A DNA stretch of 64,000 nt from Glandiceps talaboti (taxonomy: Eukaryota > Hemichordata > Enteropneusta > Spengelidae): assembly GCF_964340395.1 (NCBI RefSeq), contig NC_135549.1, forward strand, positions 22,253,342 to 22,317,341, given 5' to 3'. The stretch's first letter is position 1, and the number at the start of each line of letters is the position of its first letter. A program made the position numbers and the translations under genes. Below, one piece after another: positions 1 to 64,000 of the stretch. A model generated the notes under the pieces. It was given only the letters and a program-made list of their open reading frames with translations. It had not been told where the DNA came from and made no database searches.

Positions 1-1206
1 TTGACTCTTAAAATGCCATCTTTAATTTCATGCTCCAGTTGCTATGGTTATAAAAGTGTTGCTTTGATACACTTTCTGGTATGCTGTGATCACTTCCGAG
101 ACTATTACCTTCTCTGAAATGAATGACTTCAAATGGATAAAGCAATCATACAAAATTACCAACCATTACACTGAGTAAATGAGAAACTTTCCTCCTATGT
201 CCTCATTCAAGCTGATCAAAATCTGATGTAAGAATACCACTTGATTTCTATCTACGTACCGTTATTCCTCTCATTGATTTAATGTCGTTTGTTTTCGATT
301 TTGTTTCTGAGAGTTATATCACAGAGGAGGCAGAGGAAGTACATGTAATTACTCTCCAGAAAAAAAATACACTGAAGAAAATAGGGTAAAGAATTTGAGC
401 TGTATTCTTCCATAAGATTGTAACGAGATTGGTCCTCATTCAATCTGATTAAAATCCGATGTAGTGTACATGTCACAATTTCTTTTTGGCTGTTATGTTT
501 ACTGTCACAGTCACTTGTTTTTTTGTGAGTGCTCCATACATACATCTGACACAATACCATAGGTTTTGCCTAAGCCACAGGAGAGCACTGAGTGAATTCA
601 CTCAACCAATGAAATTATGTAATGCACAAAAACATACAAGTACAGTACTTCAGAGCACTCTGTTTGAAAAAAGCACTAGCACAGAGCGCAGACAACGATG
701 TTATCGTTATCGTTTGGTGGTTCTCTTTCTTTCAATTTCAAATGCTGAATGTTATAATGTAAGACTGATTCTGGTTGGCTACTCGTAAGTAGGAGATTGA
801 GTTCGGGGATATGGATGTGTGTAACAAGCACTCGCAGAAGATCAAACGACAGTAAATGTAACAGCCAAAAAGAAATTGCGACGTGTACACTTCACCAGAT
901 TGTAATCAAATTGGTCTATACTTTATAATACATGTATCATCATGACACATTGACACAAGTCTTTGTATGCTTAGGACTGAGTATGACAGTCAGTATGACT
1001 TAAAAGATGTACCTACATCCGAGTTGAATTAATCATTATAAAGAAAACACTTGGGAACAGAAAATGAGGACAGAGTCCTGAGGTCTCCTAACATGATCAC
1101 ATCCATCACATCAATATGAATTCATTAAAGGTCTCAATCCCCCTGGATTTGACAAATACAATAATATTGTGGCATTAAAGTTTAAACAAGAAAGGCCTTA
1201 ATCACA

Positions 1207-1573
1207 AATTTCTTACCTAGGCAAAATAATAAAAAATGTGTTTTTCCGATAACCTGACCGACCCTAGTTTAAGCCGCTGACCCTACATGTAAATATTATT
1301 TTTTATACATTGAAAACAAAAAGATAAGAAATTCTTTGTCTTCTTGGCCTTCATGCACGTCTGTTTTCTTTTCCTAGTGATGTATGCACATATTTCATCA
1401 AAGTATCACAAAAGGGGTATTCTGACACATTTCATTTGGTTTGGGGTAAAAGCAATATGTTTCAAAAATAAAAACGATTAAAAAGATAAAATAAAGAGAA
1501 TAAAATCCCAGCCTATCTTAGCCCTATTCTCCGAGGCCATGTTATTGGAAACACACTTATTTTTTTTTGCCCT
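1207..1573. mobile_element. Family C element, copy 1
   Basis: About 367 bp bounded by GGCAAAATAATAAAAAATG and TTATTTTTTTTTGCC; both ends carry the inverted motif GTTTCC(G/A)ATAAC just inside. A 3-bp CTA flanks both sides and may be the target duplication. It matches 4,820-5,160 in inverted orientation. Confidence 0.6.
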
Positions 1574-1608
1574 ATGGGAAATATTGTTAAGATACACAAA
1601 GGAGTTTA

Positions 1609-1945
1609 TGACCAAAAATAACTGCTGCCCTTGAAATTGTCTAAAGTGAACATGGTGCAACAATGTCACATACAGATTACTACACTACACAATTTTTGGT
1701 CATTTTCACAGTGTGTACATTGTATGTCCTGGAATGCCTTGCACTTATTGTTGTATGCATGGCCAAAAAATAACAACTGCTGCCCTTGAAATTGTCTAAA
1801 GTGAACATGGTGCAACAATGTCACACACAAATTACTACACTACACAATTTTTGGTCATTTTCACAGTGTGAATGTCCTGGAATGGCATTGCACTTATTGT
1901 TGTATGCATGGCCAAAAAATAACAACTGCTGCTGATCTTGAAATT
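1609..1945 (+). repeat. Tandem duplication, about 150-bp unit, two and a quarter copies
   Basis: The block from GACCAAAAATAACTGCTGCC to TTGTTGTATGCAT (1609-1760) is repeated at 1761-1908 with few changes, and a third partial unit follows to about 1945. This is a simple segmental duplication with no coding content seen. Confidence 0.85.
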
Positions 1946-3746
1946 GTCAAACCGAGGAAGATGAAACCTTGACAGTGTTTATCTGACTGGCAATGATGCA
2001 ATTATGTCAAACATCAAGAAATACATGTAATGATAATATCTTTACGGGTTGTAAATTATTCATGTTTTAAGAACTGTTAAATTTCTGCCGTTAAATTACT
2101 GAATCATGTGCACAATCATATTGAACCTGAAAGGTTGCAGTAATCTTTATCAAAATGTTTAATTGTTAAAAACACATTGACCACTCTATCAAGGTTACTA
2201 TTTTTTATAATCAAATGATATGCAGTGTTTTTCAAGGGTACTCGGTAGTAGGAAGGTAAAATCTACCGAGATGACAGTTAAAAGTATGATACATGACCTA
2301 TGTAATATTTACCAGATTTCCTCACTCTGTTACAACTTACCAAACCAGGTTCTGTTATTTATAATGGTTAATACTGAAAACACTAATACATGTGTGTCAT
2401 TAATAAATTATTCCAAAAAACACTAGTTTCACATTGGGATTGAAAACTTAACTACCTGTACCTGTCAATATACACGTTTTGTGACATTTGCAAATGATAG
2501 CATGAAAACCTGTGCATACAGCTAGTTTTGTGTAGTCTATAAGATACGACCATTCATGCCACATAATCAGCCAGCCTTTGTATGTTTAGAAGCCTGATAG
2601 AGCTGAATAACACAACATACATGTATCTTACAGTATAAGTTGTGTGATAAAATGACAAAGATGCAACACTGGCCATTAGTATTAGAATCATCACCATTAA
2701 TTTAAATAAATACATAAAATTTACCAGTGTTACGCAGGGTATTTACCAGGGTTCCCCCTCCAACAATACAGTGAAACAAGGTGTGGAAATATATACAAAT
2801 TTTACCAGATTTTGTCCTACCCCTAGCTATTTTGAGGTTTCCAAACCTGAGCTAAAACACAGAGTCTGTATCAAATGATTATGGTAATTTATGTATGTCC
2901 TGAAATGACAATGTACTAGTGTTGTACATATATACAAGATGTACTCTGAAACATCTACAGATAACATCTGTGCACTATATGAATACCATGACAAGGGTAT
3001 TAATACTATGATTAACATTGTTTAGTTTATATGATAATCCATCACCATATTTGACAAGGTCAAACTGTAAAGTAAGACACAGTGACACATATATACATTG
3101 AATATAATAATGGCCAATGCATGGTTATTGACCCTAAAATACAAAATGTAGATACAAATTTCTGAAAGACACCTGCTGGAGCTCCTTTGTACCTTACAAG
3201 AAAAATCCCATAAAGTGTAAATGACACATTTCACCTGCAACATTCAAATATATGGATTTTGCAAAATCTGTTATTGCATATTATCAAAGCACATTTCACA
3301 GTATACCTTCACTTGTAATATGTCATCATTCATTTGTCACTACTTTACTTTTATCTTAGGTTGAACTTTCAAAAGTTGACTTTGAGACCTTTGTGCAACT
3401 TTTGTGACCCTTTTGTGATCATGGACTAGTACATGTATGTCAAGAGTGTGTATTTTTGAATAAATTTACATCTAATTATTATTGTAAGGATGCTGAATAT
3501 CTACTAACTGCTCTGTTCCAAATTGACATATAGTCCATTCACTGAGCTGTTCTGTTTATACATCATTAGCTGTCTATCTCCTCACCCATGTTGGATATGA
3601 TGACTAGGTTGTATGACAGCTATTAATGTAACACAACAGCCGCACACAGTGTGCACAGGATACAATTCCAAGAACAAAGATATGTACATTTTATTTGTGA
3701 GGTAAATACACATTTGGACTTATTAGTATGTTCTGTGTTCCTCCAG

Positions 3747-3802
3747 GAAGGCCTTGATATAGATCATACTGAGATCATGGAAGTAGCTAATTATGTTGTG
3801 CT
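3747..3802 (+). CDS. Candidate internal exon, unidentified
   Basis: A 56-nt interval between a good acceptor (GTTCCTCCAG) and a strong donor (CT|GTAAGT). Only one frame is open, encoding EGLDIDHTEIMEVANYVV. No other exon in a compatible phase was found nearby and I do not recognise the peptide. It may be chance. Confidence 0.22.
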
Positions 3803-4477
3803 GTAAGTTGAGAAATCTATATTGTACACTGCAATGGTCAAAACTCCTCAGGTTGTGAAGCTTAACACATCAAAATCAATATTCCCTCAATTATCTCTGT
3901 GATTACTTCATATACATGTGCCAATTTTATTAGTCCAGGGGCCAGCTGTGCCATGTCTTTGAATCTGAAGATATTCTGATGGTAAAGGAGCCTTTACAAC
4001 TTTACCTGCCCTCCATGTGATTACTGTCATGCTATTTACATCTCCTTTAATAGAGATCCTGCATAATAGCTTTTGCATTGTACTTCACTGGATGTACCTA
4101 GACCTTTCATGTGATGGGTGATAAAAACTGTACAATTTACATACACATTGTGTACTGACCCAAGGTTAGGTCGTTGAACTTTAAGGCATGCCAACTGTCT
4201 TGTACACGTTCTTGAAAATGTTGTTATCATTAAAGACAAGCTTATTCTCTTGAAGTTTGTGCTATACGGAATTACCAATGAGGGTGGGAATGGGGTAATT
4301 TCATAACTCATAATTGCATACACAGTAAAAATTCAAAATAAAGATTGTAAGATCATAATTTGATATCTGTCATACTTGATAATCACCTATTTATGTTTTA
4401 CACTATCAATAGAAATTTCACCATTTGTCTAGGTAGAGGTCAAGGAACTTTATCAAAAAATTTATCATGTGACTCCC

Positions 4478-4574
4478 TAGACTGTAAGATACATCATGTT
4501 GTTCAGCCCTGTGATCAGGCTTCTCAACCGAGTGCTTGCTCAGCATGGCACGAATGTCTGTATATTACAGACTA
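4478..4574. mobile_element. Palindromic MITE family A, copy 1
   Basis: Starts TAGACTGTAAGATAC and ends TTACAGACTA. The flanks are GTGACTCCC and GTGAATCGC, a 9-bp target duplication with two changes. This is the most diverged interior of the family apart from copy 6. Confidence 0.7.
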
Positions 4575-4819
4575 GTGAATCGCAATTAGAAATTTATTTA
4601 AAAATTTATCATCTGAATTGCAAGCCAGCTATAGCTTTGGGCAAAATGTAAAGATAAAGCTATTTCCTCCCTAATTTGTAAATTGACCTCTTCAGTCATA
4701 AATGTAAAGGAATAATTGTATAATTTGTCATTTACATTTTGTTTTCTACTTAACTTGTATAACCTACCCCACCCTTGCCTACAATGTATGTACCTTAAAT
4801 AAATGCAGTTTATAATCGT

Positions 4820-5160
4820 TAGGCAAAAAAAAAATGTGTTTCCAATAACATGGCCTGAGAGAATAGGGTAGGTAGGTAGATAGGGATTTTATTTTATCTT
4901 TTTAATTGTCTCAAAAATATTGCTTCCACCCAAAACCAAACAAAATGTCAGTCCAAATTCCCCTTCTGTGATAATTTGATGAATATGTACAGACATCACA
5001 TCACAGTTCATCACTGTGAACGAAGAAAACAGATGTGCATGAAGGTCAAGAAGACAAAACATTCCTCATCTTTTTGAAAATGTTTAAAAAATGTTTAGGG
5101 TTGGCGTCTGAAATTAGGGTTATCGGAAACATACCATTTTTTTACTTTGATTTATCATTA
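4820..5160. mobile_element. Family C element, copy 2 (inverted relative to copy 1)
   Basis: Begins AGGCAAAAAAAAAATGTG then TTTCCAATAACATGG, and ends GGGTTATCGGAAACATACC before a T run. The interior shares many blocks with the reverse complement of 1,207-1,573, for example the stretch around GTGCATGAAGG. It is diverged, so probably old. Confidence 0.6.
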
Positions 5161-5927
5161 ATTTTTTTATAGCTATTAAACTGACACTCATGATGATGTC
5201 TACGCAATTTTTTAAAAATATAATTCTTAGAAATGTTTGAAAGATATGTGTATGTGTATGGTGCAACTAGCATAACATTATGAAATGCAATGGCCTCAGA
5301 AAGTGTGGTATTACTTATCACAAGGAAAGTTGATTAAACATTGATTTGGATGGGGGTTGGAGTGGGAGGTAGGGGGACATATAGCACTTATAATCTATAA
5401 AACTCACACATATACTTCATAATATGATAAAGGCATTAGCTTGTAAAATAATACAAACTCAGAAATTGTGTGTTAGTTCTAAGACTGTAACATCAATATA
5501 ATATAAACTACAAACATTATATCTCTTCCATATTTATATTCATTTTGTTAAAAAACATCATAAATCATACATGATCTTGAAGTAAACCTATTTTACTATT
5601 ATTTCCCTGAGTAGGCAGTTAGGATTACTATTTTTGCTTTGATTATTTATATATACATGTACCAGAACTTGTTTACTACCAGTTAGTGGTTATGTAAATT
5701 TCCATAACAAAGTAAAAGAGCGACAAAAACACCATAATTAACCCAATGACATCCTACAGACATAACATGAAGCCATACTTGCACAATCAACTTTTATAAT
5801 TATGAAAAACATACTTTTACAGTGTTGTACAATAAACTACCTCATATAAATACCCTTGGTAGTACATATGTATGTACTGTGTACATGATATGTACAGGCA
5901 TAGACATACATGTTTGTACATGCACAA

Positions 5928-6033
5928 TACATACAATTCTCACAAACCAGAGCTGTTATTTCTTCCGCGAAACCTCTTGGCAGTGCGTCTTGGATGGTGC
6001 CAGAAAAGAGGCTGTGGTTTACGACGATGACTA
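5928..6033. mobile_element. MITE family B, copy 1
   Basis: Begins near ATTCTCACAAACCAGAGCTG and ends GGCTGTGGTTTACGACGATG. The two ends form an imperfect inverted repeat (CATTCTCGCAAACCAGAGC against CATCGTCATAAACCACAGC in the family). The right side runs into a CA-rich microsatellite, so no clean duplication is visible. Confidence 0.65.
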
Positions 6034-6041
6034 TATACATA

Positions 6042-6260
6042 CGTATGTACACACATGCACACACACGCACACACACACACACATATATACACACACGTAA
6101 CATATCTACATGTATACATACAAATGTACGTACATACATATATACATACATTATCATACAATACATGCATACATACATACACATGCATACGTACGTATGT
6201 ACATATGTATGTACACACACACACACAGACACACAGACACACACACGGTGACACACACAG
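6042..6260. repeat. CA/TACA microsatellite
   Basis: Long mixed run of CA, CACG and TACA units, with a second purer CA block around 6,212-6,245. It produces open frames in several phases that should not be taken as genes. Confidence 0.95.
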
Positions 6261-8984
6261 AGGTGACATTTTAATCTACAGTATCTACGTATATATACAT
6301 GTACCTACCTACACATAAATATATATTATTAACTAATACATAATGTACATGTAGACAAGTACATCCATGTGTGATATAATAAATGGAACTATGAGAGTAT
6401 GGTATATACTGTTAAGCTATATTAATAATACCAGTAAAACTATTTACCTGCTAATTTGAATATTGCATTCAATAAAATTCATCCTTAGCCTACCTGTATA
6501 TCTAATCACTGTGTCAAAAATTGAACTTAGAGGCACTGCAGAATTACCAGCCTCTAACACTATTTTCCAAATAGAAAGAATAGAATAGTAGAAATTAGAA
6601 TGCAAATCTTTTTTTTTGTCATTTCAGAATGAAATAACTTTTGTCCTTTTGTGAGCCACTTAATAAAGGAGGTTTTTTGATGACATCACAAATTTCCTGA
6701 AAATATTTCAAGAATTTGTTAAAAATCTGTAGTAGGCTCTTCTGCTAATTATACCCATAATACCATATATTTGTTCATCAGTAAAATTTATCTTATCTCC
6801 TGAAAGTCTCAATTAACACACATCAGAGCCCTTACAACTCTATACCTATAGCAACAGAACCAAACCATTTATGACTAGTGTTCTTGAGCGTCAGCAAGAT
6901 GGTAATGTTGTAGGACAAATCCTATCTAATTGGAACTAGTCTGTTTTTTTACACAGGTTTCTTCATCCTTGGGTGTACATAGTTCTTGTAAACAACTGAT
7001 CAGGGTAACCGTATGATATCAGTATCACTTTGTTGTCAAGCAGAAAATATGTATTTGTTACTTGTGAGAGTCAAGGGAATAAACCATATTATTTCTCTCA
7101 TATCAATTAATAAATTATTACTAAATTGATATTAATAAATTATCACTAAAATGTGTGTAAGCACGATTCTTTTGTTTTCTCAAAATTATAAAAGATCATA
7201 TCATCTACACTATACCCCCCCCCCCCCCCCTTCATTGTACTCCTCTCTCAGTGGATGACTACTGCAAGTCAGAATTTTTTTTAATTTAAAGAGACATAAA
7301 TAAAGAGTCACCAAACCTAACAATTTTTCATTTCATGTTACATTCTGAAATTTGGTCATAACATGAAACAACTAGTTTACTCCAAGTGTTTTTGGACACA
7401 AAATCTTGAGTCTAAGATAACTTCCTGCAAGGTACTTTAATATTACCAGTTCATAGTTGTGACGTTGTGTTGTGATATATATATATATTATACACAAATC
7501 CTACTAATCTACATGCAGTTAGTACTTGTCTTGTACAGGGTACTTACTGGTGGTAGTTACAGCTCAATGCAAATCCATGAGTAGCTTACCATGGTAATTT
7601 ACAGCTCATAAAACTACTCTATTGTATGCATCACAATAGGATAACTCATTTCACTGAAGGTCAAAAACCTTAACTGTATCCTTCCCAAGTTTAACCATAG
7701 GTGTGTAAGGTCTATGGTTTTACAAGTGACTAAATGCCATCAACTCAGATATGCACATCACAATGGGATACTGTGTAACATGATCATACAACAACAGGTT
7801 TGATTTTTCTATGTCTCTCAAAATCAAAATTATTCAACTGGTAGGAGTGGCCATGTCTGTATTTTACCTCAGAGCAGACAACTATTTGGATGCAAAGCAT
7901 AAAATCTTGACTCAGCAAGGTTGCACTAATAGACAACAAAGGAATTGTGTGAAGAATACACAAATCACTGTAATCAGTGAAACAATAACCTCAGACAGTG
8001 GTCTGAGCAATAACAGAGTATGAACATTGACAACCAGTGCTGTGTGTCTCATAGCATTGTTATCATACCCATTCAGAAACCAGACAAATGAAAATTTCTC
8101 TGTCCCATATACAGATTGTTGTTTGGGATATATATTGTAAGTCCATCCAAACTGTTTTGTATTTATTATTCTAATATCTAATCTTCATGTCAGTACAGCA
8201 AAATAATCAAAATGTCAACATAGGTCGAAACAAGTGCATTACATGTAATAGGCACCTAAATAATACATGGCAATTTCTACATTGGACAATTCGACAAAGA
8301 GTGACGTGGCTTTCACCTTCATGGTGGTAGTAATATTATTAGTAACAACGTCTGGTACAGAGGATGGCCAAGGCATCGTGTACGTTGTACTTTACTTTAG
8401 TGTTTTTAAAAACAGTTATTTTTTTAAAATAATAAACTCTTTAATTATATAAAGCATTTACTTAACCAGATATGTGATGGTTCATCATCACCTGTAGATG
8501 TTGGAATATTACAACTTTTCTATTGGACAGTGCTAAAGTTTATTTTATGACGTTAAATACCATGTGTTGAGATTGTTTTCTTAGTAATCAGTGTGTACCG
8601 TGTACGTACGTGTACACAGGGCGGACGCTAATATTCCTGGGTTGATCTTTATACGTTTGTAATGTAAAACGTACTTTATACTAGGTGACGAGTTGAGACA
8701 GTTTGTTTTCAATACCAAATAAGAGTAGATATATTACACGATGAACAAATGTCGTGACAAAATCTGAAAATTTTCTTCAAAAAATGTGCTATCTACTTCT
8801 ATTGACAGGCCTCCGGTGTCGCAAGTGGCAGTCTAGTCTGTATAACCAGTCTGGAGCTCTCGCCATGTACACAACCAACCAACCTTTAGTTTACCGAACA
8901 CACTGGACAGTAGCTGTACGTACATAGCCTATGGAAACTTACGTGAAATCGCTAAAACACCTCACCAAATTCAACCCGTCTTAC

Positions 8985-9038
8985 CTTTACTTTGATGCGA
9001 ATCGCGTCCCGATCAGCGGGCGAGCTAACACAAGCCAT
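8985..9038 (-). CDS. Candidate first coding exon, minus strand
   Basis: The ATG at 9038 (context ccagaATGG) opens MACVSSPADRDAIRIKVK and runs in phase 0 to a consensus donor AAAG|GTAAGA at 8985. It lies just downstream, on this strand, of paired CRE sites (9135-9151) in a CpG-containing segment, as expected for a gene start. I found no convincing second exon within the window to its left, and the peptide is not recognised. Confidence 0.4.
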
Positions 9039-9129
9039 TCTGGTGAAATTTCAGCTCACATCTGGCCAGGAAGAGCAACTACAACATCCGTGAAATTTAG
9101 GAAACCCCCTTCTGCGCAAGCGTAATAAT

Positions 9130-9280
9130 CCAAGTGACGTCAGTGACGTCAAAGGGTTAACATTTCGGACGATACCATTTGCAAGTTAGGCGGTGGTATG
9201 TATGTGTATTTTTTTTCAATTTGATGATTTATATCATGGTTATAATCAGAAAAAAATCGGAACAACTATGACGTCACACA
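9130..9280. promoter_or_regulatory. CRE-containing divergent promoter candidate
   Basis: Three perfect palindromic cAMP-response elements TGACGTCA occur at 9135-9142, 9144-9151 and 9269-9276. The first two are separated by a single base. The surrounding 8.9-9.5 kb is visibly richer in CpG than the rest of the left flank. Such sites bind CREB/ATF bZIP factors in animals. Confidence 0.55.
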
Positions 9281-9282
9281 CT

Positions 9283-9369
9283 ATGGCTGCTTCCCTGACC
9301 GACCAAGTGTTTATTCAACGGTTTACAAAGTATTTCGCTATTTCATGTTCAGAGGGAAGAGGGCGCGAT
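9283..9369 (+). CDS. Candidate first coding exon, plus strand
   Basis: The ATG at 9283 opens MAASLTDQVFIQRFTKYFAI then SCSEGRGR, reaching a possible donor GAT|GTATGC at 9369; without splicing it stops at 9399. It sits 7 bp after a CRE site. The codon content looks protein-like but no continuation exon was identified. Weak. Confidence 0.25.
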
Positions 9370-9499
9370 GTATGCTCAGACTCTAGTCCCGAACAGTAAT
9401 AATCCGTCACAGTCATGCGGAGATTTCTCGATCAAAGTGGTTTGAGAGACGTGACACAGCGCGGTGTGTGACATCATGGAAGTATAACCCACTTCCATG

Positions 9500-10053
9500 G
9501 TGACATTGACTTGAGATAAAAACTATTAGTTTTATAATATCTCAAGCACAGTCGCTTGTAAACTGTTATTCCTTTCCTAAACGGTTTTATTCTTGTCTAT
9601 GACGGTCCTAATACAGAACAATGACGTTATTATAGGGATTGGCGATATTCTTAATCTTATAAAATCGGTAACGATGTCATTTCCACAGTCACACACACAA
9701 CACGTTAGCTGCAATAATTGTAGCGTCTTGTTGCGGTTTTGTGGGTTTTTCGTCTGTTTTGGTGACTTTTTAAGTTTTTGTGTTTAACCCGCACCTAACG
9801 TTAAACACAAAAACTTAAAAAGTCACCAAAACAGACGAAAAAAAACACAAAACCGCAACAAGACGCTACAATTATTGCAGCTAACAACACGTGTGTGTGA
9901 CTGTGGAAATGACATCGTTACCGATTTTATAAGAATATCGCCAATCCCTATAATAACGTCATTGTTCTGTATTAGACCGTCATAGACAAGAATAAAACCG
10001 TTTAGGAAAGGAATAACAGTTTACAAGCGACTGTGATCTCAAGTCAATGTCAC
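9500..10053. repeat. Large inverted repeat (hairpin), arms of about 250-290 bp
   Basis: The left arm 9500-9788 and right arm 9800-10053 are near-perfect reverse complements around an 11-bp centre (9789-9799, flanked by GTTTAAC and GTTAAAC). The left arm has about 30 extra bases near 9518-9550, itself a small palindrome-like insert; the arms also differ slightly around a CA/TG run. It could be a foldback transposon or a recent inverted duplication. Confidence 0.92.
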
Positions 10054-10933
10054 GCAAGGAGAGTTTGTCATCTACCATTTAAACATGTGCAAAATTTATG
10101 ATATTTTATGGCTATAAAAAAGTGTTATTGACAGTATTACTCCTTCTCAGTGCTGTTAAATAGACCATGGATGTATTAGTGAGAGACCGAGGAATAAAAT
10201 TTAGATGTTAAAACAATTGTCTTGCATGGCAGAGCTATACATGTATAGAAACAGTTGGTCAAAATCTAAAGAATGGGCCTATGTATTAAAGGCTCCACTG
10301 ATAAGACAGTGTGCGAGAATATCTGCACTGGTAAGGAAACTTCTTGAACGAAGTGAACCCCCTTAACCGTGACAGAGATACGTCAAACCACCGAGTTTAA
10401 ATCGAGGTTATGCGTGACGTGGGATCTCCTTCGGGTCACTTTTAAAACCCACTCGAACATATCGCATCCACCTGAAGGATCACGTCCTATACCAATGGAA
10501 TAGTCATCTGACAAAAGCGTGTTAAACATGATCGAATTTTCTCGATGATAGGATTAGAATTGCATTGGTAAACAAATAAAAATCAAATGGACCGTAAAAA
10601 TAGACTGCGACATTGGAAAACTTATGATCAGTAAGCTTATGGCTTCCCATAATCGATTATTCAAAACATGTTCATATAATCACACATTTTATTTCATCTT
10701 GTAAAGCAGTGGGTCTCTTCCTTCATTTTTTTATATAATGTTCACAAAATTATTCTAGTTTATGTTACAAACTACAACATTTGTATGTTTTCCACTTAAA
10801 CTAGAGTGATGTGAATCGCTAGTGAAAGGAGATGGCTGTGTACTATAAAGCGAACGTCTTTTTTCACACAAGTTTTTGTATGCTTTGATGTAAATTCAGT
10901 TGTTGATCTGTCATAGCTGTAAGCCCTGTGATA

Positions 10934-11012
10934 TTACTGGTGGTGGTGGTGGTGGTGGTGGTGCACGGTGGTGGTGGTGGTGGTGGTGGTGGTGGTGGTG
11001 GTGGTGGTGGTG
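10934..11012. repeat. GGT trinucleotide microsatellite
   Basis: Uninterrupted GGT repeats broken once by a CAC (near 10,964). The complement gives a proline-run ORF, which is spurious. Confidence 0.95.
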
Positions 11013-11995
11013 GGAGAGGGTTAATTCCTATGAATGAGGTGATAAACACGGGTAACAATATCTACTCAATAACATTTCTGTGACAACTTTTGAAGAGATG
11101 ACAAAATGTACATCCCACACCTCAAGAATATTCTATAACCTTCCAAACAAACCCCAGTCTCGGTTGCCCAGACACTCACCGCTTGGGCTCTACTATGAGA
11201 CCACCCGCAGTCTTCCAGACGAGAGCCCCCAGTGGCGAGAGTCTGAGTAATCGAGACTGGGTGGTCTTGCAGTAGTGCTCCAGCAGAGTCTGGGTAAACG
11301 AGACAAAACAAGCCCTTCAAATATACTCATTAGTAATACTTGCATCCCTCACAGCTAATATAATCAGTGGCAATGAACGCATATTACCAAACAGGATGAT
11401 TCATTATGTAGTATCAAGTTATATATTAAAGATGGCATTCTCCAAAAATATGATATTTACTGATTTAAAAGGGAGTTCTCTGATTGGTCAATAAGTGGAA
11501 AAAGACATGCTACATACACATTAGTCAGTAAAATATGACACTCGTGCCACTCTATAAGCCAGTACTCACTGAGAAGCCTGGTTGAGCTGAACAACACAAC
11601 ATATCTTCCAGCCTACATTAGTACATACATACACGTAAAAAAATAGGAATTTAAGGTACTAGGACTGATGCCCCTGATAATTAACACATGTATGAAGTTC
11701 CCAAAATCTCTTACCTTTGCCATGTGAAAGCTTGTTCCTGGTCTTTTTGAAATTATAATGAAGGAAATTTTGGTGGTTCATCACCTTGGTTTCAAGGAAA
11801 TCACCAATAGTTTATTTTCCACAGTATTCAACACCAATATTGGATTTTAAACGAGTTTGATTTTGGTATAATTTTGACTTGTAACAAATTTGATTGACCC
11901 CAACCTTTTTTCTTTTACTTTAACTGAGAATGGCTTTGAGCTTCCTTTAACAAAGTAACAGCAAAAGTTAAAGATTTGTATTTCTGAGGTGCACA

Positions 11996-12083
11996 CAGAC
12001 TTTAAGATACATCATATCGCTCTGCCCTGCTCTGGGTTAACCGATGTTTGAGGGCGCCCTGTCACAGCATACCTTACAGACTA
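11996..12083. mobile_element. Palindromic MITE family A, copy 2
   Basis: 88 bp, starting CAGACTTTAAGATAC and ending ACCTTACAGACTA. It is flanked by a perfect 9-bp duplication AGGTGCACA (11987-11995 and 12084-12092). The interior carries the family motif GAGGGCGCCCTGTCACAGC. Confidence 0.85.
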
Positions 12084-13292
12084 AGGTGCACATGATGGTA
12101 AGCCAAGTCAGAAGTTAGCAAGGGAGGTTTCACATGGAATTTTAAACCCTTTAATATATTTAAGATGAGATGAGTACTGTCATATACAAGCTTCTTCTCA
12201 TACAGGAGATGAAAGTACACAAGATTATCACATAAGTATAAAACATAAGACACAACACACAAATTATTTTGGGAAGAGGATTTCTTTTTTTAATTAATAG
12301 ACCTGGGCCAAAAATTAGAATCATTTACTGGGCAAAAATGAGATAATATACTCTTTGAAATAAGTCAAAATGTCTTGGTACAGAACTGAATGTCATCTGA
12401 TTCTTCCACCAACTAAATATGAAATCTTTTGTATAAGTCAGCATGAATTCTTTCACAAAATTACGTAAAATAGGACAAGAAATAACTTGCAAATCTGACT
12501 TTGGCACAAGCTATAAAATCAATCCCCTGGCTAAATAACCCCAGTCCCTCTACTATAATGACATCAAAATTTGTGTGGTTTTTTTTTTTGCCCTGTGGAC
12601 TCACCAAGTATTTCTATCTACCAAACTAGTGATGTAAGGTGTACAGTGCTTCCAGGTGAGCATGGTCTGAGAAATCACCAATCAGCTTAAAAACATACGA
12701 CAAGGTAAACTCTACGTTTGAAATATATTTTTATCCGAGTATGACAATGAGAATGTGATTGTGTGTTTTTTATCAATGTGATATATCCTTTGTTCCATTA
12801 GGCATAGCTTTGTTACAAGCAAGGGACTTACTACGTCCCACACACTTTCCACTTTACAACTCTGTCAGAGTCCAGAGAACATGTTTAGCTGTGATTACGT
12901 AAAATCAATTTGATTGGCAGAGATCGTAGAGTCCCTGATGGGAATCACAGTATCCTAAGAAGTGCAAGAATAACAACGTCAATTAAATGTACACTCTGGT
13001 ACGCTATTTGATGTAAGTCTAATAGATCACTTGGTTTGCATGGATAACATACAAAAAACTAAACAAACCAAGTTTACAAAAATCCATGTAAATAAGACTC
13101 GCTGTGCTAATACTGTGTAGTACACTAAAAAAATGGATATGTTTGACTCGATCACTCGATTCAAAACCATTGTGGAAATATTTTCATACTTTTTAGATCT
13201 TGTAATTCTCCACTGAAGCTTCGGTATCTTACCACTACCATGTGTAACAATTTGTACAATTATCTGTGCATAAAAGGTGGAATAGTGACCCA

Positions 13293-13587
13293 GGGCTTGA
13301 AATTAACTTTTTTCTTTGGTAGTCCTATTGAGTATTGGGCTACTAATTTCAGAAAGTGGTAGCCCAAGGATCATGGTGACCAATAGTCCATTATTCCTGA
13401 ACTGAAAACAGAGTTATTGGAAATATGTCTGTTATTAAAATACTTTTGTTTCTGTAAATCTTCCTTCCTTTAAAACATTTCATAATCAGTGGTAGCCTGA
13501 GTGGGCCACCAGCTGCAAATTATGGTAGCCCCATGACAAGAATTGGTAGTCTGTGGACATGGGACTACTGTTTAATTTCGAGCCCTG
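13293..13587. mobile_element. Element with 16-bp terminal inverted repeats (CAGGGCTYGAAATTAA)
   Basis: Starts CAGGGCTTGAAATTAA and ends TTAATTTCGAGCCCTG, with one mismatch between the ends. The inside repeats GGTAGYCC-type motifs in both orientations. Similar ends occur widely in animal genomes as ancient DNA-transposon remnants; the exact family was not determined, and no clear target duplication is seen. Confidence 0.6.
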
Positions 13588-14569
13588 TAGTCTAATAAAG
13601 GAGAGATCTTGAGATTTGATGCCACAGATAGCACTAGACTAATGGTGAAGATGAGGGGTTTAATTTTTCTCTGCAAGAAATTATCACAATCATATTTTCA
13701 AAATTCTTATGTCGCTGAATGCAACTTGACCAATCAAATGACCAACCAAATACACATATTGATCTTTTCATTGAAGTAATTTCTTACAAAACACCACCTG
13801 AAATTCTGAATATATTAAACTGCACATAATTGCATGAACTTCACTATTGCTACTGCAGTGTCTTGTTGCAGAGGCATGTTATAGGTATCATTCTTCACCA
13901 ATAAAGACTATTTTCAACATCCTTTTTTTTCAAGTTTAATCAAGCACTTTATGTACTTTGGGTTCTATAACTTCAAACACGAGTCTTGTCCTGAAAAAAG
14001 TTACTTGTACCATATATAAACTGAAATGCAGAGAAATGGAATAAAGTCACAGAACTTTACAAAATTTAAGTATCAGTTAGCTGCTCTGTCCTTTCATGTG
14101 ATGAAATATTCCGGAAAAATACATTTTCACATATATTTTAGTATGGTGATATCACTGCAGAAAGGTTGCTGTATCAGTTCCATATATATAATACTATATT
14201 TTCTTTTTAGGAAATAAAACTTGTCTAGCCAGCAAAAAAAACGAGAAGAAAATGTTGGTACAAACTAGCAAAATCACCTTTGGCAGTCTGTCGTTAAACT
14301 AAACACCCATCCCCAAAGGCATAACATAGGTTCATTTTGATATCAGGACATTACAAATTTGATACATATTCTCCACTAATGCTGTAATTTCAATATTACT
14401 ATACCCCTTTGTTTACATAGATCTGGGTATTTACTTTTGATACAAGTATTTATAAATTTCTTCACAGTTTTCTGATCAAGATTGACAAAAAAAACAGGAA
14501 GGAAAGAAAGAAATGAAGTAAAATACAATACATTGAAGTTGAAATAAACTCCTCTTTGTACAGTTGTCT

Positions 14570-14782
14570 TCAATCTTTTGTATCGTTCTTCAATTCTTGA
14601 CCGATTCTATAGCTAACAATTTTCTGCCAATCAATCTTGGTACGTGTGACTGGAAGCTGTCTCCGTAAGGCCTTAAAGGTGGTGTCTGACATTGTTTTGT
14701 AGTTTTCTCCTAGTGCAGTCTGGTAATCCGTTTCCATACTTTCTACTATCTTATAGAAATTCTTTGCAAGAGTTTCTTTATC
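14570..14782 (-). CDS. CAPZA: CAPZA coding exon 8 (terminal)
   Basis: 70 codons plus stop, residues 220-289, following a CATTTCCAG acceptor. It holds [19 protein letters not shown] and [18 protein letters not shown], the C-terminal region that forms the actin-contacting tentacle in CapZ. The tail NDTKD is slightly longer than in vertebrates. Confidence 0.97.
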
Positions 14783-17700
14783 CTGGAAATGATCGAAAAT
14801 ATAATGAGTCATGAGTAAATTTGGACAAACAGACTAAAATTCTTGTTGTTGTTGTTGTTGTTGTTGTTGCATATGGGAACAACAATGAACTTGTCCAACA
14901 ATTAGTACCGAGGAAAATTCAACAAAGTGATTAACTGGTGTAAGGCAAATAAACTTACAATTAACGTTACAAAAACAGATTTTTGCTATTTTCAAAACTG
15001 ACAGAAGAGAAATTAGTGTTATTGATAGTTTACGAATTGATATTGTATCTTTAAAGAGAGTGGGGATGGAAACACAAATGAAAACTACTTGTTGAAACAT
15101 TCTCTAAATTCAATCAAAATGATACTGAAATGGACTTACAGAAAAAGTAACTTTCTCTTTAATCTCTTTACGACTGACAAGTTGTACATTGCCATCTTCA
15201 TAGTAATGGACCTGAGTTTTAAGTAGTCCAGAGATTTCTGCTGAATTTGATGATTGGGTGAATGTAGCTGACCACTGTGAACGCCAACGCCCATTCCTAT
15301 TAACAAAACATATCAATGAAGTCATATTAGTTGAAGGGTTACGCATGGCTGGCTTGACATCTGCAAGTTGGCCAATCAAGCGTTGTTGCTGCCATTTGTT
15401 TTATAAATGGCTAAAGTGCTTGAGCAAGATATGAACCACAATGGTTCCCAAGTCAACCCTGCTGTAGATATACTATGGGACATGGTAGGATAGAGGTTGC
15501 TATGTAACTGCTGAATTCCTTTAGAATGGCTGCAATGGATTGTATGTTCCCTGAGGAGGTGCAGTATAGCCCCCATTGGTGGCTTAAAAGCATTCAAACC
15601 ATAACCTTGCAATCAATTCTAAAATCCTTAGCAATCCCTGTCAGTACAAACATTCATTCATTCAGAATACATACATTTTCCTGACAAATCTCTTGGTATG
15701 TAAGTTTTACAGCTCTGTTGCCTAACCCAAGTTTGAACTCTATTTGACCTATAAATTACCCAATCTTTTTGTATAGTTCTACTAGTATATTACAACATAC
15801 AAATTACAATAGTGAACTGTCTCTTCTGATTATCTGGCACTAGAAGTAACGATTGTGTTGGCTTTTCCCCTTTCATCATCAAGTTAGTGAGAAGAGAAAT
15901 GGGAAGAAAACTACATATTGCATACACACGGTCTTTACCAAACATTAATGACACCATAATTCAACTAAGTCATTGCATACAAATTTACCACATACAAAAT
16001 ACAATACCTGCCATATACTAAAGATAATGCCCACACAAAAGGCCATACCCATCCCTCATACAAAGATGGTACCCACCTAACCATCCACCCCCACACCAAT
16101 CCACCCCCTCATATGTAAGACGTTATCCACAAGTGAAGGACTTTATGGCTCGGTTTTATATTATAGCTAGGATAATGACATACAACCAGCAACAGACATT
16201 TACAAGCAGAACCTGTTACAAACTGGAAAAGTAAACATATGAATTGGATTACTAATACTTGGCACAACATCTATGAAGTACAGAGACATGCATGGTTTGA
16301 TAAGAACATTTTTTAAGGCTTCTTTACATGTACATAAAACGCCAGGGGAACTTGAAATTCATCTGTGAATGTGAGCTATTGATTAAAAGAGGCCATAAAA
16401 CTGATCTTATCAAAACATGACATGTAATACAAGTCACAGTCGTTCCAACATGCTTGTTTGTTGCTGGTTGTAATTCAATTCATTGCCTCTAAATCTATGC
16501 AACTATTACCTAACATAGAGAAACACTATGCAATAAAGTTTAAAACTGTGACCATGATATCAAGTTTAATCCCAATATGTTACTATACTTCATATCACTG
16601 GCAAACACAGATCTCTTAAAATGACATGCATATTCTGAGATTCTCTACTTTACATACATTCTTTTGATGAAGTTTACCTGTATGTGAAAAAACACACACA
16701 AATATAAAACATAACAATGGGATTAAAATACATTACCAGAAGTTGTGAGGTTGGAATTGATGGTCTTCAATACATGCTATCAGTGTTATACTGCCTCCTG
16801 AACTTTTACCATAAACCTGTCGAATGAATAGTACAGATATAATTCAATAATTGCGTATAACAGCATTTATGAAGTCATGAACAAGACTAATGATGATGCA
16901 CACGTTATCATATGCATTTTTGAACAAAGACTAAGTGAACAGGCACACTAAATTTCTAATGCTGTAGTTAGATACTTAATCCATATGGGACAGAGAGGGG
17001 TAGGGAGGGAGGGGGAGGGAGGGAGGGAGGGAGAGAGAGAGTGAGTGAGAGAGAGAGAGAGAGAGACACACACACACACACAGAATGACACAGACAGGAA
17101 GACAGACAGACAGGAATAGGATAGAGGTTTTTTTTTTTTCCATGACACACACACACACACACAGAATGACAGACAGACAGGAAGACAGACAGACAGGAAT
17201 AGGATAGAGGTATTGGTTTTTTTTCCATGGTGAACATCGACTGTTATCCTATTTTTACTACATAAATAATATAATATCATAAGTGGTTTATTTACTCAAA
17301 TACAAATTATTACAAACCATGGTTAAAACGTAACAAAAAGAGAGAAACACAATGGAGACAATGGGGTAGATTACAAATTGGATGACAATGGTTTCATTTG
17401 TGGCTATCTTTGTTTGCTGATAGCTTGGTTTCCATAGCAGTAAGAACAGCAGACCAAGTAAAGTTGGAAATACCAACAAAGATGTAACAACCTAAACAGC
17501 TTATTTCCCTGTGTCATAGTTCATTTTGCTTGATTTCCCAAGCATACCATACATTTCATAGTACGTTCTATTATGTAGAGTTGGACTCACACAGGAGTGT
17601 CAACACATATCGCATCAACAAACACTTCTAAACATGTACTTAACTTGTCATCCCCACGACCCTACATATGACCACACATTATGATACAACGAATTTAACG

Positions 17701-20700
17701 TGCTTCAATCAACTGTATGATTACTACAAGTCATTTTGGGTAAATGTTGCATTGTACAGTGACACACAGCATCACCAGTTATGCAACTAATCTGTATTTA
17801 TACGTTCCCATCACTGTGAAAAACTAGTTAAAGTGACACAAACTGAGTTGATAAGCTTTTTACTCATGTGAAAATAACTACATATACATAAAACCCTGAG
17901 TAAACTATTCTACTATAATGTTAATGTCAATGACGATGTATACCTTCTATGACATCATAATTATTTTCTGGCATTATTAGAACAGTTGATTACATAGCAG
18001 GGATTTCTGCTACATTATTGTAAGTACAAAAAATTTCATTATCAGATCATTCATGGGTTATACCTTGGTATCAGGTTTGAGCTCTGTCAATTGCAAGTGG
18101 TGGTTAAGCATGTTTCAGAAAGTAGAATACTGTGAGTACCCTTTTAATATACAGCAAAGCATGTGCCCCTTTCACTACATCATGTACATGATAAAACAGA
18201 CAATGTCATCTGACACAGTAACATATTTTTTTATCTCTTTCATTACAATGCTGCATAAAAATGCACAATTGTACCAAAAACTATGTAGATTCTGTGAAAA
18301 AGAGACAAGCTCTAGAATTAGATTCACCATTCAACAAAACATATATGTCTGCAACAATACTACCCAGTTCACATCTTGAGCAGAAAAAACTCATTTTTAT
18401 TATAGATGGAAACTAGTTATACTTACTGTTGAAACACCGTGTTTGAAATGACTGCTACAATACACTTTGAAGGCATTGTCCAAAGCCTCTCTCCATGGTT
18501 CTGCTGTCTGATCTATGAGATCATTAGCAGGTTGGGGATCACTAGCTTCTTTCCTTAGGTGATCATAGTAAAATGTACGTTTGGTCCTAGGGTCCAAAAA
18601 ACGGCCAGCACCTAAATCCCCATACTCTGTAATCAGCACCTGAAATTGAAACATGAGAAGACATGGCTTCAGATGCTGTGATGATGTTGCCTGGTCCCCC
18701 AAGATGTATTGTGCACCTCCCCCATGATACAACACAGTGTATTCTGTTCGTACAGAGGATACCTGTGTATGCGCTACTCTGGGGATGGTTGTCACCTGAC
18801 CATACCCTGGGTTGAGCAGTAAAATCCTTTTCTGTCAACAATGGTGATTTGTTAGTTAAAAACACTCACAATTAAGGAGGCCAAATGTCTTTCATGATGA
18901 CAATTATTTCAAATGTAGTAAAAGCAATACAGGTTTGTTCTGACTGAAGTGTTCATTGACATGTTCATATTACAACTCTGTATTGTGTTTACAACACAGG
19001 TTTGTAGTGTTTGAAGTGTTCATATTACAACTCTGTATTAGGTTTACAACACAGGTTTGTAGTGTTTGAAGTGTTCATATTACAACTATGTATTGGGTTT
19101 ACAACACAGGTTTGTAGTGTTTGAAGTGTTCATATTACAACTCTGTATTGGGTTTACAACACAGGTTTGTAGTCTTTGAAGTGTTCATATTACAACTCTG
19201 TATTGGGTTTACAACACAGGTTTGTAGTATTTGAAGTGTTCATATTACAACTCTGTATTGGGTTTACAACACAGGTTTGTAGTGTTTGAAGTGTTCATAT
19301 TACAACTCTGTATTGGGTTTACAACACAGGTTTGTAGTGTTTGAAGTGTTCATATTACAACTCTGTATTGGGTTTACAACACAGGTTTGTAGTGTTTGAA
19401 GTGTTCATATTACAACTCTGTATCAAGTTTACAACACATGTTTGTAGTGTTTGAAGTGTTCAAATTACAACTCTGTATCAAGTTTACAACACAGGTTTGT
19501 AGTGTTTGAAGTGTTCATATTACAACTCTGTATTGGGTTTACAACACAGGTTTGTAGTATTTGAAGTGTTCATATCACAACTCTGTATTGGGTTTACAAC
19601 ACAGGTTTGTAGTATTTGAAGTGTTCATATTACAACTCTGTATCAAGTTTACAACACAGGTTTGTAGTATTTGAAGTGTTCATATTATAACTCTGTATCA
19701 AGTTTACAACACAGGTTTGTAGTATTTGAAGTGTTCAAATTACAACTCTGTATCAAGTTTACAACACAGGTTTGTAGTGTTTGAAGTGTTCATATTATAA
19801 CTCTGTATTGGGTTTACAACACAGGTTTGTAGTGTTTGAAGTGTTCATATTACAACTCTATTGGGTTTACAACATAGGTTTGTAGTGTTTGAAGTGTTCA
19901 TATTATAACTCTGTATTGGGTTTACAACACAGGTTTGTAGTGTTTGAAGTGTTCATATTACAACTCTGTATCAAGTTTACAACACAGGTTTGTAGTGTTT
20001 GAAGTGTTCATATTACAACTCTATTGGGTTTACAACACAGGTTTGTAGTATTTGAAGTGTTCATATTACAACTCTATTGGGTTTACAACACAGGTTTGTA
20101 GTGTTTGAAGTGTTCATATTACAACTCTGTATCAAGTTTACAACACAGGTTTGTAGTGTTTGAAGTGTTCATATTACAACTCTGTATTGGGTTTACAACA
20201 CAGGTTTGTAGTGTTTGAAGTGTTCATATTACAACTCTGTATTGGGTTTACAACACAGGTTTGTAGTGTTTGAAGTGTTCATATTACAACTCTGTATTAG
20301 GTTTACAACACAGGTTTGTAGTGTTTGAAGTGTTCATATTACAACTATGTATTGGGTTTACAACACAGGTTTGTAGTGTTTGAAGTGTTCATATTACAAC
20401 TATGTATTGGGTTTACAACACAGGTTTGTAGTGTTTGAAGTGTTCATATTACAACTCTCTATTGGGTTTACAACACAGGTTTGTAGTGTTTGAAGTGTTC
20501 ATATTACAACTCTATTGGGTTTACAACACAGGTTTGTAGTATTTGAAGTGTTCATATTACAACTCTATTGGGTTTACAACACAGGTTTGTAGTGTTTGAA
20601 GTGTTCATATTACAACTCTGTATTGGGTTTACAACACAGGTTTGTAGTGTTTGAAGTGTTCATATTACAACTCTCTATTGGGTTTACAACACAGGTTTGT

Positions 20701-21148
20701 AGTATTTGAAGTGTTCATATTACAACTCTATTGGGTTTACAACACAGGTTTGTAGTGTTTGAAGTGTTCATATTACAACTCTATTGGGTTTACAACACAG
20801 GTTTGTAGTATGTGAAGTGTTCATATTACAACTCTGTGCACAGAATGATTTCCTTACCTGGTCTTCAGCACCTTCAACTTTGGTTGCTGTGTACTGGTCC
20901 TTGTTATATTGTGAAAATGCACTGTAACATAAGACACAACACCATTGTGAGACAATGACATCTAAGAAACGAATGAAACTTTGTTTATGCGCAAAAATTC
21001 AGACTTCTCCCCAAGACCTACATAGTCATGGAGTCTTAAGTTCCACTGTTAAAGTTCTTGAAAACATGATAATTAATCAACATAACACTATTTAATAATG
21101 CAAATTCTATGGCGTTTCTTTTGCTATTTTTTTAAACCTTTTTTTTTA

Positions 21149-21179
<31 letters not shown>

Positions 21180-24100
21180 TTTGGGGGGGGGGGGGGTTGA
21201 GATGGAGAAGACTGGTGTTTATGACAAACATATTCTAGGACAAATATAGGGAAGTGAATATTGTGTAACTATAATTCCAATTAACATGGCACCATACCCA
21301 CATAACAATTGTACCTGGTAAGGCAATACACTAAACTGATATCAAGCAGTACACATGTCCATTGATTTCACACAGCAATTGATATCCTACATACATAATA
21401 AACACATGCTTGATTCTCCAAATCTCTACAAAGAAATCTTATAAAGCCCTTGTATAATGAGGGTTATGTGTAGTTAGTTGTTGTTTGATTACTACTAGGA
21501 ATATCTGAACACTTGATTAGGACTTACCTGGAAGCCCCTTCTTTGAGGAGATTATCATTATTGATTAACACTCTTACATCTGAAAGTAGCAGTGTCAAAA
21601 TGATCATACATTCACATATAAAAAATATGTCCATAAATTCCAATATAATCTGTAAGATATGCCTCGTCACTCCACCCTCATCGGCCTGCTCTGAAAAGGG
21701 TTGACCGATGTGTGAGGGCGCCCTTTCATGGTGTACCTTACAGACCAATTCCAATAATAGTACTGTAATATTGATGTATCAATGTAAAATATCGTCTAAG
21801 ATTTTTCTACGATTACACCTTGACATGATACAGAAACAGAATGGTACTATAAGTTACAATTTGAAAGAATATCACATCTGATGATCATGCAGGGGTTACA
21901 AAAAAATGGGTCTGTTTTGAACACATCATTGGCTGAATACTGAAGTACATATCTTTCACTAAACTAACCACTAGTTGAACTGATCTTGCATTCAAAATAA
22001 ATGTTGGAGAGAAACCCCAATGCCTATGATTCAACATATAGTGAAGACTGCTGTCAAGATTGTTAATCTTCAAAGCACATAGACATAGCAATCAAAGATA
22101 TTAAACTAACCATTGAAAACTTCATTGAATTCTCCTGGTGGGGCATGCTTTATGAAGTCGGCTGCAATTTGGACCTGTAAGTAAGCATAAATCAACAGAC
22201 TGAAGTTGACAGAATATAATAAAACATATGCAAGGCTGCAGCTAAAAAATGGAATTTGTCATTGGTGTGCTGTATGGCAGAAACAGAGAAATGGAGGTTG
22301 CTGGTAAGAAATGGAATTCACCCTTGGTGCTTTGTTCGGCATGAAGGGAAGAACAAGGAAGTGAAAGAAGGAGGATGCCTTTTTATAGGACTGCACAGAT
22401 TTCACTAGGCTGCTTACACGTAAACGTGATGTAGTACCCTTCACACTAGTCAAGTAGGATATATATGTAAGGTTATATGTAACTTATTTTTATGTTTTCT
22501 TTTATTGATTTATGGTAACTCCTAAATATACAGCTCAATACAAGTTCCGTTATTAATCAATCACTGTCACTCCTCTATTTGCTACTATACGTGTTCACAT
22601 TTGACATTTAGCCATGATGGTTGAACAGAGTTTAGTATTTTGTGGACAGAATGAGCATGTACATGTACAAATGTAATATTTGCTCGTACATCTTTTGGCT
22701 AAAATCATTTCTTCCTGTCTTAGTTACAGTTTAAACCCCAATGTTTGAATCCCATGTAACAATTCTCAATATTTGAAATAGAATATTACTGCCTAGGCAC
22801 ATCATAAAATTACGAACACTCAATGTCTTGGTCAACACCATAACTTTTGCTCCATGTACTTCACATACATTACTATAGATGCACGCGAGAGTAAGTCAAC
22901 CTTCTTGTTCTATTTTGACCATCTAGCATGAGGTTAACAGATAACAAGAATTTAATATGGCCATTCTTTTGTTCATAATCAACTTTTCTATAGTGTTGCC
23001 AGACAACTGCTTGTCATACCCAAGTGTTAATCCTACTATCCTAGACTGATGTTGGCATTTTTAGCATGACAAATTTAACTGTCCATCCTTGAACTGTCAA
23101 TATAATGTTAGTATATCCACAGACACTATATCATGGGTATTTCTAAATATAGTACACCAGTCCACTGACATTACAGGAAAGGACATCAAGAAAGCAAGGA
23201 TGTGGGGCAAAGAACAATGAGAATTCCCTATGGAAAATAATTCATTAACTCTTGCATTATACCACTGCATACTCCAACAATGTGATTAATTATTGATGTG
23301 TATTCTTTCACTTCCATCAGGATTTAAACTGTTTTACATACATATTTTGACCATAATGCAATTCTTGTCGCTTTCCTTGTACATTACATTTTGTATACAT
23401 TGGAAATAGTTCCTTCACTCATGTGAGAACAGGGGTAACTCTACCAAAATTCCTAATATCAGGACGTCAAGCTCTAAATATTATATCCCCCACCCCTCAC
23501 CCTGACTCTTCAACCCACCATTACTACAACGTATTCATAGGTATACTGTGACAAATCTACTCATTTGTGGTACTTAGGTTCATAAGTCCAATACAACGAA
23601 ACATTGTTCTTTACAATTTCTTGCAGCAAGTATTTTTGATTGTTCAGCATTTCCTTGTTTGCTTTACATATCAAGGTTGCAATAAATTATGAAAATGGAA
23701 AATCAACTATCAGGCAAGCTAACACAAACCATATACATATATGTGTGTGTTATTAATGGGATGTGGGTGTTACTACACTAACAGTAGAGTGGCATCTCTG
23801 ACTCTAATAGTGAATATTCTCAAGTGCTAGCACATTCTACCTAATAGTCACTTCTAACTTGATCATATTCTAGTGCATATTTTTGAGGACTTCCAGTGTT
23901 TTTCAGTATCTAATTTAAAGAGTGATTACATCTGCATAGTGAAGTCACTGCTATCATCCAATACTGTGTAATCTACTACATGCAACAACAATAGTTTTAA
24001 TTTGTGTCTATCTTAGTCAGATAGATTGTCTTTCATATTTCCCTGGTAATAGTTTGCAGTCCTTTAGATATCACAAGCCTTTGTTTACTGTTCTGATTTT

Positions 24101-27100
24101 TTACTTGTTTTTACAATTAATCTGGTATTGACAGTGACTTTTAAACTAAATACATATCATTACACTACAGCAGTATATGACCACGGATTTATACCTCAGT
24201 TATTGATCCATGATATGACAATGATCAAAATATAAAATATCTAAGTTGCTAATCTTACTAGTTCAGATTACACTACAACCTTGCAACATTACGGGTACAT
24301 CAAAAGGCCTTCTAAACTCAAACTTGCAATTTTGTTTTTGTTCTGTTTCTGTAAATTACTGGAGCCAAGGTTCTTAACAATTATCTAATGGAAATACTTT
24401 ATACTGTAACATTCATATAACATTTATTGTTTGCTGTGAATCCTGTTTTTCCCCACCTTGTAGTTTTTTGTGTACAAACAAATACCCCCTAGCTAGATAG
24501 AAAGAAGATTAATTATCTGAAATAAATACAAATGTACGGATATCAGCCATGGCACATTCTCCTATAAATTTCCGTTACACAAAAATGAGTAAATTTCGTT
24601 TCTTTTCATTGTATATTTTTTTATTTGTTCTACTGTGCTGTTATTCTGTTTAGATTCATGAGGAAGATCCTCTCTGCATGCAGGATTGAAACACTGGTTG
24701 AGCTTTTAACTAACAAAAGTTTAAAAACAAATCTATTAAATCAGCATTTGTCACCTTGTCAAAACTAAAAATAAAGGATTTATTGACACTATTACCACAT
24801 TGTAACATTATGTCTATTTTACATAAATAGCATGGTATTCCTATAAATACAGTATATGTTTCACTTTCATGTACCTCAAATTACAGTAGCAAGCGAAAAG
24901 TATAGAGTGACCCAAACATCTGCACTGTATGGTCTAATCTAGTATACTACATTTTACCACCGCTTGGAAGGACAATTAGATATTATTCCCTGATGTTTTT
25001 CTTCGTTCAGCCAAGGAAAATACAAGTGACCTAAGGGACCTTGTCAGTATGAGTTGCTAGACCACAGATGAGTAGTGACAAACCCTTAGGTTACGAGTAT
25101 TTTCCAGCTGAAAGAAGAGAAATATTGGGAAATAATATAATTATAACTCCTCCAGCAAAAATCAGGAAAAAATAATGACGATTTGGAACATTTTGAGTTA
25201 CATTTTGAGCACTGCAGAACCAGTGATGTAGACACATGTCGTGACATAAAACATCCAGGGTATATCCATATTTTCTGTTAAATGACAACATCTTGGCTTG
25301 TGCATTGTACATGTAATAAAAAATTGTATAGTATCGTACACACACTACAAAGAAAGCTGTCACATGCTCTGAACAGCCATCATGACAGCATTGTCTAATG
25401 GACAAAACATCAAATCCTGCCATTCTATTTAGAGATTAGACAAAACATGAATACACCCAAAGTAGGAAGTACACTGCAGATATTTGTGTGAGTATACGTA
25501 TGTATGTACAGTGACTACATATTGAAGAATCCTACCAAGGACAGACATCAGCTGACTCAGACATTTTTGATAAATCAAATTCATTCTTTTTTCAAACTAG
25601 TAAAACTTCCTCTGATTCCCCATATTGATCACATATTTTGGAAAGCATTTATTCTTAGTCATTCTGTTGACAGTAATGCTGTCCCTCAATTCTTCATTCT
25701 GAAAAGCTACATGTATCTTCACAATACTACCATTGGGATGAAACTTAGAGTTACAGACTTAATTCTTTACAGTCATACAACAAAGATATACATACATGTG
25801 TCTTATGACCCTGTATTGCATGATTTTTTTACCACAGGTGCCTTGCATGAGAGGTTTGTTTCCAATTTCAATGTTGGTATATCACCTAAATGAACAAATA
25901 CAGATTACTGTATTATGATTGATGACATGAGAGGGCTTTTACCTCATTATCACTGTAATAAGTCACCCAGTAATTGTTTGATTTAACAATTTAAATAACT
26001 AAAAATATATTTACACTGAGATCTAATTTTTACATTCCTTGTATTAATACATGAAGCATAGCATGAATGACCCAACTGGAAGTTTGTTTTCAACTGACTG
26101 TTACTTTCAGTATGGATTCAAAGTATTTGAAGCAGCAAGCCGTCTACATTGTACCTTTATATTTGTCTTAATTTAAACATTTCTAGAAAATGCAATGATC
26201 AAAATAATCCTGTACAAATCAACTATGTTCTTCAGCTCTACACAACACTTCCAACCCATATTTTACTAACAGAGGTCTCAGTTCCTAGACACTATCCTTT
26301 GCAACACTTGTTATTGGTCCAAATGCAAGCCCTACTGAGGGAAGCATGTGACTCATAGAAAGTTGTAAGCATTCGGTGATATACATACCATCATCGTCAT
26401 CGGAAACAAACCTCTAATACCACACATCTATGATTTTTACATAACTACAAAGTGAGCTGTTAAAATGTCAAACTCTCCCAAACTATGAAATATTACAATT
26501 TACAGGCTTGACTTCAAAGACTTAACCTAAATGTGCCCTTTTTCATCAGTTCACAAGCTTGTTTACCTATTCTGAAATTGGTATAATCCATACAAGGCTG
26601 GCAGGTGCAAACTTACAAAAGTTATAATCACTCAGTGACACAAGTTTCAAATGGCTTGTAAGTTGTAGTTGTACTTGATAAGGAATTCTTTCAGCACATT
26701 CTCACAAGCCAGAGTTAGTGGGAGGCTTGTAAAGAACGTTGCCGTAAAACAGGTCGTGGTTTGCGAAGATCTTTCAGCACTACCCCAACCAATTGGAATA
26801 TCAAAATTTACTTGAATACAATAAGTGGCACTGTACTCATTGGTTGATTTAAAAGGTGTCACTGTCATTAACACATGGCAAACATGTTATGAATCACATG
26901 ATTCCTTCAGTAATGTATAAATCTGAATGTGAATTATCAGCAGACTAATGGCTTTGGCTGCTGCTTAATATGAACTCAATCAGTTGATATTCAAAATTCC
27001 TAAGGGAAGTGGTTACACAGTACATGTACTGTACTGAACCGGTCACCTGAGATCGAACACTCAGGACTTTTTTGGGGGGTTTTACCACTGTACTCATTGT

Positions 27101-28007
27101 TTGTTATATTACTACATCTCAGAATAAATCAGTGTAAATTTGTATCTGATGAACAAAATTTAACCCGGATATTAACAACAAAACAGTACTAACACAAAAC
27201 ATGTGCATGATCAAGTACCTGTTTATGCCAACGGTTAACTTTCTTGTTAGATTACATGCATGTCATTACAAAGGTAGTGACATAATCAATGTCGAATTTG
27301 TAGGGTTTCCATCCAAAATTTTGTTCATAATATCTTATCAATGAACAATATTGGATTTCAATGCACAACAAAACTTTGGTACTGTTGTGGTGAACAGTTA
27401 GACAGGTAATAATAAATCAAGTTTTCAAATCAAGAAAACTATTTTGTTTATCTTTCTACAGCTTTCAGTGTGAATCCAAATTAATCAACGAAATAAAAAT
27501 AATTCAAACCAGAAATGTGTCACGAAAAATATCCATATAAGGAGATATGCAATAATATATACGTAGGTGACCATACAACACGCCCATTCACAACACTCCA
27601 AATGTAAATGAACGCCCTCGACTCGACAGACAAAATGTCCACCGACATTTCAAATTAATTAAACTTCTCATATCAATGTGTATTAATGACGTGGAATAAC
27701 TGTACAGAACTGTTTGAAACCCAATGTTTGGTTACAACGGAAAAGTTTCGCTTTAGGCGTTGTGCGAAACTTAAATAACCAGGCCAGTAAAAAAAACTTC
27801 CTGACAAATATCATCGTTGGGCAGTGTACATCCAACACTGACTGAACAGGAAGTGTAATCGCATAACCGTGGATATTTAAAACCAGCTATATCATTTCTA
27901 TCGCATGATTTTGATGGGTTCACAGTAACCATTTGATTCGATAAATTAGAAAATAGTTCAAGAATGTAGTGGAATTGTACCTTTTCGCTATCAGAAATCT
28001 CCTCCAT
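14570..28007 (-). CDS. CAPZA: F-actin-capping protein subunit alpha, whole gene (8 coding exons)
   Basis: CapZ alpha pairs with CapZ beta to cap actin filament barbed ends in the cytoplasm. Coding exons on the minus strand: 28007-27981, 22174-22111, 21579-21528, 20921-20858, 18639-18427, 16816-16737, 15296-15140, 14782-14570. They total 870 nt, giving 289 aa plus stop; vertebrate CAPZA1/2 are 286 aa. All junctions are GT-AG and all phases agree. Hallmarks seen include [13 protein letters not shown] (residues 19-31), FLDPR and [12 protein letters not shown] in exon 5, HQFQP in exon 6, VHYYEDGNV in exon 7 and FKALRRQLP with TRTKIDW in exon 8. The last two blocks match the family signatures as I remember them. 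The start is the ATG at 28007, which has a strong context (caccATGG); no other in-frame ATG precedes it in this exon. It is head to head with PEX26, and intron 4 carries a large minisatellite. The identification is near certain; which paralogue it is was not resolved. Confidence 0.97.
15140..15296 (-). CDS. CAPZA: CAPZA coding exon 7
   Basis: A 157-nt exon, residues 167-219, beginning NGRWRSQW and containing the [13 protein letters not shown] signature. The acceptor is GTTAATAG and the donor is TTTTCT|GTAAGT. Confidence 0.96.
16737..16816 (-). CDS. CAPZA: CAPZA coding exon 6
   Basis: Encodes [20 protein letters not shown] then FQPHNF, residues 141-166. It ends inside the tryptophan codon at CTTCTG|GTAATG, and that codon is completed by the first base of exon 7. 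The acceptor is TTCGACAG. Confidence 0.94.
16990..17090. repeat. GA/CA compound microsatellite
   Basis: GGGA, GAGA and ACAC runs in CAPZA intron 5. A second related block at 17,090-17,215 repeats the unit CACACAGAATGACAGACAG. Frames through it are low complexity and not genes. Confidence 0.9.
17090..17215 (+). repeat. Tandem duplication of a CACA/GACAGACAGG block
   Basis: Two units of roughly 75-80 bp, each with CA repeats, AGAATGACA, GACAGACAGGAAT and AGGATAGAGG, followed by a T run and CCATG. Probably a slippage product of the adjacent microsatellite. Confidence 0.8.
18427..18639 (-). CDS. CAPZA: CAPZA coding exon 5
   Basis: A 213-nt exon of 71 codons, residues 70-140, from [18 protein letters not shown] to FKHGVST. 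The acceptor is AATTTCAG and the donor is ACA|GTAAGT, both in phase 0. The [12 protein letters not shown] block is almost identical to vertebrate CapZ alpha. Confidence 0.96.
18940..20838 (+). repeat. Minisatellite, 55-bp unit, about 34 copies (CAPZA intron 4)
   Basis: The unit contains ACAACTCTGTATTGGGTTTA followed by CAACACAGG, TTTGTAGTGTTTGAAGTG and TTCATATT. Variants include TATCAAG or TATTAGG in place of TATTGGG, TAGTATTT for TAGTGTTT, and a 53-bp form lacking two bases (ACTCTATTGGG). The array is continuous, without spacers, and stops about 20 bp from the splice donor of CAPZA exon 4. Confidence 0.97.
20858..20921 (-). CDS. CAPZA: CAPZA coding exon 4
   Basis: Encodes [20 protein letters not shown] then Q, residues 49-69, after a split serine codon. 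The acceptor is GTTACAG and the donor is GACCAG|GTAAGG. The 55-bp minisatellite of intron 4 begins only about 20 bp beyond this donor, which is unusual crowding. Confidence 0.93.
21147..21196. repeat. TTTA run and poly-G tract
   Basis: A (TTTA)n microsatellite followed by a T run and about 14 Gs, in CAPZA intron 3. Confidence 0.9.
21528..21579 (-). CDS. CAPZA: CAPZA coding exon 3
   Basis: A 52-nt exon encoding [17 protein letters not shown], residues 31-47, with split codons at both ends. The acceptor is CTTTCAG and the donor is TCCAG|GTAAGT. The sequence matches the conserved LLNNDNLLREGA segment of the family. Confidence 0.95.
21646..21747. mobile_element. Palindromic MITE family A, copy 3 (CAPZA intron 2)
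   Basis: 102 bp, starting TAATCTGTAAGATATG and ending TACCTTACAGACCA. It is flanked by a perfect 9-bp duplication ATTCCAATA (21637-21645 and 21748-21756). The interior includes GACCGATGTGTGAGGGCGCC. Confidence 0.87.
22111..22174 (-). CDS. CAPZA: CAPZA coding exon 2
   Basis: Encodes [21 protein letters not shown] plus one base, residues 10-30. The acceptor is TTACAG and the donor is [22 protein letters not shown] is among the most conserved blocks of the alpha subunit. Intron 1 upstream is about 5.8 kb. Confidence 0.95.
22758..22945. repeat. Dispersed repeat, copy 1
   Basis: Shares blocks such as GAATATTACTGCCTAGGCAC, GTTCTATTTTGACCATCTAG and CCATGTACTTCACATACAT (near-match) with the reverse complement of about 33,345-33,535. 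The extent beyond these limits was not resolved. Confidence 0.7.
26692..26771. mobile_element. MITE family B, copy 2 (shortened)
   Basis: About 80 bp from CATTCTCACAAGCCAGAG to CGTGGTTTGCGAAGAT. It is flanked by the direct repeat CTTTCAGCA on both sides, a 9-bp target duplication. The centre is shorter than in the other copies. Confidence 0.75.
27981..28007 (-). CDS. CAPZA: CAPZA coding exon 1
   Basis: Nine codons, MEEISDSEK, ending at a GAAAAG|GTACAA donor in phase 0. This corresponds to the variable N-terminus of the family, which in vertebrates is a few residues longer before the SDEEKV-like motif. A longer reading from a GTG further upstream is possible only with a non-AUG start and is not needed. 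Confidence 0.92.
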
Positions 28008-28454
28008 GGTGCTGTCTGTGCGTCCGCCCTTCACGCCTTGATCTTCGTGGAATTGTGGGTAATCTCTGACAAATGCTTTAAAATATATTTAGATTGCAAG
28101 TTTCAATTATTTCAGAAATATTGATTTTGATACAATGTTGGAACTGTAAGTGACCCAAAAGTAATCTTTAATATTCCTTTTAAAAACTTCAAATGGAAAA
28201 AAAATACATTACAATAGTCCAAAGAAAGCGGCCATACAAGAATTTCGAACTTAGTTGGCTAGTCAACAGGAAGTGAAACATATGATCAGTATTTCACACT
28301 CAGAATTACTCGGATACAACACACATCGCACGGCGGTGCATACTATTATCTGCAGCACAGATTCCTGTTTCCGTTGTCATACAAATGACTCAAGTCTTCA
28401 AGCAGATAACGGCGACTGTGATAACTACAGTCCCACAAGTTAGATAGCTCAGCC
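28008..28454. promoter_or_regulatory. Probable bidirectional promoter between CAPZA and PEX26
   Basis: The two start codons lie 447 bp apart and diverge. No TATA box is obvious at the expected distance on either side. A few CpGs occur near each start. The head-to-head layout, with no other promoter candidate nearby, implies shared control; that is inference from the layout. Confidence 0.55.
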
Positions 28455-28636
28455 ATGTCTAATGAACTCGAAGTTGAGTGCTTTCAGGAGTTCCGAGGGG
28501 TGGTGGAAAAGGGCAATACTCAGCTCATGTTCAGACACTTTTCGCAGGTGCTGCAACACTGTACTGATGTGATAACGAAAGCTAAACAATATCAGAAACT
28601 TGCTGAACGTGACAGAGGAGGGTCAGAGAATTTATT
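28455..28636 (+). CDS. PEX26: PEX26 coding exon 1
   Basis: 60 codons plus two bases, from the ATG at 28455 (context cagccATGT) to a TTATT|GTAAGA donor. It encodes the N-terminal helical region (MSNELEVECFQEFRG...), the part that binds PEX6 in known homologues. Confidence 0.88.
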
Positions 28637-29071
28637 GTAAGAGTTAAGACTATGTTCTTCACCTTTTAGTGGATTGAAAGCGAAGTGGTAATAGTGTAGA
28701 GGAGGAGAATTTGAGGAGGGCGTCGGGGGGGGGGGGGCATAGTTATCATAATTTGTTCTTCTTCTTTAATACGGCTAAGTCAAGTGATTTTAGTTTTACC
28801 CGTAATAGTTATTTATGTCAATTTATTTCAACTCTTTCAGCCATGGTCGTGGCTATCTGAGTCGACATACTGACTTGACTACATTTTCAAGCCAAGACTT
28901 CAGGCTAAACAAACCCCTGCAGGATGATAATTAAATTATTGATAAAAAAGTAAATTATTATAAAGTAATGCAGTTATGAACATACTTAAAGAGAAGCCGC
29001 TCTACAGTGTAAAAGCCAAAACAAAAATTGCAAGGAATAGGAACTCTAACGAATTGTCAAATGAGAGAATG

Positions 29072-29105
<34 letters not shown>

Positions 29106-32100
29106 TGATAAACAACATGAACCAGATGCTGAAAGTCTAACAGTAGCTCATATTCTTGGCAGCTTTATCACAGTAGTATATTTGGGAAGTCAGAAAGTGT
29201 ACTCTCCATCTGTGTTCTCTGTTACTTAACCTGTTCTGTTTAAAGAAGAGGATGATCTCATCAAAATCAATTAATTAATCCCATGATAGATCCTAATCTA
29301 AAGATTGCCGAGATCATCCTTGTCAGCATTGTCATAATAAACCACAGCCTCTTTTATGCTAAGAACCACCAAGTGTCTGTTAAACATGACTAAATTTAAT
29401 TATGCAAAATTGCAAACTTCATAGCCAATTACTGGGGTGAAAGTTTCATAGCCATTAAAATAATCATACACATATACGCCCCTATTACTTTATTATGTCC
29501 TATCTTAAATCATCTATCATTTCTAACTAATCTCTTTGAAGTTATCACTATTATCATTGATTATATCTTTTCAAATTTGCTAAAATCTGTGCCAAAAAAA
29601 TATTGTACTTTAGATTTTATCTTTTATCTGTCAAGTCTTTGAATATGAAAAAGATAGCCACTAGTTGTTTACAAAATTATTTGGTAAATTATCCCATTTG
29701 AAAAGTGAATATGCCATGACATTCCAACAATGCAGGATTCAGCTATGTGGCCAACTTTTCTATAACTATTGGGTTTTCAAAGTTTAGGTAACTGTTCAGT
29801 ACTATGGAACCTGAGGCGCAAGTGCAAGCATGCCAGGCTTCCCTTGGTATTTGCAGGGTTCTATACAGCCATACTTTCATGAACATATTGCCAGTGAATG
29901 TGCAGCAAGAAAACACTGCAAGCACAAGTACAAATACCCCTGAGTACACACACTTGAACTCGCATGGAATGGGGGTTCTGTTACTATTAAATATGTTTAT
30001 CCAAAACAACACAGTTTGGTAAAAATGGCACTGTGCAATTTGGATATTATGTACATGCAAGTATGCAATAATGTTTTCCAGTATTGCACCACAGTGCAAA
30101 TACCACTTGTATGTGTGCACAATGGTGCATGTGTAATAAACAACAGATTGGAAAGCAATTGTGCTGGTACCTTCAATATCCATTTCCCATCATTTTCTTT
30201 TGCTTCCTGAGTATTTTATTTCTGAAATAGATGGGATCAAATCTGATCATCTTGTTAGACCAGAAATGTGTTGTAAAGAAAAGTTGTATATGATAATGGT
30301 TTTTTCTCCTTTGGTAGGCCATATTTGTCAGACTTGGTGGAATCTCTCTGTATCCTGATTGTGCAGGCCTATGGTGAAACTAGTCAGCACCAACAAGTAC
30401 TACCTTTTCTGAAAGAATGTTATCATGGTATTAGACATCTGCCTGCAAAACTAATACAAATATGGTAAGGTTGTACAAAGGTTAATTGTAGATAAAGGCT
30501 AGTGTGAGTAATGTAAAACGAGACAGAATAGTGGTATATCTATGATTGTAATAGTAACATTGGTATGGTTCACAGACAACATTGAATACAGTTTGTATAT
30601 TTGTGTTACTTTTACATACTAGTACACTCTGATAGACTGGCATTTTATTTCTTGGTACAATTTCTGTATGCCACAAGAGAATTTGTATTCACTACATGCT
30701 CTCGTACCATCTAACAACCATCACTGTGATCTTAAGACAAATGAATTCAAAGCACACACACATAGTAAATTAGTTATATTCAGTAAATACACTGTAAAAA
30801 TATGTCGTCAGGGCATCCTTCTCATCTCTCCTGAGAAGAGCACCCAAAATGGCTGATCTTTCAGTTAAATCTAACAGAGAGAGTATCATGAAACACGGTA
30901 TACCTTATTCCTGGAGAATTTCTACCGAACTGTCCTTAGTCTAGTTTCCTATACGTGTTATGATTACACGATCATCTGCAGAGAGGATAGTGATCGCACA
31001 GAATGTCGACAAGTATAGGAACTAGACTAAACCAACCTAGACTGGAGCCATAGAAGTGAATGACTTTTTCCTTGATTGTACAGACATCTTTTGTTGACAT
31101 GTATTTTTTAAAAGTGATCAACATTTTTTGAAGCTCACCATGACTCTTTGCAATTGACCTACAGAGAGTTAGGGTTTGAAAACACAATACTGTGCTTGCC
31201 TATTCATATGGTTGCTGTCCATTTACTGACATTACTAACCATGCATCGAGGATGTTGAGAATGATTTATCAAGCCCCCCACAATAACAAATCTTTCAGTC
31301 AAGCACAAAAGTATAAAACTTTACCTTTTATATGACAGCTTGCACGAGGGAACATTCATATCCAGTGCCTGTTTCCATAGGAAAGAAATGTCTTTCCACA
31401 TCGAAGTTGTTGAATTCTTGTCAACTTTTAGGACTCCATTATATCTTAGTGCCTCCAATTATGTTTCATGATTTAAATTTTGCTAAAAGTATCCATCTTT
31501 TTACGTCCAAAGATGAGGAAACAATATTTCTCCCGAAAATTACCTTTTTTTTTTTGAGGTAAAGAGAAAAACGATCCCTTATTATGCCAACAATTGGCAG
31601 TAGATGAACAAGACTAGAGACTCTAGTCAAAAGCTCTAGGAATGGTAATGCTTTCATATTTTGCTGTATTTCGCTGGAGTCTAAAAAAGTTCTTTACAAA
31701 TTTATTGCATTTTAATGTGAGCACAGTACTTTTCATTTTACTTTTCTTAAATGTCCTTTAAACTCTTCTTTCATAACAGTATTCTTCTCTATGGGAAGTT
31801 TGAAGATTTTGAGACAGCAGAACCAGTATTTCGGGAATGGAAGAAATTTCCACCCAACCAACGTTTGCCGGCATATCCTGGAATATTAGAAGTGTACATT
31901 CTCAACATCCTACTCCCACAGATGAAATGTAGTGAAGCCATACGTCTCGCAGACAGCGACACGGTCGTCAACATCGACAGGAAAATTGCAATCATCAAAT
32001 TTGTTAAGAAATTTGAAAATGCTGTGGCCCAGGAGAAAACTACGGAGCAGGATGGAGCTGGGAAAGATCAACAAAATGAGGGAAAAGGTAACAAAATACT

Positions 32101-34686
32101 TGATTCAACTGAAGTAAAAATTACAATTTTTATAATGACAAAATATTTTCTCTGTAAGTATTGATAGTGGAAGAAGACAAGTAAGGAATAAAACTATTTT
32201 AGTTTATTTGTCTGTCAGATTATCATTATAACATTCTAGTATTAACATGAAATGAAATCAAATAAGAAAGCAATTCTTTATTCCATGTTGTTTTAAGGTG
32301 ATAAGTAGGTAAAATCTACCTGTGTTCCCCAGGTACTTCATAGGGCTCAAATTTACATTCTCGCAAACCAGAGCTGTTATTTCTTCTGCAACGCTGCAAA
32401 ATAACAAGTGCCTAACCGGTGCCCATTGGCATTTTAGATGGTGCTGTAAAAGAGGCTGTGGTTTATGACGATGCAAATTTAACTTCTATGCTTTGTAATC
32501 AGATTTTAGCCAAGTGATTTGTTTCAGCTACAGTTTTCTAATAATTTCCTTTGGTCTAAAAGACTACCACATCATATATTTGATAGTCTAGTTATAATGT
32601 TTAGGAGTCCATGTCTTGGACTACTGCTAATTTGGTAGTCTAGATACAATGTTTAGTAGTCTATGTGTCCTGGACAACTGCTAATTTGGTTGTCTAGATA
32701 CAATGTTTAGTAGTCTATATACCCTTTACTACTGCTAATTTGATAGTTTAGATACAATGTTTGGTAGTCTATGTACCTTGGACTACTGCTAATTTGGTAG
32801 TCTAGATACAGTGTTTAATAGTCTATGTGCCATGGACTATTGCTAATTTGGTAGTCACAGTAACATACAATGTTTAATAGTCTATATACCCTTTACTACT
32901 GCTAATTTGGGAGTCTCGATACAATGTTTAGAAGTCCTGCTAATTTGGAGCTTGGTTTTACCTATCGAAATCCTTGCCAAATTGATGATACACGGTATGG
33001 GAATATATGCAAGCGTTACCAGATTCCTTTTGTACTTGGGTTCTCAGATCTTAGCAAAAGCACTCAGTAACTGTAGGTGTGATAAAATCATATTCTAAGA
33101 CAGACTGACTACAAAAATGCCTAATTTCCTATACTTGTGTGTTCTCATTGGGATATCAATAGCAAGCAAACAATGCGTAAATCTGGTATATCGCGCCTTT
33201 CTAAATGTGGTGATATACTAGTAAGTTTGATGTAGTTCACTCCAAGATTATGCTCCACTTTATTCAACCATACTTCCAAGTTTCCAGTGTACTTCATACA
33301 AGTCTGTGTTGTTTTGTACATATGATATGTGTGTCATTAATTCTAAGTATTTGCAATAGCATTTTACCTCGTGCTAGATGGTCAAAATAGAACAATAAAA
33401 GTCGACTTATTCTCATACTCGCCTATAGTAATGCATGTGAAGTGCATGGAGTGGAAGTTATGGTGTCGCTATTTTTTATGATGTGCCTAGGCAGTAATAT
33501 TCTATTTCAGATACTGAGAATTGGATCTGCTCTGATAGTGTTTTGATTAACATCTGAATTTCCCATAAATTAACATTATCTTTGAGTTGATTAGTTACTG
33601 TGTACATTTTTTACATGCCATGTACTTGTTCTATGGTAACTTACTTGATGGACCCTAAAGGCTTCTATTCAGGAACATGATATACCATACCTGTATACTT
33701 ACAATCTTTGTTGCATAACAATATACCATAGAAAACATGGTAAAACATACAAAAAATAACATACAGAAATAAAGTGAATACAATACAATCCTTTACCCAA
33801 CTGTTGGAGGACTGTTTTCATCAACAAGAAAATTTTTGCCAAAGGGAAGTTTATCATCAGAGGTCAAAATATGCAAAAATTTATTTTTGTCATTTAAGGA
33901 ATGAAAAATTTGAATTGTTTAAAGACAAAGAAGTAGAAAAAAAAACATTAACAAAAATACTGCTATTGTAACAGCAAATCTAAATATTGTTAACTGTTAC
34001 AGGTGTGGTCTTTCCCAAAGGATTCAATGCCAGTATACAGAAGTTAGGCCAACATCTTTTCAGCTCTATTCCATTTGCAAATTTCACATTCATCAAAAGA
34101 CTGGCAGTAGTTGCAGTTTTCCTGTATCTCATCTTGTTTAAGACAAACTTAGGTGAGTAATCATGTCTAGGAGATAAGAAAAGTCATGTTCTAATGTTTT
34201 AGTAATTTACCAGTATATCAAATGTTTGGAAAGCAATCTTACTGCGTGAATGTGTATTAGCAGCATATTTGTTTTCATCTCATCTTCATCTGTGTGAAGC
34301 TTACAAGGAATTTGAAGTTTCAAGGAAGATTTTTTTTGTCCCCAGTGATGGAAAGAAATGTGAAGTTTTCGTAGCTATGTTTTTTATCTTAGCTGGAAAC
34401 TTTACAATAACTTTTAATTTAGTGAGTGAGTGAGTGAGTGAGTGAGTGAGTGCAGATGTCATAAAGCTGAGAAAGACCACAATGTACACACATCAATGGA
34501 CTTCTTATTTTCAACACACTATATTTGATTAATAGTAACTATGTCTCTTGTACAATTTCTCTCTCATTAGATACCGTGTCTGGACTTGCATATGCATCCC
34601 AGCTTTGGCGTGGTATTGTACGCATCTGGAAATCCATGTTTGCTCCATACCATGTTGCCAGTACCTCTCAGCAGTTCGGACATTAA
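28455..34686 (+). CDS. PEX26: Peroxisome assembly protein 26 (PEX26), whole gene (5 coding exons)
   Basis: PEX26 is a tail-anchored peroxisomal membrane protein that docks the PEX1-PEX6 AAA ATPase, which extracts ubiquitinated PEX5 receptor for recycling. Exons: 28455-28636, 30318-30464, 31780-32087, 34003-34152, 34571-34686. They total 903 nt, giving 300 aa plus stop; human PEX26 is 305 aa. All introns are GT-AG with consistent phases. Recognisable family blocks are ILLYGKFEDFETAEPVFREW and LPAYPGILEVYILNILLPQM followed by CSEAIRLA in exon 3. A charged linker (about residues 192-212) follows. A single membrane segment at about 246-258 (RLAVVAVFLYLILF) is preceded by Lys-Arg and followed by a short lumenal tail, the expected tail-anchor topology. 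The first exon sits 448 bp from the CAPZA start on the opposite strand. Confidence 0.9.
29072..29101. repeat. Poly-T tract
   Basis: About 30 consecutive Ts in PEX26 intron 1. On the opposite strand it is a poly-A, but no retroelement body was recognised beside it. Confidence 0.9.
29302..29360. mobile_element. MITE family B, partial copy
   Basis: Contains ATTGTCATAATAAACCACAGCCTC then TTTTATGC, matching one end of the family in reverse orientation. The other end is not convincingly present. It lies in PEX26 intron 1. Confidence 0.5.
30318..30464 (+). CDS. PEX26: PEX26 coding exon 2
   Basis: Follows the acceptor TTTGGTAG and ends at ATATG|GTAAGG. It encodes PYLSDLVESLCILIVQAYGE and continues to LPAKLIQI, residues 62-109. 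The helical, leucine-rich character suits the PEX26 helical-repeat body. The frame is the only open one and links exons 1 and 3. Confidence 0.88.
31780..32087 (+). CDS. PEX26: PEX26 coding exon 3
   Basis: The largest exon, 308 nt, residues 110-212, with acceptor TCATAACAG and donor GAAAAG|GTAACA. It carries the best family matches (ILLYGKFEDFETAEPVFREW and LPAYPGILEV...LLPQMKCSEA), then a glutamine/glutamate-rich hydrophilic linker. Confidence 0.92.
32356..32474. mobile_element. MITE family B, copy 3
   Basis: About 119 bp from CATTCTCGCAAACCAGAGCT to GGTTTATGACGATG. It is flanked by CAAATTTA on both sides, an 8-bp (possibly 9-bp) target duplication. It lies in PEX26 intron 3. Confidence 0.8.
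32575..32930 (+). repeat. Tandem repeat, 54-bp unit, about six copies (PEX26 intron 3)
   Basis: The unit contains GATACAATGTTTAGTAGTCT, then ACTGCTAATTTGGTAGTCTA. Spacing between successive GATACAATG motifs is 54 bp. The motif TGGACTACTG / TAGTAGTC resembles the inner end of the 13.3-kb element (GGGACTACTGTTTAATTTCG), so the array may have grown from such an element. Confidence 0.85.
33345..33535. repeat. Dispersed repeat, copy 2 (inverted relative to copy 1)
   Basis: Contains CTAGATGGTCAAAATAGAAC and GTGCCTAGGCAGTAATATTC, the reverse complement of blocks at 22.8-22.9 kb. It lies in PEX26 intron 3. Confidence 0.7.
34003..34152 (+). CDS. PEX26: PEX26 coding exon 4 (membrane anchor)
   Basis: 150 nt with acceptor TGTTACAG and donor TTAG|GTGAGT. 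It encodes residues 213-262 including the hydrophobic stretch LAVVAVFLYLILF flanked by KR and K, the peroxisomal tail anchor. Confidence 0.9.
34423..34452. repeat. (GTGA)n microsatellite
   Basis: Seven tandem GTGA units in PEX26 intron 4. Confidence 0.95.
34571..34686 (+). CDS. PEX26: PEX26 coding exon 5 (terminal)
   Basis: Follows the pyrimidine-rich acceptor CTCTCTCATTAG. It encodes 37 residues and a TAA stop. The tail SQLWRGIVRIWKSMFAPYH is amphipathic and basic, and aligns in position with the FRWIRK-like lumenal tail of vertebrate PEX26. Confidence 0.88.
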
Positions 34687-34966
34687 TGTGGTGTGCTTCA
34701 GTAATTTCACCACTTTTAACAATTCTTAATTATTCTCAGGATTATCTTGTAATCAAAACTGAAGAAACATATGGTGCTTAATTTTATAAAAATCCTCAGT
34801 TGAGAAATTTAGTTATCTACATGATGATCATGTATGTCAGGTTCAAGGTGTACATATTTGTTGTGAATTTTGTAAGCTAATTATATCTGTGTTTGTAAGA
34901 ACCAGCTATGAACCCATGAGGAAATCAATTTTACTTACTTAGACATGTCCATTTGGTTGGTAAAAG

Positions 34967-35393
34967 ATAGTAATAATACATTCTTGTATCATGACCAAGG
35001 ATTCTTATTACTTACGAGTAAATTTTTGCCTATTTATGTCAGCAGGCTTTGTCAAACTGCCTGTTTGCTGGTTTTACTGCTGGGCAGTGTAGTGGCGATG
35101 ATATCATCGATTGAAACTCTGCTAATGTCAACAGAGAACGGGACAGGTTATCCAGGCATAGAATCTCTCCACATCAGAAGACAAGGGGGGGGGGGGGGGG
35201 GGGGAATAGCATGAACAGGGACGAGGGGGCATACAATTGCATCATCTTTGTGATCACGTCATTGCCACTACACCGCCTAGCAGTAAAGCCAGTAAATGGA
35301 CAGTTTGACAAAGCCTGCCGACCTGAACGAGCAAAACATTACTTGTAAGTAAGAAGAACCCTTGGTCATGGAACAAGAACATAGTATTACTAT
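34967..35393. repeat. Foldback element downstream of PEX26, arms of about 150 bp
   Basis: The left arm from about 34,967 (ATAGTAATAATACATTCTTG) to about 35,110 pairs with a right arm from about 35,240 to 35,393, which ends GAACATAGTATTACTAT. Paired blocks include CAGGCTTTGTCAAACTG with CAGTTTGACAAAGCCTG. The loop holds a poly-G run of about 18 (35,186-35,203). Arms have several small indels. Confidence 0.85.
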
Positions 35394-36175
35394 TTACTTA
35401 CCATTTCTATTAAACGTTGAACCACAGCTGTTAAAGACCCACTTTGGATTAGGGATTGAAAGATAAGTGTGAAAGTGCATAAAAACAGTTGTCTGGCAGA
35501 CCTATAGAAAAAACATTTATAATTCTGCTGTCATGTGCATTGATTTGCCAGAATACAGACTACTACTGCGCTTGTGGCACTCATGTCATCTCCATGTTGT
35601 GTCTGGTTACCAGTGCGCCCTCTATGCCAATTTAACATGTCACTGACACACACCAATATTTAGTGATGCACCAAACTGAGGTGAATATCCCTTTACTGTT
35701 TGGTGACTAACAAGAAAACTGTTTCTATCATTTTGACCCACAACAAAAAAATTTCATCTGTTGTCAAGAGGGGACTGGACATTGGTGGCAACCCTGTAAA
35801 TGCAACTGTTCGAAAAGTGCAAGTCCTAAAGAGGAAGTTGATAACATGCCTAGTGGATATTTACTACTATGGAAAGCACACTATCAGCAAACTATGACGA
35901 CGCAAAGTAAATTACATTTGGTAGATTATACCAGTGGGTATTAGCAATGTCTTGGTTATGTGCATATAATCAACCTGTACTCAAGGTAGTGTAAACACTG
36001 GATGACAACTCAAATCTCACTGTCAATGACCACCCAATATCAACATGTGGTAATAAATGACTTATGTAAACTTTCATACAAGTTCAATAACATTTCTTAC
36101 CAGTCAGAACTGTCAACTAATCTTTATTTATACTGGATAGTTCTTTAAGTATATAAACACTTGTCTCCCAAGAAG

Positions 36176-36390
36176 TCCAGTGAGGGCCATCCCTCATGGG
36201 TTCAGTGTTAATGCAGGAGGAAACCGGAGTACCCGGGGAAAACCTGCGTTGTTCAGTAGAGTCAAACTGAACGACACTCTTCTTACTTACAGCGTGGTAA
36301 ATTTAATTGAACCCTGAAATGGGGTTTCGAACCCTGACTGCAGTGGTAAGAGGCAAGTGGTTTAACCACTAGGCCACCGACAACTACCGG
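36176..36390 (-). mobile_element. tRNA-derived SINE
   Basis: Read on the minus strand it starts GTCGGTGGCCTAGTGGTTAA, with an A box (TGGCCTAGTGG, 36366-36377) and a B box (GGGTTCGAAACCCC, about 36321-36336), the RNA polymerase III promoter pair of a tRNA gene. The body that follows contains CCCCGGGTACTCCGGTTTCC, which I recall as a conserved central piece of several invertebrate tRNA-SINE families. No intact tRNA cloverleaf is claimed. Confidence 0.8.
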
Positions 36391-37029
36391 TAATCATGTT
36401 ATTACTAGAGACAAGATGTTTGTTAGAGATGAAGTTACCTTTTTTGAATCAGATGGGCACCACAGACATGTGTGATTAAGCAATCTGCTTTGGTCAAGTG
36501 AATCATCAGTCACAAGACATTGTAGCATTTCTCCTTTTTACTAGTATGTGGTTGTATTGAAGTTCAAATTGTCCTAAAGAACATTTTCCTCAAATCAGAA
36601 ACTAGTGAAATGTTCTACTGGTATATATACCTTGACCAAAATTCCCAATCCCCGATTTTGATAAACCCCCCAACATGCATCTCCCTCAATGCAAGTCGTA
36701 TTGAAATCAGTACTATTGAATAATTATCAGCAGATACACATTTTGTATTTTTTAGCCGAATTCGTGCAATAAATGAACTTAATATCAAATTGTAGTCTGT
36801 TGATGGCATCATTTAATTATCCTGGGCATATAATAGTGAAATAATAATGTTCTTTAAAAACTGTAAATGTAATGGCAGTGTGATTGACTCTATGACCATG
36901 TTAGTCCACTGTCACTCATGCTTTATCAATAAACAATTTTAGAAGTGAACTGTACACACCAGAACTATGAATCTATGTTGAATCTCATAAATCTTCACGT
37001 GCCCCGAGAGTTATTAACAAGGACTTAAT

Positions 37030-37470
37030 AGATATAATTCAGTGCACCCATTCAGATATTTAACTCCATTCACGGATCTTCACCTCCCTTTAAATATCAC
37101 GATACTACTACAGGGTGATCACACCATACATACTGCACATGCCACTCTTAGTACTAGAGTTTTCCAGCTCCTATGTATCAGAAACACAGCTCACATACAA
37201 TGCCATCCTATAATAAATAGCACTAGAGGGTGATCACAGAGCTAACATGTCACAATTGAATAGTTCACTACTGGGGGGGGGGGGGGGGGGGGGGTCATCA
37301 AGGTCGACATCAGAAACACAGCACAGCACACAAAAAAACCCAAACTTAATTAATGTTGGGGGGGGGGGGGGGGTATTAAGATCAATGTATCAGGAACACA
37401 GCACATATAAAATCCCAGCCACTGTTGGCACTAATAGAGTTGTCATGCTTAACTACCTGTATACTTGAAC
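37030..37470 (+). repeat. Degenerate tandem units with poly-G insertions
   Basis: Motifs TATCAGAAACACAGC, GGGTGATCACA and related pieces recur with spacing of roughly 80-140 bp (near 37,168, 37,303 and 37,388). Two units carry long G runs (37,273-37,294 and 37,358-37,373). Confidence 0.65.
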
Positions 37471-37639
37471 TACTATCACTACTACCCTATTCCGCTACCC
37501 CAACCTGAGATTTTTTGAATTTTCTGTTACAAGTCTACTCTTGCCAACCATTCAGAGCTAGTCTCAAGTGGCATTCCTATATATGAAGCGTGATTGGTCA
37601 AACACATAATTAGACATTTGAATCACACAATCTGGTCAC

Positions 37640-37723
37640 TAGACTGTAAGATACGTCGTGACGTTTCGCCCTCATCTCGGCCGATGGTTGAGGGCGCCCC
37701 GTCACGGCGTACCTTACAGACTA
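37640..37723. mobile_element. Palindromic MITE family A, copy 4
   Basis: 84 bp, the shortest and best-preserved copy: TAGACTGTAAGATACGTCG at one end and GTACCTTACAGACTA at the other. The arms pair for about 35 bp. It is flanked by a perfect 9-bp duplication TCTGGTCAC (37631-37639 and 37724-37732), so this is likely a recent insertion. Confidence 0.9.
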
Positions 37724-37959
37724 TCTGGTCACATGATGAAACCGCAATTGTGTTGTCATGGAAACACAACCTTATTCAAATTGCATATTTGCACACGTTA
37801 TGAGTGTGGCTTCTAGACCAGTGTGACATGGCTAGCATCATAGACGAAGAATAGTGAAAATCAAAACGTGAGCTGGGATAACAAAGTGGTAGCGCTAGTC
37901 CAAGTCTACATGTAGGCTACTGTCATACAGAAGACAAGTCACAATAGTTTGATGCTCTC

Positions 37960-40149
37960 ATATTTATTTCATTTTACAAAAAGCAAAATAAAGTATCTTC
38001 CAAGTACAGAAATTCCCCAACAATTCTCAGTATCACAAGGGACTTTCATTCTCAACGATGAAAAGATCTCAATTCTCCTCTTTAACCCCCAAAACATTGG
38101 TGGTGAGTGACATGCAGTCCATGTAACATGGCAAAATAAACCAACAAAAAAACCACATAGTAAGAAATGTATTGAGTCAACCTTGTTTAAATCGGTTATA
38201 GTACTTCGATAATATTCATAATGCAAAGTGAACAGCTGCTTCTCGTGAGTCTTTCTCTTTCCTTGACAAAGCTAATTTATAAAGTAATCGGCCTTATGGC
38301 TGGCTACATAATTTTTTCTAAAACACAAACTTTTCAATGTAGAAATATCTTCAATAAATTTTATGACAAAATACCCTTCATATAGTTGACAGTCGAACTG
38401 TGCAGAACCATCACCAAAACTTGACTACAAAATTATATGTATGTATGTATGAAATCCGGAACAAAAGAATTTAACAAGATCATAAATAAATGAATTGTCA
38501 AACAAAATACATGGATGACACCCCTTGGTGGGTTTTTCTTTTACCAGTAAAGGGAAATTTTTTTAAGCATGATATAAGTCCAGTTAATAAACATGCCCAA
38601 GAACCTACACGACTATCTCACACCCAACTTGTATTGTTTTCGCCCGTCCTACATGTAAACATACTGGGAGGGGAAAAACAACAACCCATGTTATTTGGTA
38701 GTATAGGATCTAAGTAACTAAAAAACAAAAACAAGGGATTCATTGATGCTTCCATCTTCTTTTCTTCTGATATAAGTTCGAACTGCTGTATGCGAAATTA
38801 ATCGAACGCTGAAGATAATGTAACAATGGCCGTGAGCTATTACACCAGCCAGCATAAATGAACCCCCTGAATTAATCAAGTTTTCCACTACATATATTTG
38901 TACATCTAGATTTGTCTTGTTAACAACCGTACAATGTTGGATTAATTTCACCCTTTAATAAATGAAGGCACTAAATATTACCGACCAATGCTCTGATACA
39001 AGTGCATTCAGATGACACTTAGATTATACAAAACATCGTCATCGACTGATTATCTAAACAAATGTTCCGTCACGGAGGGACTGATTGGTTGGACACGATG
39101 GTCTCTTTAATGTGCGTGTAAAACTCAAAACATCTTTTCCCCTCCTCCTTACTCCATAATGCCTACACAAATAATAGACATGGTCTCAAAAAATGCCAAG
39201 CAAGTGGCTTTAAATGCTTTTGGTTGATTCCTCTCCTCATGAATTTTTTTTTTTTTAAGTTCTCAACTTCTCAACATCACCAGTCAGCAACAGGGGGCAA
39301 CTATCAAGACAGGCCACATGTACAACACTTCAGATGTTTATTTAGTATAACTGACAGCCTTGACTCCACTGATCAGGACTTGTCTTCCATCAACTCATTC
39401 CTTCAAATGAAAACTAGCTAATGCTCCGCATCCATTGTTTTTCCAACTAGGTAATTCATAATTCGCTGTGTCAAACATAACACTTCTTACACAATAAACA
39501 CACATCAGTTGATTTCTCTCCAGCAACTCTGAATACCGATCTTCTTCAAAATTCTTACAAAATTAACACATCAGAAATGATTTGCAATTGTGCAAAGTTC
39601 TATCATCAATTTAATCATTTTTTCCTCATTGTTGTACAGACATCTTTCAACATATGAACACCTTACCTACTAAAACTCTTTACTAAAGGTACCTTGTTTG
39701 TAATATTTTGAAAATGACGTCTGTCATTCTACGGTGGTTTGGCTTCTACAAATCACTCGAGAGCAAGAAATAAAACAAGAAAACAGTGGGAACCCTAAAA
39801 CAGGGCTATCAAAAACAGAAGGAAAATCTAGAAAACTACTCGCATATAATGATTATAACACTTGGTATGGGTTAACTGAATGTTTATGCAACAAATACAG
39901 TTTCTTTAAAGACTACACCATATCTCACTTCAGCCTGGACCAGCCAGTTTTTACCAGTTCTAAATGTCGAAATCTAGAATCAGGCTGTCACCTGTTTCTT
40001 ATAATGTTGCCCCCTTTTTTTTTGTAAAGAAGAAATTGCTCTCTGACCAAAACATAAACTCCTGTGCCCCCTGACTTACTGCAACTGGTACTGGTCACTC
40101 TGACTACTGTAAGATAGGCTTCATAATCCTTCAGTCATCGTGAAGGCTT
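37960..40149 (-). other. Possible CNBP 3' untranslated region
   Basis: About 2.2 kb downstream of the CNBP stop lacks the repeat families seen elsewhere in the window. It contains an AATAAA on the minus strand (37963-37968) that could end the transcript. Earlier AATAAA-like sites, such as near 39337, would give a shorter UTR. This rests on position and signal only. Confidence 0.3.
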
Positions 40150-40261
40150 TCAAGCGGTGACGCCACATTCACGCGCATAGTGACCAGGTAAACCACACTT
40201 GTAGCAGTTATTGGAGTCCTCACTGGAGCAGTTGCGGGCGTAATGACCAACCTGACCACAC
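40150..40261 (-). CDS. CNBP: CNBP coding exon 6 (terminal; knuckles 7-8)
   Basis: Completes knuckle 7 (CYKCGQVGHYARNC) and adds knuckle 8 (CYKCGLPGHYAREC), ending GVTA and TGA. The acceptor is CATTTGTAG. The C-terminal spacing resembles the last two knuckles of vertebrate CNBP. Confidence 0.95.
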
Positions 40262-43200
40262 CTACAAATGATGAGAAGGAAAATAAATGTAACCATGTAA
40301 CAAAACTATATAACAATGTAATGAACTATGTAACAAAGCTATACAACGTAATGAACAATGTAACAATGTAATGAAAGACATACGACACTCATCTAGCATA
40401 ATCAAAGCACAATAACACCTACTTGTAGCAGGTCTGGCCACCACCGCCTTCACTATCACGGCTACCGCCGCCACCGCCACCACTATTCATCACTCCACCC
40501 TCTGGGCAGTCACGAGCAAGGTGTCCCAGTTTGCCACAGTTGTAGCAGGTCTTGTCATCGGAACCTCGACCACCACCGCCGCCGCCGCCACCACCACTTC
40601 TGTCACAGTCGCGAGAAATATGACCAGTTTGTCCACAGCTGTAGCAGGTACGACTACTCTCACTACGTTGTTCAGTACAGTCACGGGCTAAATGCCCACT
40701 CTGGCTACAGTTGTAACATAAGTCTATGCAAGATAAAATCAGGAAAATACTCTCATGTTAAATCAGCTCACACGAACATGAAAAATCAGTGTAATCAAGA
40801 ACTAATTCCGGTGAAGGCACGATCATCAGTTAGTTAGGATATATGTATTATCTTAAGTCTTTACTGAAGACAGAGTCCCAAACTGGTGTTTTGTATTCCA
40901 AAGTTATTATGCAAATTTGAATGATGCTCTCTTGATACAAAACATCACAATTTTGCGTATGGTATTGACATTTAAATAGTCTGTGTATTCAAATTGAGGG
41001 AGCTTTGAAAGAAAAAGTTTGATAATTTCACTTTGGGGTCAAAGGTTATCGTATTTGAAAGCTCATTGATAACATGAGGGTAGACACTTCAATGGTGTCC
41101 ATGTGTGTTCAAACATTTGGAGATAACAGGCAAAATGTGTTGTATATCACAAATATGGCCACTATTTTGCTATGCACGTTAAATGTCACGAAACTAAGTA
41201 ACATGCATATGCTTCAGTCGAACATGTCATGATTAAATCGTCATCACTTGAAATGTTTGATTCAAAAAGGTGTGAACATAATTCAAACTTGGCTGTTTGA
41301 CCTTGAAGACTTTCAAGGTCAAAATAAAATGAAAGCTCATATATGATAATACAGCAGGCACATGAATGGAATCACTGTGCATTATACCTCTGAATTATGA
41401 TGCATACTGTGAAATTAAACAACAAATATGGCTGCATTTGACATTATCTGATTCCATCACAAAACAAAGTGACGTGCATATGTCTCACATAGTATGTTAC
41501 TTTTGTACTAGGTTTGGTTGAAATCGGTTGGTGCAAGCTAGAGATATGAGGGTGAATGCAGGCACACACGGATAGACGGATGGACAGACGGACAGAACTC
41601 GACGTATAAACTCCCTCCAGGCCATGCCCATTGGGGACTAAAAATGCCATAAACATTTTGAAACATAGAAAAGGCTGATAAGGTGTGAACAACCTTGTAA
41701 AGGCTGATAAACACAACGTCATTCCTTTATGTTGCACAAGCCAGAGGAAAAGCAGACAAAACATGGTGAGGGCTGAACTACACATTAAACCCTAGTATGC
41801 ATTTCCCTTATGAAAAGAAAACAAAATAAAAGATGTTGGGACATTAAGGGCTATTTTTTGGGGTCTGATATGAATCTAATCACGATCAAAAAGAAGATGA
41901 CCACAGATTAACAGCTAGTACACTACTGTATTGAATAACTGCCCATTTCAGTGAAATGTGGCCAATACAACCACACAAAACCTTTTGAGATTCTCCAATG
42001 TCTATATATTAACACGCATCACACCCCCACATATCACCAGAAATCAGTATACAAAGTTCTGAACTTGACACAAACTCACCTTCGCTTGCATTTGGACAGT
42101 CTCGGGCAATGTGTCCACTCCTATTGCAGCGATAGCAGGTATCTGTGAAAGGAAACACACCGAGTTAATATCCACGACTGGTTGAAAGATGGCTGGCTAT
42201 TCAGAAACTCGAACACAAGACGCTGAAGGTTACACCTGCAGAGTTAGGCAGCTCAAAAAGGAAAGCCATGCTTCGTAAGTGTGGGAGAAACTAACAAGCA
42301 AGAAGCCTGAAGCCAACTGAATGAACACACAAGACAGTCATTTTTTGTCTTGCTTCATGGAAACGTGTGCAAATTTCATGGCAAAAGCTGGTTTCGTTAG
42401 CTGCTTTAATGCACCATGCTCACACTGACGTAAGAATCTGTAACAAAATGCTATGAAAGTGGTCAGGACGGAATGTTTTTTTTTTTGGTTTTATTCTGCT
42501 TCTCTCTTGACACAGAAATCCAGACACAGTTGAAAATAATGCATCACAAGTTTAATTCCATTGATTGGAAGATTGCCAAATGTAATTTAAAACGGAAATA
42601 TGCAAGGGTCAGTGGATGTATTAAGTGCTATGCAAATGTATTTGCAGATGACAACAGCAAACCAAGAATTCTGATGAAATTGTATGAATCACAAGTGTTA
42701 TGCGTTAGTTCTCTGAAAGAACACTCGGTAGCTTCAATCAGGAGTCCAGACCATCAAAATGAGTGAAACCTCAAATGCTGAACACCATTATTTCAAATCA
42801 TAGTTTGCGCATTCACAATAAACAAACATTAAGAACAGATTTCAGTCAGCCGAAAGATGGGCTCTCAAAGCAATCAACTTTACATAAAACCAGAGGCACT
42901 GATTAACGTTTTTACACGGGTCATACTGTGGAAGTGCATGTCTTTACAACTTGAAAACTATGGTGATTGTTATCATCTAGTAAAAATTCATTTGACCTTA
43001 CCACTCACATTTAGAGACAGGCAATTTACCACAGACTACGGTGGTAGTCAGGTCTGCAACTATCGTTGTGATGATGGCTGCAAACCTGACAAGTGTAACC
43101 GGGAAATCACACAAATCCAATTCACAAACCAATGACTAACCCTTTACTTCACTTCTAGAGTGCCACGACTGCTCAAAACTGTCAACCAAACTTACCCCAA

Positions 43201-44199
43201 CCCTAAATCATTCCTTGCTTTCAGATACAGTGTTTTTTTGTAAGAACTTGCCTGCATCAGCAGTACAGTCCCGAGCATAGTGACCAACTTTGTTGCACTT
43301 GAAGCATTTCTCTGTAGGGAAGTATAGGGCAACAATTAACTACTGTCTAAGAGTTTTAGCAAATACAGAAACAAACACAGTATTGGTACTTTGTTTCTAC
43401 TAAAAAACAGGAGTACAATGCACTACTACTTTGAAGCACGGACAGGGGGAAAAATCACTAGTACATAATCACAGACCCTGTCATCAAAGTACAACATACA
43501 ACAAGGTATAGACTTGTCCATGGTTCACAACATATGTCAAAAGATAACCAAAAGAAAAGAAAAAGAAAAAAAATTTTAGAACAGAAATAAACAACACAGC
43601 AAACAAATCTTACCTCTCAGACCCCCACGGCCCCTTCCACCTGGACCTATTAATAAAGTCACCGTGATTTTGTCACACTGTGCAATGTAACAGAGGGGGA
43701 AATCATCATGGGGCTACAAAGCCCTCAGATATGACCACTCAAATCAGGCAAAGGTGGAGGAGTCCTTGAAACAATCTTACAAACAAGTGGTAGCATTCTT
43801 AAGAAACATCAAGTCTTAAATACCAGCATGCAGTCTTTTTGTCAACAGTCTGTTTATTGCAATATTGGTTGTCATTTCTCTACTCCACTTTCTGTGTTCA
43901 ACTTCACAAGCTTCATACTCAAGAGACATGTTCAAATTCTCAAATGTACATGGATAATATAGTAAGGCAAGTGAAATGATGGTATGAGAAGGACAGACTG
44001 TCCCGGTGACATCATGAATGAAAATATCAATACGAAACGCATGCAATCCACCAAATCAATCCACCCACAAAGTCTCACCTTTAGGACGACCACCTCTTCC
44101 ACGTCCGCCGCCGCCTCCTCCACCACCACGACTTTTGCAGTCACGAGCGTAATGCCCGTAGCGGTGACAATTATAACATTCAGTATCTCTGCTACTCAT
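40150..44199 (-). CDS. CNBP: CCHC zinc-knuckle nucleic acid binding protein (CNBP), 6 coding exons
   Basis: CNBP binds G-rich single-stranded DNA and RNA, helps translation of many mRNAs and unfolds G-quadruplexes; it is nuclear and cytoplasmic. Coding exons: 44199-44079, 43646-43614, 43311-43252, 42142-42080, 40723-40423, 40261-40150. They total 690 nt, giving 229 aa plus stop, with consistent phases. Eight CX2CX4HX4C knuckles begin at residues 8, 54, 74, 95, 119, 152, 191 and 212; vertebrate CNBP has seven in about 177 aa. Extra length comes from three glycine-rich linkers, the first an RG-rich segment (about residues 24-51). One intron uses a GC donor. A 5' non-coding exon near 47.4 kb probably joins the acceptor at 44224. 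An in-frame upstream ATG at 44238 lies in the predicted intron, so 44199 was chosen. Confidence 0.95.
40423..40723 (-). CDS. CNBP: CNBP coding exon 5 (knuckles 4-6)
   Basis: 301 nt holding three knuckles (CYNCSQSGHLARDC, CYSCGQTGHISRDC, CYNCGKLGHLARDC) and the first cysteine of knuckle 7. Two polyglycine tracts, nine and six residues, separate them. The acceptor is CTTGCATAG and the donor is CTACAA|GTAGGT, which splits the lysine codon inside knuckle 7. Confidence 0.95.
41505..41650. repeat. Interspersed repeat with (GGAC/GATA)AGAC tract
   Basis: Contains TTTGGTTGAAATCGGTTGGT, a short GACAGACGGA repeat and CATGCCCATTGGGGACTA. This combination is, from memory, the 3' portion of a repeat common in marine invertebrate genomes. 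It lies in CNBP intron 5. Confidence 0.5.
42080..42142 (-). CDS. CNBP: CNBP coding exon 4 (knuckle 3)
   Basis: 63 nt encoding DTCYRCNRSGHIARDCPNAS then E. The acceptor is CCTTTCACAG and the donor is GCGAAG|GTGAGT. Both ends are phase 1, so like its neighbours this single-knuckle exon is a frame-preserving cassette. Confidence 0.94.
43252..43311 (-). CDS. CNBP: CNBP coding exon 3 (knuckle 2, GC donor)
   Basis: 60 nt encoding EKCFKCNKVGHYARDCTADA. The acceptor is TCCCTACAG. The donor reads GATGCAG|GCAAGT, a GC-AG intron matching the strong consensus normally required when GC replaces GT. No GT alternative keeps the frame here. Confidence 0.93.
43614..43646 (-). CDS. CNBP: CNBP coding exon 2, 33-nt microexon
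   Basis: Eleven codons' worth of sequence encoding GPGGRGRGGLR between acceptor TTATTAATAG and donor GAGAG|GTAAGA. Being 33 nt with the same phase at both ends, it can be skipped without shifting frame. It lengthens the RG-rich region between knuckles 1 and 2, which suggests an alternative cassette. Confidence 0.85.
44079..44199 (-). CDS. CNBP: CNBP coding exon 1 (exon 2 of the transcript)
   Basis: Encodes residues 1-40 and the first base of 41: MSSRDTECYNCHRYGHYARD, then CKSR, eight glycines and RGRGG. This is knuckle 1 plus an RG-rich segment. The transcribed exon probably starts at 44224 after TTATTTTTCAG, with a GA-rich 25-nt leader. The donor is CCTAAAG|GTGAGA. Confidence 0.94.
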
Positions 44200-45541
44200 C
44201 TCTCCTCCACTCTCTCTCTCTCTCCTGAAAAATAACATTGGTCACATTAAATAACTCATCTTTTCAGCAAATCAAACAAAATTTCCTCTAAGGTACATCA
44301 ATTTGCTACATTCTCAGTTCAAAACTTAAGGTCAATATGAACCCCCACCCACCTCTTGAAAGGCATATATTCATAATATGTTGGTTGAACATGATCAAGC
44401 CTTCCATGGGGCTGCCGTTCGCCAAAGTGTACATCAATATGCGAAATGACTAATGAAAATGAAATACATTTCCACAACGTTTGAAGGGTTGAGGAATTTC
44501 ATTTTTATTTTAGGCACAGTTTTAACACCATAGGGATGAGATGAACCTGTCGAGGAGACGGTCACAACCCATATTAGAAATGCAAATTGAGGCACAGCTT
44601 TCTAAATATTTACTAATTTCAAGAACGTTTTGTGTACCAAATCTTTTAAGTTTGAGGACAAGTGCACAAACCTTTTACATAAACAGAGGAGGTGTTAGGC
44701 ATATACAATGTATGTGGTAAAGCTTTCCATATGTAATGAATTTAGAAATTATTCAAATGACAACATTTTGGGTTAATCTTTAACTTGTTCATTCTCACAG
44801 TAACGTACTGATGACTATCCTATTAGAACAGCCAGGTCATATTTTTTTTTACATTTTGCTCATTGCAATCAGCTGTCTATTGAGACGAGTTAGGCTACAT
44901 TAAATTCATGCAAATACAACACTTCCAATTGCACACTTTTAATGAATGTTTCAAAACTTGCATGATAATTAATGACCTTACCCAAACTTTAATTATAAAT
45001 TAACAGGTGTTTTAGATAGGAGAATGTATGACTTTGTAGACAGGTGCAACTCTAAACAGTCACACACATTCAATTCAAATGACCCACACTTCCACATCCT
45101 CTATTTTCAGTACTATTTTACTATAGTTCAGTGACCACATGGAAATGTCAGCCATTTCCTGAATATTTTATACTTTTTAAGTAATTGGTACCATTGCAAT
45201 GCTCAAATCACATGCTTCAAGATATAAATCACATTTGAATTTAAAGTAGCATTTACTAATCATGAAAACTTGATTATTTGGACGGCCTTTATGAACCTAT
45301 TTCAAGGTGAAGAAATACTCTGCTTTTGTACTACTCAAATATGTCCAAGTCTACAACTTCACTGGCACTTGGACAAGGGGCAACACATTCTGCACGAGTC
45401 TCAATCAGTCTTTACTTTTACAAATACTTGTATTAACACATGTGGGATCGAACAAAATCAGTGAAAGCCTAAAAACGTTTCAATATATTTGTCGTGTAAC
45501 AATTCCATGATGGGTAAAAGGAAATGTTACCGAGCTATTTT

Positions 45542-46634
45542 AAAGGGCCACTGCAATTCTGTTTCTTTCTTTACACTAATATGTTCATACTGCCCCCTAA
45601 TGAAAGGAATGTATGATTAAATGTTGATTTACTGCATGCGTCATATAGAAATGGGAAGGGTGAAATCTGTACCCCTCCCGGCCTGCTTCACGAGTATTTA
45701 GGTAGAACGTGACAGAACAGTGATGTGCAACATGACGAACCAGACGATATTATATGAGCATTTGCGTTGGTGCATTGCCGCCCGCAATACTATGTAGATG
45801 ACACATCGAAATGTATGTACAAGATACACATGGATAATATACTGCATGTAAACTCTATCATCCTGAATATTGCCTTTTAGTATGACGAACTGTTTCCATT
45901 TACAACAAAGTCAACCTCTACAAAGTGAAGAAGCCAAACCTAGCAAAGGTCAATTTGTATTACAAGTATGTAACAAAGGACATATCGCGTCGCTGTCGCT
46001 CAAACATTCTTTTTCGATGTGCCACTTTGGTTAGAAAGCACTGGAGTGAATTGAATACCGCGGAACACAACTACACAACAACACATTGTAAAAACATACT
46101 ATAGTACCAGACAGGACACTATAAAAGACAACTTTAATGCCAATTCTTGTTTAAAAGTCTGTCTTGATCTTGTGTAGGTGGCCTGTTAGTGTTAAGATCT
46201 TCATCGTCAGAACCACCCGTTGAACTTTCACTTGTACCGTCTGGTTCAAAGGAATAGGGTTCAATAACACCGTTAAAGATGAAAGCTAGGCTGTGATCCT
46301 CTTCACTTGAAAAATCTGACGAACATTCGCCGTCCCGTTCGAAAGATACAGTTTCTAGAACTTGTTGTGACTGAGCCTCCATAGCCATTCATGTTACGAG
46401 GGTGAAGTTCAAGGTTATGGGTTCCTACTATGATGACATAACAGGAATGCTTTCATATGCAAATATAAATACTCACTCAGCAGAGGGTGTCATGAATGTG
46501 GAAGCAGCATAGTTTCTAACGGGATTTTCACTATTCTTGGTCACTTTTCTCCTCAACGATATATAGAAATGTGTTAAGTGGCTATTTTTTATTGACTTGA
46601 TGAAAAGTGACAAATAGAATTGCAGTGGCCCTTT
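45542..46634. mobile_element. 1.1-kb DNA transposon with 23-bp terminal inverted repeats
   Basis: Left end 45542-45564 and right end 46612-46634 are inverted copies of AAAGGGCCACTGCAATTCT plus TTT, with one mismatch. The flanks read TTTTAAA on the left and TTTCAAA on the right, overlapping the first bases of the repeat. That could be a 7-bp target duplication with one change, or just a palindromic end. Inside is a minus-strand ORF (46134-46388) carrying a PYSFEP motif. The element sits in CNBP intron 1. It is too short for a transposase, so it is probably non-autonomous. Confidence 0.65.
46134..46388 (-). CDS. Small acidic protein with PYSFEP motif (P2X7 intracellular-domain-like), inside the transposon
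   Basis: An 84-aa ORF starting MAMEAQSQQ, rich in Ser, Glu and Asp, with GVIEPYSFEP at about residues 40-49 and a second acidic stretch after it. From memory, the PYxFEP motif precedes a cysteine-rich zinc-binding module in many invertebrate proteins annotated as P2X purinoceptor 7-like. Here the ORF ends RLLNKNWH, roughly where that module would start, so it looks truncated or spliced onward. A TATA-like run (TATTTATATTTGCAT) lies about 75 bp upstream on the same strand. It is not a P2X receptor, having no membrane segments. Whether it is expressed is unknown. Confidence 0.45.
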   Translation of the reverse strand: MAMEAQSQQVLETVSFERDGECSSDFSSEEDHSLAFIFNGVIEPYSFEPDGTSESSTGGSDDEDLNTNRPPTQDQDRLLNKNWH

Positions 46635-47367
46635 CAAACCAATCATGCTTAATAAAGTATTGACTCTGCTCCCTTCCCGCCTGGCAAGCAAGCAACTAAG
46701 AACACCCACCACCTCCAAAAGCGTGAACACCACGGCATGTATATACCCGCTATCATTATGACATTGACAAAGACATGTCACGGTCAAAATAGTTCACTTG
46801 TATTCTATCTCCTATGAAATGTACACATCTTTACGAGAACATTGTGAAATATTTTTAGGCTGTGGCGAAATACTATCTACGCAGAAAATGTCATTAGAAG
46901 TTGCCTAGACGACTACATTGAACACAATTTCATGAACATATGGATCGTGTACGAACTGACCCGCTGTCAACGACGATGAGGTAAAAAAAAAAAAAAAAAG
47001 CGGGAGACGGGAATTTACAGACGGAACGATGGAGTTTGAAAGAACATTTGAGGACTTCCCACGTGTAACTCCTGGTTACAACTGTTGCAAAGATTTGGAG
47101 TACTAACTCCATCCCATTAAAAATGGGTCAAAAAACGACATGAAAAGTACGAAACTAACTGGTTTGACGAAGTAGTATCTCGACCTGTGTGAAAACCTTT
47201 TACATGCGCAATGCCGCGGCGATCTAGGTACCCAGCAAGTTCACAGAGGACAACACACAGTAGAATCAAAACACACATTGTGAGACATTACAATCATAAT
47301 ACCTTCTATAAACAGGCCAAGGGGACTATAGGTCATTCAGGCAAATGTTGATATCGATAAATCTTAC

Positions 47368-47470
47368 CTCTCACCAAGATTCCCCCGTCAAATTTGATCG
47401 GAAATTTTGTTTTCGTGTCAAATGCAACAATTTTCCAACCTTTTACACGTGGTTTGCACACGATACGAAA
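47368..47470 (-). promoter_or_regulatory. CNBP: Probable CNBP 5' non-coding exon and promoter side
   Basis: On the minus strand a GGTGAGAG|GTAAGA donor ends at 47368, preceded by sequence without a usable long ORF. The next acceptor downstream on the same strand is that of the CNBP start-codon exon at 44224. Vertebrate CNBP also begins with a non-coding exon. The 5' boundary given is a guess; the transcription start is not visible. Confidence 0.5.
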
Positions 47471-47697
47471 GTTTGACTGATATTTTTATGCAAATTAAGG
47501 ACAGCGCTGTGTGTGTGTTTACTTCCGAGTAGGCCTAGCGCCTGACCTATTTTATTAGCAGACTCTGGATTCGTTTAAATAATACGATAGGGAGAGTGGA
47601 AAATACGATACGATATTTACATATAAACAAAAAATGTGAATATTAAGTATATATGTAAATTAACCCATGCAACTATTGACAGTGATAGATAGGATCC

Positions 47698-47699
47698 TT

Positions 47700-47742
<43 letters not shown>

Positions 47743-47745
47743 TTG
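47698..47745. repeat. (TTTA)n microsatellite
   Basis: About twelve TTTA units, upstream of the CNBP 5' exon on the minus strand. Confidence 0.95.
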
Positions 47746-47877
47746 TATGTATGATGTATCCCTTATGTATCAGGGGGCAGGGGCTCACTATTAAAGATTG
47801 TTAGGAGTAGCACTAACAAAAATTAAAATACATACACTACTAAAAATTACGAGTAAAAACATAAACCGGAACAAACG

Positions 47878-47957
47878 AACAAAACAAAACAATACAAACA
47901 AAACAAAATAAAATAAAATAAAACAAAACAAAACAAAACAAAACAAAACAAAACAAA
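47878..47957. repeat. (AAAAC)n microsatellite
   Basis: AAAAC/AAAAT pentamer run. It yields a phenylalanine-rich ORF on the minus strand that is spurious. Confidence 0.95.
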
Positions 47958-48202
47958 GTGAGGTAAGAAGACTGATAGAACACATTTTTTTAACCCAATT
48001 ATTGTCGTAGCCCACAGACTACTCAGATTTTAATGTGTGACTCACCCCCCCCCCCCCTAACATCAAAGTAAAGTTCATCTTTTCTTTACTGAGTTAGTGA
48101 GTATAACTTTTTTCCAACAATAACGAACTAGACATAAATCACGGGGGAGGGGGGTTGAGACCGGAGTTTGTCACGAACGTTTCGCGGCCACTCACCTCTC
48201 AG

Positions 48203-48373
48203 CAGCGCGCACTTCGTGTGTATGATGTCACGAAGTCTGTACTGGCAGCGAGACGAAACCTAACTTTGACTGAAGTATATCCTACTCCGGATCCTCCTAC
48301 TCAAGGCTTGCTGAAACAACATGATTACAAAATCCTCTGCAATAAAACAACACATCTTCAGAGAAACATGTAA
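48203..48373 (+). CDS. Candidate terminal exon, plus strand, unidentified
   Basis: After the acceptor CTCACCTCTCAG the frame reads QRALRVYDVTKSVLAARRNL and continues to a TAA at 48,371. It is CpG-rich compared with its surroundings and looks protein-like, but no upstream exon was found. On the opposite strand the same segment offers a GAGAG|GTGAGT donor, so it could instead be a minus-strand first exon. Confidence 0.22.
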   Translation, partial: QRALRVYDVTKSVLAARRNLTLTEVYPTPDPPTQGLLKQHDYKILCNKTTHLQRNM

Positions 48374-48493
48374 TGTCAATCAAGTAATTAATTAATTAAT
48401 TAAATGTAAATAATGTGCAATATAATTTGTACGAGGAGTTTCTCTTGGTACTCTACGCTGTAATATCACAAAGTTATGGGCCTAGCTACGTAC

Positions 48494-48566
48494 CTGTACT
48501 ACTACTAGGCGCTACTGCAGCACAGGCATTTGTTTCCCAATACCAGTGAGTGTCTTCTTTCGCCAT
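48494..48566 (-). CDS. Candidate first coding exon, minus strand, partly inside an inverted repeat
   Basis: ATG at 48566 in a good context (gaacATGGCG) opens MAKEDTHWYWETNACAAVAP then SSST, ending at ACAG|GTACGT. Part of the coding stretch coincides with one arm of a short inverted repeat (48,509-48,735), which argues that it may belong to a mobile element rather than a host gene. Confidence 0.25.
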
Positions 48567-48735
48567 GTTCGCAGTGAGTAAATCTGCGCGATCACAGAAA
48601 CAAGTGTAATTTTACCCCTTTCATATAGTGTTGGCTAAATACGTCAATATTAACGATAGTATCGTCATTTTATTGTATTCTGATAGAAATATTCTGAGAC
48701 ATAACTCGGGAAACAAATGCCTGTGTACTGCAGGT
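48509..48735. repeat. Inverted repeat with about 30-bp arms
   Basis: CTACTGCAGCACAGGCATTT then GTTTCCC at the left matches, inverted, GGGAAACAAATGCCTGTGTA then CTGCAG at the right. The span is about 227 bp. It may be a small transposon or the two ends of a larger foldback unit. Confidence 0.7.
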
Positions 48736-48999
48736 AGAAAACATATGGACGAGTATAAAGTTGGCGTCAGATTCCGATTCAGATAGCGTCTTATTCAGCG
48801 TCATATTCAGCGTCAGATCCGAGGACACCCGACGGACTCAATCAAACCTGAAATACAATGTAATACCGTTGAGACTACAGCGAAAGATTCCTCTTCACAA
48901 CCTTTTGATGGAACTTGGAGTGTCTCTGCTTGCACAATTTTTATTTGTGAAAAATACGTGGAATAAGAGTTGAAATACTTGCAACCGAGACATATGGAG

Positions 49000-51900
49000 G
49001 GTTCGTCAGAAGTGTTTGTGTGTGGGGAGTTACTAGTCTATCAATTATCCCTGCAAAGCATATGTGGTCGACCGGTCATGTCAAAGTTTTACATGTAGCC
49101 AATGTAATGACGCCCTCACATGGTAAAATATCATAATTGTACTCACTACAACGTCAGTATTGTTTAGATTAAGAATTGCTCATCGTTAAATTATGATCCC
49201 ATCAGTGATATGCAAATTAGGTCTAAAATGTGTCTTTTTGGTCAAAAATTTATATTTCCAAAACTACTATATAAAGCAGATTGGGCTGAAATTCAGGGGG
49301 AATGCATGTTGGCAAGTGTAAATGAATCTGTATTCACAAGGTGATGATACCATCAACGATATCCAAATTAATAGGTCTACAATTGTCAATTTTGATCAAA
49401 AACTTATACCATGAAACTGCATGAAACTTGGTGGGGATGTTTCTGGAGGTTTTATTCTGCAATTATTGTTGAAAATATTATGACATAATTGACCCTAGGA
49501 ACCATGACCACACCCTTAGCAACAGTGACATGATGATGCATATTACAAAGATAAGTGATGGGTATATTCAAAATATGTATGCAAACATGCCTAGCAACAA
49601 GACCACACCCATAGCAACAGCTAAATACCAGAAAAATATTCATGTCTGTACTGTTAAAAGGCATGAAGATTTTTTTAAATTTTCATTACAAGTTTCACTA
49701 CATGCTATATGTAAAAGAGATTTTATTAGATTTTCTGATTCCTTCAAAGCCACTTTTAATTGTTAACCACAGATTAACTGAAGTTCTGATCAGTAAAATT
49801 TCTAATCTATGATGATAATGGCTGTATCAGCAATTTTGAATAATTTGAAATAATATAAACATTATGCTTGAAGTTTTAAAATTTTCTTTTATTTCCAAAT
49901 GAAAAATACTACATTTCAGCAAAAAATATGTCCTGAGTTTCTCTCTGTGAGTCAATCATATCTCAAAATATTAGTGTAAATAACAGTACTCTTTCATACA
50001 ATACAACATAGAAATATGCTGTAATTTTCAATCACATGACAGGGAGCTCATGACACGGCGACGCACTCACACATCGGTGAAAGCGGAATGACATGACGTA
50101 TCATACGGCAGTCTAGGTTATAGCCCAAATCAACTACATACTTTGAGTTTAGGCAATCCAAGTGTTTCTTACAAAGCTTACCCTGCCATACATTTATTGG
50201 CACATCTAAATATAAACAGTACTGTGCATGTATATATATATGTAGAGGTAAATCAGTAAAGTGCTACCCGCACTCCCCACCCTACCCCATCCAACCCCCC
50301 ACACAAAATTCCTCTCAACTCTGACTACAACAAAAGTATAGACCGAATATGTCCTGAAAGTATAATCAAATCATGATTTCATGGGTTAAGAAAGTGAATG
50401 TTTTTTATTATAAAAATGCCTTCCAAAATAAAAGTTCATGCATATGCTAGTAAGAATTACACCTTATGAACAATATAAATGTTTCCTCTTTTTATCTACT
50501 GCAAGGATACAAAAGGGTTACAACCTGTTTGTTATTTTCACATATTTCTGCAATAAATGAGTATACAAAATTATCTGTATATGTATACACTGTAAGATAC
50601 GTCGTGACGTTTTGCCCTCACTGGCCTCCTCTCACACATGGTAGGGGTTGGCCGATGTGTGAGGGTGCCCCGTCACAGCGTACCTTACAGGCTATACATG
50701 TATATACTGATAGCTGTTTTTTATTGTCATTTATTGCACAAGATGTATGCACATTTAGTACAAATTGTATACTTTGGAGCCAGTATGTAAATCGTCTTTG
50801 CAAATACAGAGGAGGTAATTTTCTTTTTACCTCCTATTTGCACAATGTCTATGCTTTCCGAGACAGAAGGTGTCTCCTATTAAGTCAAGCAAAAATATTC
50901 ATGTTTAGCTCTAGAAATGAGCAATAACAAACATATCTTGTTAACAAAAAATATTCTGGAGCTCATGCGACATTCTGAGACGACTCCTTAGTCCTTACAA
51001 ACAATTCTATGACAGCAAAATTGTCCACAAACCATCATAAGTTGTGTTCTGTGAGTGACCTATCAACTCTCTAAAAGTTACATGTATGTAAAAAGCCATC
51101 CCTGAGGTGTGTGCGAGGTCAAAGGTCATATGTAAATAGGACAAGTTCATGACACATGTATATCAGGTAGAACATATTATGGTGTAATCATAGACACAGA
51201 TTATGATGGTTACTGCCAAGCTTCTACACATTATAACGGTGCTATCCATTGTAGCCTTCACTGAATGGTGGCCACTTTTATTCTATCACAGAGTTTATGT
51301 CACACATTCACCACTTTTTTAAAATTAATATTCAACATGCAACATTCACGATGTTCATAAATATTAATTCATCAATAAAATACACAATGCCTCAATTCTC
51401 AGATATATTTTGTTAAATTATAGACAAAAGCTAAATGCATCATATATATATACAAAGCATGTCAACCAATTACCAGCGTTCCTTTACATATCTTCCAAAA
51501 ATCTGTTCTGGTGATATAGAAATTTTTGCCAACCAGAAATATTCATATCATTTATGAACAAATCTGCCCTTAAATACGATGTTTATCATTAGTATTTGAT
51601 TGCTATGGTCTTTACCACAGAATCCAACATGGCCTCAACTGAATGCAGTGTTGCTTTGGAAAGCTGGATGGGAATTAAGTAGTGGATGGTGACTTTTTAT
51701 GACAACGCTGCATACTACTAGCTTATATGCACTACATGTGCATATATTATTCATTTATATATACTTTTGTGAGTTACATTCATGACTATAAATCACAGAT
51801 CTTATCCTTTACAGGAAAGAACATGTCTAACTTGTAAATCAAATTATGTTGAAGATGAAGATACATTTCTTATTAACCTATATATATCAAGTATATTCCC

Positions 51901-53690
51901 ATCATAGACAAACATTAATTAAACAACATATGCTCCTACCTTTGAAAATTTACCAAATGATTTAAAATTGATATGACTAACGAAAATATTCTAATTAATG
52001 TCTCACAATATAAATCTATGTTCAGACATGAGACAGCACAACATAACTTATCTTTTAACTTTAATATTAATTTTCTGTACAGTATACTTCAGTCTATTTT
52101 ATTTTACTTATTTCATCTGAGCTTTGTAACCTTTGGGAATTATTACGAGTTTGAATAAACTTTTTACAGAGTCAAAGTTTGTGAATCAAACATTTTCACT
52201 GATTCCAATCATCATGATGTTGATGAGATGTCAGTGAAATTTGGGATTCGCTTAAAGGAATTTGTATACTGTATTTAAAATACACATTTTGTATTTGTAT
52301 TTGTATTAGTACACTGCATTATGTAATATTGAAATCTCTGGAACCATACTAAAGACAAACATCAACATCCTCAGTGCTATCTTATATTTGAATGTATCAG
52401 TAACTACAGCTGGTGCACGTGTTATCAGAAATCCAAATTCTGTTGACCAAGATATTTACACTACTAAAATATTTTACAATTTTAAAGTCTTCAGCTATCC
52501 TCAAAGAATAATTTTTTTCTCATTACCAGATTGGTACATTGTGTTCAATGTAGAAGAGGGCATTTTAGTCACTACTTATTTTTGCTTTTTAGTTTACCAG
52601 TGAAATAAGCCAAAGTAAGTCCTTACCGAAAATGTCCTGGTTTCCAGTATTAGTCTTTGATAAAAAGAAAATTACCGGTACACTGAGAGATGTTTTCAAT
52701 TCTTGTAAATAACAGAATTAAAAAAATGTGAATTCTGTGCTACTCATAACAGAAGTTATCAACCTTTTGAAGTCATAGAAGCTGTAACCAGAACTCTTCT
52801 TTTTTTTCATAAATATTGTCTGATTATTTTTTTTGGAAGTGTACTGCTGCAGTCATACTGCATCAACTATCATTTTTATATACATATGGTATTTCTAGTC
52901 GATCAGTGACCACATCTCAATAGCTTGGAGATTTGTCTTGGTGTTACTATCTCAAGAAACTGTTTTTATACCGTTGGAAGCAAAAAAAATCACTTCTGAA
53001 TTTGAAATTATCCCCAACTTGAGATAGTAACACTATGATGATTCTCTGTGGGTTCAATAGAACAAATTCCATTCAGATTAAAAAAACTTCAAAATCTATA
53101 AAAGCTGTTACAACTTGACGTGACGTCTTAGTAGCTGTGACAATAACTTACTTCTTCTTATTTTAGACTTGTTTACAAGTAATTAAAATGTGCATTATTT
53201 ATTTGTACTGTTTACATATGGACATCAAGTAAGTATTCACAGCACCATCAACGACTAGTCAACAGGTCAATTCAGTATTTAGGACTGAACTGTTTCCAGA
53301 AAGTGTTTGGTTTATATTCTATCCGCAAACTACTAACAATAAATGAAAAATATTAAGAAAATACAGCTACTAGGGCTTTGAAATAAGACAATAGTTTTCA
53401 GTTATTTTAAATATAATGTTTCCAAACACCTTTAATAGTATGATATGTATTGAAACAATGTAAACTTTTTCATCAAATATTTTTCGGTAATTTCCACATT
53501 TTTTAAAATTTTTTATAAGTGAACCTGTTTATTCATTTAAAATGTATACTATAACTTTTGTACAAAATTGATCTTTCTGTTGTTACATGACAATATTGCC
53601 TGATATTATCAACAAGTCTTTCATTCCTCACATATGACTCAGTATACTGAAGTAACACAATTTGTTAAAATCTGATGAAGCGTTACATTC
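49000..53690. other. Non-coding stretch
   Basis: Apart from MITE family A copy 5 I see no supported gene. It is strongly AT-rich with scattered T runs; ORFs here are chance. Confidence 0.5.
50587..50694. mobile_element. Palindromic MITE family A, copy 5
   Basis: 108 bp with the same ends (ACTGTAAGATACGTCGTGAC and TACCTTACAGGCTA). The flanks are TATATGTAT and TACATGTAT, a 9-bp duplication with one change. The interior has extra sequence between the arms. Confidence 0.83.
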
Positions 53691-53695
53691 AAATA

Positions 53696-53868
53696 ATAAC
53701 ACATGCCAGCAAGGGCAATATCACAATTTAGTGCCTGCACAAGGGTTGGCACTGTTTACCAAAATTTTGATGATGCCCAAACCGAAGGGCATCATCAACA
53801 TTTTGGTAAAGAGTGCCAGCCCGAGGGCAGGCACTAAATTGTGATATTGCCCGAGCGCATGTGTTATA
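53696..53868. mobile_element. Near-perfect hairpin MITE, about 83-bp arms
   Basis: Begins ATAACACATGC and ends GCATGTGTTAT. Each arm contains GGCAATATCACAATTTAGTG followed by CCTGC, and a TACCAAAAT / ATTTTGGTA block; the centre is GATGATGCCCAAACCGAAGG then GCATCATC. Mismatches between arms are few, so this copy is young or conserved. No clear target duplication beyond A/T bases. Confidence 0.85.
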
Positions 53869-54803
53869 TTCGTCCAATCATTCATATAGCTACTCTTCAT
53901 TCATCATCATTTGTCATCGATAGAAAAGTTTCCCTTTCAGAATAGATGTGCAATGGTCGAAATAAATCGAGCAGGCAATAGTGCCAGGCATTAGTCTGTG
54001 CATGCGTGGGCTATATCACCGCGCAATAGTCTATTTAAAGTAGGTCATGTGATTCGATTTTGACCAATGACAGCTTGTGTAAGAACGTCAAGGTGTATAC
54101 AATATATATCTTGTAAAATTAGAAAGCACGATATAAATATTCACGAAACACATATTTTGGCTTGTTTTTTTTTTTAACTGTACTACATATAGTGTCCCAT
54201 TTGGTATTTTGGTGAAATTAACTTTTGGCATCATTCATAAAACATCACATAACCACCATTGTGTTGGTTGTCTTAGATAAAACACAAACTTTGGTTAGTA
54301 GTAAAATTAATTATTCAAATTTTCCATAAAACATAAAACCCGACTGAATGTTTTTGACTGTATATCGGTGAAATTAATAAGTATTTATAAAAGACACACT
54401 TTGGTTCAATATACTGTATTTGTATCCCTACTTGATATTCCAGTGAAATTAATTACTCAAATTATTCAAACAACACATACTTTAGTTTGACACAGAATGT
54501 TTTTATGTTTGTACATTGGGTGATTATTTCCTACTGGATTTTGTAACCAAGGATTTCATCCTTGGCTTCAGGGTCAGGTCAAGGCATAAAGGTACTAGTC
54601 ATTTTAAATGTAAATCATTATATTCATTCCAGAAATTGTAAGAAATAAAGGTAATTCTTAGGTAATAGAAGAATAGAAATATACTCCATATTAAATTCTT
54701 CTTCGTTCTTCATCAGTGTGTCTTTCAGACTCCAGTATGTACATTTTGTTCATGATATCCATACAGTTTCAATTTCTTGTCATCACTAACAGCCCTATTC
54801 GCA

Positions 54804-54863
54804 TCACTGAATCATCACCATGGCTGACTGGTCTCCTAGCAACCTTAACACTGCATCTTTCAC
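54804..54863 (-). CDS. Candidate terminal exon, minus strand, unidentified gene
   Basis: A strong acceptor (CTGTTTTCCTCCCAG) precedes 19 codons, VKDAVLRLLGDQSAMVMIQ, and a TGA. The frame is phase 0, compatible with the donor at 58992 upstream on the same strand. The peptide is amphipathic. I do not recognise the protein. Confidence 0.35.
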   Translation of the reverse strand: MKDAVLRLLGDQSAMVMIQ

Positions 54864-56234
54864 CTGGGAGGAAAACAGATTGAGAAAGATTTTAGATGGT
54901 GATGATTGTGAGGCTGACCCCATTTGACATTTTGGAGATCATCCTACACTCAGAAGATTCAGCTGAGTGGCTTTGTGGTAAAATATACCCTCAAACCATA
55001 ACAGTATACGTGATACACTCAGGAACAAGGTTTGAGCTAAAAGGTGTCATCAAAGACTATAACTGTACATGTTATAGATTCAGCAGAGAGGTTCGGAGCT
55101 AAAACATGTCCTCAATAACACACACGATGGATTTAGCAGAAAGGTTTTGAGCTAAAACATGCCCCTCAGCTCAAACTCTCTTCTTACACATGACACAACT
55201 GGAGAAATATGTTTGTCTCAAGCTTTTACCTAGAAGTAGAACTACCTACTTCCTTACTTGTGGTGGCCAATTTCTCTATTTATGATGGTGTTATCTTTCG
55301 CATGCCCATGTTTATAAATAATGTTGATTATGTGATGGCTGGCAAGTCTAGTGCACATAATTATATTACACACCCTCACACACCCACACACCCATACAGT
55401 AAACTAACAAGTTTATTGAAAACTGCATGTGAACTCATCAGTATGTGGGCTGTTGTTCTGTGTAATGAAAAAAGTCATGCGCGAGTGTAACTTAAAGTGA
55501 TATCTGATTATATTTAGAGTGATTAATGACGATATAGACTTTATTATTTAAAACAAAGGTATACTCGTCTATATATATGGAGGTATAATTATAGCACAGC
55601 CTGTGACAGGCAAACTCAGAAGCTTGTAATAATTCTGATGTAGATAGATCAAAGTTTTAAATTAAAACAATGCCCCTGAACACTAAGCCTGTACTCTCGA
55701 TAAATTCAGTAGAAGCTTTGAGATAAAATATGCCTCCAAAACACTGAAAGTGATAGATTCTCGTGGAAAATAATAAGGTCATCGACAATTTGTTAACTGT
55801 GACCATACATGTATACCTGATACAAGGTATTGAATTGTACGATCATGCCAGATTATATCCTTTTTATTTGGCAAGCTCTAAAATCTTGTATGGATCTATT
55901 CTCAACATGATTACTTTGGAAACAAAAGATGGAAGCACTGTCACTGTTGAAAACTGATCTAGGCCAGCTAAATGACGCCCACAGTCACCTGCGAGAATTC
56001 TACACATTTGTGATATTGTCTTTGAGTCATATACATATATATGGACCTACACTAGTGTGATTCATTACTAATGTCAAAAGAAATATTAACCCATATGGTT
56101 TTTGTTAGGTATTAAATATCATTTGCTTCAAAATCAAGAAGCTATCAGTGCTCAGTTGTACTTTGAGAATACATGACGTGTTCCATATACTACCATATAC
56201 TATTAATATACTATCATCATTAGAACACTATAAG

Positions 56235-56322
56235 CTTCATCGTTATAAACCAAAACCTCTTTTACAGCACTGTTCAAGACTTGATATCGCAGAAGAAATA
56301 TCAGCTCTAGTTTGCGAGAATG
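56235..56322. mobile_element. MITE family B, copy 4 (reverse orientation)
   Basis: Reads CATCGTTATAAACCAAAACC at the left and TTTGCGAGAATG at the right, the reverse of copy 3. The flanking AAGCTT / GAGCTT similarity may be the decayed target duplication. Confidence 0.65.
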
Positions 56323-57202
56323 TGAGCTTTTATACATTGTATTTATATTTCTAGGAATAAATGCATGAATGAATGAACGTGAAAACTGTATACAGTACTG
56401 TATGCTACCATACTAGAAGACTGTATGTTGCCATTCTGATTTGCTTGACAATATATTATGTCTCAAATGAAAATGAAGTTGAGTTTGCCCTCACATAAAT
56501 TAATATATTAAACTTAGTATGGTAATCTATGATATATATGCAAATGATATGCAAATTATGTTAATTTGGATATACATGATCACAGAAAATCACTATTAGT
56601 AAAGTTTAACCTCCAAAATGAAAACAGGACATCATTATTCAACTTATGTCTCTAACAAATAAAATGTCTTTATAAACTGAAAGTTACTATATTGATGAGG
56701 AGTAGGTATTTATTTTGGATTTTTAATTTACAAAACAATTTTATCATGGCGTCTTAGTTGAAAAATCAATGTGATACAACATTGTCTAAGTCTGTGTTTG
56801 TCACTTAACTTTAATAACCCATTGCAACAAGCCAAAAAATGTGTAGAAATGCATGTTACGATTGTACATTGTGCAATTCTTTGAATTACAAACAAGGACT
56901 TGATATATGTTGTGACATTGATTTTTCAAGTAGGATGCCGTGATAAAATTGTTTTATAAATTAAAAATCCAAAATAAATGGCCAATCTTCATCCATATGA
57001 CCACTTTAAAATAATTAAATTTAAATTTTCATGAAATATAATAATCTTCCACAGTAGTATGGATGAAATTCCAACCAAATTCTGTAATTCATCTTTATAC
57101 AATGTGATTTTGCATACAGGGACATTATTATTAATAGCCTTTCAGACTTGGGCGGCATAATTCCTTTTTTGAGACATGTAAATTGCTGAAAATAGTAAAT
57201 TT

Positions 57203-57268
57203 ACTGTCAATATGTACGCACGCATGCACACACACGCACACACGCATGTACGCACGCACGCACACACG

Positions 57269-57306
<38 letters not shown>
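57203..57306. repeat. CA/CACG microsatellite
   Basis: CGCACGCA and CA repeats producing cysteine/valine or histidine/threonine ORFs in several frames, all spurious. Confidence 0.95.
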
Positions 57307-57307
<1 letters not shown>

Positions 57308-58134
57308 TTGCTTGGACAACCAATCTTTCAGCCTTATTACAAACAGTCATCAATAAACCATCACCGGCGATATCCTTGTGACTGTTTAGAGTCATCAAAT
57401 ATCATAATATATTAATTAGTGACAATTTGCAAGACTATTCGTAGCAAATGACATTAAAATTAGTAGATATTCACACTAATTTGAATAGCGCACCTTTCCA
57501 TTATAAGTGTTTGAATGCAATACTTGGCTTACTACAATCAAATCTACACAGTTGATAGGGGAGGAAATGAATAAAAACTGAACAAAATAGATTACAATCT
57601 TGGCTATTCAGAAAACAAATTAACATTTCCGTACGTTGACCTCAGTTATCAAATCCTGCCATTTTTCATAAGTCCTTGGAAAGCTATATATTCAAGTTGA
57701 CATACCTTATATGCCAATATTACAAATATACATTTGTATGTTGGTTCTTACATTGATTTTTCATCAATGGAACTGTACTAAAAACGTCAACATTACAGCC
57801 CATCTCACTGCTCCACTACAGAAATTTTAGTCTAAAAACACCTTCTCCAGTAAACACAGATACTTATGTACTGACAGTGATGTGTGATTGTGAATCTCTG
57901 TGAATGCATTTCTGTAAAAGTTTGTGAAAACACAACATATCTATTTTTATTCTTTTATCCTAATGGCTTACGTATATGTGCATGTAGTGTTTTTCAGGTC
58001 AGTGAGTATCCTGAGCCAACAGAAATACTGCCAGCTATGTACAACTTTTCTCATTTGGGAGTAAAAGCCAACCTATGAGGTTATTTACTTGTAGATGTCA
58101 AGGTCAAATTTGCATAATTTGTTGCAAAACTCAT

Positions 58135-58178
58135 GGCCAAAGGGCTGTAATTGATGGCCAAAGGGCTGTAATTGATGG
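58135..58178 (+). repeat. Short tandem duplication, 22 bp
   Basis: GGCCAAAGGGCTGTAATTGA occurs twice in direct succession. Confidence 0.9.
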
Positions 58179-58991
58179 ATCTGGCAACAAAAAGTCCATA
58201 TTTTGGTAAAGTAAAACACATAGCAATGCTACATATTACAATCTATAATATGGTATGAAAGGTTGTGGATGAAAATGAATATATATTTTCAGGAATGTAG
58301 CTACTTTTAAAAGGTGCTGCCAAAATGTGAAAATTAGGCAGTAATATCTAGGAACAAGACCCATAAAAATGCCCCATGGACAGAAATGTACTGGTTGAAA
58401 TAAAGTTTTAAAAGAAATTCCTGAAAAAGTAGCTGGCAAAAACATTGTTGAGTAGCTGTTTATTTTTACTGCTATTAGCCATTATCTACATCTCTGATTT
58501 TTGTAAAAAATATGACATACATGTATGTCATGATGTGAAACTGTTCAGCTGTGTTATGTGTAAAATGAATTGATTCATAAACTGATTTGAAATTTAAATT
58601 TTGATGACATATTTATTCATACTGAAGGAACTAAAAGGTTGCATATCTTAATTTGGTTGTGATGTGACTTATTAGAATTTGTAAAGGTATACTGCAGGGT
58701 TTCCTTCACAGTCAATTTTATTTGTGAAAATTAATACTAGTAACATGCAAGTTCCTATCTTCCTGTATATTACATGTACTTGCTGATAGGATATGACCAC
58801 ATATGTGATGGAAACTATTTGAGAATTTTATAATTGGTGAAATATGGGGGCAATTTATTTGAATTAGATCTGACACAACTTAGCAGCGCTTGGTGATATT
58901 AATTCTTATGTTATTGGCTACAGTAATGTCTTGAAGGATGATAAACCCCGCAATAAAACCTTTGAAATGATGGCTCAAGAAAGTTATATAC

Positions 58992-59191
58992 CTTGCAGTC
59001 GTGATCGTCATCATTGAATCCTCTTCCTTTCTCATATTTGTTGCCAGGGCATTCCTGTCTTTTATCAACTGTCGTCATGGTAACTATGTGTTTTTTCCTC
59101 CCACTCTGCTGGGCTCTCTTGCTGGTTGAGTTTGGTCATTTAGGGATGACGGTAGTTAGAATTTCATCATCATCAAAGCAGTCATCAAAGT
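58992..59191 (-). CDS. Candidate exon with acidic tail and in-frame TGA, unidentified gene
   Basis: A strong acceptor (TTTTCACTTTTTTATAG) is followed by FDDCFDDDEILTTVIPK and a TGA at 59136-59138. The same frame then stays open through KRAQQSGRKKHIV and RQECPGNKYEKGRGFNDDDH to a donor GCAAG|GTATAT at 58992, in phase with the candidate terminal exon at 54863. It is either a terminal exon ending at the TGA, or an internal exon with a recoded, mutated or mis-sequenced codon. Confidence 0.33.
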
Positions 59192-59524
59192 CTATAAAAA
59201 AGTGAAAATTAATATCATCCATTTGAAAGAAAATTTACACCTGGACATATGCAACTGAATTAGCTAGGCACTGAAGTCATATGTGTTAGCTATAGATACT
59301 CAAAGGTTGCCATAGAGATTATTTTACGATAACAAGAATCTCTTAATTAGTAGAGAAACTGTAAAGTTATGACTTCTGATAGAAACTAACCAGCTGGATT
59401 TACATGTAAATTAAATGAAATTGGTGCCTGAGCCTGTTATATTCGAAATCGTATGACTGATGGGGGAAATAATTGGCATATATTTATGAAACTGAAAACG
59501 TCATGCAGCTGGAATTGTGCAGGG

Positions 59525-59838
59525 CAGTAAAATAGCACACAGTTGCAGTGGTGTTGAGTTGTAAAATGGCACACAGTTGCAGTGGTGTTGAGTTGTAAAA
59601 TGGCACACAGTTGCAGTAGTGTTGAGTTGTAAAATGGCACATAGTTGAAGCACCAGAAAATGGCTTACAGCTGCAGTGGTGAAGAGTTGTAAAATTGGTA
59701 CACAGTTGCAGTAGTGTTGAGTTGTAAAATGGCACATAGTTGCAGCACCAGAAAATGGCATACAGCTGCAGTGGTGAAGAGCTGTAAAATAGCACACAGT
59801 TGCAGTGTGCAGAACTATAAAATGTGACATAGTTGCAG
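59525..59838 (+). repeat. Tandem repeat, 34-bp unit, about nine copies
   Basis: The unit includes GCACACAGTTGCAGTGGTG and TTGAGTTGTAAAATG, with shorter variants carrying GCACCAGAAAATGG. The unit is not a multiple of three; overlapping frames on the minus strand give cysteine-rich repeat peptides that are unlikely to be real. Confidence 0.93.
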
Positions 59839-59884
59839 TTGTGCAGAGCTTCTATTAGGACTCCATTTTTAACTGCACTTGATT

Positions 59885-60480
59885 GAATAGAATTGTACTG
59901 CTCTACATTCCACTTGAACTGGACTGCACTGAATTCAATTGTACTGCTCTATACTCTATCTAAACTGGACTGCACTGAATTCAATTGTACAGCTCTACAC
60001 TCCATCTGAACTGGACAGACCTGAATTCAATTGTACTGCTCTACACTCCATCTGAACAGGACAGACCTGAATTCAATTGTACTGCTCGACACTCCATCTG
60101 AACTGGACAGACCTGAATTCAATTGTACTGCTCTGCACTCCATCTGAACTAGACAGCACTGAATTCAATTGTACTGCTGTACACTCCATCTGAACTGGAC
60201 TGCACTGAATTCAATTGTACTGCTCTGCACTCCTCTGAACTGGACTGCACTGAATTCAATTGTACTGCTCTACACTCCATCTGAACTGGATTGAACTGAA
60301 TTCAATTGTACTGCTCTACACTCCATCTGAACTGGACTGCACTGAATTCAATTGTACTGCTCTACACTTCATCTGAACTGGACTGCACTGAATTCAATTC
60401 TACTGCTCTACACTACGTCTGAACTGGACTGCACTGAATTCAAATGTACTGCAATGCTCTGCACTCAATTTGAACTGGAC
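59885..60480 (+). repeat. Tandem repeat, 46-bp unit, about 13 copies
   Basis: The unit is CTGCACTGAATTCAATTGTA followed by CTGCTCTACACTCCATCTGA and ACTGGA. It starts within 60 bp of the end of the 34-bp array. Copies differ by a few substitutions, so the array is moderately old. Confidence 0.93.
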
Positions 60481-62572
60481 AGTATTGATCTGAATTTATT
60501 TGTGGTACATGTACTTTATTGAACTGTCACTGTGTTCTTTTGTAATGATAACAATAACACAAGTCACTTTTGTCACGATAACAATAAGAACTCAAATAAC
60601 TTCTACAGCATCGAATAGCGTAAACTATTACAATGAATGTCACAATTAAAATATCCCTGAACAAAAAGTCTAAACAGACAGAAATACAAAAGATTTATAT
60701 TGTGCTATTACACTTTACAAATTATGAAGTTACTTTCAAAGCTGATTAGACTCAACAATTTAAAATCTTCTATGTATTTCCCCCCACTGTTTTAAAAAAG
60801 GATTTTATCTGGTTGTTGATACCATTGCTTTGCACGTACCAAACTTCAAATCAAGAAAACCCTTTTTATCCTAAATTTACAGCCCATGAGGGATAAAATA
60901 ATATTTCATGGAAATTATAAGTGGAGATACTTTTTAAAGTTTTAACCAAATTATAGATTCTGTTTTCTTTCCTATTCCATGCATATATATTTCAGGGAAA
61001 ATTCGGGACTTTTCAGACAGAAAATGTTTACAATCCCAAGTGTGGTTATGTGTCGTTTAAACGTTTATACAGTCACATAAAAATATTGTGAACATAATTC
61101 ATTATGGCTCATGGAAAAAATGATGGAATTTGGCATTTTAGGACAAGTCAAATGCACTTCACTTTAGCAGAGAGTGTAATGGCAAATTAAACAGGATTTT
61201 TTAACAGAAACAAACAAGAAAGGGACTTTTCTTTATCTATGTTGTATTCAGTGCAACTATTGTTAACACCTGTCATTAACACCTTGATACAGAGAATGTG
61301 CTGCCAATGGAAACATAGACCCTGCACGAAAGGGTCTATGATGGCAATAACTACCTGATTTTCCAACAAAACATATTCCATCTTTGGCCACCTACATGTA
61401 TTTGGGATTTCATTTTTCTGGCAGTAAAGATTTTGTTTTGTTATATTGGTATACGTATGTCTATAATTTAAACGTAGATTATAATTTGTGTTATGTACAG
61501 TTAGTTTGTTACTTCTTCGGTAAAACTTTTGTGTGTCTTCATTCAAATAAATCCAACACAGAAACATTAATATGCATTGACATGGTATGCCAATCTAAAT
61601 AGTATATCATACAGTTTATGTTCTACTAGCCTACATATGCAATCATATGAAAAAAAAATTGTATCCATTTAATTGGAAGAAATCATCCTATTAGAAAAGT
61701 AGATGGGAGGAAAGGATTATTATTAGTATGTAGCCTTTGCTGTGTCGGCCTTTCACATAGAAATAAATGGGCAGCATTAACATCAGACAGTAACACCAGA
61801 TGTCGTTTGATGATTCCGACAATCCATAGTTGTAGAGAGTGTAATGCAGGGATATCAGAAAAATTTGTCATTACAGTTGCCTTGTTGATGGCAACTCTAG
61901 GCAATGTAATTTACATAAATCCTGTCATATTATTATTTAAAATCTGCTGATTACATGTAATATTTGCAATTTTGAAAGTATCAATCAATCGTGTATGAAT
62001 TCATATAATACAATCATTGACAATCTCCTATCTGAGCAGCTAGTGTTCAGCACTCGCCAAGGTAGAACAAAAGTATCACACATAAAACATTCAGATTCAT
62101 GAGATTTACAATCAAAATTTATGAAAGCCATCTCTTTAATTTGTCCTCCTGTGGCTTCTACATCTGAGACTGACAAGCACTCAGCCTGGAGCTGTGAGTA
62201 GGCCACTGATTGGATGTATTAACAAGTGATCTAGGTGAAAAGTTCACGACTACACATATTTTTCTGCACTCACTCAGTGACTCTGCTGCATGCTGTGCTT
62301 TGTTGGTGACACCATATATCATGCAAAAAAAATATGTTTTTTTGAAATATGATATTTTGAGTGATGGTATGGCCAACCATTATAAATGCCTTACTTGTTT
62401 CTGTTAAAATCTATGCAAAAGGTAGCTACAGCTGTATTATCACTGAACGTGTACCATTTATGTTCTTGGGCTGAATACATGAATTAACATGGTGGTTTCA
62501 CAAATAATCTGAACGGCTTTTGTTGAGGGAAAGTATTCAAACATTATATTTACATAGGAACTGCAAAATTGG

Positions 62573-62673
62573 TAGTCTGTAAGTTATGTTGAGCCTTCGA
62601 CCTATGCAGCCAGCACTCAAGTCAGTCATTTATGAAGAGAGGGCCGAACAATACAACTGTATATTACAGTCTA
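62573..62673. mobile_element. Palindromic MITE family A, copy 6 (diverged)
   Basis: Starts TAGTCTGTAAG and ends TATTACAGTCTA. The flanks are CAAAATTGG and CACAATTGG, a 9-bp duplication with one change. The interior has diverged from the family, so the call rests on the ends and the duplication. Confidence 0.6.
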
Positions 62674-62689
62674 CACAATTGGGGATCAT

Positions 62690-62762
62690 TATTAAAGAAA
62701 GAATTCACTGCCTGTCTGTCACAATTATCTGGGTCAATACACTCAGGATCCTCAGGACAGAC
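62690..62762 (-). CDS. Candidate exon fragment, cysteine-containing, unidentified
   Basis: After a possible acceptor (TTACTGATTAAG) one frame reads VCPEDPECIDPDNCDRQ and remains open into the edge of MITE copy 6. Cysteine and acidic content look protein-like, but no clear donor exists. Confidence 0.2.
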
Positions 62763-63347
62763 CTTAATCAGTAAAAGACAACACAGCTGCTGTTACTCCT
62801 ATCTTACAAGTGATTTATCACAATATTCGTGTATAGCTTGATCAATTCTCTTTGATGTGCTAAGGCTGTAATATTTAAGAGATTTAAAGGCAGGAGTGAT
62901 AAAATAGACAATAATACTTGAATCACTGTTAGATAGTTAATAATGCTGTCTGCAGTTCATTTCCTTACTCTGTGCTACATATATGGCTATCTGTGACTTA
63001 CCACATCTAGCTATCAAAATAGATGTCATCTATGAAAAATCTAGCTAGACCACATGTCTAAACAAAGATAACAATCCATCACACAGTGACAGGCACTTGT
63101 ATAATTAAACCACTTCCTTTACAGTTACTCATTAATATTCAACTGTGTCTGACATGCAAATAATGTTTACTACAACCTCCATCTTAAGTCTGAAAGTAAG
63201 TCATGTGAGGACGCGATAATGTCACATATGGTTTTAGTATTATATTAACATGTTCCCAATCAGATACAGCTGTTGGTAATTCAAATTTTATAATTATTTT
63301 GGTTCTAGAGCCATCCATTTTTATACTAGATGCAGAGAAAGTGCTCT

Positions 63348-63463
63348 TCAGATTCCAAACCACAGATCCTCTAGACTATCTTCAGAGCTCTCTGTAACAA
63401 ATCTTTTACCCCCCCCCCCCCTCCTTTTCTTCTCGCCACTCCATTCCTCATCTCTTTTTACAA
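63348..63463 (-). CDS. Candidate exon, highly charged, unidentified
   Basis: After the acceptor TTTTTGTGTGCCAG the frame encodes VKRDEEWSGEKKRRGGGGKR then FVTESSEDSLEDLW and stops at 63348. A G run interrupts the middle. The charged, disordered composition resembles nuclear proteins and would fit the same minus-strand gene as the 59-kb exon, but the link is inference. Confidence 0.22.
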
Positions 63464-63769
63464 CTGGCACACAAAAACACCGATGGGATTGCTTGAATGA
63501 AGTGAGCTGAGAAAAGACTTCACACAAAGACATACAAGTGATAAAAAAAACCAGCGAGTGCCTATGATGTAGGTTCATACTGACACTTTTGTCAGTTTGA
63601 CTAATATCTGTCAAAGTTGTAATGTAAAAGTAAGTCATACTCAATTATCATGTGATCTAAGCTCCTGGGATAAGTTACAGACACTAATTGTATTGTATAT
63701 ATCTTTGCATTAAGCTTGTCTCATTTCTGCTTACCACGACCACGCGCTAGCAAACACGAGCAAGCAAAC

Positions 63770-64000
63770 ACACCAGTGTTTTTTCAAGGATTGTATTATC
63801 ACAAATTATTATACTTTGTAGTTTGTGACAATTTATCACACTACTAAGAGATATTCAAAGAACATGCAGAGCTCAAATGTAACAGTGTTTTATTGAGGGT
63901 TGTATTATCACAAATTACTGTACTTTGTAGTTTGTGACTATTTATCACACCTGCTAAGGATATATGCAAAAACAGAGCTCAAATGTATTGGTGGGTTTTT
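63770..64000 (+). repeat. Tandem duplication at window edge, about 120-bp unit
   Basis: GTTTTTTCAAGGATTGTATT followed by ATCACAAATTATTATACTTT (about 63,778) recurs in near-identical form about 120 bp later (from about 63,885). The second unit reaches the window end. Confidence 0.75.

Follow-up and report, generated by a model that had tools for sequence, protein, structure and literature searches.

The 64-kb stretch of DNA analysed here (the window) contains seven short inverted-repeat MITE elements, each with a flanking 9-bp duplication. They are, with high confidence, members of a MITE family, that is, non-autonomous cut-and-paste DNA transposons whose putative transposase, encoded elsewhere or lost, would join the tips to the target with a 9-bp stagger. 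The elements are short and non-coding, with terminal inverted repeats, a target duplication of fixed length and numerous copies. The shared inverted ends, the 9-bp duplications and the thousands of exact ends in the genome bear out the MITE identity given in the preliminary description. Since single copies are 55-142 bp long, a transposase gene cannot fit within them.

The family is new and its kind is well known. No earlier description of it was found in the literature, where the tip spellings matched unrelated gene or virus texts at the level of titles and the starts of abstracts; likewise, searches on 9-bp duplications, MITEs, AcademH, DUF6589 and PF20700 brought up nothing naming this family. 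The 24-base MITE end had no matches in viral contigs.

Copies in the window

The flanking 9-bp duplications were exact in three of the seven copies, differed by one change in three and by two changes in one. The copies are as follows.

2533..2637, no strand assigned: MITE copy, 105 bp, end tips TAGTCTATAAGATAC / GTATCTTACAGTATA; 9-mers AGTTTTGTG (2524-2532) and AGTTGTGTG (2638-2646), one change
4478..4574, + strand: MITE copy, 97 bp; 9-mers GTGACTCCC (4469-4477) and GTGAATCGC (4575-4583), two changes
11996..12083, + strand: MITE copy, 88 bp; 9-mers at 11987-11995 and 12084-12092 both AGGTGCACA, exact
21646..21747, + strand: MITE copy, 102 bp; 9-mers at 21637-21645 and 21748-21756 both ATTCCAATA, exact
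37640..37723, + strand: MITE copy, 84 bp; 9-mers at 37631-37639 and 37724-37732 both TCTGGTCAC, exact
50587..50694, + strand: MITE copy, 108 bp; 9-mers TATATGTAT (50578-50586) and TACATGTAT (50695-50703), one change
62573..62673, no strand assigned: MITE copy, 101 bp; 9-mers CAAAATTGG (62564-62572) and CACAATTGG (62674-62682), one change

Six copies had been described previously; all six were recovered in place, and the copy at 2533-2637 had been missed. For those six, the reported flanks, exact in three copies (11996, 21646 and 37640) and with one or two changes in the others (4478, 50587 and 62573), were reproduced. The one-change call for copy 50587 was made by eye, taking 50587 as the start with the first T lost; the automated scan starts this copy at 50586 and scores nine mismatches.

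When convergent end pairs were scanned for, exactly these seven copies came up in the window, compared to none in any of 10 randomised versions of it (first-order Markov). The tip TAGACTGTAAGRTAC, allowing up to three mismatches, had 19 matches in the window, compared to a mean of 4.4 and a maximum of 11 in 100 shuffles. There were no Rfam matches at gathering scores and no tRNA predictions in the window. Copy 37640 matched both 35-bp arm consensuses with full identity. Copies 2533, 4478 and 62573 have kept their tips but are only 50-67% identical to the two arm consensuses, and are therefore older or belong to other subfamilies. A DNA search of the genome with copy 62573 found no second copy; this copy is old or from another subfamily.

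Pairing over about 35 bp per arm, as had been noted for copy 37640, was confirmed by a fold with 30 pairs spanning the 35-bp arms (z -6.6 as DNA). Copies 50587 and 4478 also folded (z -4.3 and -3.6, respectively), and the fold was not significant in the other four (21646, z -1.7; 2533, -0.6; 62573, -0.4; 11996, +0.8). Strong folding as a property of younger copies only was not supported, because the diverged copy 4478 folds and copy 11996, which is closer to the consensus, does not.

Structure and abundance of the family

Most elements measure 80-111 bp and are built from two dissimilar 35-bp arms, TAGACTGTAAGATACGTCGTGACGTTTCGCCCTCA and TAGTCTGTAAGGTACGCCGTGACGGGGCGCCCTCA, on either side of a short loop. 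The two arms mismatch at 6/35 positions, which gives the family an orientation. The first base is T in 57/61 left ends and 58/59 right ends. An exact 15-base MITE end had 3,550 matches in the 590-Mb genome compared to 15 for the reversed control, and an exact 24-base end had 865 matches compared to none for its control. Very roughly, the genome total may be 7,000 copies, a figure that rests on an assumption of independence; well-kept and decayed copies are both present. The family had been called very abundant from six copies in 64 kb. Its abundance is evident from the exact 15-base ends, but the density of the window overstates the genome average, since three exact 15-base tips in 64 kb, against 3,550 in 590 Mb, make the window about 8 times denser.

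Target-site duplication and target preference

The 9-bp length held in a sample drawn from the genome: 39 of 60 distinct elements had an exact 9-bp duplication, though the sample favours young copies because its loci were picked as best matches or by an exact end. In the same 60 elements, exact duplications of 5, 6, 7, 8, 11, 12 or 13 bp were absent (0/60 each) and one of 10 bp was seen once. In 14/60 elements the flanking 9-mers, as scanned, disagreed at two or more bases; two of these elements are the window copies 4478 and 50586. Such mismatched flanks reflect decay, indels or compound pairs. At one locus (L017) a second copy lies across the end of the first and has its own exact 9-bp repeat. 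With the second copy removed, the repeat ACGGTACCC of the first is whole again, which fits independent insertion.

A new detail is that the target sites show a loose and symmetric preference in the bases that flank the duplication, YWN-[9 bp]-NWR. Three bases before the duplication (-3) a pyrimidine was found at 43/46 sites and three bases after it (+12) a purine at 40/46; the two occurred together at 38/46, compared to a mean of 11 and a maximum of 20 in 1,000 control draws of 46 sites picked at random within the flanking sequence of those loci. A longer version of the motif, with TYW preceding and WRA following the duplication, was found at 5/46 sites (control mean 0.5, maximum 4). TYWN-N9-NWRA was dropped as a target motif, since A at +13 was not enriched (16/46).

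Candidate sources of the transposase

A DDE-type transposase, whose gene would lie elsewhere or have since disappeared, would act in trans: it would bind the MITE tips and insert them at target strands cut 9 bp apart, and repair of the staggered joint would then leave the 9-bp duplication. No transposase or coding element between these MITE ends was found in the loci read. The two foremost candidates for the mover's superfamily are MULE and AcademH. The duplication length alone cannot settle the matter, because published lengths are 8-11 bp in MULEs (PMC6446971), 8-9 bp in Merlin (PMC8101967) and 9 or 10 bp in AcademH (PMC10045372), and the observed 9 bp falls within each range.

The Mutator-like (MULE) transposase of the preliminary description could be the mover, with a likelihood that we place somewhat short of even. 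The genome holds MULE transposases (31 PF10551 and 57 PF20700 matches), and the active element Muta1 of Aedes aegypti is reported to make 8-9-bp duplications and to have more than 300 putative non-autonomous derivatives (PMC5225508). Those derivatives resemble the present family in their inverted repeats, lack of a transposase gene, duplication length and many copies; they differ from it in that here the ends are TAGWCTGTAAGRTAC, the arms short and unlike, a motif lies outside the duplication and no linked transposase was found. Muta1 is also reported to lack an apparent target preference, whereas the MITE family has one. A full-length MULE element with the same ends did not appear in the loci read: among 30 PF10551 loci taken together with 1.5 kb on either side, neither a two-ended MITE copy nor the 10-base tip TAGNCTGTAA was found (0/30 each), and L038 and L048 each had one isolated tip-like match with 2 mismatches. 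These loci were rejected as MITE carriers, since the tip search and an ends-agnostic search (inverted ends, 8-10-bp repeats) gave no MITE ends; the latter recovered the ends of its own clade at L045, and its other hits look like chance or internal repeats. On C1 and C2, where PF20700 places were compared with MITE ends by coordinates, the eight PF10551 and seven PF20700 places listed came no closer to an exact 24-base end than 80 kb and 50 kb, respectively. The MULE clade with visible ends (L031, L033, L036, L038, L042, L043, L045, L054 and L059) terminates in GGTAACAGGACAA or GGTTCTAGGACAA repeats. This clade, which we take to be Rehavkus-like, carries the MULE domain. Its likeness to the MITE family would lie in the 9-bp duplications listed for Rehavkus (Table 1 of PMC6446971); it is unlike that family in its ends (GGTAACAGGACAAMYGCCCCC) and subterminal tandem repeats.

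A mover from another or an undescribed superfamily, or one extinct in this genome, is a tentative but serious possibility; the search turned up no coding partner with these ends, although the extent of sequence searched for one was limited. When exact 24-base ends with inner sequence unlike the MITE were considered (two lists, of 51 and 62 matches), only one long convergent pair lay within 30 kb, at C26:8955707-8964898, spanning 9,192 bp. Among the listed matches, none of PF10551, PF20231, PF20700, PF12762 or the RecQ-like helicase (101 of 139 candidates scored for the last) fell inside it. By our own estimate such a pair would arise by chance with a probability of about 0.01 if ends were evenly spread, and more if MITEs cluster, as they do in the window. 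The pair may be two ordinary MITE ends: neither is in the list of departures at position 35, so both keep the A at that position, as MITE right ends shortened by one base mostly would. As a full-length element it is a weak lead. We think it distinctly unlikely that the family is moved by a transposase lineage with no known connection to ends of this kind, making cuts spaced 9 bp apart and reading the YWN-[9]-NWR frame outside the duplicated bases, with the C26 interval as a possible coding copy. An AcademH-type transposase, from the helicase-encoding Academ lineage, is a candidate on the unlikely side. Of about 16 DUF6589 places, 9 had, as judged by eye, a RecQ-like helicase gene within 5 kb in tail-to-tail order; one of the 9 is the locus that supplied the helicase query. 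Given the description of the lineage as helicase-encoding, we take this arrangement to be AcademH, which is probably present in the genome. Helicases are also described in KolobokH (PMC10799480). The likeness to AcademH lies in the duplication length and this probable gene pair. Against it, 11.1 kb around L094+L093+L095+L096, a locus whose true ends were not placed, contained no match to the tip even with 2 mismatches allowed. On C1 and C2, the one DUF6589 place and 7/14 RecQ-like places were at least 47 kb from any exact 24-base end, the remaining 7/14 being within 4 kb of DUF6589 or of the counted RecQ-like places. Merlin, which shares the duplication length, is very improbable as the mover: its ends are described with terminal GG (PMC8101967), whereas the MITE ends begin with TA and have no terminal 5'-GG, and PF12762 had a single match in the genome (C15:15541139; 3 candidates, 3 scored).

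A 9-bp duplication by itself should therefore not be taken to mean MULE, as that length has been attributed to three superfamilies or more. Otherwise this is simply another MITE family; its oriented arms, duplication length and flanking target preference together form a sharp signature for seeking the missing coding element.

MITE copies in the window

Six copies of the inverted-repeat element (MITE) had been reported in the preliminary description; all six positions were confirmed in the window (35% GC; G000:C1:22253342-22317341, in a source genome of 590 Mb and 47 contigs, judged eukaryotic from size and content), and a further, overlooked copy brought the number to seven.

2533-2637, overlooked MITE copy
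4478, MITE copy
11996, MITE copy
21646, MITE copy
37640, MITE copy
50587, MITE copy
62573, MITE copy

Inward-facing ends of type TAGWCTGTAAGRTAC were common to all seven, with 0-3 mismatches per end, and the 9-bp flanking repeats that had been described were borne out (0, 0, 0, 1, 1, 1 and 2 changes over the seven copies). A paired-end scan returned seven elements in the window and none in each of 10 Markov copies. No second copy of 62573 was found by DNA search of the genome.

The window also contains other repeats. The first listed is another foldback or MITE element, young and, from the length of its duplication, hAT-like. By eye, no flanking repeats were seen at the last four.

9547-10035, near-perfect palindrome of 489 bp, ends CACAGTCGCTTGTAAACTG, flanked on each side by the 8-bp direct repeat ATCTCAAG
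18813-20807, minisatellite, 55-bp unit
59775-60578, minisatellite, 46-bp unit
53713-53852, inverted-repeat element, 140 bp
34967-35393, inverted-repeat element, 427 bp
56669-57018, inverted-repeat element, 350 bp
441-913, inverted-repeat element, 473 bp

Duplication length and abundance

A genome search with copy 37640, in which 40 of 1,556 first-look candidates were scored, gave at least 43 matches, and 30 loci were read from it (best-hit loci). A 24-base end pattern had 865 exact matches, compared to 0 for the reversed control; the first 30 of 100 listed places were read (pattern loci), some of them being both ends of one copy. The window and the 60 loci read were scanned for end pairs 60-200 bp apart with a total of four mismatches or fewer; with identical elements entered once, this gave 60 elements. 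When the flanking repeats of these elements were tabulated, 9 bp was the dominant length, with exact repeats in 39/60; one element had an exact 10-bp repeat and none had exact repeats of 5, 6, 7, 8, 11, 12 or 13 bp. At 9 bp, 46 of the 60 had one mismatch or fewer. The other 14 included compound pairs, decayed copies and window copies 4478, which has two changes between its flanks, and 50586, the boundary of which was placed one base off by the end-pair scan. A partner end within three mismatches was absent in five of the 30 pattern loci; at L066 a decayed partner was visible by eye, and the copies at L063, L078, L083 and L087 look truncated by eye. The MITE family is real and abundant, with a firm 9-bp duplication.

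Two copies lie side by side at locus L017 (1410-1585), where the second inserted across the first's end, duplicating AGACTAACG, which takes in the first copy's last bases.

The 15-base tip had 3,550 exact matches in the genome, compared to 15 for a control. Among 100 listed tips, all within the first 17 Mb of contig C1, nine tandem-array tips were excluded and an exact partner was present for 22 of the remaining 91; if ends decay independently, the copy number is about 7,300. The thousands of tips support the earlier term "very abundant family", but the window's density is atypical: the genome average is, on this estimate, less than one copy per 64 kb, so a window with seven is unusually rich. 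No two-ended copy was present in 112,800 bases of transposase loci. At G000:C1:2049096-2049923 one strand carries nine exact tips, with 98-bp spacing over the first seven; judged from tip coordinates, the MITE appears to have turned into a tandem satellite there.

Element anatomy

The two arms are unlike at 6 of 35 positions (4, 12, 17 and 25-27), and the MITE therefore has a distinct left and right. Lengths were 80-111 bp in 58/60 elements, the remaining two being a 142-bp copy and a 176-bp compound. At C10:14257535-14257589 two exact 24-base ends face each other over 55 bp; from their coordinates, they mark a very short copy. Of the seven copies in the window, strong folding (z below -3) was seen in 37640, 50587 and 4478, so "palindromic" is not apt for every copy.

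Candidate mobilizing transposases

A MULE had been proposed as the probable mover. The 9-bp duplication fits the MULE range of 8-11 bp (PMC6446971), and MULE genes are present (31 matches to PF10551 and 57 to PF20700, both MULE transposase domains), but none of 30 PF10551 loci carried a two-ended MITE copy or a TAGNCTGTAA tip; L038 and L048 had isolated tip-like matches with two mismatches. The full-length MULE with MITE ends that had been anticipated was found neither at these 30 loci nor by coordinate comparison. Three PF10551 loci (L032, L034 and L053) also match ZSWIM1/3-type domains and may be host genes. One MULE clade (L031, L033, L036, L038, L042, L043, L045, L054 and L059) has visible ends, GGTAACAGGACAA or GGTTCTAGGACAA, with subterminal tandem GGGGGCA-type repeats; we take it to resemble Rehavkus. 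At L045 there is a 692-bp derivative of this clade with an 8-bp repeat matching at 7/8.

The coordinate search was confined to exact 24-base ends or exact 15-base tips, which diverged ends would escape. Ends leaving the MITE sequence at position 32 (51 matches) or 35 (62 matches) comprised 79 distinct ends, among which the only convergent pairs within 30 kb were the 55-bp C10 copy and one candidate interval.

C26:8955707-8964898, 9,192 bp, convergent exact 24-base ends, from coordinates alone

This interval contained no PF10551, PF20231, PF20700, PF12762 or RecQ-like match among those listed. Position 35 is still A at both ends, so the interval may be two ordinary MITEs. Among the 100 listed tips, four pairs converge over 9-18 kb; because three of the four use an end already paired at short range, they were taken as chance neighbours. 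None of the 23 MULE, PF20700, DUF6589 or RecQ-like places tested on C1 and C2 lay closer than 47 kb to an exact 24-base end.

Other transposases were weighed against a MULE. DUF6589 (PF20231), of unknown function in Pfam, had 20 matches at about 16 places and a RecQ-like helicase at least 90; at nine places, counted by eye, the two lie tail to tail less than 5 kb apart.

DUF6589/RecQ-like pairs (positions in Mb)
C8:16.39, source of the helicase query
C8:27.97
C9:0.41
C8:24.54
C1:35.77
C10:9.17
C20:14.92
C26:5.15
C14:11.02

This pairing suggests a DNA transposon that carries a helicase and has DUF6589 as its transposase, presumably AcademH, although it may instead be KolobokH. No MITE tip within two mismatches was found in 11.1 kb around one such locus. 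AcademH duplicates 9-10 bp (PMC10045372). Merlin duplicates 8-9 bp, and its ends are described as GG (PMC8101967); given such ends and a single match in the genome to PF12762, a Merlin-type transposase domain, it is unlikely as the mover. A MULE is a reasonable guess.

Target preference and age

Pre-insertion sites were reconstructed for 46 insertions with one mismatch or fewer in the repeat. Position -3 was a pyrimidine in 43/46 (C in 25) and position +12 a purine in 40/46 (G in 29), and positions -2 and +11 were A or T in 37 and 40, respectively; T was present at -4 in 25/46, and A at +13 was not enriched (16/46). The pyrimidine and purine occurred together in 38/46, whereas 1,000 control draws averaged 11 and never exceeded 20. 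The signal was also seen in each subset taken separately (window, 4/5; best-hit loci, 21/27; pattern loci, 13/14). The stricter TYW/WRA form was present in 5/46 (control mean 0.5, maximum 4). Bases within the duplication showed little preference. On these counts, the enzyme seems to recognize a symmetric frame surrounding the 9 bp it duplicates. Since other transposases are known to prefer palindromic targets, this frame is a trait of the family and not a new principle.

On average, the two arms had diverged from the consensus by 3% at the best-hit loci (32 elements) and by 7% at the pattern loci (21 elements), both samples being biased toward young copies. Among the window copies, arm identity to the consensus ranged from 50% to 100%, which points to long-lasting activity of the family, or to related subfamilies with a common tip.
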